In this document: piece after piece, positions 1 through 52,020 of the stretch | Layout: each line of letters begins with the position of its first letter | Position numbering within the stretch: the stretch's first letter is position 1 | NCBI GenBank assembly: GCA_028820505.1 | Contig: JAPPIT010000191.1 | Span: 1-52,020, forward strand | Source: Defluviicoccus sp. | GTDB taxonomy: Bacteria; Pseudomonadota; Alphaproteobacteria; MPNO01 | Direction of reading: 5' to 3' | DNA: 52,020 bases | Notes under the pieces: model-generated | The model's database searches: none | The model's input: only the letters and a program-made list of their open reading frames with translations | What the model was told of the DNA's origin: nothing | Translations under genes and position numbers: made by a program

Positions 1-145
1 GGCGGGGCGCTACTCGCCCGGCACCTTCAATCCCCCGGGACCCGAAGGCTTACGGCAGGACTTCTTCGCACTCTCTGCGTGGTTGTCGCATGGCCCGGCA
101 CCATTCCCGTGCCGGGATGCAATGCTGACCACGGGAGAGCGACAC

Positions 146-1408
146 ATGACATCCTCGGATAGACGACTGGCGCGAGCCGCGCCGTTGGCCGTTGCCGGCA
201 CATTCGCCCTGCTGACCCTTGCCGCCTGTGGCGGCGGCGGTGGAGGTGGAGGCGGACCCATCTCAATGATACCGCCCGCTCAGGACCTGACGAATCCGGC
301 GGCGGCGGCCAACACGGCCGCAAAGATCGCCGAAGCCGCAAGAGCCCAACCCGCGCCCGGCAGTGTCACGCAGTCCTCGAACGTGGACAGCAGCAACATT
401 ACAACCGACCAAGTGAGAATCACCGCGCAGCACGGTACTGGCGGCCCCAGCTTCTCCGTTCGCAACGGAACAGCGTGGTCTATCGGCACGAGCGACGGCA
501 ATCCCAGCCGCATTTCTGGCACTCCGTCTCCGTGGCAGGGTGTCGAGTTGAGCAAGCGCATTGGCAGTAGCGTGCTCTATGTCGATGCCTACACGGATAT
601 CGAAGCGCCTTCACAGGTGACGACCGGCGGAACCTACGCGTTCAGGTTTACGACGGTTAACGTCGGCGGGCAATACGTCGTACAGAGCAGCGACGTCTCC
701 CTTCCTGCCGCCTTCAATGGCGTAAGCGGCACGGCAAGTTGCACGGGTTGTTCGTTCGTCTACACGACAGGACAACTTCAGATGACAGCCGGGAGCATGA
801 CGTTCACGCCCTCGGATAGTTCTGCTGCAACGACCCTCACGGCAGGAAGCGTGACCAGCACGGTGGCGGATGCGGATTATCTGGCAGGCGGGATTTGGCT
901 GATTGCCCCGGACAATGCGACCCGTGCTGCCGACTACGAATTCGGTGCGTTCGCCGACGGCAGCGATCCGTTCATGCAGAGCAACCTTGCCGCCGTGACG
1001 GGTCCTGCAACCTACATAGGCGACGCGACCGGGGTGTACTCGCTGAGGGAAACGGAAGGACTCACCGTCGGGTTTCTGGAGGCAGATGTCATATTGACCG
1101 CAAACTTCGGCGACGCGAACGGCCTCGGCACGATCAGCGGGAGGATGACCGGTTTTGTTGCGGACGGCTATCCCGAGGAAGGCACAATGATCTTGGGCGC
1201 GGCCAGCATCGGGGCACAGAACAGCGGCTTCTTCAGAGGGGCCGTCACCGGAGCCGACGGCGAACGCAGCTACACCGGACACTGGGGCGGGCAGTTCTTC
1301 GGAAACGGTCAAGCCGACGGACGACCCGGCTCGGTCGCCGGGACGTTCGGCGCACATTCCACAGACGATGCCGTCAGCTTCCTCGGCGCGTTCGGCGCCC
1401 ATAAGTAA
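146..1408 (+). CDS. TbpB-like surface lipoprotein (orphan Slam substrate candidate)
   Basis: A 420-residue predicted lipoprotein. The signal peptide ends in a lipobox (LTLAAC) followed by a run of glycines, as in secreted lipoproteins with a flexible tether. The body is rich in G, S, T and small beta segments. It ends in GTFGAHSTDDAVSFLGAFGAHK-like sequence, where the terminal GAFGA matches the ends of the other Slam-linked lipoproteins in this window and the beta-barrel end of TbpB/fHbp-type proteins. The ATG at 146 is preferred over the one at 83 because GGGAGA precedes it and the signal peptide begins there. One pair, CTGC in the body, could form a disulfide. No Slam gene is adjacent, so its translocator would be one of the three encoded further right or lie outside the window. 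A strong terminator follows. The lipoprotein call is firm; export by Slam is inferred. Confidence 0.7.
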   Translation: MTSSDRRLARAAPLAVAGTFALLTLAACGGGGGGGGGPISMIPPAQDLTNPAAAANTAAKIAEAARAQPAPGSVTQSSNVDSSNITTDQVRITAQHGTGGPSFSVRNGTAWSIGTSDGNPSRISGTPSPWQGVELSKRIGSSVLYVDAYTDIEAPSQVTTGGTYAFRFTTVNVGGQYVVQSSDVSLPAAFNGVSGTASCTGCSFVYTTGQLQMTAGSMTFTPSDSSAATTLTAGSVTSTVADADYLAGGIWLIAPDNATRAADYEFGAFADGSDPFMQSNLAAVTGPATYIGDATGVYSLRETEGLTVGFLEADVILTANFGDANGLGTISGRMTGFVADGYPEEGTMILGAASIGAQNSGFFRGAVTGADGERSYTGHWGGQFFGNGQADGRPGSVAGTFGAHSTDDAVSFLGAFGAHK

Positions 1409-1420
1409 TCCTCGCTTCTG

Positions 1421-1460
1421 AAACGGCAGAAGGGCAGCCCTGCGGCTGCCCTTCCCGTTT
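1421..1460 (+). terminator. Intrinsic terminator after the orphan lipoprotein
   Basis: A perfect 10-bp stem (AAGGGCAGCC / GGCTGCCCTT) with loop CTGC is extended by AAACGG/CCGTTT outside a small bulge. It ends in a short T-run 13 to 52 nt after the stop codon. Confidence 0.8.
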
Positions 1461-2135
1461 GCTTAGGATCTCCGCATTGCCTTGTTACCTCCTGCTTCCT
1501 ATAGTGCCGTCCGGAAGCCGCGCGGCGGTTCGGGGACTGTCCCCGCAAGTGCGCGGCGGGCGCTGCCGCTCAAGCGCCGCTCGGGCTAAATGCCGATGGC
1601 AAAACGGCTTTCATCGCCCGACGGTTTGAGCAGTCAGGAAGCGCGACAGGGACGCCATTCGGCGCGTTGGTCTCACACGCCACACAGCGGGCTGTTGGCC
1701 CGGACTTCCGGCGCCTCCGCTACCCCTGGCGTGCTCTGGAGACGCCTGGAACGCGATTCCTCCCCTTGGGAAAGCGAGCACCGATCCGGTACCTCGCCGT
1801 GTTCGATTCAAACACATCGAACGGTTTCAAGGGGTTGCGCGTAACGCAAACGGGTCACGGCCGGGATTCCCGCGCGCGGGTGTCCGGGCTTTCCCAAGGA
1901 TTTAGCGTTTTCCCAAGAGGCGCATTCGGCGACGGGCGGGGACAGGTGGGTGAGCGCATGGCAGCGCCATGCGGCGTGCCACCGATAGGTGCTCATGACA
2001 GGGATGCGCCGGGGTACGGTCGCCAGGTTCGTTGCGGTGCCGGCATTGCGCCCTCGCGACGCGGTCCGGGCCACGGCTGGGGATGATTTTCGTCGGGGAC
2101 ACGGCCGTCGCGTCGGCCGGAAAGGGGTCGGCGGC
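1461..2135. other. Gene-free stretch between lipoprotein and relaxase
   Basis: About 675 bp with no open frame that has a convincing start, ribosome site or recognisable product. A 15-bp perfect palindrome (CGGGGACTGTCCCCG) lies at 1531-1545. The frames open here continue out of frame into the relaxase and look like GC-rich artefacts. Confidence 0.5.
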
Positions 2136-5100
2136 TTACAGGCCGAGGTCGAGTTCCCGCGACTTCTGCGGCGGCTCCGGGGTCTTTTCCCGTTCGGATT
2201 GCCGGGGCGATCGCTCGATGTCGCGTCCCTCGCCGCCGCGATCGCGATCGCGTCGGTCGGGATCGGAGGGCATCTTGTCCCGTGTCTTCACCCCGTCGGG
2301 CGATTTCTCCTCCCACCGACGGCCGGTCCCGGCATCGGCGGCGCGCTCGAACTCGAACGCCCGCTGCCCGTCGCGCGCCATTTCGGGGGCGCGGTCGAGC
2401 GCCTCGAACGCGCGCACCATGTGCTCGGGCTCGCGCCAGCGGTCCGCCTCGGCCTCCTTCGCCGCCTCGCGCGCGGCATGCTCGGCCACCGCATCCAGCG
2501 CCGCGACCCGCTCTCCGGTGGCCCGCTGCAGGTGATCGGCGAGCCGTTTCGAATCGTCCGTTATCAGATCCGCCCGCTCGCGCGCCCGGCCGATCGCGAC
2601 GTAGAAGCTCTTCTGGTTGACCAGATTGGGATTGCCGGCGGGCATCGCGGCGATGATCCGGTCCACCGTCCGACCCTGGAAGGCATGGACCGTGGCCGCC
2701 CAGGCGCGGTCGAGATGGCGAAGCTGCGGATCGTTCCCGGCGAGTCTCGCGAGCGATCCGTCCTCCAGGCGGAAGCGCACGCCGTCCTTTTCGATAGAGT
2801 CGACTGTCGCGAGCTGACCGTTGGTGAACCCTGAAGCAGGATCGTTGCGGGTGAAGCGCACCCGGTCGCCAGCGCGCAGCTCCGCCGTCTCGCTCCGGTA
2901 AACCTCGAGACCGCCCTTGGCGGCGGCGATGCGCACCGGCTTCCAGTCGACGATATTGCCCTTTCCGTCCTTCAGGCGGACGGTCCCGGACTTCGCATCG
3001 ACGCTTTCGACCTCGCGCCGGTCGCCCTTCTCGACGCCGAGCGTCTTGTAGGGGCGGTTGAATATCACGGTGTCGCCCGCCCGGTAGTTCGCCGTCCGGG
3101 TCATTTCCGCATTGGTCAGCCCGAGCGGGACGAGCTTTTCCGTCTGCCATGCAGGCCCATGGATCGCGCCTTCGGCCACCAATCCCTCGCGGATCGTCGC
3201 GTTGATCTCGTCGCGCAGCGCCCGCGTCGGCGCGGTCACGCCGGTTACGCTTCGTTCTTTGGGTGCAAGGTCGAGCCAGCGCCGGCCCGTCTCGACACCG
3301 AGACCGTCCCGGTTCACCTGCATCACCCGGTCGCCCAGCTTCTTGAACGCGGCCTTTACTTCTCCGGCCAGGCTCGCCCGAACCGCCTCCCTGAGTTCGG
3401 CATCGCGCTGGCGGACGATCTCCTCCATCGCCGCCGTGGTCATTCCGGCGCGCTGCAGCTGCGCGAACGGCTTGCCCGCCTCCACCCCGTCGAGCTGCTT
3501 CTCGTCGCCCACCAGCACCACCCGGGGCAGGCGCAACGCGGTCGCGATGCGCAAGAGCCCCCGCATCTGCTCGCTGGAGGCGAGCGAGGATTCGTCGAGC
3601 ACCAGGATCGTCTTGTTATGCCCGGCGCGCAGTTCGCGCAGGCTGCGCGGCGTCGCCCGACCCTCCGCGATCCCGGCATGGCGCGCCAGATAGCGTTGCA
3701 GGGTCTCGCTCCTTATGCCCGAGGACTGGCCCAGGGTGCGCGCCGCCGAGGCCGACGGCGCGAGGCCCTTGACCCGGTAGCCGGAGCGCTCGGCGAGCGA
3801 GCGGAAGCGCTCCAGCATCGCCGTCTTGCCGGTCCCGGCGTAGCCCTGCACGCCCACCACCCGGTCCCTGGAGGAGAGAACCGTCTTCACCGCCTCCTTC
3901 TGGCCCTCGTTCAATCGGCCCCGGTGGAGCTTGGTGGTCGCCACCCAGCGGCGCATGATGCGCTCTCCGGCCTCCTTGCCCGAGCGCATCAGCCCGACGG
4001 TCTCCCATTCCCGGGCCACCGCGGCCTGGGTCGCCCAGTGCCTGCCGTGATCCTGGCCGATGGCGCCGTGCAGTTTGCCGTCGCGCTCCAGCACGTCGAT
4101 GGCCGCTTCGGCTTCCGCCAGCGTGGCCGAGCCGGGCTCCCAGGAGAGCGCCGAGGCCAGCAGGTCGGCGTGGGAGAACACCGCCTGGCGCTCCGACAGG
4201 TGCTCGACCGCCCAGTTCACCGCGTCGGTCGCGTAGTACTCCCCGCCCGAAAGGATGGACTCCCGGCTCGCCGGGCCCCAGGTGGAGGTCTCGGGCTCGC
4301 GTTCCCGGGCGGCGTCGAGGATGGTCTCGGGGGAGAAGCCGAGCGCCGCCGCCTGTTTCTCCCAGACCTGCCGCAGCTCCCCCCGGTCGACGTCGCGCTT
4401 CGCCGCCCGCGTCATCAGCGCGGCGCGGTCCGCGACCCTCTTGTCGTCGGCCGGATCGTCGTAGCCGCGCGCCTTCATCGCTGCCTCGATCTCGGCCCGG
4501 CGGGTGGAGAAGGCCTCGACGGTTTCGCGGGATATCCCCGCGATCTCGAAGCGGCCGTCCGCGTGGGTGCGCTCGATGCCGTAGCCGAGGCGCGCGATCC
4601 CTTCCGCCAGCTCCGCCCGGTAGATCGCGCTGATCGCCCTCTGCTGGCGGTAGAGACCGTCATTGACCATCGTGCGCCACTTGCCGTCGCCGCCCTGGAC
4701 CATGTTGGCGATCACGCAGTGGGTGTGAAGCTGCGGGTCGAGGTTGCGCGAGGTGTCGTGACGGAAGGTGGCAACCACCGTGTTCTGGTCGCCGGCGAAG
4801 ACCATCGATCCGGTCGAGCCATCCTGCATCCTGGTCAGTATCGCGTTTTTCTCGATCCAGCCGAGGGTGGTTTTCACGGCCCGGTCGTGCGCGGCGACGA
4901 TGCGCGCGTCGCCGCCGATCATCGCCATGAGAGATACGGATTTCGGCGCCGACATGGTGACGTCGCGGCCGGGGCGGTGGTGGATCTCGCCGTCCTTGCC
5001 GCGCCTGCCCAGATGCGGGCCGTCGGGCACCCGGCCTTCGAGGATCGCCTGGAAGGTCGCGGGATCGACCGGGCCGGAGAGCCCGAGCGCCGCCGCCCCC

Positions 5101-5219
5101 CTGCCGGCCCAGGCGCTCGCCTCGCGGTGCACGGCATCGTCCTTCGCGTAGTAGCCGTCGCGCTCGTAGTAGCTCGCGCCCTGCGACGGCGAGGAGATCG
5201 CGCCGATCGACGCTACCAT
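2136..5219 (-). CDS. MobF-family conjugative relaxase-helicase (TrwC/TraI-like)
   Basis: A 1027-residue protein that would nick oriT, stay covalently bound to the transferred strand and unwind DNA during conjugation. The N-terminal TrwC relaxase domain spans roughly residues 1-300. It has an early tyrosine pair in GASYYERDGYY and the metal-binding three-histidine motif in RHDTSRNLDPQLHTH near residues 152-165. The C-terminal part is a RecD-like SF1 helicase with Walker A GYAGTGKT near 461 and Walker B LVLDES near 540, and a C-terminal UvrD/TraA-type region with AWAATVHAFQG. The start at 5219 is chosen because GGGAGG lies 8 bases upstream and the product starts directly with the relaxase domain; an upstream extension to 5357 has no support. 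The charged tail (about 80 residues) looks disordered. No coupling protein or type IV secretion genes are visible, so the mobile element is incomplete here. Confidence 0.9.
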   Translation of the reverse strand: MVASIGAISSPSQGASYYERDGYYAKDDAVHREASAWAGRGAAALGLSGPVDPATFQAILEGRVPDGPHLGRRGKDGEIHHRPGRDVTMSAPKSVSLMAMIGGDARIVAAHDRAVKTTLGWIEKNAILTRMQDGSTGSMVFAGDQNTVVATFRHDTSRNLDPQLHTHCVIANMVQGGDGKWRTMVNDGLYRQQRAISAIYRAELAEGIARLGYGIERTHADGRFEIAGISRETVEAFSTRRAEIEAAMKARGYDDPADDKRVADRAALMTRAAKRDVDRGELRQVWEKQAAALGFSPETILDAAREREPETSTWGPASRESILSGGEYYATDAVNWAVEHLSERQAVFSHADLLASALSWEPGSATLAEAEAAIDVLERDGKLHGAIGQDHGRHWATQAAVAREWETVGLMRSGKEAGERIMRRWVATTKLHRGRLNEGQKEAVKTVLSSRDRVVGVQGYAGTGKTAMLERFRSLAERSGYRVKGLAPSASAARTLGQSSGIRSETLQRYLARHAGIAEGRATPRSLRELRAGHNKTILVLDESSLASSEQMRGLLRIATALRLPRVVLVGDEKQLDGVEAGKPFAQLQRAGMTTAAMEEIVRQRDAELREAVRASLAGEVKAAFKKLGDRVMQVNRDGLGVETGRRWLDLAPKERSVTGVTAPTRALRDEINATIREGLVAEGAIHGPAWQTEKLVPLGLTNAEMTRTANYRAGDTVIFNRPYKTLGVEKGDRREVESVDAKSGTVRLKDGKGNIVDWKPVRIAAAKGGLEVYRSETAELRAGDRVRFTRNDPASGFTNGQLATVDSIEKDGVRFRLEDGSLARLAGNDPQLRHLDRAWAATVHAFQGRTVDRIIAAMPAGNPNLVNQKSFYVAIGRARERADLITDDSKRLADHLQRATGERVAALDAVAEHAAREAAKEAEADRWREPEHMVRAFEALDRAPEMARDGQRAFEFERAADAGTGRRWEEKSPDGVKTRDKMPSDPDRRDRDRGGEGRDIERSPRQSEREKTPEPPQKSRELDLGL

Positions 5220-5632
5220 CGTGGCGGCCTCCCGATACCGGCCGGCGCCGGGGCGTTCGGAGTACTCATTCCACCGAGGTGGGGGCTCTCCGGGAGCGGG
5301 GCAAGGAATCGCCCGCCCGGTTCGCACGCCTGTCCGTCCGTGGCGCCGATTGTCCATCGGCGAACGCCCCGACCGAACGATACTCTATCGAGACGGCGCC
5401 GCTTGGCGGTGACTCGCCGAAAACCCCGCGATCGTCTGCCTGAGCTGTCGCCATTCCCCAATGTTGGGGAAGCGCGACAACGGCCAACTGAACTAGCCTC
5501 CAGAATCGAATGAGCGCCAACGGATCGGACCTGGCGGGACCTGGCGCGAACCTTGCTTCCGCGGCCAAAGGATGGGCCAGCTAACCGAACTTCGATGGAC
5601 GACCCTGACTCCGACAGACCGATAGCGAAAAG
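5220..5632. other. Relaxase upstream region, candidate oriT
   Basis: About 410 bp between the relaxase start and the next gene, on opposite strands. It contains the tight inverted repeat TTCCCCAA-TG-TTGGGGAA at 5454-5471. MobF relaxases usually act at an oriT close to their own gene that carries such hairpins, so this is the best oriT candidate here. The nic site cannot be identified by eye. Confidence 0.35.
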
Positions 5633-5641
5633 TTGTCGAAC

Positions 5642-6115
5642 ATGCTGCACCGCACGGTACTCGTAGCCGCGATCCTGCTGGCGGGGCTCACCCCGGCCTT
5701 CGGGGACTCCGGGTACCGAATCAGCCTCGCCTTCATCAAGAGCACCCATCCCAACTCCGAGCGGGAACGGGAGTACAGCACCCATCACCCCTCCGTCGGC
5801 GTCGGCGGGCCCGTCACGGGGAAGTGGCTGCGCTGGCGTGCGGGAATGACGCGGAACTCTCATTCGCGATGGGGGCCGTTCGTCGGATTGTCAGGCATGT
5901 ACGAAATTGCCGAAGACTGGCTTGTGGGGCTGAGCGCCGGGATTGCCGGAAACTATTCCCGCAACGGCTGGCTGCGCGTGGGAGCGCTGCCGATCGTGCA
6001 ATGGAAGGATCGGGAAAGCCACCTGATATGGGAATTCAGATTCGTCCACCGCCCGGACGCGACCTTCGCCGGGGTGGGCGTCCATGTGCCGTTTTCGATC
6101 CTGCAGACGAAGTGA
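5642..6115 (+). CDS. Small secreted beta-rich protein, possibly outer membrane
   Basis: About 157 residues. A clear Sec signal peptide (MLHRTVLVAAILLAGLTPAFG, cut after AFG) is followed by alternating aromatic/glycine segments such as WGPFVGLSGMYEI, LVGLSAGIAGNYS and LIWEFRFVH, ending in VHVPFSIL. This suits a small 8-strand outer membrane barrel, but I do not recognise the family. A TTG codon nine bases earlier (5633) is in frame and is an alternative start; neither has a strong ribosome site. It stands alone between the relaxase and the HTH gene. Confidence 0.55.
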   Translation: MLHRTVLVAAILLAGLTPAFGDSGYRISLAFIKSTHPNSEREREYSTHHPSVGVGGPVTGKWLRWRAGMTRNSHSRWGPFVGLSGMYEIAEDWLVGLSAGIAGNYSRNGWLRVGALPIVQWKDRESHLIWEFRFVHRPDATFAGVGVHVPFSILQTK

Positions 6116-6431
6116 TCCGATATTGGCGGAGGGAGTGGGAGACGGGACCGGTCCGGTGCCGACCTACAACCGGCTCGAATGGCAATTCCTGGCGGACTTG
6201 ACCGCGATCGAGCATTCGACCGCCCGGGCCGGGGCCCCGGACCTGGCCTGACAAGCCACTGCCCGGAGACGGCCGACAAGCCGTCCGAGGTGCCGATTTT
6301 CTCCCCACCCTGCCTTATCGATCGTTCGACGCCGCTGTCGGTGGCGGAGCACACCCGGACCCCGCGGCGGGTGGCATGCGGCGAGGCCGGCTTTCCCCGC
6401 GCGGCCTCCGGGACGACTCGGGTTCGCGGTC
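6116..6431. other. Gene-free stretch
   Basis: About 315 bp between two convergent genes. The frames crossing it have no homology signal, and I see no convincing terminator. Confidence 0.4.
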
Positions 6432-7112
6432 TTATTCGTCGGAGGTCGAGGTCTGCCTTCGCTCGTCCGCCCACGCTTCGATGTCGGTGCGCCGGTAGCG
6501 AACGCTGTTGCCGAACTTATGAAATGCCGGACCCGCCCCGGTCACCCGGTAGCGGTCCAGCGTGCGCCGGCTGAGACCCAGAAAATCCGCCGCCTCGCCC
6601 GTCTTCAGGTATCCTTCGTCCATCTTCTTTTCCTTCCTCCTCTTTCCCACGGGTTTCCCGGCCGCCGCCACGACGCCATGCTCGATCGCATCGCGCATGG
6701 CCTCGCGCTCGGCCGCGGTCGCGTTCGCCGCCATCCAGGCGCGCACCCGGTCCACCGTCCCGAGCCGCGGCGACATGCCCCCGAGGAGCCGCGCCACGAA
6801 GGACGGATCGCCCACCGCCTGCTCTCCGAACAGATAAGCCCTGGTCCCGGTCGCGCCGATATAAGCCTCGACCTCGGCCCGGAAGCGCGGGCCGATGGGC
6901 TCGGCGCCCATGAAGACCAGCGCGTTGTCGGCGGTGTCCAGTTGAATGTCCGCGCCCTTGCGGAGGTTCTCGACGAAACGCCGGTTCTTCACCGCCGCCC
7001 CGCCGAAGGCGGCGGGCGCGATGCCGGTCCGTGCGAGATAGGCCTCGACGGCGTCGAGCACGGCCCTTCGGCTGTCGAACGCGGCGCTTTCGGTAACTGT
7101 ATTTCCGCTCAT
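6432..7112 (-). CDS. Excisionase/AlpA-type helix-turn-helix protein
   Basis: A 226-residue protein with a C-terminal MerR/excisionase-type winged helix-turn-helix at about residues 168-220 (TGEAADFLGLSRRTLDRYR, then FGNSVRYRRTDIEAWADER). This is the arrangement of small DNA-binding Xis/AlpA proteins that act at integrase or relaxase sites. The N-terminal 150 residues form an unrecognised helical region starting AFDSRRAVLDAVEAYLARTG. The two parts are joined by a basic linker (KPVGKRRKEKK). The start at 7112 is chosen because a decayed paralogue just upstream aligns from the same methionine. It probably regulates transfer or excision functions of the element that carried the relaxase; this role is inferred. 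Confidence 0.7.
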   Translation of the reverse strand: MSGNTVTESAAFDSRRAVLDAVEAYLARTGIAPAAFGGAAVKNRRFVENLRKGADIQLDTADNALVFMGAEPIGPRFRAEVEAYIGATGTRAYLFGEQAVGDPSFVARLLGGMSPRLGTVDRVRAWMAANATAAEREAMRDAIEHGVVAAAGKPVGKRRKEKKMDEGYLKTGEAADFLGLSRRTLDRYRVTGAGPAFHKFGNSVRYRRTDIEAWADERRQTSTSDE

Positions 7113-7167
7113 GAATCGAACGTAATCGAAACAGTCGAGCGCGGAGACCCGGCAAAATAGGGCGCCA

Positions 7168-7413
7168 TCATCGCCCGATGGCGCCTGACGCCACCTGACA
7201 TAGCCTGAGGTCAGCCACACTACGAAACAGGCCGATTCGGTGCGGGGTAGATTCGCACAACACTTGCTGAATTGCCGCCTGTCGGTGCCCGGGATCGCCA
7301 TCGTCGAGGGCGGCGGGCGCTATGCCGGTCCGTGCGAACAAGGCCTCGCTTGCGTCTGCCGCGGCCCCTCGGCTGTCGAACGGGAGAGTCATGGAAGATG
7401 TCCTTGTCCCCAT
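7168..7413 (-). pseudogene. Decayed paralogue of the HTH protein (N-terminal part only)
   Basis: The reading frame from 7413 begins with 15 residues ending in PFDSR and continues into ALFARTGIAPAAL. It aligns without gaps to the first 35 residues of the adjacent HTH protein (AAFDSR, AYLARTGIAPAAF). Similarity then jumps to another frame near 7300 (DRRQFSK against NRRFVEN) and stops before any HTH domain. It is a frameshifted, truncated duplicate. Confidence 0.55.
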
Positions 7414-7634
7414 GACAAAAGAGCGTAATGGAGACAATTCCGGGCCACAATCGAACGATATAGGCGCCTGTTCTTGTCAAGAGGGGTCAGACGGTATCGG
7501 CCGGGACCTTCAACTGCCCGATCCCGCCCGAACCGCGACCGAGACCGAATCGGTTCGGAAGGATTCGGCGGGTGAGCCCGTCTGGCCGAATGAGCTCACG
7601 CACGAAGTGTCGAGTGTTCGATTTCCATTGGCAT

Positions 7635-8584
7635 CAGCGACAAGGCCGTCGCGGGAGGTTGCGAATCGAATCGGACAAGAGGTTTCGCACGTGAAGCCCC
7701 GATTGTCGTCGAATGTCCTGTGGCCCGGGCCGAGTTCCTGACGTATCACGGGGGACGGACGGTGTAGCTCAGCCGAACAACGCACGGGCCGACGATGGAG
7801 TTGCTTCTCCTCGACAAGCGTGACCGCGCGCGCAAGGTCCCGCTCACGCCGGAACAGCGTGAGGCCGTCCGGGCCGTGGCGCGCGGCGGGGGAGACGAGA
7901 CCGCGGCATCCCTGGCGCGTGCCGTCATCGCGCTTGCGCGCCGCGACGGCCTCTGGCTCGGCTGCGACTGCCGCGAAGAGAACGGGGTTCCGCCCGTCGT
8001 GGCGCCGTGCCGCAATCGCCATGGCACGGAGTATTGGCGCGTTCTAGGTTATCCACAGGTTGTTCACAGCCCGGGCTGCGCGTTCCACCGGGCGACGGCG
8101 CGGCGCCGAGCCGGGAAGCCGTGGAACCGGCCTGCCCGCAAGGCGCCGGTGGGGTATTTCGCGGTGCTGCGCAACGTTTCCGACGACGTGGACCCCGCGG
8201 CGCCCAACGGGAGAGGCGAGCCCGAAGTCCGCATGGTCCGGCGTCCCGCGCTGTCGAGGCTCCTGCTGATGCTCATGGAACGGGCGGGGCTCAACCGGCT
8301 GAGCATCGCGGATCGGCTCTCTGAAGAGACCAAGTGGAAAGACGCGCTTGCCCGGGCGACGGAGGGGCTCGAAATCGCGCCGGGATGCTCGCTGGGCGAT
8401 CTCTGGTTTCCGCGCCCCCGCATGTGGACGGGCAAGCTCGTGCACGCCCGGGTGCGCGCCGCGGCCCCGACCTGGCCGGCGCGTCACCGGCCGCAGGGGT
8501 TCGTGTGCTGGGTCGTCCGGGAAGTCGACGAAGACGTCGCGAGCGCCTGGCGCGGGACCGACCCTGTCGAGGTCGTCTCCGGGA
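7635..8584 (+). repeat. Long direct repeat, left copy (partner 13103-14053)
   Basis: The segment beginning CAGCGACAAGGCCGTCGCG includes about 160 bp upstream of a gene and its first 263 codons. It recurs at 13103-14053. The first 440 bp differ at scattered positions, while the last 511 bp (8074-8584 against 13543-14053) are identical on direct comparison. Similarity stops abruptly after the shared GGGA. Confidence 0.9.
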
Positions 8585-8832
8585 ACCGACAGATCGAACG
8601 ACAAGGAGGAAGGCCGCTGAGGGGTTGCCGCTTCCGGTTCCGCAGGCGCTTCCACCACCTCCCGCACCTGTCTTCGCGCTGGCGCGCCGTCCGGCTCGGA
8701 CGCGGCCGCCGCCGGCGCCGGCTTCAACGGCGTTTTTCCGGAAGGCGGGGCAGCAGGGTGCGGACATGTTCGAGCAGCAGCCGGTACATGCTCCGTTCGC
8801 GGACGCTCATGCCCCAGACCTTCTCCGTATAG
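7795..8832 (+). pseudogene. C-terminally truncated copy of duplicated gene of unknown function
   Basis: The first 263 codons match the gene at 13264 (LLDKRDRARK, PLTPEQREAVRAVARGGG, LGCDCREENG, PGCAFHRATARRR). After 8584 the frame runs into unrelated, arginine-rich sequence up to a stop at 8832, so the C-terminal third is missing. The Cys/His pattern near residues 50-90 (CDC, then C, H and CAFH) looks like a zinc site. The product may be expressed as a truncated protein but is better regarded as a broken duplicate. Confidence 0.7.
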
Positions 8833-9455
8833 TGCCGCTCCGCCTGCTTGAGGACGGTCCGGGAGGTCAGCGTCGTGCTGTCCCGGAACAGCTCGTTGCC
8901 CCATTTCGCTTCGAGGAGTTGCGTCGCGACGCCCATCCGCAGCCGTTCCTCGTATTCCCCCTCGTTGTTCAACTCACCCAGTCCGAGGCCCAACACCGAC
9001 GTCACGCAGATGTGCAGGGCGCCGACGCCGTCATGCATCTTCAGCGACCTGGCCGCCGCATGGGAGACACGCCGGTCGCAGGAGTGGATCTCGCCCGACG
9101 CGTGACGTCTGATCTCCTTCTCGAGCTCCTCGTAGGACACGATCTCGTATCCCGCGTCCTCCAGGATGTGGCTCATCCCCTGGCGCAGGTGCACCGCGAG
9201 TTCGGAACCGATGCCGCTCCCGCCCACCTGAAGGAACAGCCGGCCCTTGTCTTCGAGAGCCTCGCCGCGGAGGAGCTTCTTCAGGCCCCGCTCGGTTCTG
9301 GCTAGGCCGTCGAACACTTCCGAAACCTGCTCGTGCACGCTCTTCTCGGCGTGTTTGGGATGGGGAATGACGTGTTCGGTGATCGTCTGGCAGCCGGTGC
9401 CGAGGCAGACCGCCGCCGACAGGCACAGGACCGGGAGATGACGGTTCCGTTTCAT
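8724..9455 (-). CDS. Lipoprotein of unknown function
   Basis: A 243-residue predicted lipoprotein. It has a signal peptide with lipobox LGTGC followed by QTITEHV, and GGAG 8 bases upstream of the ATG at 9455. The mature part is mixed alpha/beta with FLQVGGSGIGSELAVHLRQG and GYEIVSYEELEKEIR. That pattern recalls periplasmic proteins that respond to redundancy or damage, but I cannot assign a family. CDRRVSHAAAR holds one more cysteine. It lies tail-to-tail with the truncated repeat gene; its 3' end overlaps the non-homologous tail of that frame, which supports this strand as the real coding one. Confidence 0.65.
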   Translation of the reverse strand: MKRNRHLPVLCLSAAVCLGTGCQTITEHVIPHPKHAEKSVHEQVSEVFDGLARTERGLKKLLRGEALEDKGRLFLQVGGSGIGSELAVHLRQGMSHILEDAGYEIVSYEELEKEIRRHASGEIHSCDRRVSHAAARSLKMHDGVGALHICVTSVLGLGLGELNNEGEYEERLRMGVATQLLEAKWGNELFRDSTTLTSRTVLKQAERHYTEKVWGMSVRERSMYRLLLEHVRTLLPRLPEKRR

Positions 9456-9868
9456 GCGTACGCTCCATGGAACGATACGAGGCGGTCCAGACTGCCGGGC
9501 ACGACCGGTTGTCGCTGCAGCATTGCCGGAACATGGCACCCCTGCGGCGAAACGAAAATTCCTTTTTGAGGGACGATCCATGCCCGCGGCGCACGGGACA
9601 GGGTCGTTGCCGATGGCGTGGTCCCGCAGGGGCGCATCGGGGCGACGAGACGATGCGAAGGACGTGCTGCCGCAAAACCCGTGAGACAAGCGGCGCGATG
9701 AGAGCCCGCGGGACATCCTATGAAGACGGCCCTGCATGGGCGGGCTCCTGGCTGTCGGGGGGCGGGCCAGGTTCCGGTCCGGCTGACCTCGTGCCCCGGT
9801 CCCGGAGGGCGGTGTAGATTGCCGCCCGTCCCCGCAGGGATCCCCCTCGAAGGAACCGACAATGTTTT
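9456..9868. other. Gene-free stretch
   Basis: About 410 bp upstream of the minus-strand lipoprotein; it presumably contains that gene's promoter. No open frame here has a believable start or product. Confidence 0.4.
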
Positions 9869-10111
9869 CTACCCATGGATTCTGAGCGGAATCGTGTAGA
9901 CGCCGCCGATAGACACGCCATTGGCAAACAAAGTCCGGATGTCCTCGGCCAACTCGTTGGTCACCACCTCGTCGGCATCCAGGTCCAACAGCCAGTCGTG
10001 TCCACAAGCGTCTTCTCCGACGCGCTTCTGGGGGCCCCCGCCAAGCCACGCCTGCTCGATCACGCGGGCGCCCTCCGCTCCGGTGACCGCGGTCGTGACG
10101 TCCCGGGATAG
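9869..10111 (-). pseudogene. Fragment of a family 2 glycosyltransferase (WaaE/KdtX-like)
   Basis: The translated remnant reads EGARVIEQAWLGGGPQKR, then HDWLLDLDADEVVTNELAEDIR and IGGVYTIPLRIHG before a stop. This is the acceptor/DxD region (DLDADE) of LPS-core type GT-A glycosyltransferases, which continue for another 120 or more residues. The N-terminal nucleotide-binding part and everything after the PLR segment are missing, so it is a relic. Confidence 0.65.
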
Positions 10112-10380
10112 GCGTCATCCTCTTCCGGAGCCATTGTCCTGAACACAAGGTCAGTATCGCTGATCCGAGTAACGGCGATCGTCAACGGCACAACCAGTTC
10201 TTCCGTCGGCGGGGTGGCGTCGGATTCGCGGGTGTGTTCGCAGTCCACGCGGCCGTAGCCGTAGAGTCGCTGCCGCCAGTGGTCGTGGAACTGTTGTTGT
10301 CCGCGTCGCCGGTGGCGCGATGCCGAAGAGCCCTGCGCCCGCTTTCACGGCGGGAACGCCCCTTCCGGCGACGACGAATT
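10112..10380. other. Gene-free stretch
   Basis: About 270 bp between the glycosyltransferase relic and the DUF3187-like gene. No coding signal is visible. Confidence 0.35.
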
Positions 10381-11481
10381 CTACAGGTGCCAGCGAATCG
10401 CGGCGTGAAGGCCGATATCGGGCGCCGCCCGACGCCAGCCGTCGTCCTCCGTGACGGCTATCTCGAGCGTGGCGCGCGGCGCGAGCCTGAGCCTGCCACC
10501 CATGCCGAAGAGAATGGAGGGGCCGCCGAGCGGCGCCAGCGAGGAACGGTAGGGCGGGGTAGCGACGTCCGCCTGCACCGAGAGCGCGAGATCGGCGAGC
10601 GGACGCCAGGTCGCGCCCAGACGCGCGAACAGGACGAACCCGCGATCGACTCCCGACAGCGCCCGGGGCGGTTTCGCGGCCAGCGCGCCCGCCGCCGCGC
10701 CATAGAGCCAGTCCGGTTTCCACAACTGTCCCGAGGTCTCCGCCCAGAGCGCGGCCGAGAGACCGCCCGCCCCGGCAAGCGCATCCTCGTCGCCGGTCGG
10801 CAGCCGCACCGCGGCCCGCAGCGCCAGCCCGTCGTTCGACAGCACGGAAGGTCCGAGCGCGCGGCCGATCCCGAGCGTCAGGTCGCCCGCCGAGGACACT
10901 GCCCGGTCGATATCGACCCGCCCGCGCCCGTCGCGCGCGTGGGAAATGCGGAGCCGGTCTCGAGGTGTCGTGTCGCGCCCGCCCTGCGGCAGGTCGAACG
11001 TCGAATGCCAGCCCTCGATGAACCCGTCGAATACGCCCGGGCCGTGGGAAACCGCCGCGACTTCGAGCGTGTAGTCCCACCCGTCCCCCACCCCGTGGCG
11101 CAGGGTGAGCGAAGGGCGCCAAGTCTCGCCGTCCAGCGCCAGGCTTTCCGATCCGGAGCGGGCGGACAGCATGTGCGAGGCCATATCCATCGATACGATC
11201 GCTTCGGTTTCTCCGGGCGCAAGCGCGCAGGCGCCGAACGAGGCCGGCGCGGCATAGGGGATATGGAACGGGCTCAAGTTCGCGATGCGTAGAGGCGCGG
11301 CGGCGGCGCAACGCTCCTGGCGCTCACCGGCGTCGGTGACCGGCGGAACCGAAACCCACGCGATCGTCGCCCAGGTCACGAGGAACGACAGACGGCTGGC
11401 GACCTGCCGAACCCTGGCGAGCGCACGGAATCGGCCCCGGGAAGGGTCGACGGGCAGCCGCTCGATCCTGCGGCGATCCAC
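10381..11481 (-). CDS. DUF3187-family outer membrane protein
   Basis: Up to 366 residues. After a basic start and a hydrophobic segment (FLVTWATIAWVSVPPV) it has the family signature: PLRIANLSPFHIPYAAP, LALDGETWRPSLTLRHG, DGWDYTLEVAAVSHGPG, FDGFIEGWHSTFDLPQGGRD and later AVRLPTGDEDALAGAG. It ends in short amphipathic strands finishing with IRWHL, typical of an outer membrane barrel with a terminal hydrophobic residue. The family has no established function. The ATG at 11481 gives a long basic leader before the signal peptide, so a later alternative start (for example the GTG near VRQVASRL) is possible. It lies 29 bp downstream of the binding-protein gene on the same strand, so co-transcription is possible. 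Confidence 0.75.
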   Translation of the reverse strand: MDRRRIERLPVDPSRGRFRALARVRQVASRLSFLVTWATIAWVSVPPVTDAGERQERCAAAAPLRIANLSPFHIPYAAPASFGACALAPGETEAIVSMDMASHMLSARSGSESLALDGETWRPSLTLRHGVGDGWDYTLEVAAVSHGPGVFDGFIEGWHSTFDLPQGGRDTTPRDRLRISHARDGRGRVDIDRAVSSAGDLTLGIGRALGPSVLSNDGLALRAAVRLPTGDEDALAGAGGLSAALWAETSGQLWKPDWLYGAAAGALAAKPPRALSGVDRGFVLFARLGATWRPLADLALSVQADVATPPYRSSLAPLGGPSILFGMGGRLRLAPRATLEIAVTEDDGWRRAAPDIGLHAAIRWHL

Positions 11482-11510
11482 GCCGGGCCGCTCCCCGTTC
11501 CGCTACCGGA

Positions 11511-12692
11511 TCAGTGAATCCTGACGGTCGTGAACTTCCCGTCCTTGACTTCGTACTCCTTGTAGCTGCCCGACGCGTCGCCGGCGCCGGTCAGCACGAC
11601 ATCCGTAGCGCCCTGATAGTCGATCGCCTTGCCCTCGGCGAGAAGCTTCAGGCCCTTGGCGATCTCGCCCGGGCCGATCTTCTCGCCCGGCGCGTTGGCA
11701 ACCCCCAGGATCTTCGACTGGATGGCCCTGCGATCCATGGAGCCTGCCGCCTGCGCGGCGAGTACGATGAGCGCCGCCGCGTCATAGCCCTCGGCGGCGA
11801 ACGGGGACGCGCCCTTGACTCCGGCTTCGGTCGCGGCTGCCTGGAACTTCTTCGCGTTCGGGGAATCCGAACCCGGCGCGGTGGCGATGGAGCCGTTCAG
11901 CGCCTTGCCGATGGCCTCGATCAGGGATTCGCCCACCATGCCGTCGGCCAGAACGAACTTGTCGAACGCGCCGGTGTCGAGAGACGCCTGGATGATTCCC
12001 TTGCCGCCCTTGTCGACATAGCCGAACACCGCCAGATGCTCCGCTCCCGTCGCCGCGAGAGCCCCCACCTCGGCCGAATAGTCTGCCTTGCCGTCTTCAT
12101 GCGACGCCGCCAGCGCAATCTTGCCGCCGGCCGCCGTGAATGCACTGGAGAACGAGTTCGACAGCCCCTTGCCGTAGTCGTTGTTGGTGTAGGTGACCGC
12201 GATGGTCTTTATTCCGCGCGCCTTGGCGACCTGGGCCAGCACCTCCCCCTGCCGCGCATCGGAAGGCGCGGTGCGGAAGAGATATCCCTTGTCCTTGAGC
12301 GTGGTGATCGCCGGCGAAGTCGCCGAAGGCGAGACCATGACGACGCCGTTGGGCACGGCGACGTTGTTCGCGACCGCGATGGTGACGCCCGAGCAGTCCG
12401 CGCCCATGATCGCCGCGACCTTGTCGGAGGTGATCAACCGTTCGGCCGCCGCCTGCGCCGCTCCGGCATCGATGCAGGTGGAATCGCCCCGTACCGGGAT
12501 CACCTTCTTGCCGCCCAGGAACGCGCCGGACTCCGTTGCCTCCTTCATGGCGAGCTCGGCGGCCGCCGCGATGTTGGGGGTGAGCGATTCGATCGGTCCC
12601 GTGAAACCCATCAGGACGCCGACCTTCATATCCGCCTGCGCCGCCGATGCCGCCATCGTCAAGGCGGCGGCAACCGTCAGTAAACGTTTCAT
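11511..12692 (-). CDS. Branched-chain amino-acid-type ABC transporter binding protein
   Basis: A 393-residue periplasmic binding protein of the LivJ/LivK (peripla_BP_6) type. It has a Sec signal peptide (MKRLLTVAAALTMAASAAQA) and then MKVGVLMGFTGPIESLTPN. Two lobes follow with AIMGADCSGVTIAVANNVAVPNG, VSPSATSPAI, FRTAPSDARQG, VTYTNNDYGKGL and EGYDAAALIVLA. C in DSTC and C in ADC probably form the disulfide common in this family. GGAG 8 bases upstream fixes the start at 12692. No permease or ATPase subunit is near, so it either works with a system elsewhere or senses ligand alone; the substrate cannot be read from the sequence. Confidence 0.9.
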   Translation of the reverse strand: MKRLLTVAAALTMAASAAQADMKVGVLMGFTGPIESLTPNIAAAAELAMKEATESGAFLGGKKVIPVRGDSTCIDAGAAQAAAERLITSDKVAAIMGADCSGVTIAVANNVAVPNGVVMVSPSATSPAITTLKDKGYLFRTAPSDARQGEVLAQVAKARGIKTIAVTYTNNDYGKGLSNSFSSAFTAAGGKIALAASHEDGKADYSAEVGALAATGAEHLAVFGYVDKGGKGIIQASLDTGAFDKFVLADGMVGESLIEAIGKALNGSIATAPGSDSPNAKKFQAAATEAGVKGASPFAAEGYDAAALIVLAAQAAGSMDRRAIQSKILGVANAPGEKIGPGEIAKGLKLLAEGKAIDYQGATDVVLTGAGDASGSYKEYEVKDGKFTTVRIH

Positions 12693-13102
12693 TCTCGATC
12701 TCCATGTGACGGAAAGGCACCCCGGCCCGGAACTCGTACAACGCGCCTCGCGGCATCGCCCATCTGTCCATGCCAATCCGGCCGGAATTGCGATTCCGGA
12801 GTGTATTCCGGCACGGGCCTTCATCCAACCGCGGCCGGGGTCACCGGGAGTCTTGTGCACCTCTGCGGACACCGGTTCGGCGAGGAAGCCGAACGGGGGT
12901 CCGAACCGGAGCGCCGGGGAGTGGCGATACAGTAGCGGCGCACCCCGCGGCAAGGGAGCACGCCAAGCGAATTGTGCGCGACTCGAGCGTGGCCTTGGCG
13001 CTCCGATGTCGACCGCTGAAATATCGAGACCCATCCCCTTGGTCAGAATCCGGATCGGCGGCGCTGACGACTTGTCCGCCGCCGCCCCTCGGGTCGCGCC
13101 TT
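12693..13102. other. Divergent intergenic region
   Basis: About 410 bp between the binding-protein gene (minus) and the right repeat copy. It presumably holds the binding-protein promoter. No gene is visible. Confidence 0.4.
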
Positions 13103-14053
13103 CAGCGACAAGGCCGTCGCGAAAGGCTGCGAATCGAATCGGACAGGAGGTTTCGCACGTGAGGCCCCGATTGTCGCCGAATGTCCTGTGGCCCGGGCCG
13201 AATTCCTGACGTATCACGGTGGGGTGGGCGGTGTAGCTCGGCGGAAGGACAAGCGGATCGACGATGTCCCTTTACCTGCTCGACAAGCGCGACCGGGCAC
13301 GCATGATACCGCTCACACCCGAACAGCGGGATGCCGTCCGGGCCGTCGCGCGCGGCGGGGGAGACGAGACCGCGGCGTTCCTGGCGCGCGCCGTCATCGC
13401 GCTGGCGCGCCGCGACGGCCTCTGGCTCGGCTGCGATTGCCGGGAGGAGAACGGGGTTCGGCCCGTCGTGGCGCCCTGCCGCAATCGCCATGGCACGGAG
13501 TACTGGCGGGTGCTCGGCCATCCGCAGGTCCCGCACGATCCCGGCTGCGCGTTCCACCGGGCGACGGCGCGGCGCCGAGCCGGGAAGCCGTGGAACCGGC
13601 CTGCCCGCAAGGCGCCGGTGGGGTATTTCGCGGTGCTGCGCAACGTTTCCGACGACGTGGACCCCGCGGCGCCCAACGGGAGAGGCGAGCCCGAAGTCCG
13701 CATGGTCCGGCGTCCCGCGCTGTCGAGGCTCCTGCTGATGCTCATGGAACGGGCGGGGCTCAACCGGCTGAGCATCGCGGATCGGCTCTCTGAAGAGACC
13801 AAGTGGAAAGACGCGCTTGCCCGGGCGACGGAGGGGCTCGAAATCGCGCCGGGATGCTCGCTGGGCGATCTCTGGTTTCCGCGCCCCCGCATGTGGACGG
13901 GCAAGCTCGTGCACGCCCGGGTGCGCGCCGCGGCCCCGACCTGGCCGGCGCGTCACCGGCCGCAGGGGTTCGTGTGCTGGGTCGTCCGGGAAGTCGACGA
14001 AGACGTCGCGAGCGCCTGGCGCGGGACCGACCCTGTCGAGGTCGTCTCCGGGA
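13103..14053 (+). repeat. Long direct repeat, right copy (partner 7635-8584)
   Basis: Same content as the left copy: a leader region plus the first 263 codons of the duplicated gene. Positions 13543-14053 are identical to 8074-8584. Confidence 0.9.
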
Positions 14054-14565
14054 TCGGCCGCCCCATCGTCGGCCGCAACCCGGTACGCGGACCGTATTTG
14101 TTCATCGGCGCCGTCGGGCTGCCGCAAGGAAGCGGCGGCTACGACTGCCTGGAGGGCTGGACGCAGCCGATCGTAACGACGAATTGCCCAATCCCGATGG
14201 ATTCCCACTACGAGCGGCAGGCGCTCGGCACGCTCCGGGTCTTGCGGCGGGAGTTCGCCGATGCGGCTTTCGATCTCGTCAAGCCGGTGTTCGAGAGCGA
14301 GACCCCGCTCGGGCCCTGCATCCCGGACTTTGTGATCGAGGCAGAAAGGCACGGCGCGATACTGACCATTCCCGTCGAGGTTATGGGGTTCCGGAGACCG
14401 GACTATCTGGACGACAAGGAGGTCACGCATCCCCGGATGGCGACGCTCGGGCCGCTCTGCACGATGGATGCCACAAGGTTTGACCGGCCCGGCGGAGTGA
14501 CCTCGGAAGGAAGAAAGACCACTGCATCTATCCGCCGAGTTCTTCGCGAGCGCTGGAGCCAGTGA
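13264..14565 (+). CDS. Intact copy of duplicated gene, unknown function (DUF1173-like?)
   Basis: A 433-residue soluble protein without signal peptide or membrane segment. Residues 50-95 carry CDC, a later C, H and CAFH in the pattern of a zinc ribbon. The middle (residues 130-260) is helical and includes RPALSRLLLMLMERAGLNRLS and FPRPRMWTGKLVHARV. The C-terminal part, absent from the left copy, holds CIPDFVIEAERHG, then ILTIPVEVMGF and YLDDKEVTHPRM, which resembles a PD-(D/E)xK nuclease core in strand order. The family resembles DUF1173-type proteins of conjugative elements, from memory only. GGAAGGA lies about 13 bases upstream of the ATG. Function unknown; a DNA-related role on a mobile element is inferred. 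Confidence 0.65.
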   Translation: MSLYLLDKRDRARMIPLTPEQRDAVRAVARGGGDETAAFLARAVIALARRDGLWLGCDCREENGVRPVVAPCRNRHGTEYWRVLGHPQVPHDPGCAFHRATARRRAGKPWNRPARKAPVGYFAVLRNVSDDVDPAAPNGRGEPEVRMVRRPALSRLLLMLMERAGLNRLSIADRLSEETKWKDALARATEGLEIAPGCSLGDLWFPRPRMWTGKLVHARVRAAAPTWPARHRPQGFVCWVVREVDEDVASAWRGTDPVEVVSGIGRPIVGRNPVRGPYLFIGAVGLPQGSGGYDCLEGWTQPIVTTNCPIPMDSHYERQALGTLRVLRREFADAAFDLVKPVFESETPLGPCIPDFVIEAERHGAILTIPVEVMGFRRPDYLDDKEVTHPRMATLGPLCTMDATRFDRPGGVTSEGRKTTASIRRVLRERWSQ

Positions 14566-15007
14566 AATGGGCAGGTGGAAGAGAATTTGGATCTTCGAGA
14601 CGTTATTCGTGTCACGCCATCACACGAATGACTCCGACAGTCGGGTCCGCGCCCCGCAGCTCCCTCAGAACGTCATCCGCCAGCCGGACAGGAGCACCGC
14701 CTCCGCATCGTCCGCGCGGTGGCCGGGGTGGCGGGACAGGGTGGCTCCGAGGCGGAGCAAGCCTATCGGGGTGGGGTGTTAAGGTTAACGACACGGAGCG
14801 GTGTCGAGCCATCGCAAGCATCGTGTTCCGCGACGCACGGGGCCGACCAGGGGGCGACGAGCAGCGGCAGGGAATTCCGGGCCAGAGGCCCCAAGGCTCT
14901 AGCCCGGGCCCGAGATAATCGCGTCACAACGTGGTATCACATTGACCGTTCTGCGATGCCATGTCCGGTCCATGGTCGACAGTATTCGGACCGGATCGCG
15001 ACAGTTT
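14566..15007. other. Gene-free stretch before gspD 3' end
   Basis: About 440 bp between convergent genes. No supported gene. Short frames of up to 124 codons exist without ribosome sites or homology signal. Confidence 0.4.
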
Positions 15008-17116
15008 CTATCGACCTCCCTGCTCTTGCGCCGCGTCGTCATTTTCCACGACTTCGGAATGCAGCTCGAGTTGCTCGCGGATCTGTCGCGTGAGCTCCCA
15101 CCCTTCTTCGTGATCGCCGATCACATAGGGAGTCACCATGATCAACAACTCGGTTCGGTCTTCCTGAAGGGAGTCGGCACGGAACAGGCGGCCGATCACG
15201 GGCAGTTGGCCGAGCACAGGTAGACCGGTTTCGCCTCTGCTCTGACTGCCCGATATGAGCCCGCCGAGCAACAGGGATCCACCGTCCTTGAGTGTGAGGC
15301 TGGTGCTGACCTGTCGGTTCAGGATCGTCGGCGTGCCGGCAAGGCTTGTCGCCGCGGTCGGCCTTGCCTCGCTGAGTTGCTGTGAAATCTGCAAATCCAC
15401 CAGCCCGTTCGCTTGGACGATCGGCTTGATCTCAAGCTGTACTCCGGTCTTGCGGTATGTGACATCCTGCAGGATGTTGACCGAATCCGTAGTTTGACGA
15501 TTGTCGTCCGAGATTCGCGTGACCACCGGGATTTCGTTGCCCACGTCGATCGTGGCTGTTTCCCCGCTCTTGACGAGGAGACGGGGCCGCGAGCGGATCA
15601 CAACGCGGTCGTCCCTGTAGAACAGGTTGAGCATCGCCCGGGTTTCGCCGGCGCTGTCAAGAATAATCGAGAGGCCTGCGCCGCCGAGTCCCAATCCTCC
15701 CAGCTGCGTGGCCAGACCGTAATCGCCCAAGTTGTTTCTGATAAGAAACTCGAACCCCGTCTTCTCTTGATCGGAGAGCGTCACCTCCGCGATGAGCACT
15801 TCGATCAGCGCCGAGGGAACCGGTTTGTCCAGGTCCTCGATAACGCTTCGAACCTCGGCCCATTCTTTGCCGGACCCGCGGAAGAGCAACATGTTCCGGT
15901 TCTTGTCGACGACGATCCGGGCGCCAGCCGACCGCCGCGGGGAGGGATTCGGACGTGGTCCTGCTTGGCGGGCAACCTTGGGGGGTGCCTGAGGCGTGGT
16001 CGTCACACCCGCACTGAACATTCGGTTAAGGGTTTCGGTCAGCTTTTCGGCCTGGGTGTTGAGCACCTCGTACGTAAATGTCGCCGTTTCGATCGACTCC
16101 TTGCGACGGCTGTCCAGTATCCGTACCCAGTTCTCCACATGATCGAGCGTCGCCTGATCCGCCGCGAAGGCGACCAACTTGCCCGCCTCCGCCAGTGGGA
16201 GGAGAATGATCGAACCGCCCGCCCCGGCTGTACCGATGCTCGCCTGGTATCCTTCGGCGCGAAGGACTTCGCTCAACGCTCGAGCCAGATCCTGCGCCCT
16301 TATGAACTCCGGTTCCACTATGACGCCGTAGCGGCCGCGCAACAGCGGCTGATCGAGCACCTCGATCATGGCGAGGGCGCGGGCCAGAATATTGCCGTTG
16401 CCCTTCAGCAGTAGCGCATTGCGATCAGGGTCCTCGATGATTTCCAGGTCCTTGCGGTCGAACGCGGCGCCCAGCCAACCCCTGACCTGCGGACCGCGAA
16501 CGACCTTGAGCGGCACCAGCTGGAAAATGACGCGATGGCTGAAGGGAACCTCGGGCAGGGCGCGACCGCTCACGAAAAGGGGCACGTCGCGCGAAGCGAT
16601 GTCCCGGCTGGCGACAAAAGTCAGGAGACCCTCCTCGGTCGCGACGATGTCGACGCCGTATTCGCGCAGCACCCGGCGAGCGGTGGCGAAGAGCCGGCGC
16701 GGCGCCAGCGGTTCAGTCAGCTTGAGGGTAACCAGATCTGCCTTGCGCCTTAATCCGGGCGAGATCACGAACGACATCCCGAGCTCTTCCCCGAAAATCT
16801 CGTTTACAAAGGCCACGATCGGAATGTTGTGAAAGCTGACCCGGATGGGATCTCCCACCAGGTCCTCACCCAGCCGGTCGGTAATGCCTTCCGCAACCGA
16901 GTGCTGAATGACGACGCCCGGGGCACGGGCGGTCCGCGGCCCGTCCGCCGAAAGTGCCTCCGCTTTCGGCGGGTCCACGACCGGCGGGGAAAGATCGGTC
17001 TTGGGCGGCCGGATCGGTTCCGGCAACGGATCCACGCGAAGCTCCGCGCACGCCGCCATCATTCCCATCAGCGCCGACAGAACAACCGGACCGAAGCGGG
17101 ACTTACGGAGGTTCAT
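15008..17116 (-). CDS. gspD: Type II secretion secretin
   Basis: A 702-residue secretin that forms the outer membrane channel of the T2SS. It is a predicted lipoprotein: the signal peptide ends MMAAC, and a proline-rich tether follows. N0-N3 ring domains span about residues 90-420 (VSFHNIPIVAFVNEIFGEELG is the N0 start; VLDQPLLRGRYGVIVEPEFI lies in the N1/N2 area). The secretin domain starts at PSALIEVLIAEVTLSD and ends with LLLGGLISGSQSRGETGLPVLGQLP, then IGRLFRA and ELLIMVTPYVI. A basic linker (ARQAGPRPNPSPRRSAG) splits N2 and N3. It is the second gene of a gspC-gspD pair: its ATG overlaps the gspC stop (ATGA). No pilotin gene (gspS) is seen, which fits a self-lipidated secretin. Confidence 0.92.
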   Translation of the reverse strand: MNLRKSRFGPVVLSALMGMMAACAELRVDPLPEPIRPPKTDLSPPVVDPPKAEALSADGPRTARAPGVVIQHSVAEGITDRLGEDLVGDPIRVSFHNIPIVAFVNEIFGEELGMSFVISPGLRRKADLVTLKLTEPLAPRRLFATARRVLREYGVDIVATEEGLLTFVASRDIASRDVPLFVSGRALPEVPFSHRVIFQLVPLKVVRGPQVRGWLGAAFDRKDLEIIEDPDRNALLLKGNGNILARALAMIEVLDQPLLRGRYGVIVEPEFIRAQDLARALSEVLRAEGYQASIGTAGAGGSIILLPLAEAGKLVAFAADQATLDHVENWVRILDSRRKESIETATFTYEVLNTQAEKLTETLNRMFSAGVTTTPQAPPKVARQAGPRPNPSPRRSAGARIVVDKNRNMLLFRGSGKEWAEVRSVIEDLDKPVPSALIEVLIAEVTLSDQEKTGFEFLIRNNLGDYGLATQLGGLGLGGAGLSIILDSAGETRAMLNLFYRDDRVVIRSRPRLLVKSGETATIDVGNEIPVVTRISDDNRQTTDSVNILQDVTYRKTGVQLEIKPIVQANGLVDLQISQQLSEARPTAATSLAGTPTILNRQVSTSLTLKDGGSLLLGGLISGSQSRGETGLPVLGQLPVIGRLFRADSLQEDRTELLIMVTPYVIGDHEEGWELTRQIREQLELHSEVVENDDAAQEQGGR

Positions 17117-17670
17117 CTCGATGCTGCAGGGTTGTGGTCACGGGGTGGGGGTTCGCCGGGCTGACGCGCCTCATTCGTTCCGCGCGGGAATAGCAGCAGT
17201 TCTTCCTCCGGAACGTCTGTCGCCTTGAGCCTGAGACTGTTGTCCGTGACCGATACTAGCAGACGGCCGTCGGGCAATGTATCGCCAGCCACGTAGCGTA
17301 CGATTCCCACCTCCGGCAGCTTGAGCAAAACGATGTGCTGGTCCTGAACGGTGATCAACCCCACAAAATTCATTTTCAGCAGTTCGGGGTTGATGCCGGG
17401 AGCAAGGCGCGGCTCTGGCGCCGTCGGAGTTTCGGGGTTGCTTGGTCTTGGCCGATAGTCGCCCCAGCGGCGGCTTGCGAGCAGGGCTCCGAAAACCTCT
17501 CTGTTGGTCTGCGCGGCGAAATCGGTGGAGAGTCCCTCGACGACTGGCGGAACGATCGATACCGGGATCTCGGGCGGGTGGACAGGCATCAGGATTGCCG
17601 TTGCGATGGCCGCGCAGCCGGCCGAAGCGAGCACAAGCCAACGGCGCCGGCCGGATAATATCCAACTCAT
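17113..17670 (-). CDS. gspC: Short GspC-like inner membrane T2SS protein
   Basis: 185 residues. A short cytoplasmic end (MSWILSGRRRW) and one membrane helix (LVLASAGCAAIATAILM) are followed by a periplasmic homology-region domain at about 85-160 (LKMNFVGLITVQDQHIVLLKL, VGIVRYVAGDTLPDGRLLVSV). GspC links the inner membrane platform to the secretin. Typical GspC is 270-300 residues with a C-terminal PDZ or coiled coil; neither fits here, so this is a minimal, HR-only form. GGAGACGG precedes the ATG at 17670. The overlap with gspD indicates translational coupling. Confidence 0.8.
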   Translation of the reverse strand: MSWILSGRRRWLVLASAGCAAIATAILMPVHPPEIPVSIVPPVVEGLSTDFAAQTNREVFGALLASRRWGDYRPRPSNPETPTAPEPRLAPGINPELLKMNFVGLITVQDQHIVLLKLPEVGIVRYVAGDTLPDGRLLVSVTDNSLRLKATDVPEEELLLFPRGTNEARQPGEPPPRDHNPAASR

Positions 17671-18144
17671 CTTGCCGTCTCCGGCCGAACGCGCGGTCGG
17701 CTGGCGCAATGGCCTGGTACCCATACCGGATCGGATTCCATCGTCGGGCGTTCCGCCATGGTAAGTCGGCTTGCGGGACCGGAACAGCATTTTCCGATAT
17801 GCCACAGCTGTGACGCGGGGCAAAGAAATACTTATTGAGGCCTGATTTTCCACGTGTCATTCTTCGTGAAATCGGGAGCGCGATCTTCGTCAGGCTGCTG
17901 AAAAACTCGACCGAGAGCAAACTCGACCGAGAGCACACCTTACGAAACAAAAGAGACGACGGATGGGCGTTTACGACAGAAAAGAATCGGAACGTGGCCT
18001 CGAACGAAACGAAATTGCCGAAATGATCGCTCCAAATCGTATTTCAGCAGCCTGCTAGTCGGGTTTCGATCGCGGTCGGCAGGGGAGATTTCCACTGAGA
18101 GACGGCTTTCCCAGTCTGTTTCGGCTTGCGAGGCGGGCCCGACC
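17671..18144. other. Divergent intergenic region with MITE-like insertion
   Basis: About 470 bp separate gspC (minus) from the large exported protein (plus), so promoters for both T2SS halves are expected here. Most of the right part is occupied by the 164-bp MITE-like element listed separately. Confidence 0.5.
17891..18054. mobile_element. MITE-like element with 13-bp terminal inverted repeats
   Basis: CAGGCTGCTGAAA at 17891-17903 is perfectly inverted as TTTCAGCAGCCTG at 18042-18054. The 164-bp interior is less GC-rich than its surroundings and has no transposase. The ends resemble the GGCTGCTGAAAAA-type termini of many DDE insertion sequences. A 16-bp tandem duplication (AAACTCGACCGAGAGC, 17903-17918 and 17919-17934) lies just inside the left end. 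I found no clear target duplication. Confidence 0.6.
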
Positions 18145-21100
18145 GTGACGGCGAGGCATCGCCCGTTGCGCCGGGTGCTGAGGTCTTGCGGGCTTCTTGC
18201 GGTCCCGCTGGTCCTGGCAGCGGTTGTGGGACTCGCCGTTCCGTTATCCGGCGGCAGCGCGGTCGACTCGGTACGATCGACGATCTCGGTGCCGCTGTTC
18301 GTCCAGTCCACGGCGACCGGCATTCGCAGCTTCCTGCGGGTGGTCAACCGATCCCGCGCGTCCGGCACGGTGGACATCCTGGCCTATGACGACTCCGGTC
18401 TGCCGCACGGTCCCGTGACGCTCGCGCTGGGCGCCGGCGATGCGGTTCATCTCGACGCCGACGACCTCGAGGCGGGCGATCCGGAAAAGGGTCTACCGGT
18501 CGGGATCGGCACGGGGAGCGGGGCGTGGCGGCTGGAGCTGAGCAGCGCCCTCGACATCGAGGTCCTGTCCTATGTTCGTACCCAGGACGGGCTGGTCGGC
18601 GGCATGCTGGACATGGTTTCTCTGACCGGTTCGGGATATCGCGTAGCGCTGTTCGAGCCTGCTGGCACCGTCGGCCGGGTCAGCCGTCTGCGGCTTGTCA
18701 ACCCGGGATCGTTGCCGGCGGCGGTAACCATCGAGGGAATCGACGACGGGGGTTTGTCGCCGGGCGGCGCGGTACGCCTGTCGCTGCCCGCTCGGGCTTC
18801 GCGGACGGTGACAGCGGAGGAGCTGGAGAGCGGCGATGGCGAGGGGCTGAGCGGGGCGCTGGGCGACGGCCAGGGCCGGTGGCGGCTGCTGGTGACGGCG
18901 GACCGTCGGATCGCGGTGATGAACCTTTTATTCAGTTCGAGCACCGGGGCGGTAAGCAACCTGTCCGCCGATCCGGTTGCCGCGTTCGATGGCGATGACG
19001 GAGCGACGACGGTCCACGAGGTGGGGCTGTTCCCGTCCGCCTCGAACCTGAAAGCGGAGGGTGCGGTCCGCATCGTCAACCGGACTCGCCAGGCCGGGCA
19101 TGTGAGCATCGAAGCGATCGACGACACGGGGGCGCTATTCGGCCCGGTGAGCCTGTGGGTCGGCCCTCGGGAGAGCCTGGTAATCGGCTCGGGAGATCTG
19201 GAGCGGGGCAACGCGGGCAAGGGTTTGTCTGTGGGGACCGGGTCGGGGACCGGGGATTGGCGCTTGCGGTTGAGCACCGCGCTTGACATGGCCGTTATGT
19301 CCTATGTGCGTCCGCTGCTCATGCAAGACGGGCTCCTGGCCGCGATGGGGGCTTTGGTCCCGCGTGTTGCCTCGGCTCACCGCCTGACGCTCCTAGACCC
19401 GTCGGCGATGCCGGGTCAGGAGGCGCGGCTTCGCCTGATCAACCCCTCGGCGAGCGAGGCGGCGATCTCGATTCGGGGGATGGACGGCACGGGCGCGGTT
19501 CCGGGCGGCGCGGTTCGCATGTCCCTGGCAGCAGGGGCGTCGCTCGTGGTCGCGGTTACGGATCTGGAGGACGGTGCCGGGCCGGGTCTGGCCGGGACGC
19601 TTGGCGATGGGACCGGACGGTGGGATCTGGCGCTGACATCGAACCGGCGGATTCGGGTGATGAGCCTGCTGTCGGGTCCGGGCGGGTATCTTGCCAACCT
19701 GTCCGGCGCGGCCGGCGCGGCGGCCGAAGCGCTCGCCGGCATTCCGGAGGAGCCGGCGGATTCGGCGACCGCGGCAGAGGTGTTCGCCGGGCACATCTCG
19801 GGTCCTGTGGTGCAGTCGCGCTGCATCAACTGCCATGTCGCGGGCGGGGTCTCGGCGCACACGCGCCTGGTGTTCGAGCGCGCCGCGAACCCGGATCACG
19901 AGGCGCTGAACCTTGCGACCTTCGAGCGGTTTATGACGCTGGTCGACGGGGCGGCCTCGCGCATCCTGAACAAGATACAGGGGGTCGCGCATGGCGGCGG
20001 CGAACAGGTGCCGGCGGACAGCGCGGAGTTCGCCTGGATGGAGCGATTCCTGGACCGGCTGGGCGGGCCGCCGGCTCTGTTCGCCCGGCACGTCTCGGAG
20101 CCGGTGGTGCAGTCGCGCTGCATCGTCTGTCACGTCGAGGGGGGCCGCTCGGGGCACACGCGGCTGGTGTTCGAGCGGGCAACGAACTCGGATCACGAAG
20201 CGTTGAACCTTGCGACTTTCGAGCGCTTTCTGTCCGAGGTCGAGGGGGGAGCGTCGCGCATCCTGAACAAGATACAGGGGGTCGCGCATGGCGGCGGCGA
20301 GCAGGTCCAGGCGGATAGCGCGGAGTTTGCCTGGATGGAACGCTTCCTTGGCGGGCTGGACGCGGGGGTGGTGCCGGCGCCGATCACGGTGGACACGCTG
20401 TTCGACCCGGTGCGCATGGCGCCACTCGCCAAGACCTTGCGACGCGCGGCGCTGATATTCGCCGGGCGAGCGCCGACGCAAGCGGAATACGACGCCGTCT
20501 ATGGCGGCGCCACGGCACTGCGAAAGACGATCCGCGACCTGATGACCGGGCCCGGGTTCCACGACTTCCTCATCCGGGGGGCGAACGACCGGTTGCTCAC
20601 GGATCGGCAGACGGGTCAGGTCATCGATCCCAATTCCGGTTTCTTTGTCGACTTCGTCGATCAAAACTATGTGCAAAAAAAGGCGGGGGTCGAAACAAAC
20701 AGTTTGCGTCCGTACTACACTTGGCTGGGTAAGGTACACCACGGCGTTCGTCGAGCGCCTTTGGAGTTGATCGCGTATGTAGTCGAGAACGACTTGCCTT
20801 ACACGGAGATCCTGACGGCCGACTACATCATGGCCAATCCCCATGCCGCCATGGCCTATGGGGCTACCACCTCGTTCGACGATCCCGACAATCCACGCGA
20901 ATTCAAGCGTTCGAGAATCGCGAAGTATTATCGTCACGGAGAGGGATATATGGTCGAGCGCGATAGAGTGGTTGATGCGGATCGCCTCATCGCTCCCGGA
21001 CCGCTGTCGACGCGCTATCCGCATTCCGGCGTTCTTGGTACGAACGCCTTCCTGTATCGCTACCCGACGACGCCGACCAACCGCAACCGGGCGCGCGCGC

Positions 21101-23304
21101 GCTGGACCTACTACCATTTTCTCGGTCTGGACGTTGAAAAGTCGGCCTCGCGGACCACCGATCCGGTCGCCCTTGCGGACACCAACAACCCAACCATGCA
21201 CAACCCGGCCTGCACCGTCTGCCACAGCGTCCTCGATCCCGTAGCGGGCGCATTCCAGGACTATGGCGACGAGGGATACTACAAGGACCAGTGGGGCGGC
21301 ATGGATTCGCTGCACCGGTTCTATAAGGAAGATGATGGAGCGGAGTTGAGTGTCGAAGCCCAATCCTGGCGGAACAGGGAGACGCTGACATGGCCGCTCA
21401 TCCTTTCGGCCGGAACTGCAAAGGTGAAGGTGACATTCAGCAACCAATTCTGGGACGAGGCAGCTCAAGAAACCAGCCACATGTATCTCGACAGGTTTGA
21501 TCTCTTTGACGCCACGGGCCGGCGCGTGACCGGCGTGGAGTTCGAGGACCTGGAACCGCCGGTGGCCCCGTGGGGCGAATGCGGCGGGGCACGACGCAAC
21601 CCCGCAACGGGTCGTAAAGACTATTTCCTCTTGTGGGCAGGCCACGACACCTGTGCGATGCGCTTTGATGTTCGCGTTCCGGAAACAGGCATCTACACCG
21701 CCGAGGTGGTTGCCTGGTCGCAAGGCTACGATAAGCGGTTCGAGGGAGACGGCTACGCGAAACTCGCGGTCATCGCCAACGGGTATCAGGAGGGCGATAC
21801 TTGGTATCGGGACATGCGCGTCCCCGGCTTCAACGGCGAGCGGGCGCCCGAGGGCGAAGACAGCCTGCAATGGCTGGCGCGGCAGATCGTGGACGACCGG
21901 CGCTTCGCCGAGGCTACGGTCAAGTTCTGGTGGCCGGCGATCATGGGCAGCGAGATCGCGGAAGCGCCGGAGGCGGAAGACGACGCGGATTTCGATGGCC
22001 TGCTGCTCGCGGCCAATGCCCAGAGCGCGGAGATGAGGCGTCTGGCGCATGGCTTCCGGGAAGGTTTCATCGGTGGGCGGACATACAATCTCAAGGATCT
22101 TCTGGTCGAGATCGTGCTTTCGAAGTGGTTCCGGGCCGATGCATTTGACGATGCGGATCCCGTGCGCCTCGTGGCGCTGCGGCATGCCGGCGCCCGACGG
22201 CTGCTGACGCCCGAGGAGCTTGCGCAGAAGACGGCTGCCCTGACCGGCTTCCAGTGGGGTCGGCACATCGACGTCGGTTGCGGGGGCGACTGCGATGCTC
22301 GTCCGAACGATCTGACCGGAGAATTCCGACTCCTGTATGGCGGGATCGATTCGGACGGGATCACGGAGCGGGCGCGGAACATCACCTCGGTGATGGCCGG
22401 GGTGGCCAAGAGGCACGCGGTGCGCACGAGTTGTCCCGTCGTGATGCGCGAGTTCTATCTGCTCCCGGATGAAGACCGTCGATTGTTCGAAGGGCTGGAC
22501 AAGGACGTGACGCCCGCTTTGCAGTTCGACGCATCGTTCGAAATCGCCGCTGAAGAGAACTGGGAAACGGTGTCGCTGGAACGATCGCTGTCCGAAGGTT
22601 CCACTACAGTGAGGCTTAGCTTCATCAACGATCACTATGGAGGCCCGGATCAGGACCGCAACCTTCGTCTTGACCGGATGAGCCTCAAGGACACGTCCGG
22701 GCGGCTCGTCGCAAGCTACGAGCTGGAGACTCTCGACCCCATCAGCGAATGCAACCACCCGGTCGACGACCATTTCGGGCTTCACTGCCGTGGCTCGGTG
22801 GACGTGCCAATCGAGGTCCCCTCGGCAGGGACCTACCGCTTGGAAATAGTGGCGCGGGCTGATCGAGGGGGCGACGAGCTTGCCCTTTTGGAGGTCGAGG
22901 TGCTCGATCCCACCTTTACCGGCGGCGGCGCCACTTCGATCAGGGAGAAGCTGGTCGAGTTGCACGAGACGCTTCTCGGCGCCGAAGTCACTCCGCATTC
23001 CCCGGACGTGGATGCCGCGTTCAACCTGTTCGTCGATGTCATGGAGCGCGGCAGGAATTCGGACGACCTGTACTTCCATGCGTGGCAATGCGACTGGCGC
23101 AGCGATATCCACTTCATGGACGGCATCCTCGATGACCCGATCGTCAAGAAGCGGAACGAATGGGGTCCCTACTACGACTTCGACTGGCCCCGCGTGAATG
23201 CTCTCCTGGAGAACATCGACTTCTCCGATGACCACTACTCGGCGCACGCCTGGGTGGTGGTGCTGGCGTATCTGCTGACCGACTACCGCTACCTCTATCT
23301 GTGA
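18145..23304 (+). CDS. Giant exported repeat - multihaem - DUF1549/1588-like protein
   Basis: 1719 residues, GTG start, Sec-type signal (about residues 10-38). Residues 45-540 hold about four beta-rich repeats of 115-120 residues with motifs such as LRLVNPG, IEGIDDGG, WRLxLS and IxVMxLL. Two near-identical 98-residue haem domains follow (CINCH at 560, CIVCH at 659, each followed by HTRLVFERA and ILNKIQGVAHGGGEQV). Then comes a region like DUF1549 (LRRAALIFAGRAPTQAEY) and a DUF1588-like CTVCHSVLDPVAGAF at 1023. Two segments resemble calcium-dependent carbohydrate-binding modules of the CBM36/60 type (around 1093-1190, and VRLSFINDHYGGPDQDRNL around 1489-1590). It ends with a helical region. 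Such Cyt/DUF domains are best known from planctomycete exoproteins paired with DUF1501, and a DUF1501 gene follows by 10 bp. Position inside the T2SS locus suggests it is cargo. Reaction unknown; a surface redox or polysaccharide role is inference. Confidence 0.8.
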   Translation: MTARHRPLRRVLRSCGLLAVPLVLAAVVGLAVPLSGGSAVDSVRSTISVPLFVQSTATGIRSFLRVVNRSRASGTVDILAYDDSGLPHGPVTLALGAGDAVHLDADDLEAGDPEKGLPVGIGTGSGAWRLELSSALDIEVLSYVRTQDGLVGGMLDMVSLTGSGYRVALFEPAGTVGRVSRLRLVNPGSLPAAVTIEGIDDGGLSPGGAVRLSLPARASRTVTAEELESGDGEGLSGALGDGQGRWRLLVTADRRIAVMNLLFSSSTGAVSNLSADPVAAFDGDDGATTVHEVGLFPSASNLKAEGAVRIVNRTRQAGHVSIEAIDDTGALFGPVSLWVGPRESLVIGSGDLERGNAGKGLSVGTGSGTGDWRLRLSTALDMAVMSYVRPLLMQDGLLAAMGALVPRVASAHRLTLLDPSAMPGQEARLRLINPSASEAAISIRGMDGTGAVPGGAVRMSLAAGASLVVAVTDLEDGAGPGLAGTLGDGTGRWDLALTSNRRIRVMSLLSGPGGYLANLSGAAGAAAEALAGIPEEPADSATAAEVFAGHISGPVVQSRCINCHVAGGVSAHTRLVFERAANPDHEALNLATFERFMTLVDGAASRILNKIQGVAHGGGEQVPADSAEFAWMERFLDRLGGPPALFARHVSEPVVQSRCIVCHVEGGRSGHTRLVFERATNSDHEALNLATFERFLSEVEGGASRILNKIQGVAHGGGEQVQADSAEFAWMERFLGGLDAGVVPAPITVDTLFDPVRMAPLAKTLRRAALIFAGRAPTQAEYDAVYGGATALRKTIRDLMTGPGFHDFLIRGANDRLLTDRQTGQVIDPNSGFFVDFVDQNYVQKKAGVETNSLRPYYTWLGKVHHGVRRAPLELIAYVVENDLPYTEILTADYIMANPHAAMAYGATTSFDDPDNPREFKRSRIAKYYRHGEGYMVERDRVVDADRLIAPGPLSTRYPHSGVLGTNAFLYRYPTTPTNRNRARARWTYYHFLGLDVEKSASRTTDPVALADTNNPTMHNPACTVCHSVLDPVAGAFQDYGDEGYYKDQWGGMDSLHRFYKEDDGAELSVEAQSWRNRETLTWPLILSAGTAKVKVTFSNQFWDEAAQETSHMYLDRFDLFDATGRRVTGVEFEDLEPPVAPWGECGGARRNPATGRKDYFLLWAGHDTCAMRFDVRVPETGIYTAEVVAWSQGYDKRFEGDGYAKLAVIANGYQEGDTWYRDMRVPGFNGERAPEGEDSLQWLARQIVDDRRFAEATVKFWWPAIMGSEIAEAPEAEDDADFDGLLLAANAQSAEMRRLAHGFREGFIGGRTYNLKDLLVEIVLSKWFRADAFDDADPVRLVALRHAGARRLLTPEELAQKTAALTGFQWGRHIDVGCGGDCDARPNDLTGEFRLLYGGIDSDGITERARNITSVMAGVAKRHAVRTSCPVVMREFYLLPDEDRRLFEGLDKDVTPALQFDASFEIAAEENWETVSLERSLSEGSTTVRLSFINDHYGGPDQDRNLRLDRMSLKDTSGRLVASYELETLDPISECNHPVDDHFGLHCRGSVDVPIEVPSAGTYRLEIVARADRGGDELALLEVEVLDPTFTGGGATSIREKLVELHETLLGAEVTPHSPDVDAAFNLFVDVMERGRNSDDLYFHAWQCDWRSDIHFMDGILDDPIVKKRNEWGPYYDFDWPRVNALLENIDFSDDHYSAHAWVVVLAYLLTDYRYLYL

Positions 23305-23314
23305 GGGACCGGGG

Positions 23315-24583
23315 ATGAGACGCCGCTCGGTACTCAAGGGTCTGCTGGCCGTCGCCGCCGCCGCGCCGGGCTTCCGCCTTCCGCTCGTCCAGGCCTCAGA
23401 CCGCTACTCGGACAAGCTATTCGTGTTCGTCCAAGCCGATGGCGGTTGGGACCCCACCAGCTTTTGCGATCCCAAGGTCAACACGCCGGGCGAGAAGGTG
23501 ATCAACCACTGGGCGGAACGCGACGAGATCCGCCAAGCCGGCAACCTGGTCTACGCGCCCTTCGCCGGCAACCAAGCGTTCTTCGAGAAGTATCACCGGA
23601 TGATGCTGGTGATCAACGGCGTCGACGCCCAGACCAACTCCCACACCGTCGGCATCGTGCACAACTGGAGCGGGCGGAACTCGGAGGGCTATCCGACGCT
23701 GTCGGCCCTGCTCGCGGCACACTACGCGCCGGCGCTTCCGATCCCCTATCTGAGCTTCGGTGGGTACTCCAAGACCGCCGGTCTCGCACGTTTCACCCGC
23801 CTCGACGACCCGCGACCGCTGCGCGAGATCGCCTCGCCGATCGCCGACATGGAGGACATTTTCAGCGACGAGGACTGGCAAGCCATGGCCAGGCACCGCG
23901 CTTCGACCGTCGCCCGCCTCGCTGCGGTCCCGGACCTGTTGCCTGCCGACCGGGCTCACCTCGCGTTCTACGGCTCCGCCTTCGGCATCGAGGGGTTGAA
24001 GGCTTACGCCGATGCGATCCCGCCGGACGACGAACTCGAGCAGCCGGAGGAAGGAGAGGATTTCCGCAGCACGCTCCGACGCCAGGCTCAGCTGACCGTG
24101 CTCGCGTTCAAAACCGGGGTGGCGATCAGCGCCGATCTGTGGCTCGGCGGCTTCGATACCCACACCAACCACGACCCGCTCCATGAATGGCTGCTCGGCA
24201 ACCTCACGGCTTCGGTCGACTTCTTGTGGGATTACGCCGAGCTGCACGGTATCGCCGACCGGCTCGTCGTCGTGATCGGCTCGGATTTCGGGCGCACCCA
24301 TTTCTACAACTCAGTGAACGGCAAGGACCATTGGCCGATCGGCAGCTTCGTCGTCATGGAGAAGAACCGGCGCTGGACCGGCCGCGCAGTCGGCGAAACC
24401 GACGGTTTGCACTACGCCTACAAGATCGACCCTGAAACCCTGCGCCGCGACGATGGCCACGGCACAATCCTTTATCCCAAGCACGTCCACAAGGCGCTCA
24501 GACGATACCTGGGCGTCGGCGACTCACCCGGCGCCCTCAGGTTCCCGTTCAACAATACCGAAAATTGCTCGTTCTTCAGCTGA
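23315..24583 (+). CDS. DUF1501 family protein with Tat-type signal
   Basis: 422 residues. The start MRRRSVLKGLLAVAAAAPGF is a twin-arginine-like signal peptide, suggesting folded export with a bound metal. The core resembles the alkaline phosphatase/sulfatase fold in DUF1501: FVQADGGWDPTSFCDP, LWLGGFDTHTNHD, VVVIGSDFGRTHFYN and KDHWPIGSFVVM carry the Asp/His residues that would bind metal. Members are usually encoded beside a DUF1800 or DUF1549/1553-type partner; here that partner is the 1719-residue protein 10 bp upstream, with GGGACCGGGG as ribosome site. Substrate unknown. Tat export followed by T2SS passage across the outer membrane is plausible. Confidence 0.85.
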   Translation: MRRRSVLKGLLAVAAAAPGFRLPLVQASDRYSDKLFVFVQADGGWDPTSFCDPKVNTPGEKVINHWAERDEIRQAGNLVYAPFAGNQAFFEKYHRMMLVINGVDAQTNSHTVGIVHNWSGRNSEGYPTLSALLAAHYAPALPIPYLSFGGYSKTAGLARFTRLDDPRPLREIASPIADMEDIFSDEDWQAMARHRASTVARLAAVPDLLPADRAHLAFYGSAFGIEGLKAYADAIPPDDELEQPEEGEDFRSTLRRQAQLTVLAFKTGVAISADLWLGGFDTHTNHDPLHEWLLGNLTASVDFLWDYAELHGIADRLVVVIGSDFGRTHFYNSVNGKDHWPIGSFVVMEKNRRWTGRAVGETDGLHYAYKIDPETLRRDDGHGTILYPKHVHKALRRYLGVGDSPGALRFPFNNTENCSFFS

Positions 24584-24620
24584 ATCGTACGACCTTGCGT
24601 CTCCGGGAATCGACGTCCTG

Positions 24621-25283
24621 ATGCGCGAATTCCCATGCTGCGCAGGATCCGGGGCTCAACTCAAAATTCCGGACCTCGTGCCCGTTCTGTCGTGGATTCT
24701 GTCGCGCGGGCAATGCCGCTATTGCGGCGCAGCGATATCTCTCGCGATTCCGTTTCTGGAGTGCTCGATGATTGCGGTCACGATCATCACCGCGGCGCTC
24801 GTTCCCGATAACGCGCAGGCAGCGGAAGCCGGTCTTCTTGGGTGGTTGCTTATCTTGCTCGTGGTCATGGACTTGCGCTACCGGATATTGCCGGATGCCC
24901 TGACGGCAGCGCTGTTGGCGAGCGGATTGTCGATCGCGCTGGTCCTGCGGACCACCGACTTTGTCGAAGCGTTGTTCGGCGCAGCTGTCGGCGGCGGTAG
25001 TTTCTTGTTACTGCGTTTTCTCTACCACCGTCTTCGCGGAACCGAGGGCTTGGGTCTGGGCGACGTCAAGATGATGACCGGTCTCGGCGCATGGTTCGGC
25101 CCGTCCTGGCTGCCGCTACTCGTTCTCGTCGCCGCCACGGCCGGACTGCTGATCGCCTTCCTGAAAGCCTGGAAGGACGGAACCGGGGTCTCGGCGACGA
25201 CGATCGTGCCCTTCGGTGCATATCTTGGCGGCGGCGCGGTGCTGCTGTGGAGCTTGAAAGCAACCCACGGATGGGGGTGGTGA
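24621..25283 (+). CDS. gspO: Prepilin peptidase (T2SS), N-terminally short
   Basis: 220 residues of an inner-membrane aspartic protease that cleaves pseudopilin leaders. Both catalytic aspartates are present: VVMDLRYRILPD and the GLGDVKMM (GxGD) motif. About six membrane helices follow. The N-terminal cytoplasmic domain is shortened: it begins MREFPCCAGSG, then PVLSWILSRGQCRYCGAAI. So the first membrane helix and the usual first CxxC pair are missing or altered and only the second cysteine pair is normal. The protease should work; the N-methylation step may not. It sits 37 bp after the DUF1501 gene and before gspE, in line with the T2SS operon. Confidence 0.85.
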   Translation: MREFPCCAGSGAQLKIPDLVPVLSWILSRGQCRYCGAAISLAIPFLECSMIAVTIITAALVPDNAQAAEAGLLGWLLILLVVMDLRYRILPDALTAALLASGLSIALVLRTTDFVEALFGAAVGGGSFLLLRFLYHRLRGTEGLGLGDVKMMTGLGAWFGPSWLPLLVLVAATAGLLIAFLKAWKDGTGVSATTIVPFGAYLGGGAVLLWSLKATHGWGW

Positions 25284-25389
25284 AGCGGCCGATTGTCGGG
25301 CCTCTCGAGCGGTATATGGCGCTCGTCAGAACCCGAGGGAATTTGGTACGGTACGATTACGCATATCGGACGATGGGATCCTCCCGGTA

Positions 25390-27105
25390 ATGCCGAAGAC
25401 GCGGGAACCGATACCGGAAACGGCGCCCAGGAGCGCAGTTGCAGGGAAATGCCTTGCGGATTTGCTCGTTGAGCGAAACGACGTTCAGAGAGCGGATATG
25501 GACAAGGCATTGCAGATTCAGCGCTCCATCGGCGGCAAGCTGGAAAGCATTCTGGTCCGGAGCGGGACCATTTCCGAAGACCTGTTGTTGCTTCGGCTCG
25601 CGGAACTGCAGGACGCGATTTATTTACGAAACGCGGAAGACTTGCCGGACGGCGAGGACGTGTACCGGTTCATCTCCCAGTCGCCGATCAGGAAGGAATG
25701 GTTCTTCGATAATGGCGCGCTGATGTGGCGGCAAGACGGCTGCCTGTTCTGCATCGCCCGCGATATCCTGGATCACGGGGTGCGCGCGACGCTCGCCTAT
25801 TTTTACTCTGGCGAGAAGGTTACGCTTTGCCTCGCCGCCAACCACCAGATCGAGCGCTTGCTGGATTTCGTGAAGAATAAGCGGACCGCGGACGATCTCC
25901 ATACCGGTGACGACGGCAAGACGTTGTGGGAAATGGCGGAAGAGGCCCCGATCATCGAATTCGTCAACAAACTCTTCGCGCAGGCCGTCGATCTGAAAGC
26001 TTCTGACATCCACATCGAGCCGACGGAGGAACAATTCGCGGTTCGGATGCGTGTCGACGGCGTGCTGCACACCAAGCTGATTCAACCGGTCGAGCGCTTC
26101 CCGGCGGTCGCGTCCCGGATCAAGCTCATATCGGGTCTCGACATTGCGGAACGGCGGCTGCCTCAGGACGGACGCATTTCGACCAGGATCGCGGGGCGGG
26201 AGATGGACATCCGGGTGTCGACGGTGCCATGCGCCTTCGGGGAGTCGGTGGTGCTGAGAATGCTGGCGAAGGAAAGGCCGGATCTAACCCTCGCCAATCT
26301 TGGCATGGAACCGGACCACCTTGCCCTGTTTCGGAGTTGGTTCCAGACCAGCAGCGGTATCGTCTTGGTCACCGGGCCCACGGGCTCGGGCAAATCGACG
26401 ACGCTCGCTTCGGCGCTCACCGAGATCGACGATGGCGTCAAGAAGCTCATCACGGTGGAAGATCCGGTCGAGCACCAGATGCCGAACATCACCCAGATCC
26501 AGACCCATGCGGAAATCGGATACACTTTCGCTCGCGCCTTGCGCGCAATTTTGCGTCAGGATCCCGATGTAATCATGATCGGCGAGATCCGCGATCTGGA
26601 GACTGCGGAAATTGCCATCCGCTCCGCCATGACCGGCCATCTGGTGCTGTCGACGGTCCATACCAACGACGCCCTGTCCAGCTTCACGCGGTTAATCGAC
26701 ATGGGAATGGAACCTTTTCTGGTCGTTGCATCCGTCCGCGGCGTTCAGGCGCAACGGCTTGTGCGCAAGGCATGTCCGAATTGTTCGACGCATATCGACC
26801 CTCCGATCTCGGTCCGGGAACAGCTCGAGCTCCTGCCACCGCACATGCTGGGACACCGGTGGGTCGAGGTCCCAGGCTGCGATGCCTGCGGCGGGACTGG
26901 CTACAGCGGTAGGACCGGAATATACGAGCTGGTCTCGGTGTCCGAAGAACTCCAGGAATTGATCGTATCGGGAGGGAAGCTGGCGGATTTGAAGACCGTG
27001 GCTCGCCGACAGCGTCACCGCACCTTGCTCCAGGACGGTCTCCTCAAGGCTTCCCATGGACGCACCACTCTGGAGGAAGTGGAGCGTCTTGCACTCGACG
27101 AATGA
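25390..27105 (+). CDS. gspE: Type II secretion ATPase
   Basis: A 571-residue hexameric ATPase that powers pseudopilus assembly. The N-terminal T2SSE_N domain spans about 15-150. The catalytic part has Walker A GPTGSGKSTTL near 328, an Asp box around ITVEDPVEHQMP, Walker B DPDVIMIGEIRD and a His box (TGHLVLSTVHTNDA). The zinc-binding tetracysteine motif characteristic of GspE (CPNC at 462, CDACGGTGYSGRTGIYEL at 497) is intact. The stop is 7 bp before gspF. The ribosome site is weak. Confidence 0.95.
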   Translation: MPKTREPIPETAPRSAVAGKCLADLLVERNDVQRADMDKALQIQRSIGGKLESILVRSGTISEDLLLLRLAELQDAIYLRNAEDLPDGEDVYRFISQSPIRKEWFFDNGALMWRQDGCLFCIARDILDHGVRATLAYFYSGEKVTLCLAANHQIERLLDFVKNKRTADDLHTGDDGKTLWEMAEEAPIIEFVNKLFAQAVDLKASDIHIEPTEEQFAVRMRVDGVLHTKLIQPVERFPAVASRIKLISGLDIAERRLPQDGRISTRIAGREMDIRVSTVPCAFGESVVLRMLAKERPDLTLANLGMEPDHLALFRSWFQTSSGIVLVTGPTGSGKSTTLASALTEIDDGVKKLITVEDPVEHQMPNITQIQTHAEIGYTFARALRAILRQDPDVIMIGEIRDLETAEIAIRSAMTGHLVLSTVHTNDALSSFTRLIDMGMEPFLVVASVRGVQAQRLVRKACPNCSTHIDPPISVREQLELLPPHMLGHRWVEVPGCDACGGTGYSGRTGIYELVSVSEELQELIVSGGKLADLKTVARRQRHRTLLQDGLLKASHGRTTLEEVERLALDE

Positions 27106-27112
27106 CCGGCCA

Positions 27113-28309
27113 ATGCAGGACTTCGAGTACGAGATGATCGACCGGACCGGTCGAATCGTGAAGGGACGGGGCCAAGCCGCCTCGGTAAGGGATCTCGCTC
27201 GCGAGTTGAATGCGGAAGGCCACACCGTAATCGAAGTGCGGGAGCCCCGTGCCGCCCGTTCCTCGCCGTTCCGCCGCGGAATCGGCATGCAAGACAGGAT
27301 TACGGCGCTTCACGAGTTGGCGACTTTGCTCGAGTCCGGTGTGCCGCTCGGCGATGCCGTGCGGGCCCAGGCCGGCGGTAGCCGCCACCACGCGCTGGCA
27401 GCCGGTTTCGAGGCCGTAACCGGGGCGCTCATGCGCGGTCAGAGCTTTGTGGAGGCCCTTCGCGCCGGGGATCTGCGCATTCCCGCCTATGTCTACCACC
27501 TTGTGGGCGCGGGCGAACTGAACGGCCGGCTCGCGGAAGCGTTGCGCCAGGCCGTGGAGCAGATGCAATACGATCAGCGGGTGTCGGCGGAAATGCGTGA
27601 CGCGCTGTTCTACCCGTCGATCCTGATCGTTGCCGGATGCACTGCGGTGCTCCTTGTCTTCGTCTTCGTGATCCCCCAGTTCTCCGGTCTTCTCGAGTCC
27701 GGGAACCAGTTCCCGCTGCTGGCGGAAGCCGTATTGCGGGCAGGGCTATGGTTCGACGCCCAAGGGTGGTCGCTCGTCGGAGCCGTCGCCGTCATCGCCG
27801 TTGCGGCCACCATGCTCTTGCGCCGCGAACGGGTCCGGCAGCGGGTCCGGGACGGCTTGTCGACCCTGCCGATCCTGGGTGACTGGTTCGCCGAGGCCGA
27901 TACCGCGAAATGGGCCTCCATGATGAGCGCCATGCTGGGCAGTCGCGTCAGCCTGATGGACTCCCTCGGCGTGGCCATACACGCCGTGCGCATTTCCCGG
28001 CGCAGGGCGACATTGCAACAGGCGGCGAACGACGTGCGCGGCGGCGTGTCCTTGTCGGCAGCACTCGAAAAACGTCGCGCGCTCACCCCCGCCGGATACA
28101 GCCTGCTTCGGGCGGGCGAGCAATCGGGACAACTCGCACAGATGTTGCGGGCGCTCGCGACCCTCCATGACGAGAACAGCCGTCGGCGCATGAAGCGAGT
28201 CCTCGCCCTGATCGAGCCGCTGGCGGTTGTAGTGGTCGGTAGCTTCCTCGGGATCATCATGATCGGAATCATCCTTGCCATCACCAGCGTCAACGACGTC
28301 GCGATCTGA
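27113..28309 (+). CDS. gspF: Type II secretion inner membrane platform protein
   Basis: 398 residues with two repeated T2SSF domains (LATLLESGVPLGDAVRAQA near 65; MMSAMLGSRVSLMDSLGVA near 270). Three membrane helices are visible (LIVAGCTAVLLVFVFVIPQF, LVGAVAVIAVAATMLL, LAVVVVGSFLGIIMIGIILA). GspF anchors the ATPase and pseudopilus assembly. The ATG at 27113 is preferred because the product starts with the family's MQDFEYEMIDRTGRIVKG. A longer version from 27056 would overlap gspE. The sequence PQFSGLLESG after the second helix is typical. Confidence 0.93.
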   Translation: MQDFEYEMIDRTGRIVKGRGQAASVRDLARELNAEGHTVIEVREPRAARSSPFRRGIGMQDRITALHELATLLESGVPLGDAVRAQAGGSRHHALAAGFEAVTGALMRGQSFVEALRAGDLRIPAYVYHLVGAGELNGRLAEALRQAVEQMQYDQRVSAEMRDALFYPSILIVAGCTAVLLVFVFVIPQFSGLLESGNQFPLLAEAVLRAGLWFDAQGWSLVGAVAVIAVAATMLLRRERVRQRVRDGLSTLPILGDWFAEADTAKWASMMSAMLGSRVSLMDSLGVAIHAVRISRRRATLQQAANDVRGGVSLSAALEKRRALTPAGYSLLRAGEQSGQLAQMLRALATLHDENSRRRMKRVLALIEPLAVVVVGSFLGIIMIGIILAITSVNDVAI

Positions 28310-28874
28310 TCGTAGGGCGAGTTCGGCGAGTTCCGGCGCTGGGTCGCGCCATGACCGGAACGCATGTCGGGCGGCGTCGCGGTTCCGCCTTCGAGGCCCG
28401 CCGCCAGCGCGTGAACGGGCCTCAAGACCGGAACGGGTAATCGCGATTTCCGCAAACGCAGGATTTACCCTGATCGAACTGCTGGTGGTGCTGGTCATCC
28501 TAGCCTTGCTGGCGGGCCTCGTCGGGCCGCAACTCTTCGGCAAGATCGACAGTTCGAAGGCGAAAACCGCGGAAGCGCAGATCAAGATGCTGCACGGCGC
28601 CCTGCAAACATTCCGGCTGGACGTCGGCAGATACCCCACCACCGCAGAGGGGCTCGACGCTTTGGTCCGTTCGCCGCCAGACATGTCCAGGTTGTGGAAT
28701 GGACCCTATTTGGACGGCACGGTGCCCACGGATCCCTGGGAGACGCCATACAGGTACTTGAACCCGGCCGACAACCTGCAGGGTTTTGCGCTCTATTCTC
28801 TCGGCGCCGACTCGAAAGACGGTGGAGAAGGCATAAATGGCGATGTCGGCTACCTTCCGGCGGAACCCAGGTAG
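28275..28874 (+). CDS. gspG: Major pseudopilin
   Basis: The mature protein starts after the leader cut in NAG|FTLIELLVVLVILALLAG, with Glu at +5. It continues with MLHGALQTFRLDVGRYPTTAEGLDAL, PTDPWETPYRYLNP and LGADSKDGGEGINGDVGYL, which includes the calcium-binding end typical of GspG. The start is problematic. The only conventional start codon in frame is TTG at 28275, inside the end of gspF, which gives a 60-residue basic leader. An ATG at 28350 is in another frame and hits TAA at 28437, just before the pilin helix. The leader is either unusually long or the annotation needs a rare start or one-base correction. Confidence 0.88.
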   Translation: MPSPASTTSRSDRRASSASSGAGSRHDRNACRAASRFRLRGPPPARERASRPERVIAISANAGFTLIELLVVLVILALLAGLVGPQLFGKIDSSKAKTAEAQIKMLHGALQTFRLDVGRYPTTAEGLDALVRSPPDMSRLWNGPYLDGTVPTDPWETPYRYLNPADNLQGFALYSLGADSKDGGEGINGDVGYLPAEPR

Positions 28875-29469
28875 CGCCGACCGTCACCGGACCCAGTGTT
28901 CGAAGGTCTTGTTGAAGCGGTTTGACGCGCCGCCCGCCCGCCGCTTGGGGGCCTGGCGGTGGATCCGCGGCGACACCGCGGCGACGGCGCGCGTGCGCAG
29001 CGCCCTTGCCCTCGGCGGTTTACGCCGCCACCCCGGTTCGCGCGGGTTCACCCTGATCGAACTGCTGGTCGTGCTGATGCTGATGGCGCTGCTTGCGGCG
29101 GTCGCGGTGCCGAAACTGGAACGCCTCTATTCGAGCATCCAGATTCGGACAGAGCGCGATTACATCTTGGACCAGTTCTCCGGCCTCGGCCGCTTGGCCC
29201 TCCGCGACGGGCGCAGATATGTCGTAAGGACCGACGGCGCGACCGCGTCTGAAACTCCGGAGCCGTCGGGGCACCGGTCACCCGATACGGGCGGCGAGCC
29301 CTACGTCATCGACATTCCCAGGGGCTGGACGATCCAGCTCAGCCGTCCCTTGGTGATCGGCGCGAACGGCGTCTGCCTCGGAACCGAGCTCACCCTGCTT
29401 CACGAGGGCAAGGTAGAGACACGGCTCGCGCTCGAGGCGCCCTATTGTCGAACCGCGCCGCATGCCTGA
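28837..29469 (+). CDS. gspH: Minor pseudopilin GspH
   Basis: About 210 residues from the ATG at 28837, which overlaps the gspG end. A TTG near 28909 with GAAGG upstream gives a shorter leader. The leader cut SRG|FTLIELLVVLMLMALLAAVAVPKL has Glu at +5. The globular part has beta-rich segments (YVVRTDGATAS, YVIDIPRGWTIQLSRPL) and ELTLLHEGKVETRLAL, matching the GspH/FimT type. It sits in the standard order G-H-I-J-K, and its end overlaps gspI by 8 bp. Confidence 0.85.
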   Translation: MAMSATFRRNPGSADRHRTQCSKVLLKRFDAPPARRLGAWRWIRGDTAATARVRSALALGGLRRHPGSRGFTLIELLVVLMLMALLAAVAVPKLERLYSSIQIRTERDYILDQFSGLGRLALRDGRRYVVRTDGATASETPEPSGHRSPDTGGEPYVIDIPRGWTIQLSRPLVIGANGVCLGTELTLLHEGKVETRLALEAPYCRTAPHA

Positions 29470-29893
29470 GAAACCGGCCGAAGCAGCGAGTTGCGCGGGT
29501 TTCACCGTCCTGGAGAGCATCGTTGCGATGGTGGTCTTCGCCGGCGCCGCGCTGGCGCTCTACGGGCTCTTCAACACCAACCTTATCGCCCTGGATCGCG
29601 CGCACGATGCGGCGCGCCAGATGACGGCCGCCCGCCATGCCCTCGCACATCTGGCCGTCGCCAATCCACGCGACGGGGAAACCGGCCGAATTCGCGTGGA
29701 CGGGATCGATGTCGTCTGGTCGGCAAGGCTGCTGGAACCCGTACGCCAGAGCCGGACCGCTTCCGGGGACCGAGGGTATTTCCAGATCGGTCTGTACGAG
29801 GTCGAATTCGAGCTTCACGACGCGGGGCGGCCGCTCGACCGTTGGCGCCTACGGATTCCCGGATACCGGAAGACAGCCGGGCCGGTGCCGTGA
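29462..29893 (+). CDS. gspI: Minor pseudopilin GspI
   Basis: 143 residues. A short leader MPEKPAEAASCAG precedes FTVLESIVAMVVFAGAALAL, with Glu at +5. After the helix come RARDA-like and ARLLEPVRQ segments and GLYEVEFELHD near the end. GspI starts the pseudopilus tip with J and K. It overlaps gspH by 8 bp and gspJ by 4 bp (GTGA). Confidence 0.88.
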   Translation: MPEKPAEAASCAGFTVLESIVAMVVFAGAALALYGLFNTNLIALDRAHDAARQMTAARHALAHLAVANPRDGETGRIRVDGIDVVWSARLLEPVRQSRTASGDRGYFQIGLYEVEFELHDAGRPLDRWRLRIPGYRKTAGPVP

Positions 29894-30477
29894 AACGCAA
29901 TCGCCGGATCGCCCAGGGCTCGGGAGCGGAACGCGGTCTGACCTTGGTGGAGATGCTCGTCGTGCTTGTGCTCGTCTCGCTGCTGGGCACCCTCCTTATC
30001 CAGGGCACCGGCTTCATCTTGGGCCGATACGCCGCGATCGACCGCATACAGCGTGCGTCATCCCTAGCGGTCCTGCGCGAGCACTGGTTCGCGTCGACGG
30101 TCGCAGCGATGATACCCTCCCAGATCGAGACCAGACGCTTCGTCGGCAACGATCGAGCCTTCGAAGGCGTCACTTTGCAGCCGCTGGCGGCCGAGGGCGG
30201 TCGGCCGGTTCGCGTTCGATGGCATATCGAGGCCGGCCGCGTCCTCTACACCGAGCCGGGGTCGCATACATGGATTGTCCACGGCTTGAGGGACGGTCCA
30301 TCGGTTTTTCAGTATGCCGATTCGGCGGGGGCCTGGCGCGAGAGCTGGCCGCAAGAGGGAAGTCGGCAACTCATCCCGCGCATGGTCCGCCTCCTGTCCT
30401 CCGACGGGCGCGTCTTGTGGCTCGCACATTTCGCCTTGTACCCCGAGCCGGTTCCGAACTATCGGGAGCAATTCTGA
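29890..30477 (+). CDS. gspJ: Minor pseudopilin GspJ
   Basis: 195 residues with a GTG start at 29890 overlapping the gspI stop. The leader VKRNRRIAQGSGAERG precedes LTLVEMLVVLVLVSLLGTLL, with Glu at +5. The globular domain includes REHWFASTVAAMIPSQ and PRMVRLLSSDGRVLWLAHF, matching the GspJ strand pattern. Frame and start are set by the four-base overlap and by the prepilin motif. The stop overlaps the gspK ATG by one base. Confidence 0.88.
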   Translation: MKRNRRIAQGSGAERGLTLVEMLVVLVLVSLLGTLLIQGTGFILGRYAAIDRIQRASSLAVLREHWFASTVAAMIPSQIETRRFVGNDRAFEGVTLQPLAAEGGRPVRVRWHIEAGRVLYTEPGSHTWIVHGLRDGPSVFQYADSAGAWRESWPQEGSRQLIPRMVRLLSSDGRVLWLAHFALYPEPVPNYREQF

Positions 30478-31517
30478 TGGCTGGGCACCGGAACGCGAAG
30501 GGCTTCGTTCTGGTGGCAACGCTCTGGGCGCTGGCCGCACTCGCGCTCCTTGCCAGCTATATCAACTCCGTCGTCGCGACGCGGGTCGAGGATGCCACGG
30601 AAGACAAGCGTGTTTTCCTGGCCGAACTCGATCGACGCAACACCGAAGCGACGGTGCTTTACCTGTTGGCCACCGGGCGCATGAATCATCATTCGCTGAT
30701 CCTCGGGGAGGCGCCAAACCGCATCGATGTGCAGGTGCCCCGGGTCGCGTCCCCGTTCCCCGGAGACTCGGAATTGCGGGTCACGGGAGCCGCCTATTCG
30801 GGCCTTGGGGGCGCCCGTTTCGCTCTCCAGGACGAGGGCGGTCTGATTTCGGTGAACGCACCGCGGTTTCCCGCGTTCGCGGCTCTCCTCCGGAATATCG
30901 GGGTTCCCGAGGAAGATATCGGGCAGGTGGTCGCCAAGGTCGAAGATTATATCGACACCGACGACTTCCTGACGCTCCAGGGCGCGGAACGTCACGACTA
31001 CATGCAACAGGGGAAGACGCTGCCGCTCAACTGGGTCATGTCGAGCCCCATGGAGATGTTGGACGTCCTCGGCGTAGGAGAACTGATCGGCCCCGAGCGC
31101 TGGACGGAGCTTCGACCGCTGCTCACCATGCGTCCAGCTTCCAGCTACAATTTCAACACGATGCATCCCCGGGTGCTGGCAGCGCTGTTGGGTCTCGATG
31201 CGCTCGGCGTGCAGGGTGTGCTGGAAGAGCGGGAAAAGCACCCGCTGTCACGATTGACCCAACTTGCGATGCTGACCGGAAAACACTTGGAAATCGACGA
31301 AATGGATCTGGCCGTGCTACCCTCGAACTTCTTGAGACTCTCTGTCTGGCATGAGTCCGTGGGCCCGCGCACGGTCGTCGGAATCGAGTTGACGCCGCTC
31401 GGCGAGACGGCCCCGTGGCGAAAGGATTACCGGTACTCCGAACCTTCCACCACCCGAAACGGTTCGGGAATATCCAGTGAACCCGTTCTCGAAGCTGCGA
31501 CTCCTCTTCTTCGGTAA
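30477..31517 (+). CDS. gspK: Minor pseudopilin GspK (tip cap)
   Basis: 346 residues. The leader MAGHRNAKG precedes FVLVATLWALAALALLASYI. Position +5 is Ala, the normal GspK exception to the Glu rule. The large helical domain has LQDEGGLISVNAPRFPAFAALL, GQVVAKVEDYIDTDD and SSPMEMLDVLGVG, a typical GspK SAM-like region, followed by SYNFNTMHPRVLAALLG. It caps the pseudopilus with I and J. It overlaps gspL by about 40 bp. Confidence 0.9.
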   Translation: MAGHRNAKGFVLVATLWALAALALLASYINSVVATRVEDATEDKRVFLAELDRRNTEATVLYLLATGRMNHHSLILGEAPNRIDVQVPRVASPFPGDSELRVTGAAYSGLGGARFALQDEGGLISVNAPRFPAFAALLRNIGVPEEDIGQVVAKVEDYIDTDDFLTLQGAERHDYMQQGKTLPLNWVMSSPMEMLDVLGVGELIGPERWTELRPLLTMRPASSYNFNTMHPRVLAALLGLDALGVQGVLEEREKHPLSRLTQLAMLTGKHLEIDEMDLAVLPSNFLRLSVWHESVGPRTVVGIELTPLGETAPWRKDYRYSEPSTTRNGSGISSEPVLEAATPLLR

Positions 31518-32565
31518 ACCGACCGCCATTCAGACTCTGGACGGCGCCCGCCGCGTCGCGTTCCGGTCTTCCGGCCCCAGCTGGATTCTCGGCCGAGGTC
31601 TGTGCATGTACCGGTGCGAGGACTTCACCTCCATACCGCGCAGCCGGCGTCAGGCGGCGCTGGAGTTCAAGCTGCCGGTCTGGAGTCCCTTCCGGAATAC
31701 CGGGTACCATGCCGTGTGGTCCGATGGCGCGGCCATGGTCTGGTTCTGGGACGGCGACAAGACCGCGCGAGCGCCGGAGGAATTCGCCTCGCTGTTCCCC
31801 GGGACGCGGCGTCGAACGGCGTCCCGCCTTCGGATCCTGCCTGAGACCGTCTTCTACCGGCGCAAGTCGGACGGCGTTCACCTGCAGGCCTGCGTAGACG
31901 GTTTCGAGATCCAACTCTGGCACGAGAACGTGCTGACCGACGCGTTCTGGTTCGCAGAGCACCCGCAAGAGAGCGAGCTGCGTTGGTTTCTCTCGCGACA
32001 CGAGAGCGCTCCCGCGGCGAGGCCGATTGGCATCCAGAGCATGCCTGCGCCGGTCAGCAATCGTCTGGTGCCCGAACCGTGGTCTAGCTCCCAAGGTCCC
32101 CGTGGATGGTTGATCGAAGTTCAACCCGCTCTCGCCACGGCATGCCTCTTCGCGATGGTACTGGTCGTGCTGTGGCAGGAGGCTAGGTACTGGAAGATCC
32201 GCCAACTCGAGCAGGCGGCCGAGGTCGAATTCTCCCGCCTGCAAGAACGGATCGAACCGTTGGTCGAGGCGCGAAACACGCTGATCGACCTGCGTCGCAA
32301 CAATCTCGCACTTCTCGATCTGACTCGCGGGCCGTCGCAGGCCGAATTGATGTACCGGGTGGATCGCGCCATTCCGAGCTTGAAAGCCGAATTCCGGGAA
32401 TGGCGTTTTCAGCGGGGGGAACTCAGGATATCCGTGGAGGATCGGAACCCGGACCCGATCGCCTATATCCGCGCCCTCGAGGCGATTCCGCTATTTCAGC
32501 GGGTCCGGGCCGAGCCAGGTCCAAGGCGCGATCGGCTTGAACTCATCCTGACAGTGGCGGAATGA
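31477..32565 (+). CDS. gspL: GspL-like T2SS assembly protein
   Basis: 362 residues with a GTG start at 31477 inside gspK. A cytoplasmic actin-like/GspE-binding part (residues 1-205) precedes a single membrane helix (ALATACLFAMVLVVLWQEA at about 215). A periplasmic coiled coil (EQAAEVEFSRLQERIEPLVEA) and a ferredoxin-like domain (LKAEFREWRFQRGELRISVE) follow. The sequence is far from enterobacterial GspL; topology, size and position between gspK and gspM support the call. Confidence 0.75.
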   Translation: MNPFSKLRLLFFGKPTAIQTLDGARRVAFRSSGPSWILGRGLCMYRCEDFTSIPRSRRQAALEFKLPVWSPFRNTGYHAVWSDGAAMVWFWDGDKTARAPEEFASLFPGTRRRTASRLRILPETVFYRRKSDGVHLQACVDGFEIQLWHENVLTDAFWFAEHPQESELRWFLSRHESAPAARPIGIQSMPAPVSNRLVPEPWSSSQGPRGWLIEVQPALATACLFAMVLVVLWQEARYWKIRQLEQAAEVEFSRLQERIEPLVEARNTLIDLRRNNLALLDLTRGPSQAELMYRVDRAIPSLKAEFREWRFQRGELRISVEDRNPDPIAYIRALEAIPLFQRVRAEPGPRRDRLELILTVAE

Positions 32566-33155
32566 AGTATTCGGCGCGCATGCTTCCCTGGTTCATGCAG
32601 GAATTAGCCGCCAACGCGCGCCTGCGGTGGGGAATCTGGTTGATTCTCGCATTGCTCCTTGGCCACGGTATCGTGCTCCAGTCGGACCGCCTCGCCGCAG
32701 TCCGGGGCGACTATCACGCCGCAGCCGAGCACGTGCGGAAAGCCGCTTCAGTGCTCCACCAGCCGGACGTGACAGCCCTGCTGGACTCGGAGCGTGAAAT
32801 TAACCGCAAAATCAGATCGACGTTCTGGCAAGCCGAAACCGAGGGACTCGCGCAGGCGAAGCTCCAAGCGGCCCTTGACGGGATGCTCGGTCGCCTGGGA
32901 CTGAAGGACGCCCGTTTCCGTTCGGCTTCGGTCCAGCCAGTGTCCAAACTGCCCGGGGTATGGCGAACACAAGTTCGCCTGGATGCCACGTTCCCGCCGG
33001 GTTCCGAACTTCGTATCGTCCACGCTCTCGCAACCCATCCCGAAAAACTGGTCGTCGATCGTCTCGATCTCCGGCGTCACGGTCCGGACGGGTCGTATCT
33101 CGTTTTGATCGTTTCGTCCTATTTCGTCGGGCTGAAGACGGAGTTGCCGAAGTGA
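32562..33155 (+). CDS. gspM: GspM-like T2SS protein
   Basis: 197 residues. A short cytoplasmic start and one membrane helix (WGIWLILALLLGHGIVL) are followed by a periplasmic coiled coil and a ferredoxin-like domain (GVWRTQVRLDATFPPGSELRIV, SYLVLIVSSYF). The ATG overlaps the gspL stop (ATGA). GspM partners GspL in the inner membrane platform. The call rests on position, topology and the pairing with gspL. It is the last gene of the T2SS operon; no gspN was found. Confidence 0.72.
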   Translation: MKYSARMLPWFMQELAANARLRWGIWLILALLLGHGIVLQSDRLAAVRGDYHAAAEHVRKAASVLHQPDVTALLDSEREINRKIRSTFWQAETEGLAQAKLQAALDGMLGRLGLKDARFRSASVQPVSKLPGVWRTQVRLDATFPPGSELRIVHALATHPEKLVVDRLDLRRHGPDGSYLVLIVSSYFVGLKTELPK

Positions 33156-33273
33156 TCACTCAACCGCGCGCCCGGCGCACCGCGGCTGTTTCCCCGCATC
33201 CCCGCCGGACATGGTCTTCACGGGCAGCGGCCGGCCGGGCCGGTTCAATCCCCGTCGCATCCGTCACAATCCG

Positions 33274-34797
33274 CTACTGCTGCTGCAGCGTCACACCGAA
33301 CGCCCCGACCATGCGGCCTATATCGCCGTACGCCGCCTCGAACGCGCCCGTCGCCGCCGACGGTACCTGCTGGGCGTTCACGTCGTGCAGCTGGCCCCGC
33401 CAGGTCGGCGGCGTACCCGGAACCGACCCGGCAACACCCTCGATCGACCACACCGTGCGTGCCGTGTTGGCGCCGCCGGCCGAAAGCGCCCCGTCCGCGC
33501 CGATACCCGACCGCCCTAGCGTCACCGACCAAGGCATCCGCTCGCCGTCCACCATGAACCCGTCCACCATCCCTTCCATCGTCCCGGGGTCAGTGGCGTC
33601 GCCGAACTCCGCCCGAAGCACGACGCTGGCGGTGAACGTGCCCGCCGCTGCCGCGCCGAGCGGCGGGAAGAGCGCGAACTTGCCCGCCGCCGGGCCGCGG
33701 TAGCTGGCCGGACCCTGCAGCGCCGCAAGGCCCGAGAACTCGTCCGGCGCGCCGCCGATGCCGGTGTGGAACACTCCCACCGCGTGCGCCGCCCCGGTGT
33801 CGCGCAGCCACCACCCGAAATACCGGTACTCGCCGTCCGGCACCGCGACCGTCGCCCCCGGCGCGGGAACGAACGTCCAGCCCCCGCCACCCGCGAGCAC
33901 TACTCCGCCGCCATGCCGCACCGACGACGTGCACGGGCTCTGGCCGGTCGGCGTGCACACATAGGCGCCGGTCGCCCCGTCGAAGCTGCCGGCAACCCGA
34001 ACCACCCCGCCAGTGTCGGCCATGTGAGTGCGGATTCCCGCTGTCGTCGGAAACTCCGGTGAGGCGATCAGCGCCGCATCCGTGCCCGCCCCGATCGGAA
34101 GGCTGCCGTCCGCGGCAAGACCGTCGGTTGCGTCGTACTTGCCGCCTTCGCCGCTGAACGGCCGGCTGCCGGGGGCTTCGATGTCGGTCCACAGCACCAC
34201 CGTGTCGATCGTTCCCGACGCGTTGTCGGCCGCCCGATAGGTCCGCCCGCTCCAGCCTCCCACCGTGGAGGCCTCTCCGCGCGGGGCCGTCTCGAGATCG
34301 GTCACCGCCGCCGGCGGTGTCCCCGGCACCGTGCCGGACATGGCCGGCGCCGCACCGTGCGCGACCCTCGCCCCGATCGCCGAGATCCGCGCAGGCGAGG
34401 CCAGCGCCGCCGTCAGCTTCATCCGTTCCGCCGCCATTTGGCGCCGGCGCTCTTCGCGCGCTATCGCGATCGCCGATCTCGCCCGCCCGAGCTCTTCCTC
34501 GATCCGCCTGATCGAGGCTTCGAACGCGCTCTCCTCCGCGATGGAAAGCGCGTCAGCCTCCTCGACCGCCCGCTTCGCCGCGGCCAGCGCCGCGACCGCG
34601 GCATCGATGGCCTCGTCCGCCGCGTTCTCATCGAGGGCGCCGACCGCGGCGTCGGCGGCGGCGATCGCCGTGGCGATGTCCGCCCGCTGCCCGACCGCCG
34701 GATCGAGCGACCCGCTCGAGCCGCCGCCGCAAGCCGAGATGCCGAGCGCCAGTGCGGCCGCGCAGATCGCCGCCGCAAGTATCCTCTTCAGTGACAT
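33274..34797 (-). CDS. Surface lipoprotein 1 of Slam module 1 (coiled coil + TbpB-like barrel)
   Basis: 507 residues. The signal peptide ends ALALGISAC, with a GGGSSGS tether. Residues 35-140 form an alanine-rich helical/coiled-coil region (ADEAIDAAVAALAAAKRAVEE, RIEEELGRARSAIAIAREE). The rest is beta-rich with a conserved handle-type segment (TFVPAPGATVAVPDGEYRYFGWWL, GPASYRGPAAGKFALF, GTFTASVVLRAEFGD) and ends with MVGAFGVTLQQQ. A C-C pair (CTPTGQSPC) may form a disulfide. GGAGG 8 bases upstream lies within the 3' end of the small membrane protein gene, so the two are coupled. It is the predicted Slam 1 substrate displayed on the cell surface; the ligand is unknown. Confidence 0.78.
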   Translation of the reverse strand: MSLKRILAAAICAAALALGISACGGGSSGSLDPAVGQRADIATAIAAADAAVGALDENAADEAIDAAVAALAAAKRAVEEADALSIAEESAFEASIRRIEEELGRARSAIAIAREERRRQMAAERMKLTAALASPARISAIGARVAHGAAPAMSGTVPGTPPAAVTDLETAPRGEASTVGGWSGRTYRAADNASGTIDTVVLWTDIEAPGSRPFSGEGGKYDATDGLAADGSLPIGAGTDAALIASPEFPTTAGIRTHMADTGGVVRVAGSFDGATGAYVCTPTGQSPCTSSVRHGGGVVLAGGGGWTFVPAPGATVAVPDGEYRYFGWWLRDTGAAHAVGVFHTGIGGAPDEFSGLAALQGPASYRGPAAGKFALFPPLGAAAAGTFTASVVLRAEFGDATDPGTMEGMVDGFMVDGERMPWSVTLGRSGIGADGALSAGGANTARTVWSIEGVAGSVPGTPPTWRGQLHDVNAQQVPSAATGAFEAAYGDIGRMVGAFGVTLQQQ

Positions 34798-34801
34798 TCC
34801 G

Positions 34802-35041
34802 TCATCCTCCGATGGTAAGTATGCCCGCTTCCGGAAAGGGGCCGGCCCGAGAGAACGCCAGGACCAGAACCACGAAGCCCGTCACGATCAGGCCCACTAG
34901 CATCATGCGGCCGAACCGCCTGAACACCCGCGGCGTTCCCCGACCTTCGATCAGGCGTCGCAGATCCTCGATGTCATCGCGCGTCGGCATCGTCCGCTCG
35001 ATCCGGGCGATCCGCTCCTCGTAATCCCCGCCGCGCCGCAT
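34802..35041 (-). CDS. Small coiled-coil membrane protein between Slam 1 and lipoprotein 1
   Basis: 79 residues. The charged N-terminal helix (YEERIARIERTMPTRDDIEDL, RRLIEGRG) is followed by one membrane helix (MMLVGLIVTGFVVLVLAF) and a short tail. It is 4 bp from the next gene and 8 bp from the Slam stop, so all three are surely one transcript. I do not recognise the family, and no counterpart is seen in modules 2 and 3. It may be an inner-membrane helper for lipoprotein transit, but this is only a guess from position. Confidence 0.6.
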   Translation of the reverse strand: MRRGGDYEERIARIERTMPTRDDIEDLRRLIEGRGTPRVFRRFGRMMLVGLIVTGFVVLVLAFSRAGPFPEAGILTIGG

Positions 35042-35049
35042 CTCCCCTC

Positions 35050-36465
35050 TCAGAACAGCCGCACGAAGCGCAGCTCGCCTGAGATGCGGTCGTAACCGTG
35101 CAGCTGGGCGTTGGAGGTGCGCTGCTCCTGCACCAGCGAGACCTGCGGGCTGAAGCCGCCCACGGTGAAAGCGCGGTTGTGGACGTCGAGGCGGATCGAG
35201 CGGGTCAGGTCGCGGCGCGGACCGCCGCCGAGCACGAAGGGCGCCCAGCTGCCCTCATAGTCGGTCCGGCGCAACGTCCCGGCACCGCCCACGGTGAAGC
35301 CGTAAGGGAGAAGCACGGTGACGCCCAGGCGTCCCCAACGGTGGAAATGGCGTTCGCGCTTGCGGTTCGTCCTCTGCGATCCCCAGCCGAGCGCGATATC
35401 GAAGCGCGTCGTCGGTGTCGCCGCCCAGCCGACCCCGCCGGAGAGGTCGGTGACCGGGCCGTGGAGCCAGGACCGGTCCTTGTAGCGCCGATCGCGGCGC
35501 GAGGCGTTGAGGTGCGCCGTGGTCCGCCGGTCGAGCCGGTGGCGGCCTTCGGCGCGGATTCCGAGGTCGCGCCAGTCCTCCTCGTCCGCGAGCCGGCTCT
35601 GGCGGGCGCTCGCCAACAGGCTCGCCGACGAAGCCCGGCCGACCAGCCAGCGCGGGCCGAGATGGCCCGAAACCGTCATCCGGTCGAACCGGCTCCCGCG
35701 ATACTCCCGGCGGTGGATGTCGCCGCCGGCGCGCAGCCGCCAGCGCCGATTGACGGGATGCTGGTATTCGCCGCCGGCCCATACAGCGACGCCGACGCCA
35801 GACCTGGGCGGAGCGCCGCTATAGGTGAAGGGGAGGCGCCCGAACGGGGTGTCTATGAGGATCGTGCCCTCGCGCGTCTGGCCGGAGATGTTGCTGTCAG
35901 GTGCAAGCGCCGCGCCGACTCGCAGGCTCCACCGCTTGCGGGCGCGCATGATGTTGAGGAACCGGTTGACATTGAGCGCCACCGCCGCCGGAGGCTGGCC
36001 TGCCAGCACCCGTTCGAAATGCCGCGTCGCAAGCCCATCCTCGCCCTTCAGGAAGAAAGCGCGGGCCAGCTCCAGGCGGACCCGGACCAGACTCGGCTCA
36101 ACCACCAGCATCGCGCGGAACGCGGCTATAGCCTCATCCAGCAGCGCATCGCGCTTCTCCTCCGGGACGCCCAATCTCTGCGACGCACCGAGCGCCGCAA
36201 GCCCGTAATGAAAGGCGACGTTCGCGTCCGCCGGCTCCTCCCGCATCAGCGGGCCGAGGACCGACAGAGCCTCCTCGAACCTGCCCCGGCGGACCAGCGA
36301 CCGGGCCTTCGTCGTGGCGTTTTCGACCGCCCGGCCGGCCGGAGCGGCGGGTGGACTGTCCGCGCCCCAGGCCGGGGCAGAGAGGACCGGCGCCAGGGTC
36401 GATTCCAACGCGGGGGCGAGAAGCGGCAGAGCAGCCGATACCATGGCTATCTGACGAAGCCTCAT
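35050..36465 (-). CDS. Slam-type outer membrane translocator (Slam 1)
   Basis: 471 residues of the DUF560/Slam type (type XI secretion), which moves lipoproteins across the outer membrane. A Sec signal peptide (cut near APAWGA, about residue 35) is followed by a TPR-like helical domain (residues 45-180; LLDEAIAAFRAMLVVEPSLVR, LARAFFLKGEDGLATRHFERVL). The barrel begins at RKRWSLRVGAALAPDSNISG, with strands such as GVGVAVWAGGEYQHP and DIALGWGSQ, ending ELRFVRLF with terminal Phe. The start at 36465 is supported by GGAGGGTGGCC. Slam 3 is a close paralogue (AALAPDSN and LAGxPPAAVALNVNRFL shared). It is 88 bp from the Slam 2 stop. Confidence 0.85.
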   Translation of the reverse strand: MRLRQIAMVSAALPLLAPALESTLAPVLSAPAWGADSPPAAPAGRAVENATTKARSLVRRGRFEEALSVLGPLMREEPADANVAFHYGLAALGASQRLGVPEEKRDALLDEAIAAFRAMLVVEPSLVRVRLELARAFFLKGEDGLATRHFERVLAGQPPAAVALNVNRFLNIMRARKRWSLRVGAALAPDSNISGQTREGTILIDTPFGRLPFTYSGAPPRSGVGVAVWAGGEYQHPVNRRWRLRAGGDIHRREYRGSRFDRMTVSGHLGPRWLVGRASSASLLASARQSRLADEEDWRDLGIRAEGRHRLDRRTTAHLNASRRDRRYKDRSWLHGPVTDLSGGVGWAATPTTRFDIALGWGSQRTNRKRERHFHRWGRLGVTVLLPYGFTVGGAGTLRRTDYEGSWAPFVLGGGPRRDLTRSIRLDVHNRAFTVGGFSPQVSLVQEQRTSNAQLHGYDRISGELRFVRLF

Positions 36466-36553
36466 GGCCACCCTCCGCCCGTGACGCCGGACGGTCTGCT
36501 GCGGGCCGGACGCCTCGACTGTCCGTGCGTTCCCAGCACCGCGCCCCGCCCCT

Positions 36554-37900
36554 CTAAAACGACCGCACCACGCCGAGCTCGCCCGCCGTGCGCCGGTAGT
36601 CGTATAGAGCGAGATTGCTGGTTCGCCGCTCATGCCGCACCGTGACCTCCGGCATGAAGCCGAACAGCTCGACACTCCGGTTGGACACCGTGATCCGCCC
36701 TGCCAGCGTACGGTCCCGGCGGGCGTCGGGGCCGAGCGAGTGAAGCGGCGCGCCGTATTCCCGCCAACGGTAGCTCGGACCGCCGCTCACCACGAACCCC
36801 CATGGAAGCTCGCGTGAGACCGAGATCCCCAAAATCGCCTCGCGCCACGAATAGGCGTCCCGGTCCAGCCGCTCGCGGCGAAAGGTCGTCTGGACCCGCA
36901 CCTGCGTTGCCCGCCCCAGTGCGTGGGCGAGGTTAAGCCCCGCCGAATCCAGGCTGCCCTCGCCGAGGAAGGTCCTGTAGTCCACCCATTCGCGCCCGAG
37001 CGAGGCGCCCAGCCGCCACGTGTCGCCGATCAGCCAACTGCCTGAAAGCGCGGCGCCAACCGTCCGGTTGTACACCTCGCCGCCCAGCCAACGCCGGCCC
37101 ATCGTCAACTCCGGGCGAAGGTCGAACTTTTCAAACAGAATGCGCGGCCCGGCGCGCAGGCTCAGGATCCGCTCGTCAAACCGGTCCTCCCGGTAGGTCC
37201 GGGTCCTCAGCCCGCCGCCCACCCGGAACCGCAGGTCCGACGCGAGCCGCGCCTCGTAGCCACCGGACAGGTTCGCGCTCACCCCGACCCCGGAGGTCCG
37301 GCGCGCATCGTCCGACAGCGTCGCCGGCAGGCCGAACAACTCCACCGACCGGGCGCCGGTCGCGTTGTTGATGTTGCTGTCCGGCAGAACCGCGAACGAG
37401 CCGGTCACCGACCACGTCTTGCGCCGCCGGATCCGGTCGAGGAAGGCCAGAGCCCGGGCGCGGGCGATCTCCGGGAGGTCCGCAGTCCCAAGCGCCAGAC
37501 GGAAGTGATAGGCCGCGTTCCTATCCTCGCCCGCCTGAAAATAGACGAAAGCGAGGTCGAGACGCACCCTCGGCAGGTCCGGGTTGCGCGCCAACATTGC
37601 ACGGAACCGCGCGATCGCCTCCCGCCAGTCGCCCCGCTTGGCAGCGATCGTGCCCCACAGGAAATCCACCGCGTCGATGTCGTCCTCGCCGGGATTCACC
37701 CCCTTCAGAAGAAACGCCGCGTCGTCGAGATTACCTCTGGCGATCGCCTTCCGGGCGGCCTCAATCAGAGTCCCGGCAGACAGCTCCGGCCGCGGCGGCG
37801 CCTGCGACCCGACCGCGCCGCCGGGCAGGGAAGTCGCGAAGAACAGTGCCAGGAACATCGCCCCGAGCGATCGGGTGTAGCGGTCCATGCGCGAACTCAT
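36554..37900 (-). CDS. Slam-type outer membrane translocator (Slam 2)
   Basis: About 448 residues. The start could be 37900 or 37888 (MDRYTRS), giving a signal peptide with FLALFFATSLPGGAVG. The helical N-terminal domain has two TPR-like units (EAARKAIARGNLDDAAFLLKG; AIARFRAMLARNPDLPRVRLD). The barrel starts RKTWSVTGSFAVLPDSNINN, has VGVSANLSGGYEARL and YRWREYG, and ends ELGVVRSF. It is clearly the same family but less similar to Slam 1 and 3 than they are to each other, matching its different substrate. The gene follows lipoprotein 2 beyond a terminator, so expression probably depends on read-through. Confidence 0.83.
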   Translation of the reverse strand: MSSRMDRYTRSLGAMFLALFFATSLPGGAVGSQAPPRPELSAGTLIEAARKAIARGNLDDAAFLLKGVNPGEDDIDAVDFLWGTIAAKRGDWREAIARFRAMLARNPDLPRVRLDLAFVYFQAGEDRNAAYHFRLALGTADLPEIARARALAFLDRIRRRKTWSVTGSFAVLPDSNINNATGARSVELFGLPATLSDDARRTSGVGVSANLSGGYEARLASDLRFRVGGGLRTRTYREDRFDERILSLRAGPRILFEKFDLRPELTMGRRWLGGEVYNRTVGAALSGSWLIGDTWRLGASLGREWVDYRTFLGEGSLDSAGLNLAHALGRATQVRVQTTFRRERLDRDAYSWREAILGISVSRELPWGFVVSGGPSYRWREYGAPLHSLGPDARRDRTLAGRITVSNRSVELFGFMPEVTVRHERRTSNLALYDYRRTAGELGVVRSF

Positions 37901-37914
37901 CGATAATTGCAAGC

Positions 37915-37955
37915 AAAAGAAAGGGCGCCCGATCCGTCGCCGGACCGGGCGCCCC
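37915..37955 (-). terminator. Intrinsic terminator between lipoprotein 2 and Slam 2
   Basis: Read on the minus strand, a perfect 9-bp stem (GGGCGCCCG / CGGGCGCCC) with a 14-nt loop is followed by TTTCTTTT. It lies 31 bp after the lipoprotein stop and just upstream of Slam 2, so it should sharply lower Slam 2 transcription relative to the lipoprotein. Confidence 0.78.
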
Positions 37956-37985
37956 GTTGTCGGTCGGAAGGTCGGATACGCAGAC

Positions 37986-40250
37986 CTACCGGGCGCCGCC
38001 GAACGCGCCGCGGAACGCGCCGGCCTCGTTGTCTTCCGACTCAAAGTCGAAGACACCGCCGGCCTCGGACGCCGTGGCGCCGAAGAAGGCTCCGCTGAAC
38101 GAGCCGGTGAAGTCCTCCCCGCCCGTCAAACTCTGGGTGTTGTCAGCGGCCACCGTCGCCTTGGTGCCCGAGAACGTACCCCCGGAGATATCGCCCTCAA
38201 GCATGGCGAGGCCCGTCAGGTCGACCATGACTTCGTTGTCGTTGAAGTCCGCAGTCATCGTGGCGGCTCCGCTGGTGAGGGAGATGGCCCCGTTGCCGTC
38301 AGGATCCGCCTCCTGCACCGTGCCGGCCCAGTTGCCGTTGTAGGTCGCCGTGCCGAAGTTCGGCATGTCATCGTCGCCGGTCATCCCATCGCCGATGCTC
38401 TGCACGAAGCCGATGCCGAGGTCAGAGGGGTTCTGCAAGGCCTTCCCTGCGTCACCGAGTGCGGCCCACACACCGAAATGGATGTGATCGTACTCTGTGG
38501 CCTCGGCGAGCTTAGCCGTAACCTGGACCTCCTCGGCTGTGCCTTGAACGGTCGCATCGGAAGCATCAGCCGTGATGTCGACCGACCGATACACGTAGAA
38601 TGTTCTGCCGCCCTCCGTGCGCTGGCTGTCCAACACCAAGTAGACCGTCACATCGTCGGCGGGGTCGGTGTTGCCCTGATCGCTGACATAGGAATACACC
38701 GCCGAGGACTTGGCCTGGGCTCCGACCACATCGGTATTTGCGAGCCCGTCTGTGTCGGCAGCTTCACCCGCCAAGTAGAACGTGCCCACGGACCTCAGGT
38801 TCATGGTGGTATCTGCATCGCCACCGGTACCACCGATAGCAGTATCGGTACCCAAGTTAGTTATGATTGTGCCCAGCGACGTGGACACCCGGCCAGCCGT
38901 AACGGCGGTTGCCGCTGGATCGGCTTCATTGTAGGCAAACACCTTCGCGTTCTTCGAGCCGGCATAGTGAGTGACGATCATCAGGCGGGCCATGTCGTCC
39001 GCCGAATCGACCACTTTCCCGATGTCGACGCTACGCTCCGCCACAGCCTGAACGTACTCCGTATCCGCAGCAGGAGCCACGGCAGCCACAAATGCCACCC
39101 CGGTAATCGCATCAACTGTTTGGGTTGGCTTCAGGCCTGCCTGAAGGCCAGTATCCTGCGTCGTCTGGTTCGCACCAGTGCCTCTGGTCACCACATTGTT
39201 CGGAGCATCCGCGTCGAGCTGGATATCGCCCACGCTTTTCACGGTGCCGTCGATCTTCAACTCGACCATGGCATCCGCCACCGCTTCGTCCCGGGAGTCT
39301 TCAGCGACACCCTGAGCCTCTATGGCAGCGTCCCGGGCGTCTTCAGCATCGTCCCGCGCTTCGCGGGCGTCAGCCACGTTCGCCGCGTTGTTCGCCGTGT
39401 TGTAAGCAGCAAGGGCCTTGCCAGCCTCGGTCATCGCCGTATTCGCCGCGGTCCTGGCCGCCATCGCATCGGCGACCGAGTCGGCTTCGCCGGTTTGAAT
39501 GGTTGCCCTGTTGTCATCCGCAACCTCGGCCTCGTCGGCAGCCACATCGGCATCCGTCTCGGCATCCGCCGCCAATCCGGAGGCGGTCATCGCGGCCGTC
39601 ACAATCGGTCCGAGCTGATCCGGAGCAGTGCCGCCCTCAAGCTCTGCAATTCGAGCTTTTGCGGCATTGAGCTGGGCGTGGAGACTCGCATCCGAACTGC
39701 TATCCGGAGCGTCCGTTTCGGAACCGATCCTGGCCCGCTCGGCAGCCAGCATGCCCAGAAGGCTGTCCGAGTCGTCCGCGGAGCCGATCCGCGCGGTCAG
39801 CGAAGCGATCTGCCCCAGCAGGCTCGTCGCGTCGTCGGCCGAGCCGATCCTTGCCATGGCGGCAGCCAACTGGCCCCTCACGCTCGCCGCGTCCGGGTTG
39901 GTCTCATCCCCGAGCGTTGTCATCAGGGTCGTCACCTTGGCCTGCTCGGCAGCCAACATGCCCAGAAGGCTGTCCGGGTCGTCCGCGGAGCCGATCCGCG
40001 CAGTCGCCGCAGCCAACATGCCGGTTAGGCTGTTCGGGTCGTCAGCGGAGCCGATCCGGTCATTGGCGTCGTTCAGTTCGCCCTGCAGCCGTTCGGCATC
40101 GGCCTTGTACCCGTCGGCCATCTGCTTGAGGTCCATGTACTGCTGCGTCTCGGTCACCGGCGTGTCGTCGCCGCCGCCGCCGCATGCCGCGAGGCCCAGC
40201 GTGAGCACCGCCGCGCAGCAGATCGTCGTCAGTTTTCTGTATCTTTGCAT
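37986..40250 (-). CDS. Surface lipoprotein 2 of Slam module 2 (20-residue repeats + TbpB-like end)
   Basis: 754 residues. The signal peptide ends TLGLAAC, with a GGGGDD tether. Residues 61-207 hold a coiled-coil repeat with 20-residue period built on ARIGSADDPDSLLGMLAA. Residues 210-330 are Ala/Asp-rich helix (TAANTAMTEAGKALAAYNTA). The C-terminal half is beta-rich and closes with GAFRGAFGGAR, the same GAFG-type end as the other lipoproteins. The start at 40250 has GGAG about 11 bases upstream and a full signal peptide. It is probably surface-exposed by Slam 2. The repeat may act as a stalk; ligand unknown. Confidence 0.8.
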   Translation of the reverse strand: MQRYRKLTTICCAAVLTLGLAACGGGGDDTPVTETQQYMDLKQMADGYKADAERLQGELNDANDRIGSADDPNSLTGMLAAATARIGSADDPDSLLGMLAAEQAKVTTLMTTLGDETNPDAASVRGQLAAAMARIGSADDATSLLGQIASLTARIGSADDSDSLLGMLAAERARIGSETDAPDSSSDASLHAQLNAAKARIAELEGGTAPDQLGPIVTAAMTASGLAADAETDADVAADEAEVADDNRATIQTGEADSVADAMAARTAANTAMTEAGKALAAYNTANNAANVADAREARDDAEDARDAAIEAQGVAEDSRDEAVADAMVELKIDGTVKSVGDIQLDADAPNNVVTRGTGANQTTQDTGLQAGLKPTQTVDAITGVAFVAAVAPAADTEYVQAVAERSVDIGKVVDSADDMARLMIVTHYAGSKNAKVFAYNEADPAATAVTAGRVSTSLGTIITNLGTDTAIGGTGGDADTTMNLRSVGTFYLAGEAADTDGLANTDVVGAQAKSSAVYSYVSDQGNTDPADDVTVYLVLDSQRTEGGRTFYVYRSVDITADASDATVQGTAEEVQVTAKLAEATEYDHIHFGVWAALGDAGKALQNPSDLGIGFVQSIGDGMTGDDDMPNFGTATYNGNWAGTVQEADPDGNGAISLTSGAATMTADFNDNEVMVDLTGLAMLEGDISGGTFSGTKATVAADNTQSLTGGEDFTGSFSGAFFGATASEAGGVFDFESEDNEAGAFRGAFGGAR
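39630..40070 (-). repeat. 60-bp coding repeats in lipoprotein 2
   Basis: The segment encodes RIGSADD-type units at residues 65, 85, 134, 154 and 174, each followed by SLLGMLAA or a variant, with a strict 20-residue (60-bp) spacing inside two blocks separated by a diverged block. The DNA copies remain similar enough to slip or recombine. Confidence 0.75.
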
Positions 40251-41482
40251 CGGAGAGATGCTCCTCCATTTCTACCATTTGAAGCGGCCTCGCGACGGAG
40301 ACCCCGCGAAGATTCTCTACACTCTCTTGAGTGCATGGGCAAGCGTATTTCCAACCCGGCATGTCGTCAATAGCGCCAAGCCCTTGCCCGAATGGATTTT
40401 GCCCACAGCGAAGCGGGAAACGCAACTCTCCCGGGTCGGCACGGGCTCGCGCCGACGCTGGCACGCATGTCCGCGGATGGCGGGCCATACCCTCGGATGG
40501 CCCCCGGACGCAGGGGAGAACCGGAAGGATAATGCGCGCGGCGGCGTCTCCGACGCAGGATTATATCCTGATATCAGTATGTTATGACCCATTTCGCATG
40601 ACCCCGGCGGGATCGGGGCGACCGCCCGCCCGTTGCTCCGCCGGGAGGGGAGCCGGTCCCCAGCGCGCCCACCGGTGGCTCCGCGGCGCTGACGGGTTTC
40701 GCAGCCGGAACCCTCGCCACGATCAAAATGCGAGGTGAGACATCGCGGCCTAGGACCGCACCGCCGTCCGGGACCTGTTGCACGGAGGCAACTTATTTTG
40801 CAAATCGCCGAAGATTTCCGAATCGGCCCAAACGAGAATCGTCAAGCGGTTGGGGTTCGCCGCCGGACATGCCCACGTTGGACAGGGCAACGTTGGACAG
40901 GGCAACGGCGATGAAGGCGGCGATCGAAGCGGCCGGGACGACGGGCGCCTGCGGCGGGTTCGACGAAAAGGCCACCGATGCGGGTGCCAGACGGGCCCGT
41001 GATCCCCACAACCCAAATCGAGTGGCTCACCTCGACCGCAACATACAGCGTGCTATCCCCCAAACTGCCTGCGCCGCGGTCTCGTTCCTCGGGGGCATCC
41101 CAGATATTTCCTCTTGAGTGTGGTTGACACCGACACCGGCACCGTAGCGCCGGTCGCCGAATCACCTCATGGGATCTGAGTAGCGGCCCCTGGCCGGGTA
41201 TCGAAGGGCGCCCGTCGCCCATCGCCTTCCCCCGGCCCCTCCCGCAAGCAGGCGGGGAGAAGGTGAGCCGAGAAGCCGGGGTGAGGACTCCGGTTCTCGA
41301 TCTGGTCGCCGGCTTCCGGCGTAAATTCTGAGAACCCCGTGGCGCCACTCGACATGCGCGAGTAAGAGTCGTGGATAAGTAGCGCGTTGCCGCCAGACTC
41401 GTCGCCGGTCGCTGAGACGTGCCACTTATTTTGCTACCAACCACCGCCAGAGCTCCTACACCACGCCACGGGACACGACCCC
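40251..41482. other. Gene-free stretch left of the IS4 element
   Basis: About 1.2 kb without a supported gene. It includes the upstream region of lipoprotein 2, a 15-bp tandem duplication (ACGTTGGACAGGGCA at 40875-40889 and 40890-40904) and, towards 41482, what was probably the promoter region of the carboxypeptidase gene before the IS4 insertion. Confidence 0.5.
40342..40370 (-). promoter_or_regulatory. Possible promoter of lipoprotein 2
   Basis: On the minus strand, TTGACG and TACGCT are separated by 17 bp, about 92 bp upstream of the start codon. This is a moderate match to a sigma-70 promoter; other matches by chance are possible. Confidence 0.3.
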
Positions 41483-42838
41483 ATGAGCGCTAACTTGTTC
41501 TGCATATCGGCACTCCGTATGGTGCGTGGACGCACGATGCGGGGAGTCGGGACGGATGAACGAGGACTGGGACGTTGTGATGTCGTTTCTGCCCGAGGAC
41601 TGGCAGGAGCTTGCGCGCGAGACGGGCGCGTTGAAGGGGCTGCGCAAGGACAAGTCGGTCGACGCCCTGCTGCGCACACTGCTGCTGCATCTGGCCTGCG
41701 GACACTCGCTGCGCGAGACCGTGGTCCGAGCCAGGAAGGCGAACCTGGCCGATCTGTCGGATGTGGCCTTGTTGAAGCGGCTGAGGAAGTCGGGCGACTG
41801 GCTGCGGGCGCTGTGCATCGCGCTGTTCCGCGAACAGGGGATCGCGATGACGGCCGATGGCGGCTTTCAGGTCAGGGCATTCGACGCGACGACGGTGAAG
41901 GAGCCGGGCCGAACCGGGTCGCTGTGGCGCCTGCACTACAGCGTGCGCCTTCCGTCGCTGGCGTGCGACTTCTTCAAGCTCACGGCGACCGAGGGGCCGG
42001 GCGCGGGCGAGACGTTCAGGCAGTTTCCCATCGCCGAGGGCGACTATGTGCTGGCCGACCGGGGCTACTCGACCGCTGCGGGCCTCGATCATGTGGTGTC
42101 TGCGGGCGGCCATGTCACCGTACGCGTGAACACGGGGTCGCTGTCGTTTCGGACGGCCGACGGCGCGCCGTTCGACTTGTTGGCGCACGTCACGACGCTG
42201 AAGCGCGCGGGTACCGTGGGATCCTGGTCTGCGGTGGCGGGCGGGAATGGTGTCGCCGTGCCGGGGCGTGTATGCGCGATCAGAAAGACGCAAGAGGCCA
42301 TCCGGATCGCGCACCGCAAATTGCGCAGCGAGGCCACGCGCAGAGGCAAGCGGACGAAGCCGCGGACTCTCGAGTTTGCGCGCTACGTCATCGTGTTCAC
42401 GACCTTCCCCGAAGCGGACTTCACCGACGCCGAGGTTCTCGAGTGGTACCGCACCCGCTGGCAGGTCGAACTGGTCTTCAAACGCTTCAAGTCGCTGGCG
42501 CAGCTGGGGCATCTGCCCAAGTACGACGACGAAAGCGCCAAGGCATGGCTCTACGGAAAGCTCTTGGTGGCTCTCCTGGTGGAAAAGCTCATTCACCACG
42601 CCACCGCGGTTTCCCCCTGGGGGTACCGCGTGGAGGCGGTCCAGGCCGCACAGCCCCTGGCGTGACTTCCGGTTCATGCTCAACCAACTCGCGCGAGCCA
42701 TCGAACCCCAACTTCCTCTCGATCAGGTGATCGCCGAATGGAACCAAATCTCCAGATCGCTAGCCGAGCCGCCCCGCCGTCGCGTGCTCCAGATCGCAAA
42801 GCGCTTCGCGGAGCGCGACTGAACAAGTTAGCGCTCAT
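41483..42838 (+). mobile_element. IS4-family insertion sequence with intact ends and target duplication
   Basis: Perfect 18-bp inverted repeats ATGAGCGCTAACTTGTTC (41483-41500) and GAACAAGTTAGCGCTCAT (42821-42838) bound a 1356-bp element. A 13-bp direct repeat GGGACACGACCCC flanks it at 41470-41482 and 42839-42851. A 10-13 bp duplication is the usual IS4 outcome. The transposase stop overlaps the right end. Perfect repeats imply a fairly recent insertion. Confidence 0.9.
41556..42822 (+). pseudogene. IS4-family transposase, frameshifted near its end
   Basis: DDE transposase with D in RAFDATTVKEPG, D in YVLADRGYS, and the YREK signature of IS4 (WYRTRWQVELVFKRFK). The frame continues to VEAVQAAQPLA and stops at 42665, while the expected C-terminal part (WRDFRFMLNQLARA to KRFAERD, stop 42822) is in the +1 frame. 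The switch falls at a run of four C (CAGCCCCTGG). The most likely reason is one extra C; the last 50 residues would then be lost. The start at 41556 (MNEDW) is chosen over an upstream GTG. Confidence 0.85.
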
Positions 42839-42863
42839 GGGACACGACCCCCCGGAGCAAATG

Positions 42864-44051
42864 ATGTCGTTCACAAAACACGCCTTGACCTCGATGAGAT
42901 ACATGCTTGGCCGAACGATCGGTCCGATCCTCGGCGGAGTTCTTTCATTCGCGGTACTCTGTCCTGTAGCGACCGCTTCCCCCGGGGTCGAGACGGTGGC
43001 GAAACAAGCCTACATCGTCGACCTGGAGACCGGAGCGGTTCTGTTGGACAAGGAGAGCGGCATACCGTCGCCGCCCGCGTCGTTGAGCAAGCTCATGACG
43101 ATCTACCTGGTCTTCGAGAAGCTCAAGCGTGGCGAACTCGCGCTGGACGACATGTTCGTCGTCAGCCGCAAAGCGTGGAAGACGGGCGGCTCCAGAATGT
43201 TCGTCGAAATCGGCAAGCGGGTGCGGGTCGAGGACCTGTTGCGCGGGATTATCGTGCAGTCCGGAAACGATGCCTGCATCGTCGTCGCCGAAGGGCTGTC
43301 GGGCTCGGAGGTCGAATTCGTCGACATGATGAACCGTAAGGCTCGGGATATGGGGCTCGCCGACAGCCATTTCGTCAATTCGACAGGATGGCCGGCGGCG
43401 GGACACGGCATGAGCCCGCGAGACATCGCTACCCTGAGCCGCCGCATCATCGAGGATTTTCCGCAATATTACCCTTACTTCGCCGAAAAATCGTTCCGCT
43501 ACAACGAGATCAGGCAGAGAAACCGCAACCCACTACTCTATGGGGAAACCGGCGCGGATGGGCTGAAGACAGGCTATACGAGCGCTTCGGGTTACGGCTT
43601 GGCGGCCTCGGCGATACGCAACGGGCGCCGCATAGTCATGGTGCTTACCGGTCTGCCGAGCGTGCGCAAACGGACCCAGGAGGCGCGCCGCTTGCTCAAC
43701 TGGGCGTTTCGGTCCTTCAAGAACTACACAATTTTCCAGCGCGGCGACGTGGTCGAGCGAGCGAGTGTCTGGCTCGGCGAAGAAGAGACTGTCCCGCTGG
43801 TCGCCGAGAGCGACATCGAAATCTCGCTTCCGCGCACGTCGCGCCGGGGGCTTGAGGTCAAGGTGGTTTACGAAGGTCCCATTCCTGCGCCTATCGAGAA
43901 GGGCGCGCAGGTCGCCAGGCTCGTGATTTCCGCTCCCGGATTCAAGACCGCGGAGCTCCCGCTGGTCGCTGGCGCCGACATCAGAAGGCTGGGGCCGTTC
44001 GACCGTGTGGGCGCCTGGATCGGCCACATGGTATGGGGTCGGGACAGGTAG
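42864..44051 (+). CDS. D-alanyl-D-alanine carboxypeptidase (PBP5/S11 family)
   Basis: About 395 residues. After a signal peptide (FAVLCPVATAS) the S11 catalytic set is complete: SLSK at residue 73 (nucleophile Ser and Lys), SGN at 133 and KTG at 235. A C-terminal beta-rich PBP5_C domain (VWLGEEETVPLVAESDIEISL) and an amphipathic membrane-anchor-like end (VGAWIGHMVWGRDR) follow. It trims D-Ala from peptidoglycan stem peptides in the periplasm. The IS4 insertion ends only a few bases before the ribosome site (GGAG at 42854), so it has lost its native promoter distance; expression may depend on the element. The ATG at 42864 fits the ribosome site better than the one at 42861. Confidence 0.9.
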   Translation: MSFTKHALTSMRYMLGRTIGPILGGVLSFAVLCPVATASPGVETVAKQAYIVDLETGAVLLDKESGIPSPPASLSKLMTIYLVFEKLKRGELALDDMFVVSRKAWKTGGSRMFVEIGKRVRVEDLLRGIIVQSGNDACIVVAEGLSGSEVEFVDMMNRKARDMGLADSHFVNSTGWPAAGHGMSPRDIATLSRRIIEDFPQYYPYFAEKSFRYNEIRQRNRNPLLYGETGADGLKTGYTSASGYGLAASAIRNGRRIVMVLTGLPSVRKRTQEARRLLNWAFRSFKNYTIFQRGDVVERASVWLGEEETVPLVAESDIEISLPRTSRRGLEVKVVYEGPIPAPIEKGAQVARLVISAPGFKTAELPLVAGADIRRLGPFDRVGAWIGHMVWGRDR

Positions 44052-44270
44052 CCTCATGGTCCGGCCGATCGACCTACGTGACGGCGGGAACGCCGGCGCG
44101 GCGCGGCGGTCGAGTAGGAGGGGCTCGGTAACGCTCCCGCCTGCTCGGCCGCTATAGGTCGAAGAATATCGGTCGTTCGCCTGTGGGCAGTAACCCTCCG
44201 GGGTAGGCCGCCTGTTGCTTTGGGGAGTGCCTGGGCAGGCTGAGGTGTTCGGGAAGTGGGCGCTTGTCAG

Positions 44271-44296
44271 GTGTCCACTTAGCGGTAAGTGGACAC
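44271..44296. repeat. Perfect 11-bp hairpin at the edge of the IS66 remnant
   Basis: GTGTCCACTTA - GCGG - TAAGTGGACAC. Directly upstream of the transposase frame; possibly an IS end or a terminator without T-run. Confidence 0.5.
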
Positions 44297-45130
44297 TTGG
44301 CCGATGTCGGTTTCCGGGGAGAGGGCTGTCGAGGCGGGCGGCGGGGCGGTCGATCGCCGGCGGCGCCGGTGGAGCGAGGCCCAGAAGCGCCAGATCGTCG
44401 CGGAGAGCCGTGAGCCGGGGGTTTCGGTATCGGTGGTGGCGCGGCGATACAACGTCAATGCCAACCAGGTGTTCACCTGGCGGCGACAGTATTGCGAGCC
44501 GGAAGGCGACGCCGAGGCTGGCCGGTTGGTGCCGGTTGGGTGTTGGGCGCATTCGCGGCGCAAGTTCTTCGAGCTCGCCGACATCGCGGCGAGCAAGAGA
44601 CGGCGCGGGAACGCGCCGCCGATCTCGCCGCTGGCGCTGGAGGCGGTGAAGCGGATCGACCCGCTGTTCGACATCGAGCGCGGGATCGTCGGCGAATCCG
44701 CCGAACATCGCCTCGCCGTGCGCCGGGAGCTCAGCGCGCCGGTGCTGGCCGACCTCAAGGAGTGGATGGAGGCCGAGCGCGGGAAGCTGTCGAAACACGC
44801 CCCGGTGGCCAAGGCGATGGACTACATGCTCAAGCGCTGGGCGCTGTTCGCCCGCTTCCTCGACGACGGCCGCATCTGCCTCACCAACAATGCCGCGGAG
44901 AGGGCGCTCAGAGGTATTGCCCTAGGAAGACGCAGTTAGTTGTTCGCCGGCTCCGACCGCACGCCGCGGCGATGTACACCCTGATCGGCACCGCCAAGCT
45001 CAACGACGTCGACCCGCAGGCCTGTCTCGCCAATGTGCTCGGTCGCATCGCCGAGACGCCGCAGAGCAGGCTCGACGAACTCCTCCCCTGGAACTGGGTT
45101 CCGGAACAGAAGCTCGATCGGGCCGCGTAA
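44289..45130 (+). pseudogene. IS66-family remnant: TnpA start fused to TnpC end
   Basis: Residues 25-70 (RRRRWSEAQKRQIVAESREPG, VARRYNVNANQVFTWRR) are the HTH of IS66 orfA (TnpA). The frame then jumps to VGCWAHSRRKFFELADI and TNNAAERALRGIALGRRS, the C-terminal part of the IS66 TnpC. A stop (TAG at the place of the usual Trp, near 44937) and a later frameshift separate it from AAAMYTLIGTAKLNDVDP and LDELLPWNWVPEQ, ending at 45130. It is a deletion fusion with further decay. Confidence 0.8.
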
Positions 45131-45204
45131 ACCAGGATCCCTGCGCTTCAACCGGCACTGCCCGCCGTCAAACCCAGCCCCAAATACCCCGCGGTCTTCG
45201 CCGG

Positions 45205-46010
45205 ATGGTTACCAAGGATTGGGGCAGCGAGGGCAACATGGCGTCGTGCGAGGCGGCGGGTCTGGACTATTTGTTCAAGCTGCGCCTGACCAAGGGCGCG
45301 CGCCGGCTTGCCGAGCGGCAGATGGCGCGGGACGAATGGGAGGATGCGGGCCAGGGCTGGCAGGGGATCGGGGCCGAGCTCCGCCTGCACGGCTGGAGCC
45401 GGTCGCGCCGGGTGACGGTGTTGCGCCGCCGGCTTCGCGAACCGCTGGCGCTGACACGCCAGGACGACGGCCATGGCGAGTTGTTCTGGAACGAGGCGCG
45501 GCCCGGCACCGCGGCGTTTGGGAGTTCGCGGTGCTGGCGACCTCGCTCGATCTGGAGGTGCGTTCTCTGGCCCAGCTCTACCGCGACCGGGCCGACGCCG
45601 AGAACGGCTTCGACGAGCTGAAGAACCAATGGGGCTGGGGCGGCTTCACCACGCGCGACCTGACGCGCTGCCGGCACATGGCCCGACTGATCGCGCTCAT
45701 CTACGACTGGTGGAGCCTGTTCGTGCGCCTCGCCGATCCCGATCGCCACCGCGAGGCGATCACCAGCCGACCGCTGCTCCTTCACGGTGTGGCCCGCCAG
45801 ACCCATCATGCCGGCCAGACCCGGCTGACGGTGACCTCCCATCACGGGCGGCGCGAGGCGGTGGCCGCGGCCCTGCGGCGGATCGCCGGCTTCTTTCGGG
45901 CCCTGGCGCAAAGTGCGGAGCAGTTGACCGCCGAGGATCGCTGGCGCCGGATCCTGGCCGAGGCGCTCAAGAAGTACCTCCACGGCCGCAAGCCGGGCCG
46001 TCAACCCTAG
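45205..46010 (+). pseudogene. IS1380-family transposase, truncated and frameshifted
   Basis: DWGSEGNMASCEAAGLDYLFKLR and WSRSRRVTVLRRRL occur in one frame up to about 45515. WEFAVLATSLDLEVRSLAQLYRDRADAENGFDELK and YDWWSLFVRLADPDRH continue in a second frame to 46010. These are the middle and C-terminal parts of an IS1380-type DDE transposase; the N-terminal third is absent. The sequence CTGCCGGATTTAGG near 46100 may be its right end. Confidence 0.8.
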
Positions 46011-46343
46011 CTGCCGCCCCTCGGGCCGCGCTGGCATGCTGAAATCGACCCTGAAATCGACCGCCCGGACCACGCCGAGTCGCTGATCGCGCCCTCCAAC
46101 TGCCGGATTTAGGATTATTTGAAAATTTGGCGGCCCATCCCGATTCTCGACGTTCGCTCCGTGACTTCGCCTCGTTCTCTGCCGGTAAGGTGTGCCCGTG
46201 GCCCGGTATGGGGGGCCCGGCATCCGAGTTTGACGCACACCCACAAAGACCGGATGGACGGCGGGGCAGGTCCGTCCGCCCCGTACATTACGTCCAGGGT
46301 CGACACAGCACCCATCCGCCGGCCTTTGTACCAGACCGGCGGA
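46011..46343. other. Gene-free stretch between IS remnant and integrases
   Basis: About 330 bp containing the probable IS1380 right end near 46100. No gene is seen; it may contain an attachment site next to the integrase pair. Confidence 0.4.
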
Positions 46344-47546
46344 TCACGTCTCGGAACGCGATCCTTCCACTAGGATCGACAGCGATTCTTGCGGCAATAT
46401 GTCTCCGCCGATGCTCGCCGCGACCCGGGCTGCAGATTGCATTATAGAATCGCGCGCGAGGTGGGCGTAGCGCGCCGTCGTCTGAATCTTGGTGTGCCCG
46501 AGCAGCTTGCCGATCATCGGAAGGGGCTCGCCCAAGGCTAGCGCCCTGCTTGCGAAACTGTGTCTAAGGTCATGGATTCGCACGTCTTCCAGCCCGGCGC
46601 GCGCTCGCACGCGGTACCAGTAGTAGGAAATATGCGCCAGCCGCGCGCCCGGCTTGCGCCCGGCGATCACCCACGGATTGCCGTCGGACCGGGGCAGTTC
46701 CGCGAGAACCCTGGCCGCCGCCGGCGACAGCGGGACCGTCCGCGGACCCGTCTTGCTGTCGGCGAGGCGGATCTCGCCCCTCTCCAGAAACACGTCCTCC
46801 CAGCGAAGGTCGAGGATCTCGCTGCACCGGCACCCGGTCAGCATCAGCAGCCGGAACGCCGCCGCGCCATGCACCGGCAGACGATCCTCGGACTGCAGCG
46901 CATCCAGAGCTTCGCCGATGCGCCGGAACTCCTCCTCCGTCAGGAAGCGCTCGAGACGCCGCGTCCGGTACTTCGTCACGAAACGGCAGGGGTTGGAGCC
47001 GGCGGGAACCAGGCCCCAAGCCTCCGCCTGATTGAACATCCGAGACAGCGCGCCCACCGCCTCGTTCGCCGCGACCGGCGTTTTTTTTAGCGAATGATGC
47101 AGATTTGCAACATGTTCGCGCCCGATCGCGGCGATCGGCAGTCTGCCCAGGGCCGGCACCACGTTGCGGCGAATCACCTGGCGATAGCCCTTCAGGGTCC
47201 GGGGCTTGCAGCGCACCGCCACATGCTCTCGGAGATACCGCTCCGCCAACTCGGCCACCGTCGGCCCGGCGCCTTTGTTCGGCTCCTCTCCCGCCTTGAT
47301 GGCGTCCAGCAGCTTCTCCGCCCTCCGGCGCGCTTCGTCGGCCGCGATCACGCCGTGGCGGCCGACCGTCGCCCGCCTCGATCCATCGGGACCCCGGCCC
47401 TGCACCAGATAGACCTTCGCCCCCGACCTGTAGACGCGTACCCCGAAACCCCGGAGATCCCGATCCCAGTAGATGACGTCCCTGTCCTCGGCGAAGAGTC
47501 CGCCGACGAACCGGTTCGACAGCAGGTGTCGCTGTACCCTCGCCAT
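46344..47546 (-). CDS. Tyrosine recombinase (phage-type integrase) 1
   Basis: A 400-residue integrase with three parts: an N-terminal arm-binding domain (DUF4102-like; YWDRDLRGFGVRVYRSGAKVY), a SAM-like core-binding domain (TVAELAERYLREHVA) and a catalytic domain. The catalytic domain has Arg in GCRCSEILDLRW (about 238), HDLRHSFAS (about 326), LLGHT and Tyr in TARYAHLA (about 359). All catalytic residues are present. The start at 47546 follows GGAAGCACGG. It starts 23 bp after the stop of integrase 2, with which it shares about half its residues (recent duplication or pair). Confidence 0.92.
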   Translation of the reverse strand: MARVQRHLLSNRFVGGLFAEDRDVIYWDRDLRGFGVRVYRSGAKVYLVQGRGPDGSRRATVGRHGVIAADEARRRAEKLLDAIKAGEEPNKGAGPTVAELAERYLREHVAVRCKPRTLKGYRQVIRRNVVPALGRLPIAAIGREHVANLHHSLKKTPVAANEAVGALSRMFNQAEAWGLVPAGSNPCRFVTKYRTRRLERFLTEEEFRRIGEALDALQSEDRLPVHGAAAFRLLMLTGCRCSEILDLRWEDVFLERGEIRLADSKTGPRTVPLSPAAARVLAELPRSDGNPWVIAGRKPGARLAHISYYWYRVRARAGLEDVRIHDLRHSFASRALALGEPLPMIGKLLGHTKIQTTARYAHLARDSIMQSAARVAASIGGDILPQESLSILVEGSRSET

Positions 47547-47569
47547 GCCGTGCTTCCCGTGGTCGCTTC

Positions 47570-48784
47570 CTACGCCGCTTCGTCCCGCGAGAAGGCGTCG
47601 TCGCCGGCCGCCGTCTTCAGTCGAAGGATGTCGGCCTCGATGCTGCCGCCGACCTTCGAGACCGCGGTCTTCTCGGCGTCCTGCGCCAGATGGGCGTAGC
47701 GAGCCGTGCTGCCGACATCGGTGTGGCCGAGCAATCGTCCGATCATGCTCAGGCTTTCGCCCAGCGCCAGGGCACGGGACGCAAAGGAATGTCTCAAATC
47801 GTGAATCCGGACATCCTCGACCCCGGCGAGCTCCCGCGCGCGGTGCCAGTAGGTCGTGAGTTGGGAGAGGTGCCCGTCCGGCCCTTTGCCGGGGAACACC
47901 CAAGGGCTTCCGGGAACCCGGACGATCCCAGCCAGCACCGCTTCCGCGGTGGGCGTCAGCGGGACCATGCGCGCACCCGTCTTCGCGTCGCGAAGGCGCA
48001 ACTCGCCCGCCTTGCGGTCCACATCGTCCCACCGCAGCGTCAGAATCTCGCCCAGCCGGCAGCCGGTCACCATCAGCAACCGCAGCGCGGACGCCGCGCG
48101 CGCCTGCAGCGGCCCCCCGGCTTCTAGGACGCAGAGCGCGCGGCCGATCCGCCGATACTCGTCCTCGGTCAGAAACCGCTCGCGCTTGCCCTCCTTGTAT
48201 CTGCGAACGTACCGGCACGGGTTGCCGCCGGGCGGCGCCAGCCCCCACGCCTCGGCCAGCGAGAACATCTTCGACAGCACCATCAGCGCCCGGTTGGCCG
48301 CGCGCGGGGTGTCGCGGAGCGCATAGTGGAAGCCCGCCGCCTGCGACCGGCTCACGGAGGCGATCGGCACGTTCCCCAGTGCCGGTAGGATGTGGTTGTC
48401 GAGCGAACCCCGGTAGATACCCTGCGTGTGCGCGTTGCAGTTCGCCGCCACATGCGCCTCCATGTAGCGTTCCGCCAAATCGGCCACCGTAAGGGGGCGC
48501 TCGGGCGGCGCGGCCTCCGGCTTGCCGCCCAGCTTGATACGGTCGATGACGGCGGCCGCCTCCTTCCGCGCCCGTTCCGCGGTGAGCGGTCCGTGCCGGC
48601 CCAGGGACACCCGTTTCAGACCTCCCGCTCCCCGGGTCTGAACGACATAGATCTTGCGGCCCGACGGGTAGACGCGCACGCCGAAACCGGCGAGGACGCG
48701 GTCCCAGAAGACCGCGTCCTTCCCCTCGACCGACAGCCTGTCGACGGTCCGCTTGGAGAGGGTCAGCTCCGCTCGTTTCGGCAT
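47570..48784 (-). CDS. Tyrosine recombinase (phage-type integrase) 2
   Basis: 404 residues with the same layout as integrase 1: FWDRVLAGFGVRVYPSGRKIY, TVADLAERYMEAHVA, Arg in GCRLGEILTLRW, HDLRHSFAS, LLGHT and Tyr in TARYAHLA. Complete catalytic set. First gene of the pair on the minus strand. Its upstream region diverges toward lipoprotein 3. Two integrases in tandem suggest an element that uses both, or stacked islands. Confidence 0.92.
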   Translation of the reverse strand: MPKRAELTLSKRTVDRLSVEGKDAVFWDRVLAGFGVRVYPSGRKIYVVQTRGAGGLKRVSLGRHGPLTAERARKEAAAVIDRIKLGGKPEAAPPERPLTVADLAERYMEAHVAANCNAHTQGIYRGSLDNHILPALGNVPIASVSRSQAAGFHYALRDTPRAANRALMVLSKMFSLAEAWGLAPPGGNPCRYVRRYKEGKRERFLTEDEYRRIGRALCVLEAGGPLQARAASALRLLMVTGCRLGEILTLRWDDVDRKAGELRLRDAKTGARMVPLTPTAEAVLAGIVRVPGSPWVFPGKGPDGHLSQLTTYWHRARELAGVEDVRIHDLRHSFASRALALGESLSMIGRLLGHTDVGSTARYAHLAQDAEKTAVSKVGGSIEADILRLKTAAGDDAFSRDEAA

Positions 48785-49014
48785 GGTGAAGAAGCCTGCT
48801 GTTGAAGATTGACGATGCTCAATCCGTAATCACTGCGTCAGAAACTGAAATCGAACCCCAGCGCAGCGGATCACATGTTTGGCTACCGGTCAATCCCGAA
48901 TCGGGCCTATAAGATATTGACAATACGACATTTTATCATACTCCAGGCTTCGTGAGGCCCTTCTTGTCATCGTATGCCCATTTATAATGAAAACAAGAGG
49001 AGAGCCTCGAAACG
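48785..49014. promoter_or_regulatory. AT-rich divergent promoter region
   Basis: 230 bp, much more AT-rich than the surroundings, between integrase 2 (minus) and lipoprotein 3 (plus). A consensus TATAAT lies at 48983-48988 with TTCTTG 16 bp upstream, giving a promoter for the lipoprotein about 30 bp before its start. TTGACA at 48917 is another possible -35 box with no good partner. GAGGAGAG precedes the ATG at 49015. Confidence 0.5.
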
Positions 49015-50616
49015 ATGTCTACGTACAGAAATCTGATGACGGTCTGCTGCGCCGCCGTGTTCGCGCTCGGCCTCGCAGCGTGCGGTGGCGGCGGCGGAGA
49101 CGACAGTCCAACGGCCGAGGGACCGGGGGTGTGCCCTGAGGGACAAACGGGGACGCCCCCGAACTGCGTGACCCCCCCGCCTCCAGGCCCCACGCCTGAG
49201 GAAATCGCGGCGATGACCGCGGCGGCCGGGACCAAGAAGAAAGCAATCGAAGCGGAGGGTGAGCAGGCTACCGATGCTGGGCTCGGCGGCACCGCCAGAA
49301 CCGACGCGGACGGCCAGACCACTGCCGACGACACGAGCGACGACGTGTACGGTCTGTCCATCAGCCGCGACCGCGCCGGGACGACGATCAAGATCACGGA
49401 CCCGGACAATGCCGGCGACGACGATCCCAAGTTCTCCAAAGCTATGGACTTAGGCTCCACCGGCCAGATGCACACCCGCACGATGGAAGCGGACGACGAC
49501 GGCAACGTGATGACGGAAGTCGCGGTCGTTTACACCGACATCGCGGCTCCCAAGGCGGTAGCGTTTGCCAAGTTCCAAAATGCAGAAGGAACTGCGACGC
49601 AAACGTTGAACATCGATCTGGATCCGGCGATGGATGCGGATAACGATGGCACCGCAGACAATGACCTCACCGCACGTTCGGTTGGTGCTGATGGCACCAC
49701 TGCTCCTACCGCAGATGAGATCAAGCTGGTCATGTCGGGCGGGCTCGGCAGTGGTGGAAGCACTCAGCGCAATTTTGCCGGATACCAGTTGGATAGTGAT
49801 ACAGGCACCGCCGGCAATCAGACCATCCAAGCCTACGAGACGGCAGGGACCTACAATGGCGCGATGGGTACCTATCGTTGCAATGGCGGGGCGACCGGCT
49901 GCACGATAAGTTACAACACCAAGGGCGAGATCAGTGCGATGAGCGCGGGCTGGGTCTTCATCCCGGGTGCGGGTGCCACCTCCGACCAGCCGGACTATGA
50001 CTATCTGCATTACGGCTTCTGGCTGAAGCGGACGGCGGACGCCGACGGCGTGCTCGAATATAACGAGGTCGAGACCTTCGCCGGTTCGTCGATTGCCGCG
50101 AGTGACGGAAGCCAACTCGATACCGTCACCGGCAGCGCGAGCTACGAAGGCAGCGCGGCGGGCGTCTACGTCCACAGCGTGGTCAACCCGGACGGGACCG
50201 AGGCCTCGGCGACCTCCGGCCATTTCACGGCCAACGCCAGCCTGATGGCATATTTCGGGCAGACCGTGGACGACACCAATACCGCCAATACCGACGAATC
50301 GGGTCGGGTTGCGCCCAACATGCTCAACACTGTCACCGGCACCATCGACAGCTTCGTCCTGTCGGGCGGCGAGGCGCAGAACTGGGCGGTGGCGCTGCAA
50401 GGCTCGCGTGCGGCCGGTGCGAACACCTTCTCCGGCACGGCCAAGGGCGGCGTCGGCAATGGCTCGTTCAGCGGGACGTATCACGGCTCGACGCCTGAGA
50501 CCGACTCCGACGGCGACGGCACCACCAGAGTGGCGCCGGGGTCCATGGTCGGCGAGTTCAACGCGGGCTTCACCAACGGCTCCGTGGCCGGCGCCTTCGG
50601 TGCACGGAAGAAGTAG
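49015..50616 (+). CDS. Surface lipoprotein 3 of Slam module 3
   Basis: 533 residues. The signal peptide ends FALGLAAC, with a GGGGGDDS tether; it is nearly the same as that of lipoprotein 2 (YR-L-TxCCAAVxxLGLAACGGGG). A proline-rich linker with two cysteines (CPEGQTGTPPNC) and an acidic region (DNDGTADND, DPDNAGDDD) follow. The beta-rich body carries the same motifs as lipoprotein 1 (AGWVFIPGAGATSDQPDYDYLHYGFWL, GSASYEGSAAGVYVH, GHFTANASLMAYFG). It ends VAGAFGARKK. It is the predicted Slam 3 substrate. The acidic Asp-rich stretches suggest calcium binding, but no ligand can be named. Confidence 0.82.
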   Translation: MSTYRNLMTVCCAAVFALGLAACGGGGGDDSPTAEGPGVCPEGQTGTPPNCVTPPPPGPTPEEIAAMTAAAGTKKKAIEAEGEQATDAGLGGTARTDADGQTTADDTSDDVYGLSISRDRAGTTIKITDPDNAGDDDPKFSKAMDLGSTGQMHTRTMEADDDGNVMTEVAVVYTDIAAPKAVAFAKFQNAEGTATQTLNIDLDPAMDADNDGTADNDLTARSVGADGTTAPTADEIKLVMSGGLGSGGSTQRNFAGYQLDSDTGTAGNQTIQAYETAGTYNGAMGTYRCNGGATGCTISYNTKGEISAMSAGWVFIPGAGATSDQPDYDYLHYGFWLKRTADADGVLEYNEVETFAGSSIAASDGSQLDTVTGSASYEGSAAGVYVHSVVNPDGTEASATSGHFTANASLMAYFGQTVDDTNTANTDESGRVAPNMLNTVTGTIDSFVLSGGEAQNWAVALQGSRAAGANTFSGTAKGGVGNGSFSGTYHGSTPETDSDGDGTTRVAPGSMVGEFNAGFTNGSVAGAFGARKK

Positions 50617-50675
50617 ACCGAGCCAACGGGTCCGGGTCTCGATGAGAACCTGACCCTTCGGCTCAGACTTCGGGG

Positions 50676-50709
50676 AGAGGGTGGCAATTCCTGCCACCCT
50701 CTTTTTCTT
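50676..50709 (+). terminator. Intrinsic terminator between lipoprotein 3 and Slam 3
   Basis: A perfect 11-bp stem AGAGGGTGGCA / TGCCACCCTCT with loop ATTCC, followed by TTTTTCTTT. It is located 60 bp after the lipoprotein stop and 24 bp before the Slam ATG. Confidence 0.85.
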
Positions 50710-50732
50710 TCCCTTCGACATCCCGGTAGCAG

Positions 50733-51992
50733 ATGACCGCCTTCAAGCCACTCCCCGCCGCCCTCGCGGGCGCTGTCCTTCTCGCGACCTCCCTTCTCGC
50801 GGCCTCGGCTCCCGCGCAGGCCGCCGGGAAACCTCCGCCGGCGTCGCCCGCCGGCAAGCAATCGGCGGCGGCCGATGTCGCAAAGGCGCGCGCCCTGATG
50901 ACGAAGGGTCGCGACGACGAGGCCCTCGCCATCCTGCGCCCGCTCGCGAAGGGCCGGGAGGCGCCGTCCAACGCGCTCTTCCTCCTCGGTCTGGCGGCGA
51001 TCGGCGCGGCGCACAAGCCGGACATCGCGGAAGACGACCGCGATGCGCTGCTGGACGAAGCCATTGCGGCCCTCCGCAAGTTGCTCATTCGCCGGCCCGA
51101 GCTGATCCGCGTCCGCCTGGAGCTCGCCCGCGCCTTCTTCCTCAAGGGCGAGGACACGCTCGCCAGGCGGCATTTCGAGCAGGTGCTGGCGGGCAAGCCG
51201 CCGGCGGCGGTGGCGCTCAACGTCAACCGCTTCCTTGCGCAGATACGGGCGCGCAAGCGCTGGAGCGTGCGCGTCGGCGCCGCGCTCGCACCGGACAGCA
51301 ACGCCAACGCCCAGACCAAAGAGCGGACGATCGTGCTCGACACCCCGCTGGGACGGCTGCCGTTCAACTACCGGAGCGACGACGAGCCCGAGACCGGCAC
51401 CGGCATCTCGGTCTGGGCGGGCGGCGAGTACCAGTACCCGTTGAGCCCGCGCTGGCGCCTGCGCTCCGGCGCCGATTTCTCCCGCCGCGAGTACCGCTCT
51501 GACGAACTCGACCGGATGAACGTGACCGCCCATATAGGCCCGCGCTGGCTGATCGGACGTGCCTCGGACGCGAGCCTGCTGGCGAGCGTGCGCCAGAGTT
51601 GGCTCGCCGACGAGGAGGACTATCGCGACCTCGGGATCCGGATCGAGGGGCGGCACCGGCTCAACCGGCGGACGACGGCATTCCTGAACGCCGCGCGGCA
51701 TGAGCGGCGCTACGAGGAGCGCGAGTGGCTGGACGGACCGGTCACCGACATCTCGGGCGGCATTGGCTGGGTGGCGACGCCGACGCTGCGCGTCAACGCG
51801 GGGCTGGGCTGGGGGCAGCAAAGGACGGAAGAGGAGACGCAGCGCCATACCTGGCGTTCGGTGCGGTTTGGGACCACGTTGCTGCTGCCTTACGGCTTTA
51901 CCGTCGGCGGCACCGGCACGCTGCGCTGGACCGAATACCAGGGCAACTGGGGGCCGTTCGTGATCGGCGGTGTTGTTTCGCAGATTGTCTGA
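50733..51992 (+). CDS. Slam-type outer membrane translocator (Slam 3), C-terminally truncated
   Basis: 419 residues. A Sec signal peptide (cut near APAQA) and a TPR-like domain (LLDEAIAALRKLL, LARAFFLKGEDTLARRHFEQVLAG) precede a barrel from RKRWSVRVGAALAPDSNANA. It is very close to Slam 1 through GTLRWTEYQGNWGPFVIGG. Slam 1 then continues for about 57 residues ending in the C-terminal strand VRLF; here the sequence changes to VVSQIV and stops at 51992. The last strands are lost, which should prevent normal barrel closure unless the assembled product differs. The ribosome site is weak. Confidence 0.8.
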   Translation: MTAFKPLPAALAGAVLLATSLLAASAPAQAAGKPPPASPAGKQSAAADVAKARALMTKGRDDEALAILRPLAKGREAPSNALFLLGLAAIGAAHKPDIAEDDRDALLDEAIAALRKLLIRRPELIRVRLELARAFFLKGEDTLARRHFEQVLAGKPPAAVALNVNRFLAQIRARKRWSVRVGAALAPDSNANAQTKERTIVLDTPLGRLPFNYRSDDEPETGTGISVWAGGEYQYPLSPRWRLRSGADFSRREYRSDELDRMNVTAHIGPRWLIGRASDASLLASVRQSWLADEEDYRDLGIRIEGRHRLNRRTTAFLNAARHERRYEEREWLDGPVTDISGGIGWVATPTLRVNAGLGWGQQRTEEETQRHTWRSVRFGTTLLLPYGFTVGGTGTLRWTEYQGNWGPFVIGGVVSQIV

Positions 51993-52020
51993 GGTCGGAT
52001 TTGCCGGATTATTTCGCGTC

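Follow-up and report, generated by a model that had tools for sequence, protein, structure and literature searches.

The Slam-family genes and adjoining lipoprotein genes on this contig of Defluviicoccus sp. are best read as type XI secretion system (T11SS) modules for surface display, in which the translocator would recognize a constant C-terminal barrel, a variable N-terminal part would form the working end, and the number of modules would have grown on islands rich in integrases and insertion sequences (IS); we put the probability of this reading at roughly 80%. Most likely, the modules constitute a display repertoire for contact with the host or with neighboring cells, spread on integrase islands. 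The window analyzed here is an entire contig (C8; 52,020 nucleotides) from a genome of 5.49 Mb in 228 contigs, and its two sides are formed by the ends of two different IS. Previous studies show that Slam carries barrel-bearing cargo across the outer membrane and that the variable N-terminal part of the cargo is the effector (PMC8406197, PMC12282271, PMC5449769), and the general plan of a T11SS cargo has been described as barrel, pedestal and variable effector (PMC12282271).

Slam Translocators in the Window and the Genome

A preliminary description of this DNA had named three Slam-family translocators, and profile searches bear this out, with all three products matching the SlipAM/DUF560 model PF04575 above its curated cut-off of 22 bits (Table 1). 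The accompanying picture of three modules needs to be redrawn, as they are not three intact units; rather, we find one cluster of cargo, Slam, Slam, small protein and cargo genes, a module interrupted by an IS, and a cargo gene that has no Slam beside it on this contig. Both Slams of the cluster are full-length with intact frames and end in the C-terminal aromatic residue of a complete barrel (VRSF in Slam 1 and VRLF in Slam 2); the starts of the listed open reading frames are overlong, with likelier starts at 37900 for Slam 1 and 36465 for Slam 2. At 34% identity Slam 1 and Slam 2 belong to different lineages, and the cluster thereby combines two unrelated Slam lineages. Only Slam 1 passes the Slam-specific TPR model PF24575 (TPR_Slam; cut-off 35.2 bits), while Slams 2 and 3 match this model and generic TPR models below the cut-offs (E about 1e-3 to 1e-5). 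Genome-wide there are five Slam places, three of them in the window and the others on contigs C70 and C146.

Table 1. Features of the window, in order of position.
Feature	Position	Strand	Description	Evidence
IS end, second type	1..53		13 copies, at contig ends
Cargo D candidate	146..1408	+	Mature start CGGGGGGGGG, short linker, barrel; no Slam beside it on this contig	Barrel homology
Cargo B candidate	33274..34797	-	507 aa; mature start CGGGSSGS, three Ala-rich helices (33-133), handle, 8-strand barrel (362-504)	AlphaFold2; no Pfam match
Small protein, candidate accessory component	34802..35041	-	79 aa; coiled coil and one predicted TM helix	8 nt after Slam 2 stop
Slam 2	35050..36465	-	471 aa; signal peptide, TPR-like part (matches under cut-off), SlipAM barrel with C-terminal VRLF	PF04575 57.8 bits; sponge-linked clade
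Slam 1	36554..37900	-	449 codons; SlipAM barrel with C-terminal Phe, behind a signal peptide and a TPR domain	PF04575 81.2 bits; PF24575 38.8 bits
Cargo A candidate	37986..40250	-	754 aa; mature start CGGGGDD, about four 20-residue GSADD repeats, Ala-rich coil, handle, C-terminal barrel	PF01298 46.3 bits
Two tandem tyrosine integrases	46344..48784	-	Next to the module of cargo C and Slam 3	PF00589 and Arm-DNA-bind_3 in each ORF
Cargo C candidate	49015..50616	+	533 aa; mature start CGGGGGDD, Pro/acidic linker, handle, barrel	Profile-profile match to cargo B family
Slam 3	50733..51970	+	Truncated by IS after residue ~412	PF04575 67.0 bits, profile positions 1-222 of 288
IS end (TGTTGTTTCGC...)	51971..52020		Within Slam 3	5-bp target duplication GGCGG shared with C18 flank

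Candidate Cargo Lipoproteins

All four lipoproteins, read directly, carry a signal peptide, a lipobox and a Gly-rich mature start. That they share a common end behind different N-terminal parts, as first described, is real by alignment, profile comparison and one structure model. In an alignment with relatives from 45 related Slam loci, the C-terminal ~200-250 residues were conserved and the N-terminal part varied; the latter consists of Ala-rich helices in cargo B, 20-residue repeats (about four units of the form GSADD....L.G.LA) followed by an Ala-rich coil in cargo A, a Pro/acidic linker in cargo C and a short linker in cargo D. Within the barrel, invariant residues are kept across genera.

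The TbpB_B_D profile PF01298 exceeded its cut-off of 26 bits for cargo A and left cargos B, C and D unmatched. Similarly, the NCBIfam model NF041636 (slam_lipo) gave cargo A 47.2 bits, under its cut-off of 80, and no match to the other three, which indicates that the window cargos are distant relatives and not members of that equivalog. More sensitive comparisons joined the set: the cargo C profile matched the cargo B family profile at E 2.2e-71, and the cargo A type, with relatives in L031, L117 and L098, was joined to the other cargos at a probability of 97 and E 1.3e-10 by profile comparison of the C-terminal parts, which were used because signal peptide and coil dominated the comparison of the A and B families at full length. 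The cargo D barrel is 45% identical to the cargo at L124, a locus in a record titled Nitrospirales, 33% identical to that of cargo B and 33-34% identical to those of its window mates.

Structure prediction succeeded for cargo B, whose AlphaFold2 model (pLDDT 81.6) contains the helices, handle and eight-strand barrel given in Table 1. Its nearest structures in VIA-align were hemophilin (7re4, Z 14.8), fHbp (8bk2, 14.5) and the TbpB C-lobe (5kkx, 14.3), all of which are known Slam cargos, and in Foldseek the matches below E 0.001 were to TbpB and NHBA only. The barrel of cargo C is assigned by homology, as the model of this protein (mean pLDDT 47.8) was too poor for use; querying PDB sequences with the cargo profile returned only chance coiled-coil and lipobox matches. 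Taken together, the C-terminal end is an eight-strand TbpB-type barrel, by PF01298 in cargo A, by the model and its Z scores in cargo B, and by homology in cargos C and D. At the border of handle and barrel, the cargo A family has an invariant H-x-H-F-G-V-W (within 37986-38573, minus strand; present in five relatives), possibly a metal or ligand site, and the other cargos have Y-x-x-F/Y-G-W-W.

Cargo Repertoire and Gene Linkage

Barrel-bearing proteins far outnumber the translocators, with 17 places in the genome matching the barrel profile and about 29 in all when PF01298 is included, versus five Slams. Most of these places have no Slam beside them, and some of the weak ones may not be cargo. 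Applied to 397 other Pseudomonadota genomes, the same profile reached E 6e-7 at best. Among the 40 related loci for which at least 1 kb of upstream sequence was available, 31 had a same-strand barrel lipoprotein gene that ended under 1.6 kb ahead of the Slam match; in the window, cargos A, B and C are linked to a Slam and would be its substrates, and cargo D is not so linked on this contig.

Three adjacent small barrel lipoproteins of a GGW..HS.F / GVFER..I.GAFG type occur with no Slam nearby at L032 (G000:C125):1274-4236, and this type, found also on C185 and C163, is a second barrel-lipoprotein family of the genome. An identical 1140-bp barrel lipoprotein gene is present on C175 (L040) and C225 (L041), reflecting either a recent duplication or an assembly copy. 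Additionally, the genes of the C70 Slam and its small protein are directly followed by that of an S8 subtilase of 846 aa, which bears a lipobox (CGGGGGGG) and a C-terminus of the outer-membrane type (L006, G000:C70, 99-2639, minus strand), and similar proteins lie near Slams at L099 and L113. This subtilase is reminiscent of Neisseria NalP, a protease that is both a lipoprotein and an autotransporter and that releases Slam cargos.

Proposed Mechanism

Sequence data and one good structure model show the gene families, their domain architecture and linkage, the clade, the IS interruption and the fold of one cargo; translocation, the pairing of cargo with Slam, ligand binding, a host role and the role of the small protein are inferred. 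The T11SS mechanism known from the literature fits every architectural fact of the window modules. Accordingly worded for this genome, the lipoproteins would pass via Sec and lipidation to the outer membrane, where Slam would recognize the C-terminal eight-strand barrel and transfer the lipoprotein to the cell surface, and the N-terminal lipid and Gly-rich tether would keep the cargo attached there. Barrel and handle would form the constant targeting and pedestal part, and the N-terminal helical bundle, repeats or flexible linker would act as the working end or as a spacer, probably binding molecules of the host or of neighbors. In a genus of probable sponge symbionts, duplication and the acquisition of additional Slam lineages on integrase- and IS-rich islands may have enlarged the set, and the repertoire appears to be still turning over, with one Slam and a cargo gene on C146 cut by the same IS.

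A Small Membrane Protein Behind Slam 2

The most specific new observation is the small gene directly behind Slam 2. Its family, 63-79 aa in size, has no Pfam counterpart and shows weak similarity, far under the cut-off, to coiled-coil/TM types such as XhlA. A profile built from nine sequences gave 12 matches below E 1e-20 in 24 genomes, every one of them 3' of a Slam C-terminus and mostly within about 50 nt, with no strong match away from a Slam; weak matches (E 1e-8 to 1e-4) had no Slam nearby and were discarded. This genome has three copies, each directly behind a Slam of the sponge-linked clade described below, the third following the displaced end of Slam 3.

For this element alone, the explanation that the gene is an unrelated hitchhiker and no part of the Slam system comes close to even odds in our estimate, falling slightly below them. 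It draws on the confinement of the family to one sub-branch, with no copy behind Slam 1 or most sponge Slams, and on the faint XhlA-like resemblance, but it has to contend with the exclusive position of all 12 strong matches behind a Slam C-terminus. As a part of the display system, the small protein may assist or regulate Slam in that one sub-branch. The outer-membrane protein is so far the sole component known to be required in T11SS (PMC9100927), and the gene of the small protein would be a candidate for a partner in addition to it.

Copy Number and a Sponge-Linked Clade

The expansion of Slam genes had been called unusual for its setting; the copy number itself is unusual relative to the sampled Pseudomonadota and not so among sponge symbionts. 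In an even draw of 398 Pseudomonadota genomes, 62 had a Slam above the cut-off and, apart from the Defluviicoccus sp. genome with its five Slam places, none had more than four full-length copies, whereas high numbers are usual among sponge-symbiont MAGs, with up to seven Slam matches (some of them fragments) in the genomes behind the related loci. The scan for these relatives used the three closer Slams, an alignment of all five being too divergent.

In a tree of 90 Slams, Slam 2, Slam 3 and the C70 Slam fell into a clade of 51 rows (support 100/99) that included none of the 29 background Slams. Slam 1 represents an old lineage outside this clade, where it pairs with a Slam from an Ircinia MAG (L133), and the C146 Slam represents a third lineage. 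Nearly all members of the clade are sponge-derived MAGs, with the addition of the record titled Nitrospirales. Bins named jk18x and p16x come from Caribbean Ircinia (PMC9531527), p16x being assigned by naming only; those named RHO, SB, STY, IRC and APA are demosponge MAGs, matched by bin name to the species list in PMC8163846; and the term EF100-94H03 occurs in an Aplysina paper (PMC5649159), a few other rows being of unverified origin. Because two MAGs of the same genus derive from Ircinia and Rhopaloeides (G004 and G003; contig places L087 and L096), the host of the Defluviicoccus sp. genome is probably a sponge as well, an assignment that comes from these same-genus MAGs and not from the genome's own record.

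Five bins labeled Chloroflexi or Acidobacteriota (L094, L104, L107, L122 and L130) were not counted as evidence of spread across phyla; four of them were placed, all among alphaproteobacterial rows, which makes mis-binning likely (L130 was not placed). A stronger cross-phylum case is the record titled Nitrospirales (OY282373, locus L124), a 2.9-Mb chromosome of putative Nitrospirales affiliation and putative sponge origin. It is conceivable, although we regard it as less likely than not, that a sponge-symbiont-specific T11SS branch has been passed across phyla (Alpha- and Gammaproteobacteria and the record titled Nitrospirales) and shows the sponge host a large family of barrel lipoproteins with exchangeable N-termini, one sub-branch having a third, undescribed component in the small coiled-coil/TM protein. 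With the 51-row clade, T11SS, so far a system described for Proteobacteria, would also reach into a Nitrospirota genome.

Classical secretion systems are reported from few lineages of sponge symbionts, which leaves the delivery of their eukaryote-like proteins unexplained (Robbins et al., 2021, PMC8163846). Provided that it functions, a T11SS display repertoire of many copies would be an overlooked surface route for sponge symbionts, and the present analysis supplies named genes for it. A search of open-access journal literature found no work joining sponges with T11SS; the machine type is known, and the sponge-linked Slam branch, its many passengers and the small extra gene appear to be undescribed.

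Comparison With Known Systems and the Question of Iron

Like Slam1 and Slam2 of Neisseria meningitidis and other T11SS outer-membrane proteins, the Slams described here have a SlipAM barrel and a neighboring lipoprotein cargo with a C-terminal barrel, and their N-terminal part matches TPR models, above the Slam-specific cut-off in Slam 1. They differ from these in forming a clade apart from the sampled background Slams, in reaching up to 5-7 copies per genome, in the small membrane protein gene behind some copies, and in that no TonB receptor was seen beside them in the window or among the listed neighbor families. The fold of cargo B (residues 131 to 507; Z 14 to 15) is that of TbpB, fHbp, NHBA and hemophilin/HphA, to which the window cargos add a three-helix bundle, 20-residue repeats or a Pro/acidic linker, and three of the four escape PF01298. 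In having a long N-terminal part, of helical repeats or disordered, ahead of pedestal and barrel, they agree with the T11SS cargos of the Pls-like and disordered-N-terminus kinds, and secretion has been demonstrated in E. coli for one Pls-like cargo (PMC12282271); the repeat sequences differ from those seen here, and the present cargos belong to sponge-type MAGs.

A role in iron binding or immune interaction, named in the preliminary description as what Slam systems of Neisseria and relatives are mainly known for, is unsupported by the gene neighborhoods. If the modules served iron or heme uptake like those of Neisseria and Xenorhabdus, their cargos would be hemophore or transferrin-receptor analogues, and hemophilin HphA is indeed the structure that cargo B matches best; however, fHbp and TbpB reach similar scores, so that the ligand cannot be read from the fold, and heme or transferrin binding was not adopted, since this fold is common to cargos with different ligands. 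TonB-dependent receptors are frequent at known T11SS loci (PMC12282271, PMC8406197), but a Pfam search found none beside the Slams of the window, and none is among the 25 best-represented families of 91 neighbor genes, beyond which a receptor could occur as a single match at most. As integrases are the commonest neighbors of sponge Slams (7 of the 91 genes) and no TonB receptor is among the listed neighbors, an iron role is not favored, and we judge it unlikely.

IS Interruption and Mobile Setting

Slam 3 had been taken for a complete gene, which is not borne out, as an IS interrupts it at 51971 and its frame continues on another contig. The final 49 bp of the window are repeated at 10 places, all of them contig ends and each behind an unrelated flank; the remaining Slam 3 frame was found at C18:46637-46810, beside another end of the same IS, and the 5-bp flank GGCGG is common to the window and C18 junctions. 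The recurring IS end, the resumption of the frame on C18 and the 5-bp duplication together place the IS within the Slam 3 gene in the assembled population. As assembled, Slam 3 lacks the last barrel strands and hence a complete barrel with a C-terminal aromatic residue.

That the modules are decaying selfish cargo, mostly non-functional debris spread by integrases and IS, is improbable: the cuts by one IS in both Slam 3 and the C146 cargo, the mobile genes all around, and the partial or stop-broken Slams of several related genomes would suit it, but Slam 1 and Slam 2 are intact over their full length, the cargo barrel retains invariant residues across genera, and many sponge MAGs hold the genes at high copy number. 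The impression of a mobile setting has proved correct, the window containing a MOBF-type relaxase (2136-5357), transposases (41.5-46 kb) and the tandem tyrosine integrases (46.3-48.8 kb). The relaxase, encoded on the minus strand, is of the TrwC type with a RecD-like helicase, as in a conjugative or mobilizable element.

The type II secretion system noted beside the Slams is real in its genes, which extend over 15008-33155 and encode a secretin, a prepilin peptidase, E, F, G, other pseudopilins and a K-like protein; nothing ties it to the Slams. These type II genes surround a 1719-aa open reading frame with CBM60 and DUF1588 matches and a gene for a DUF1501 protein.
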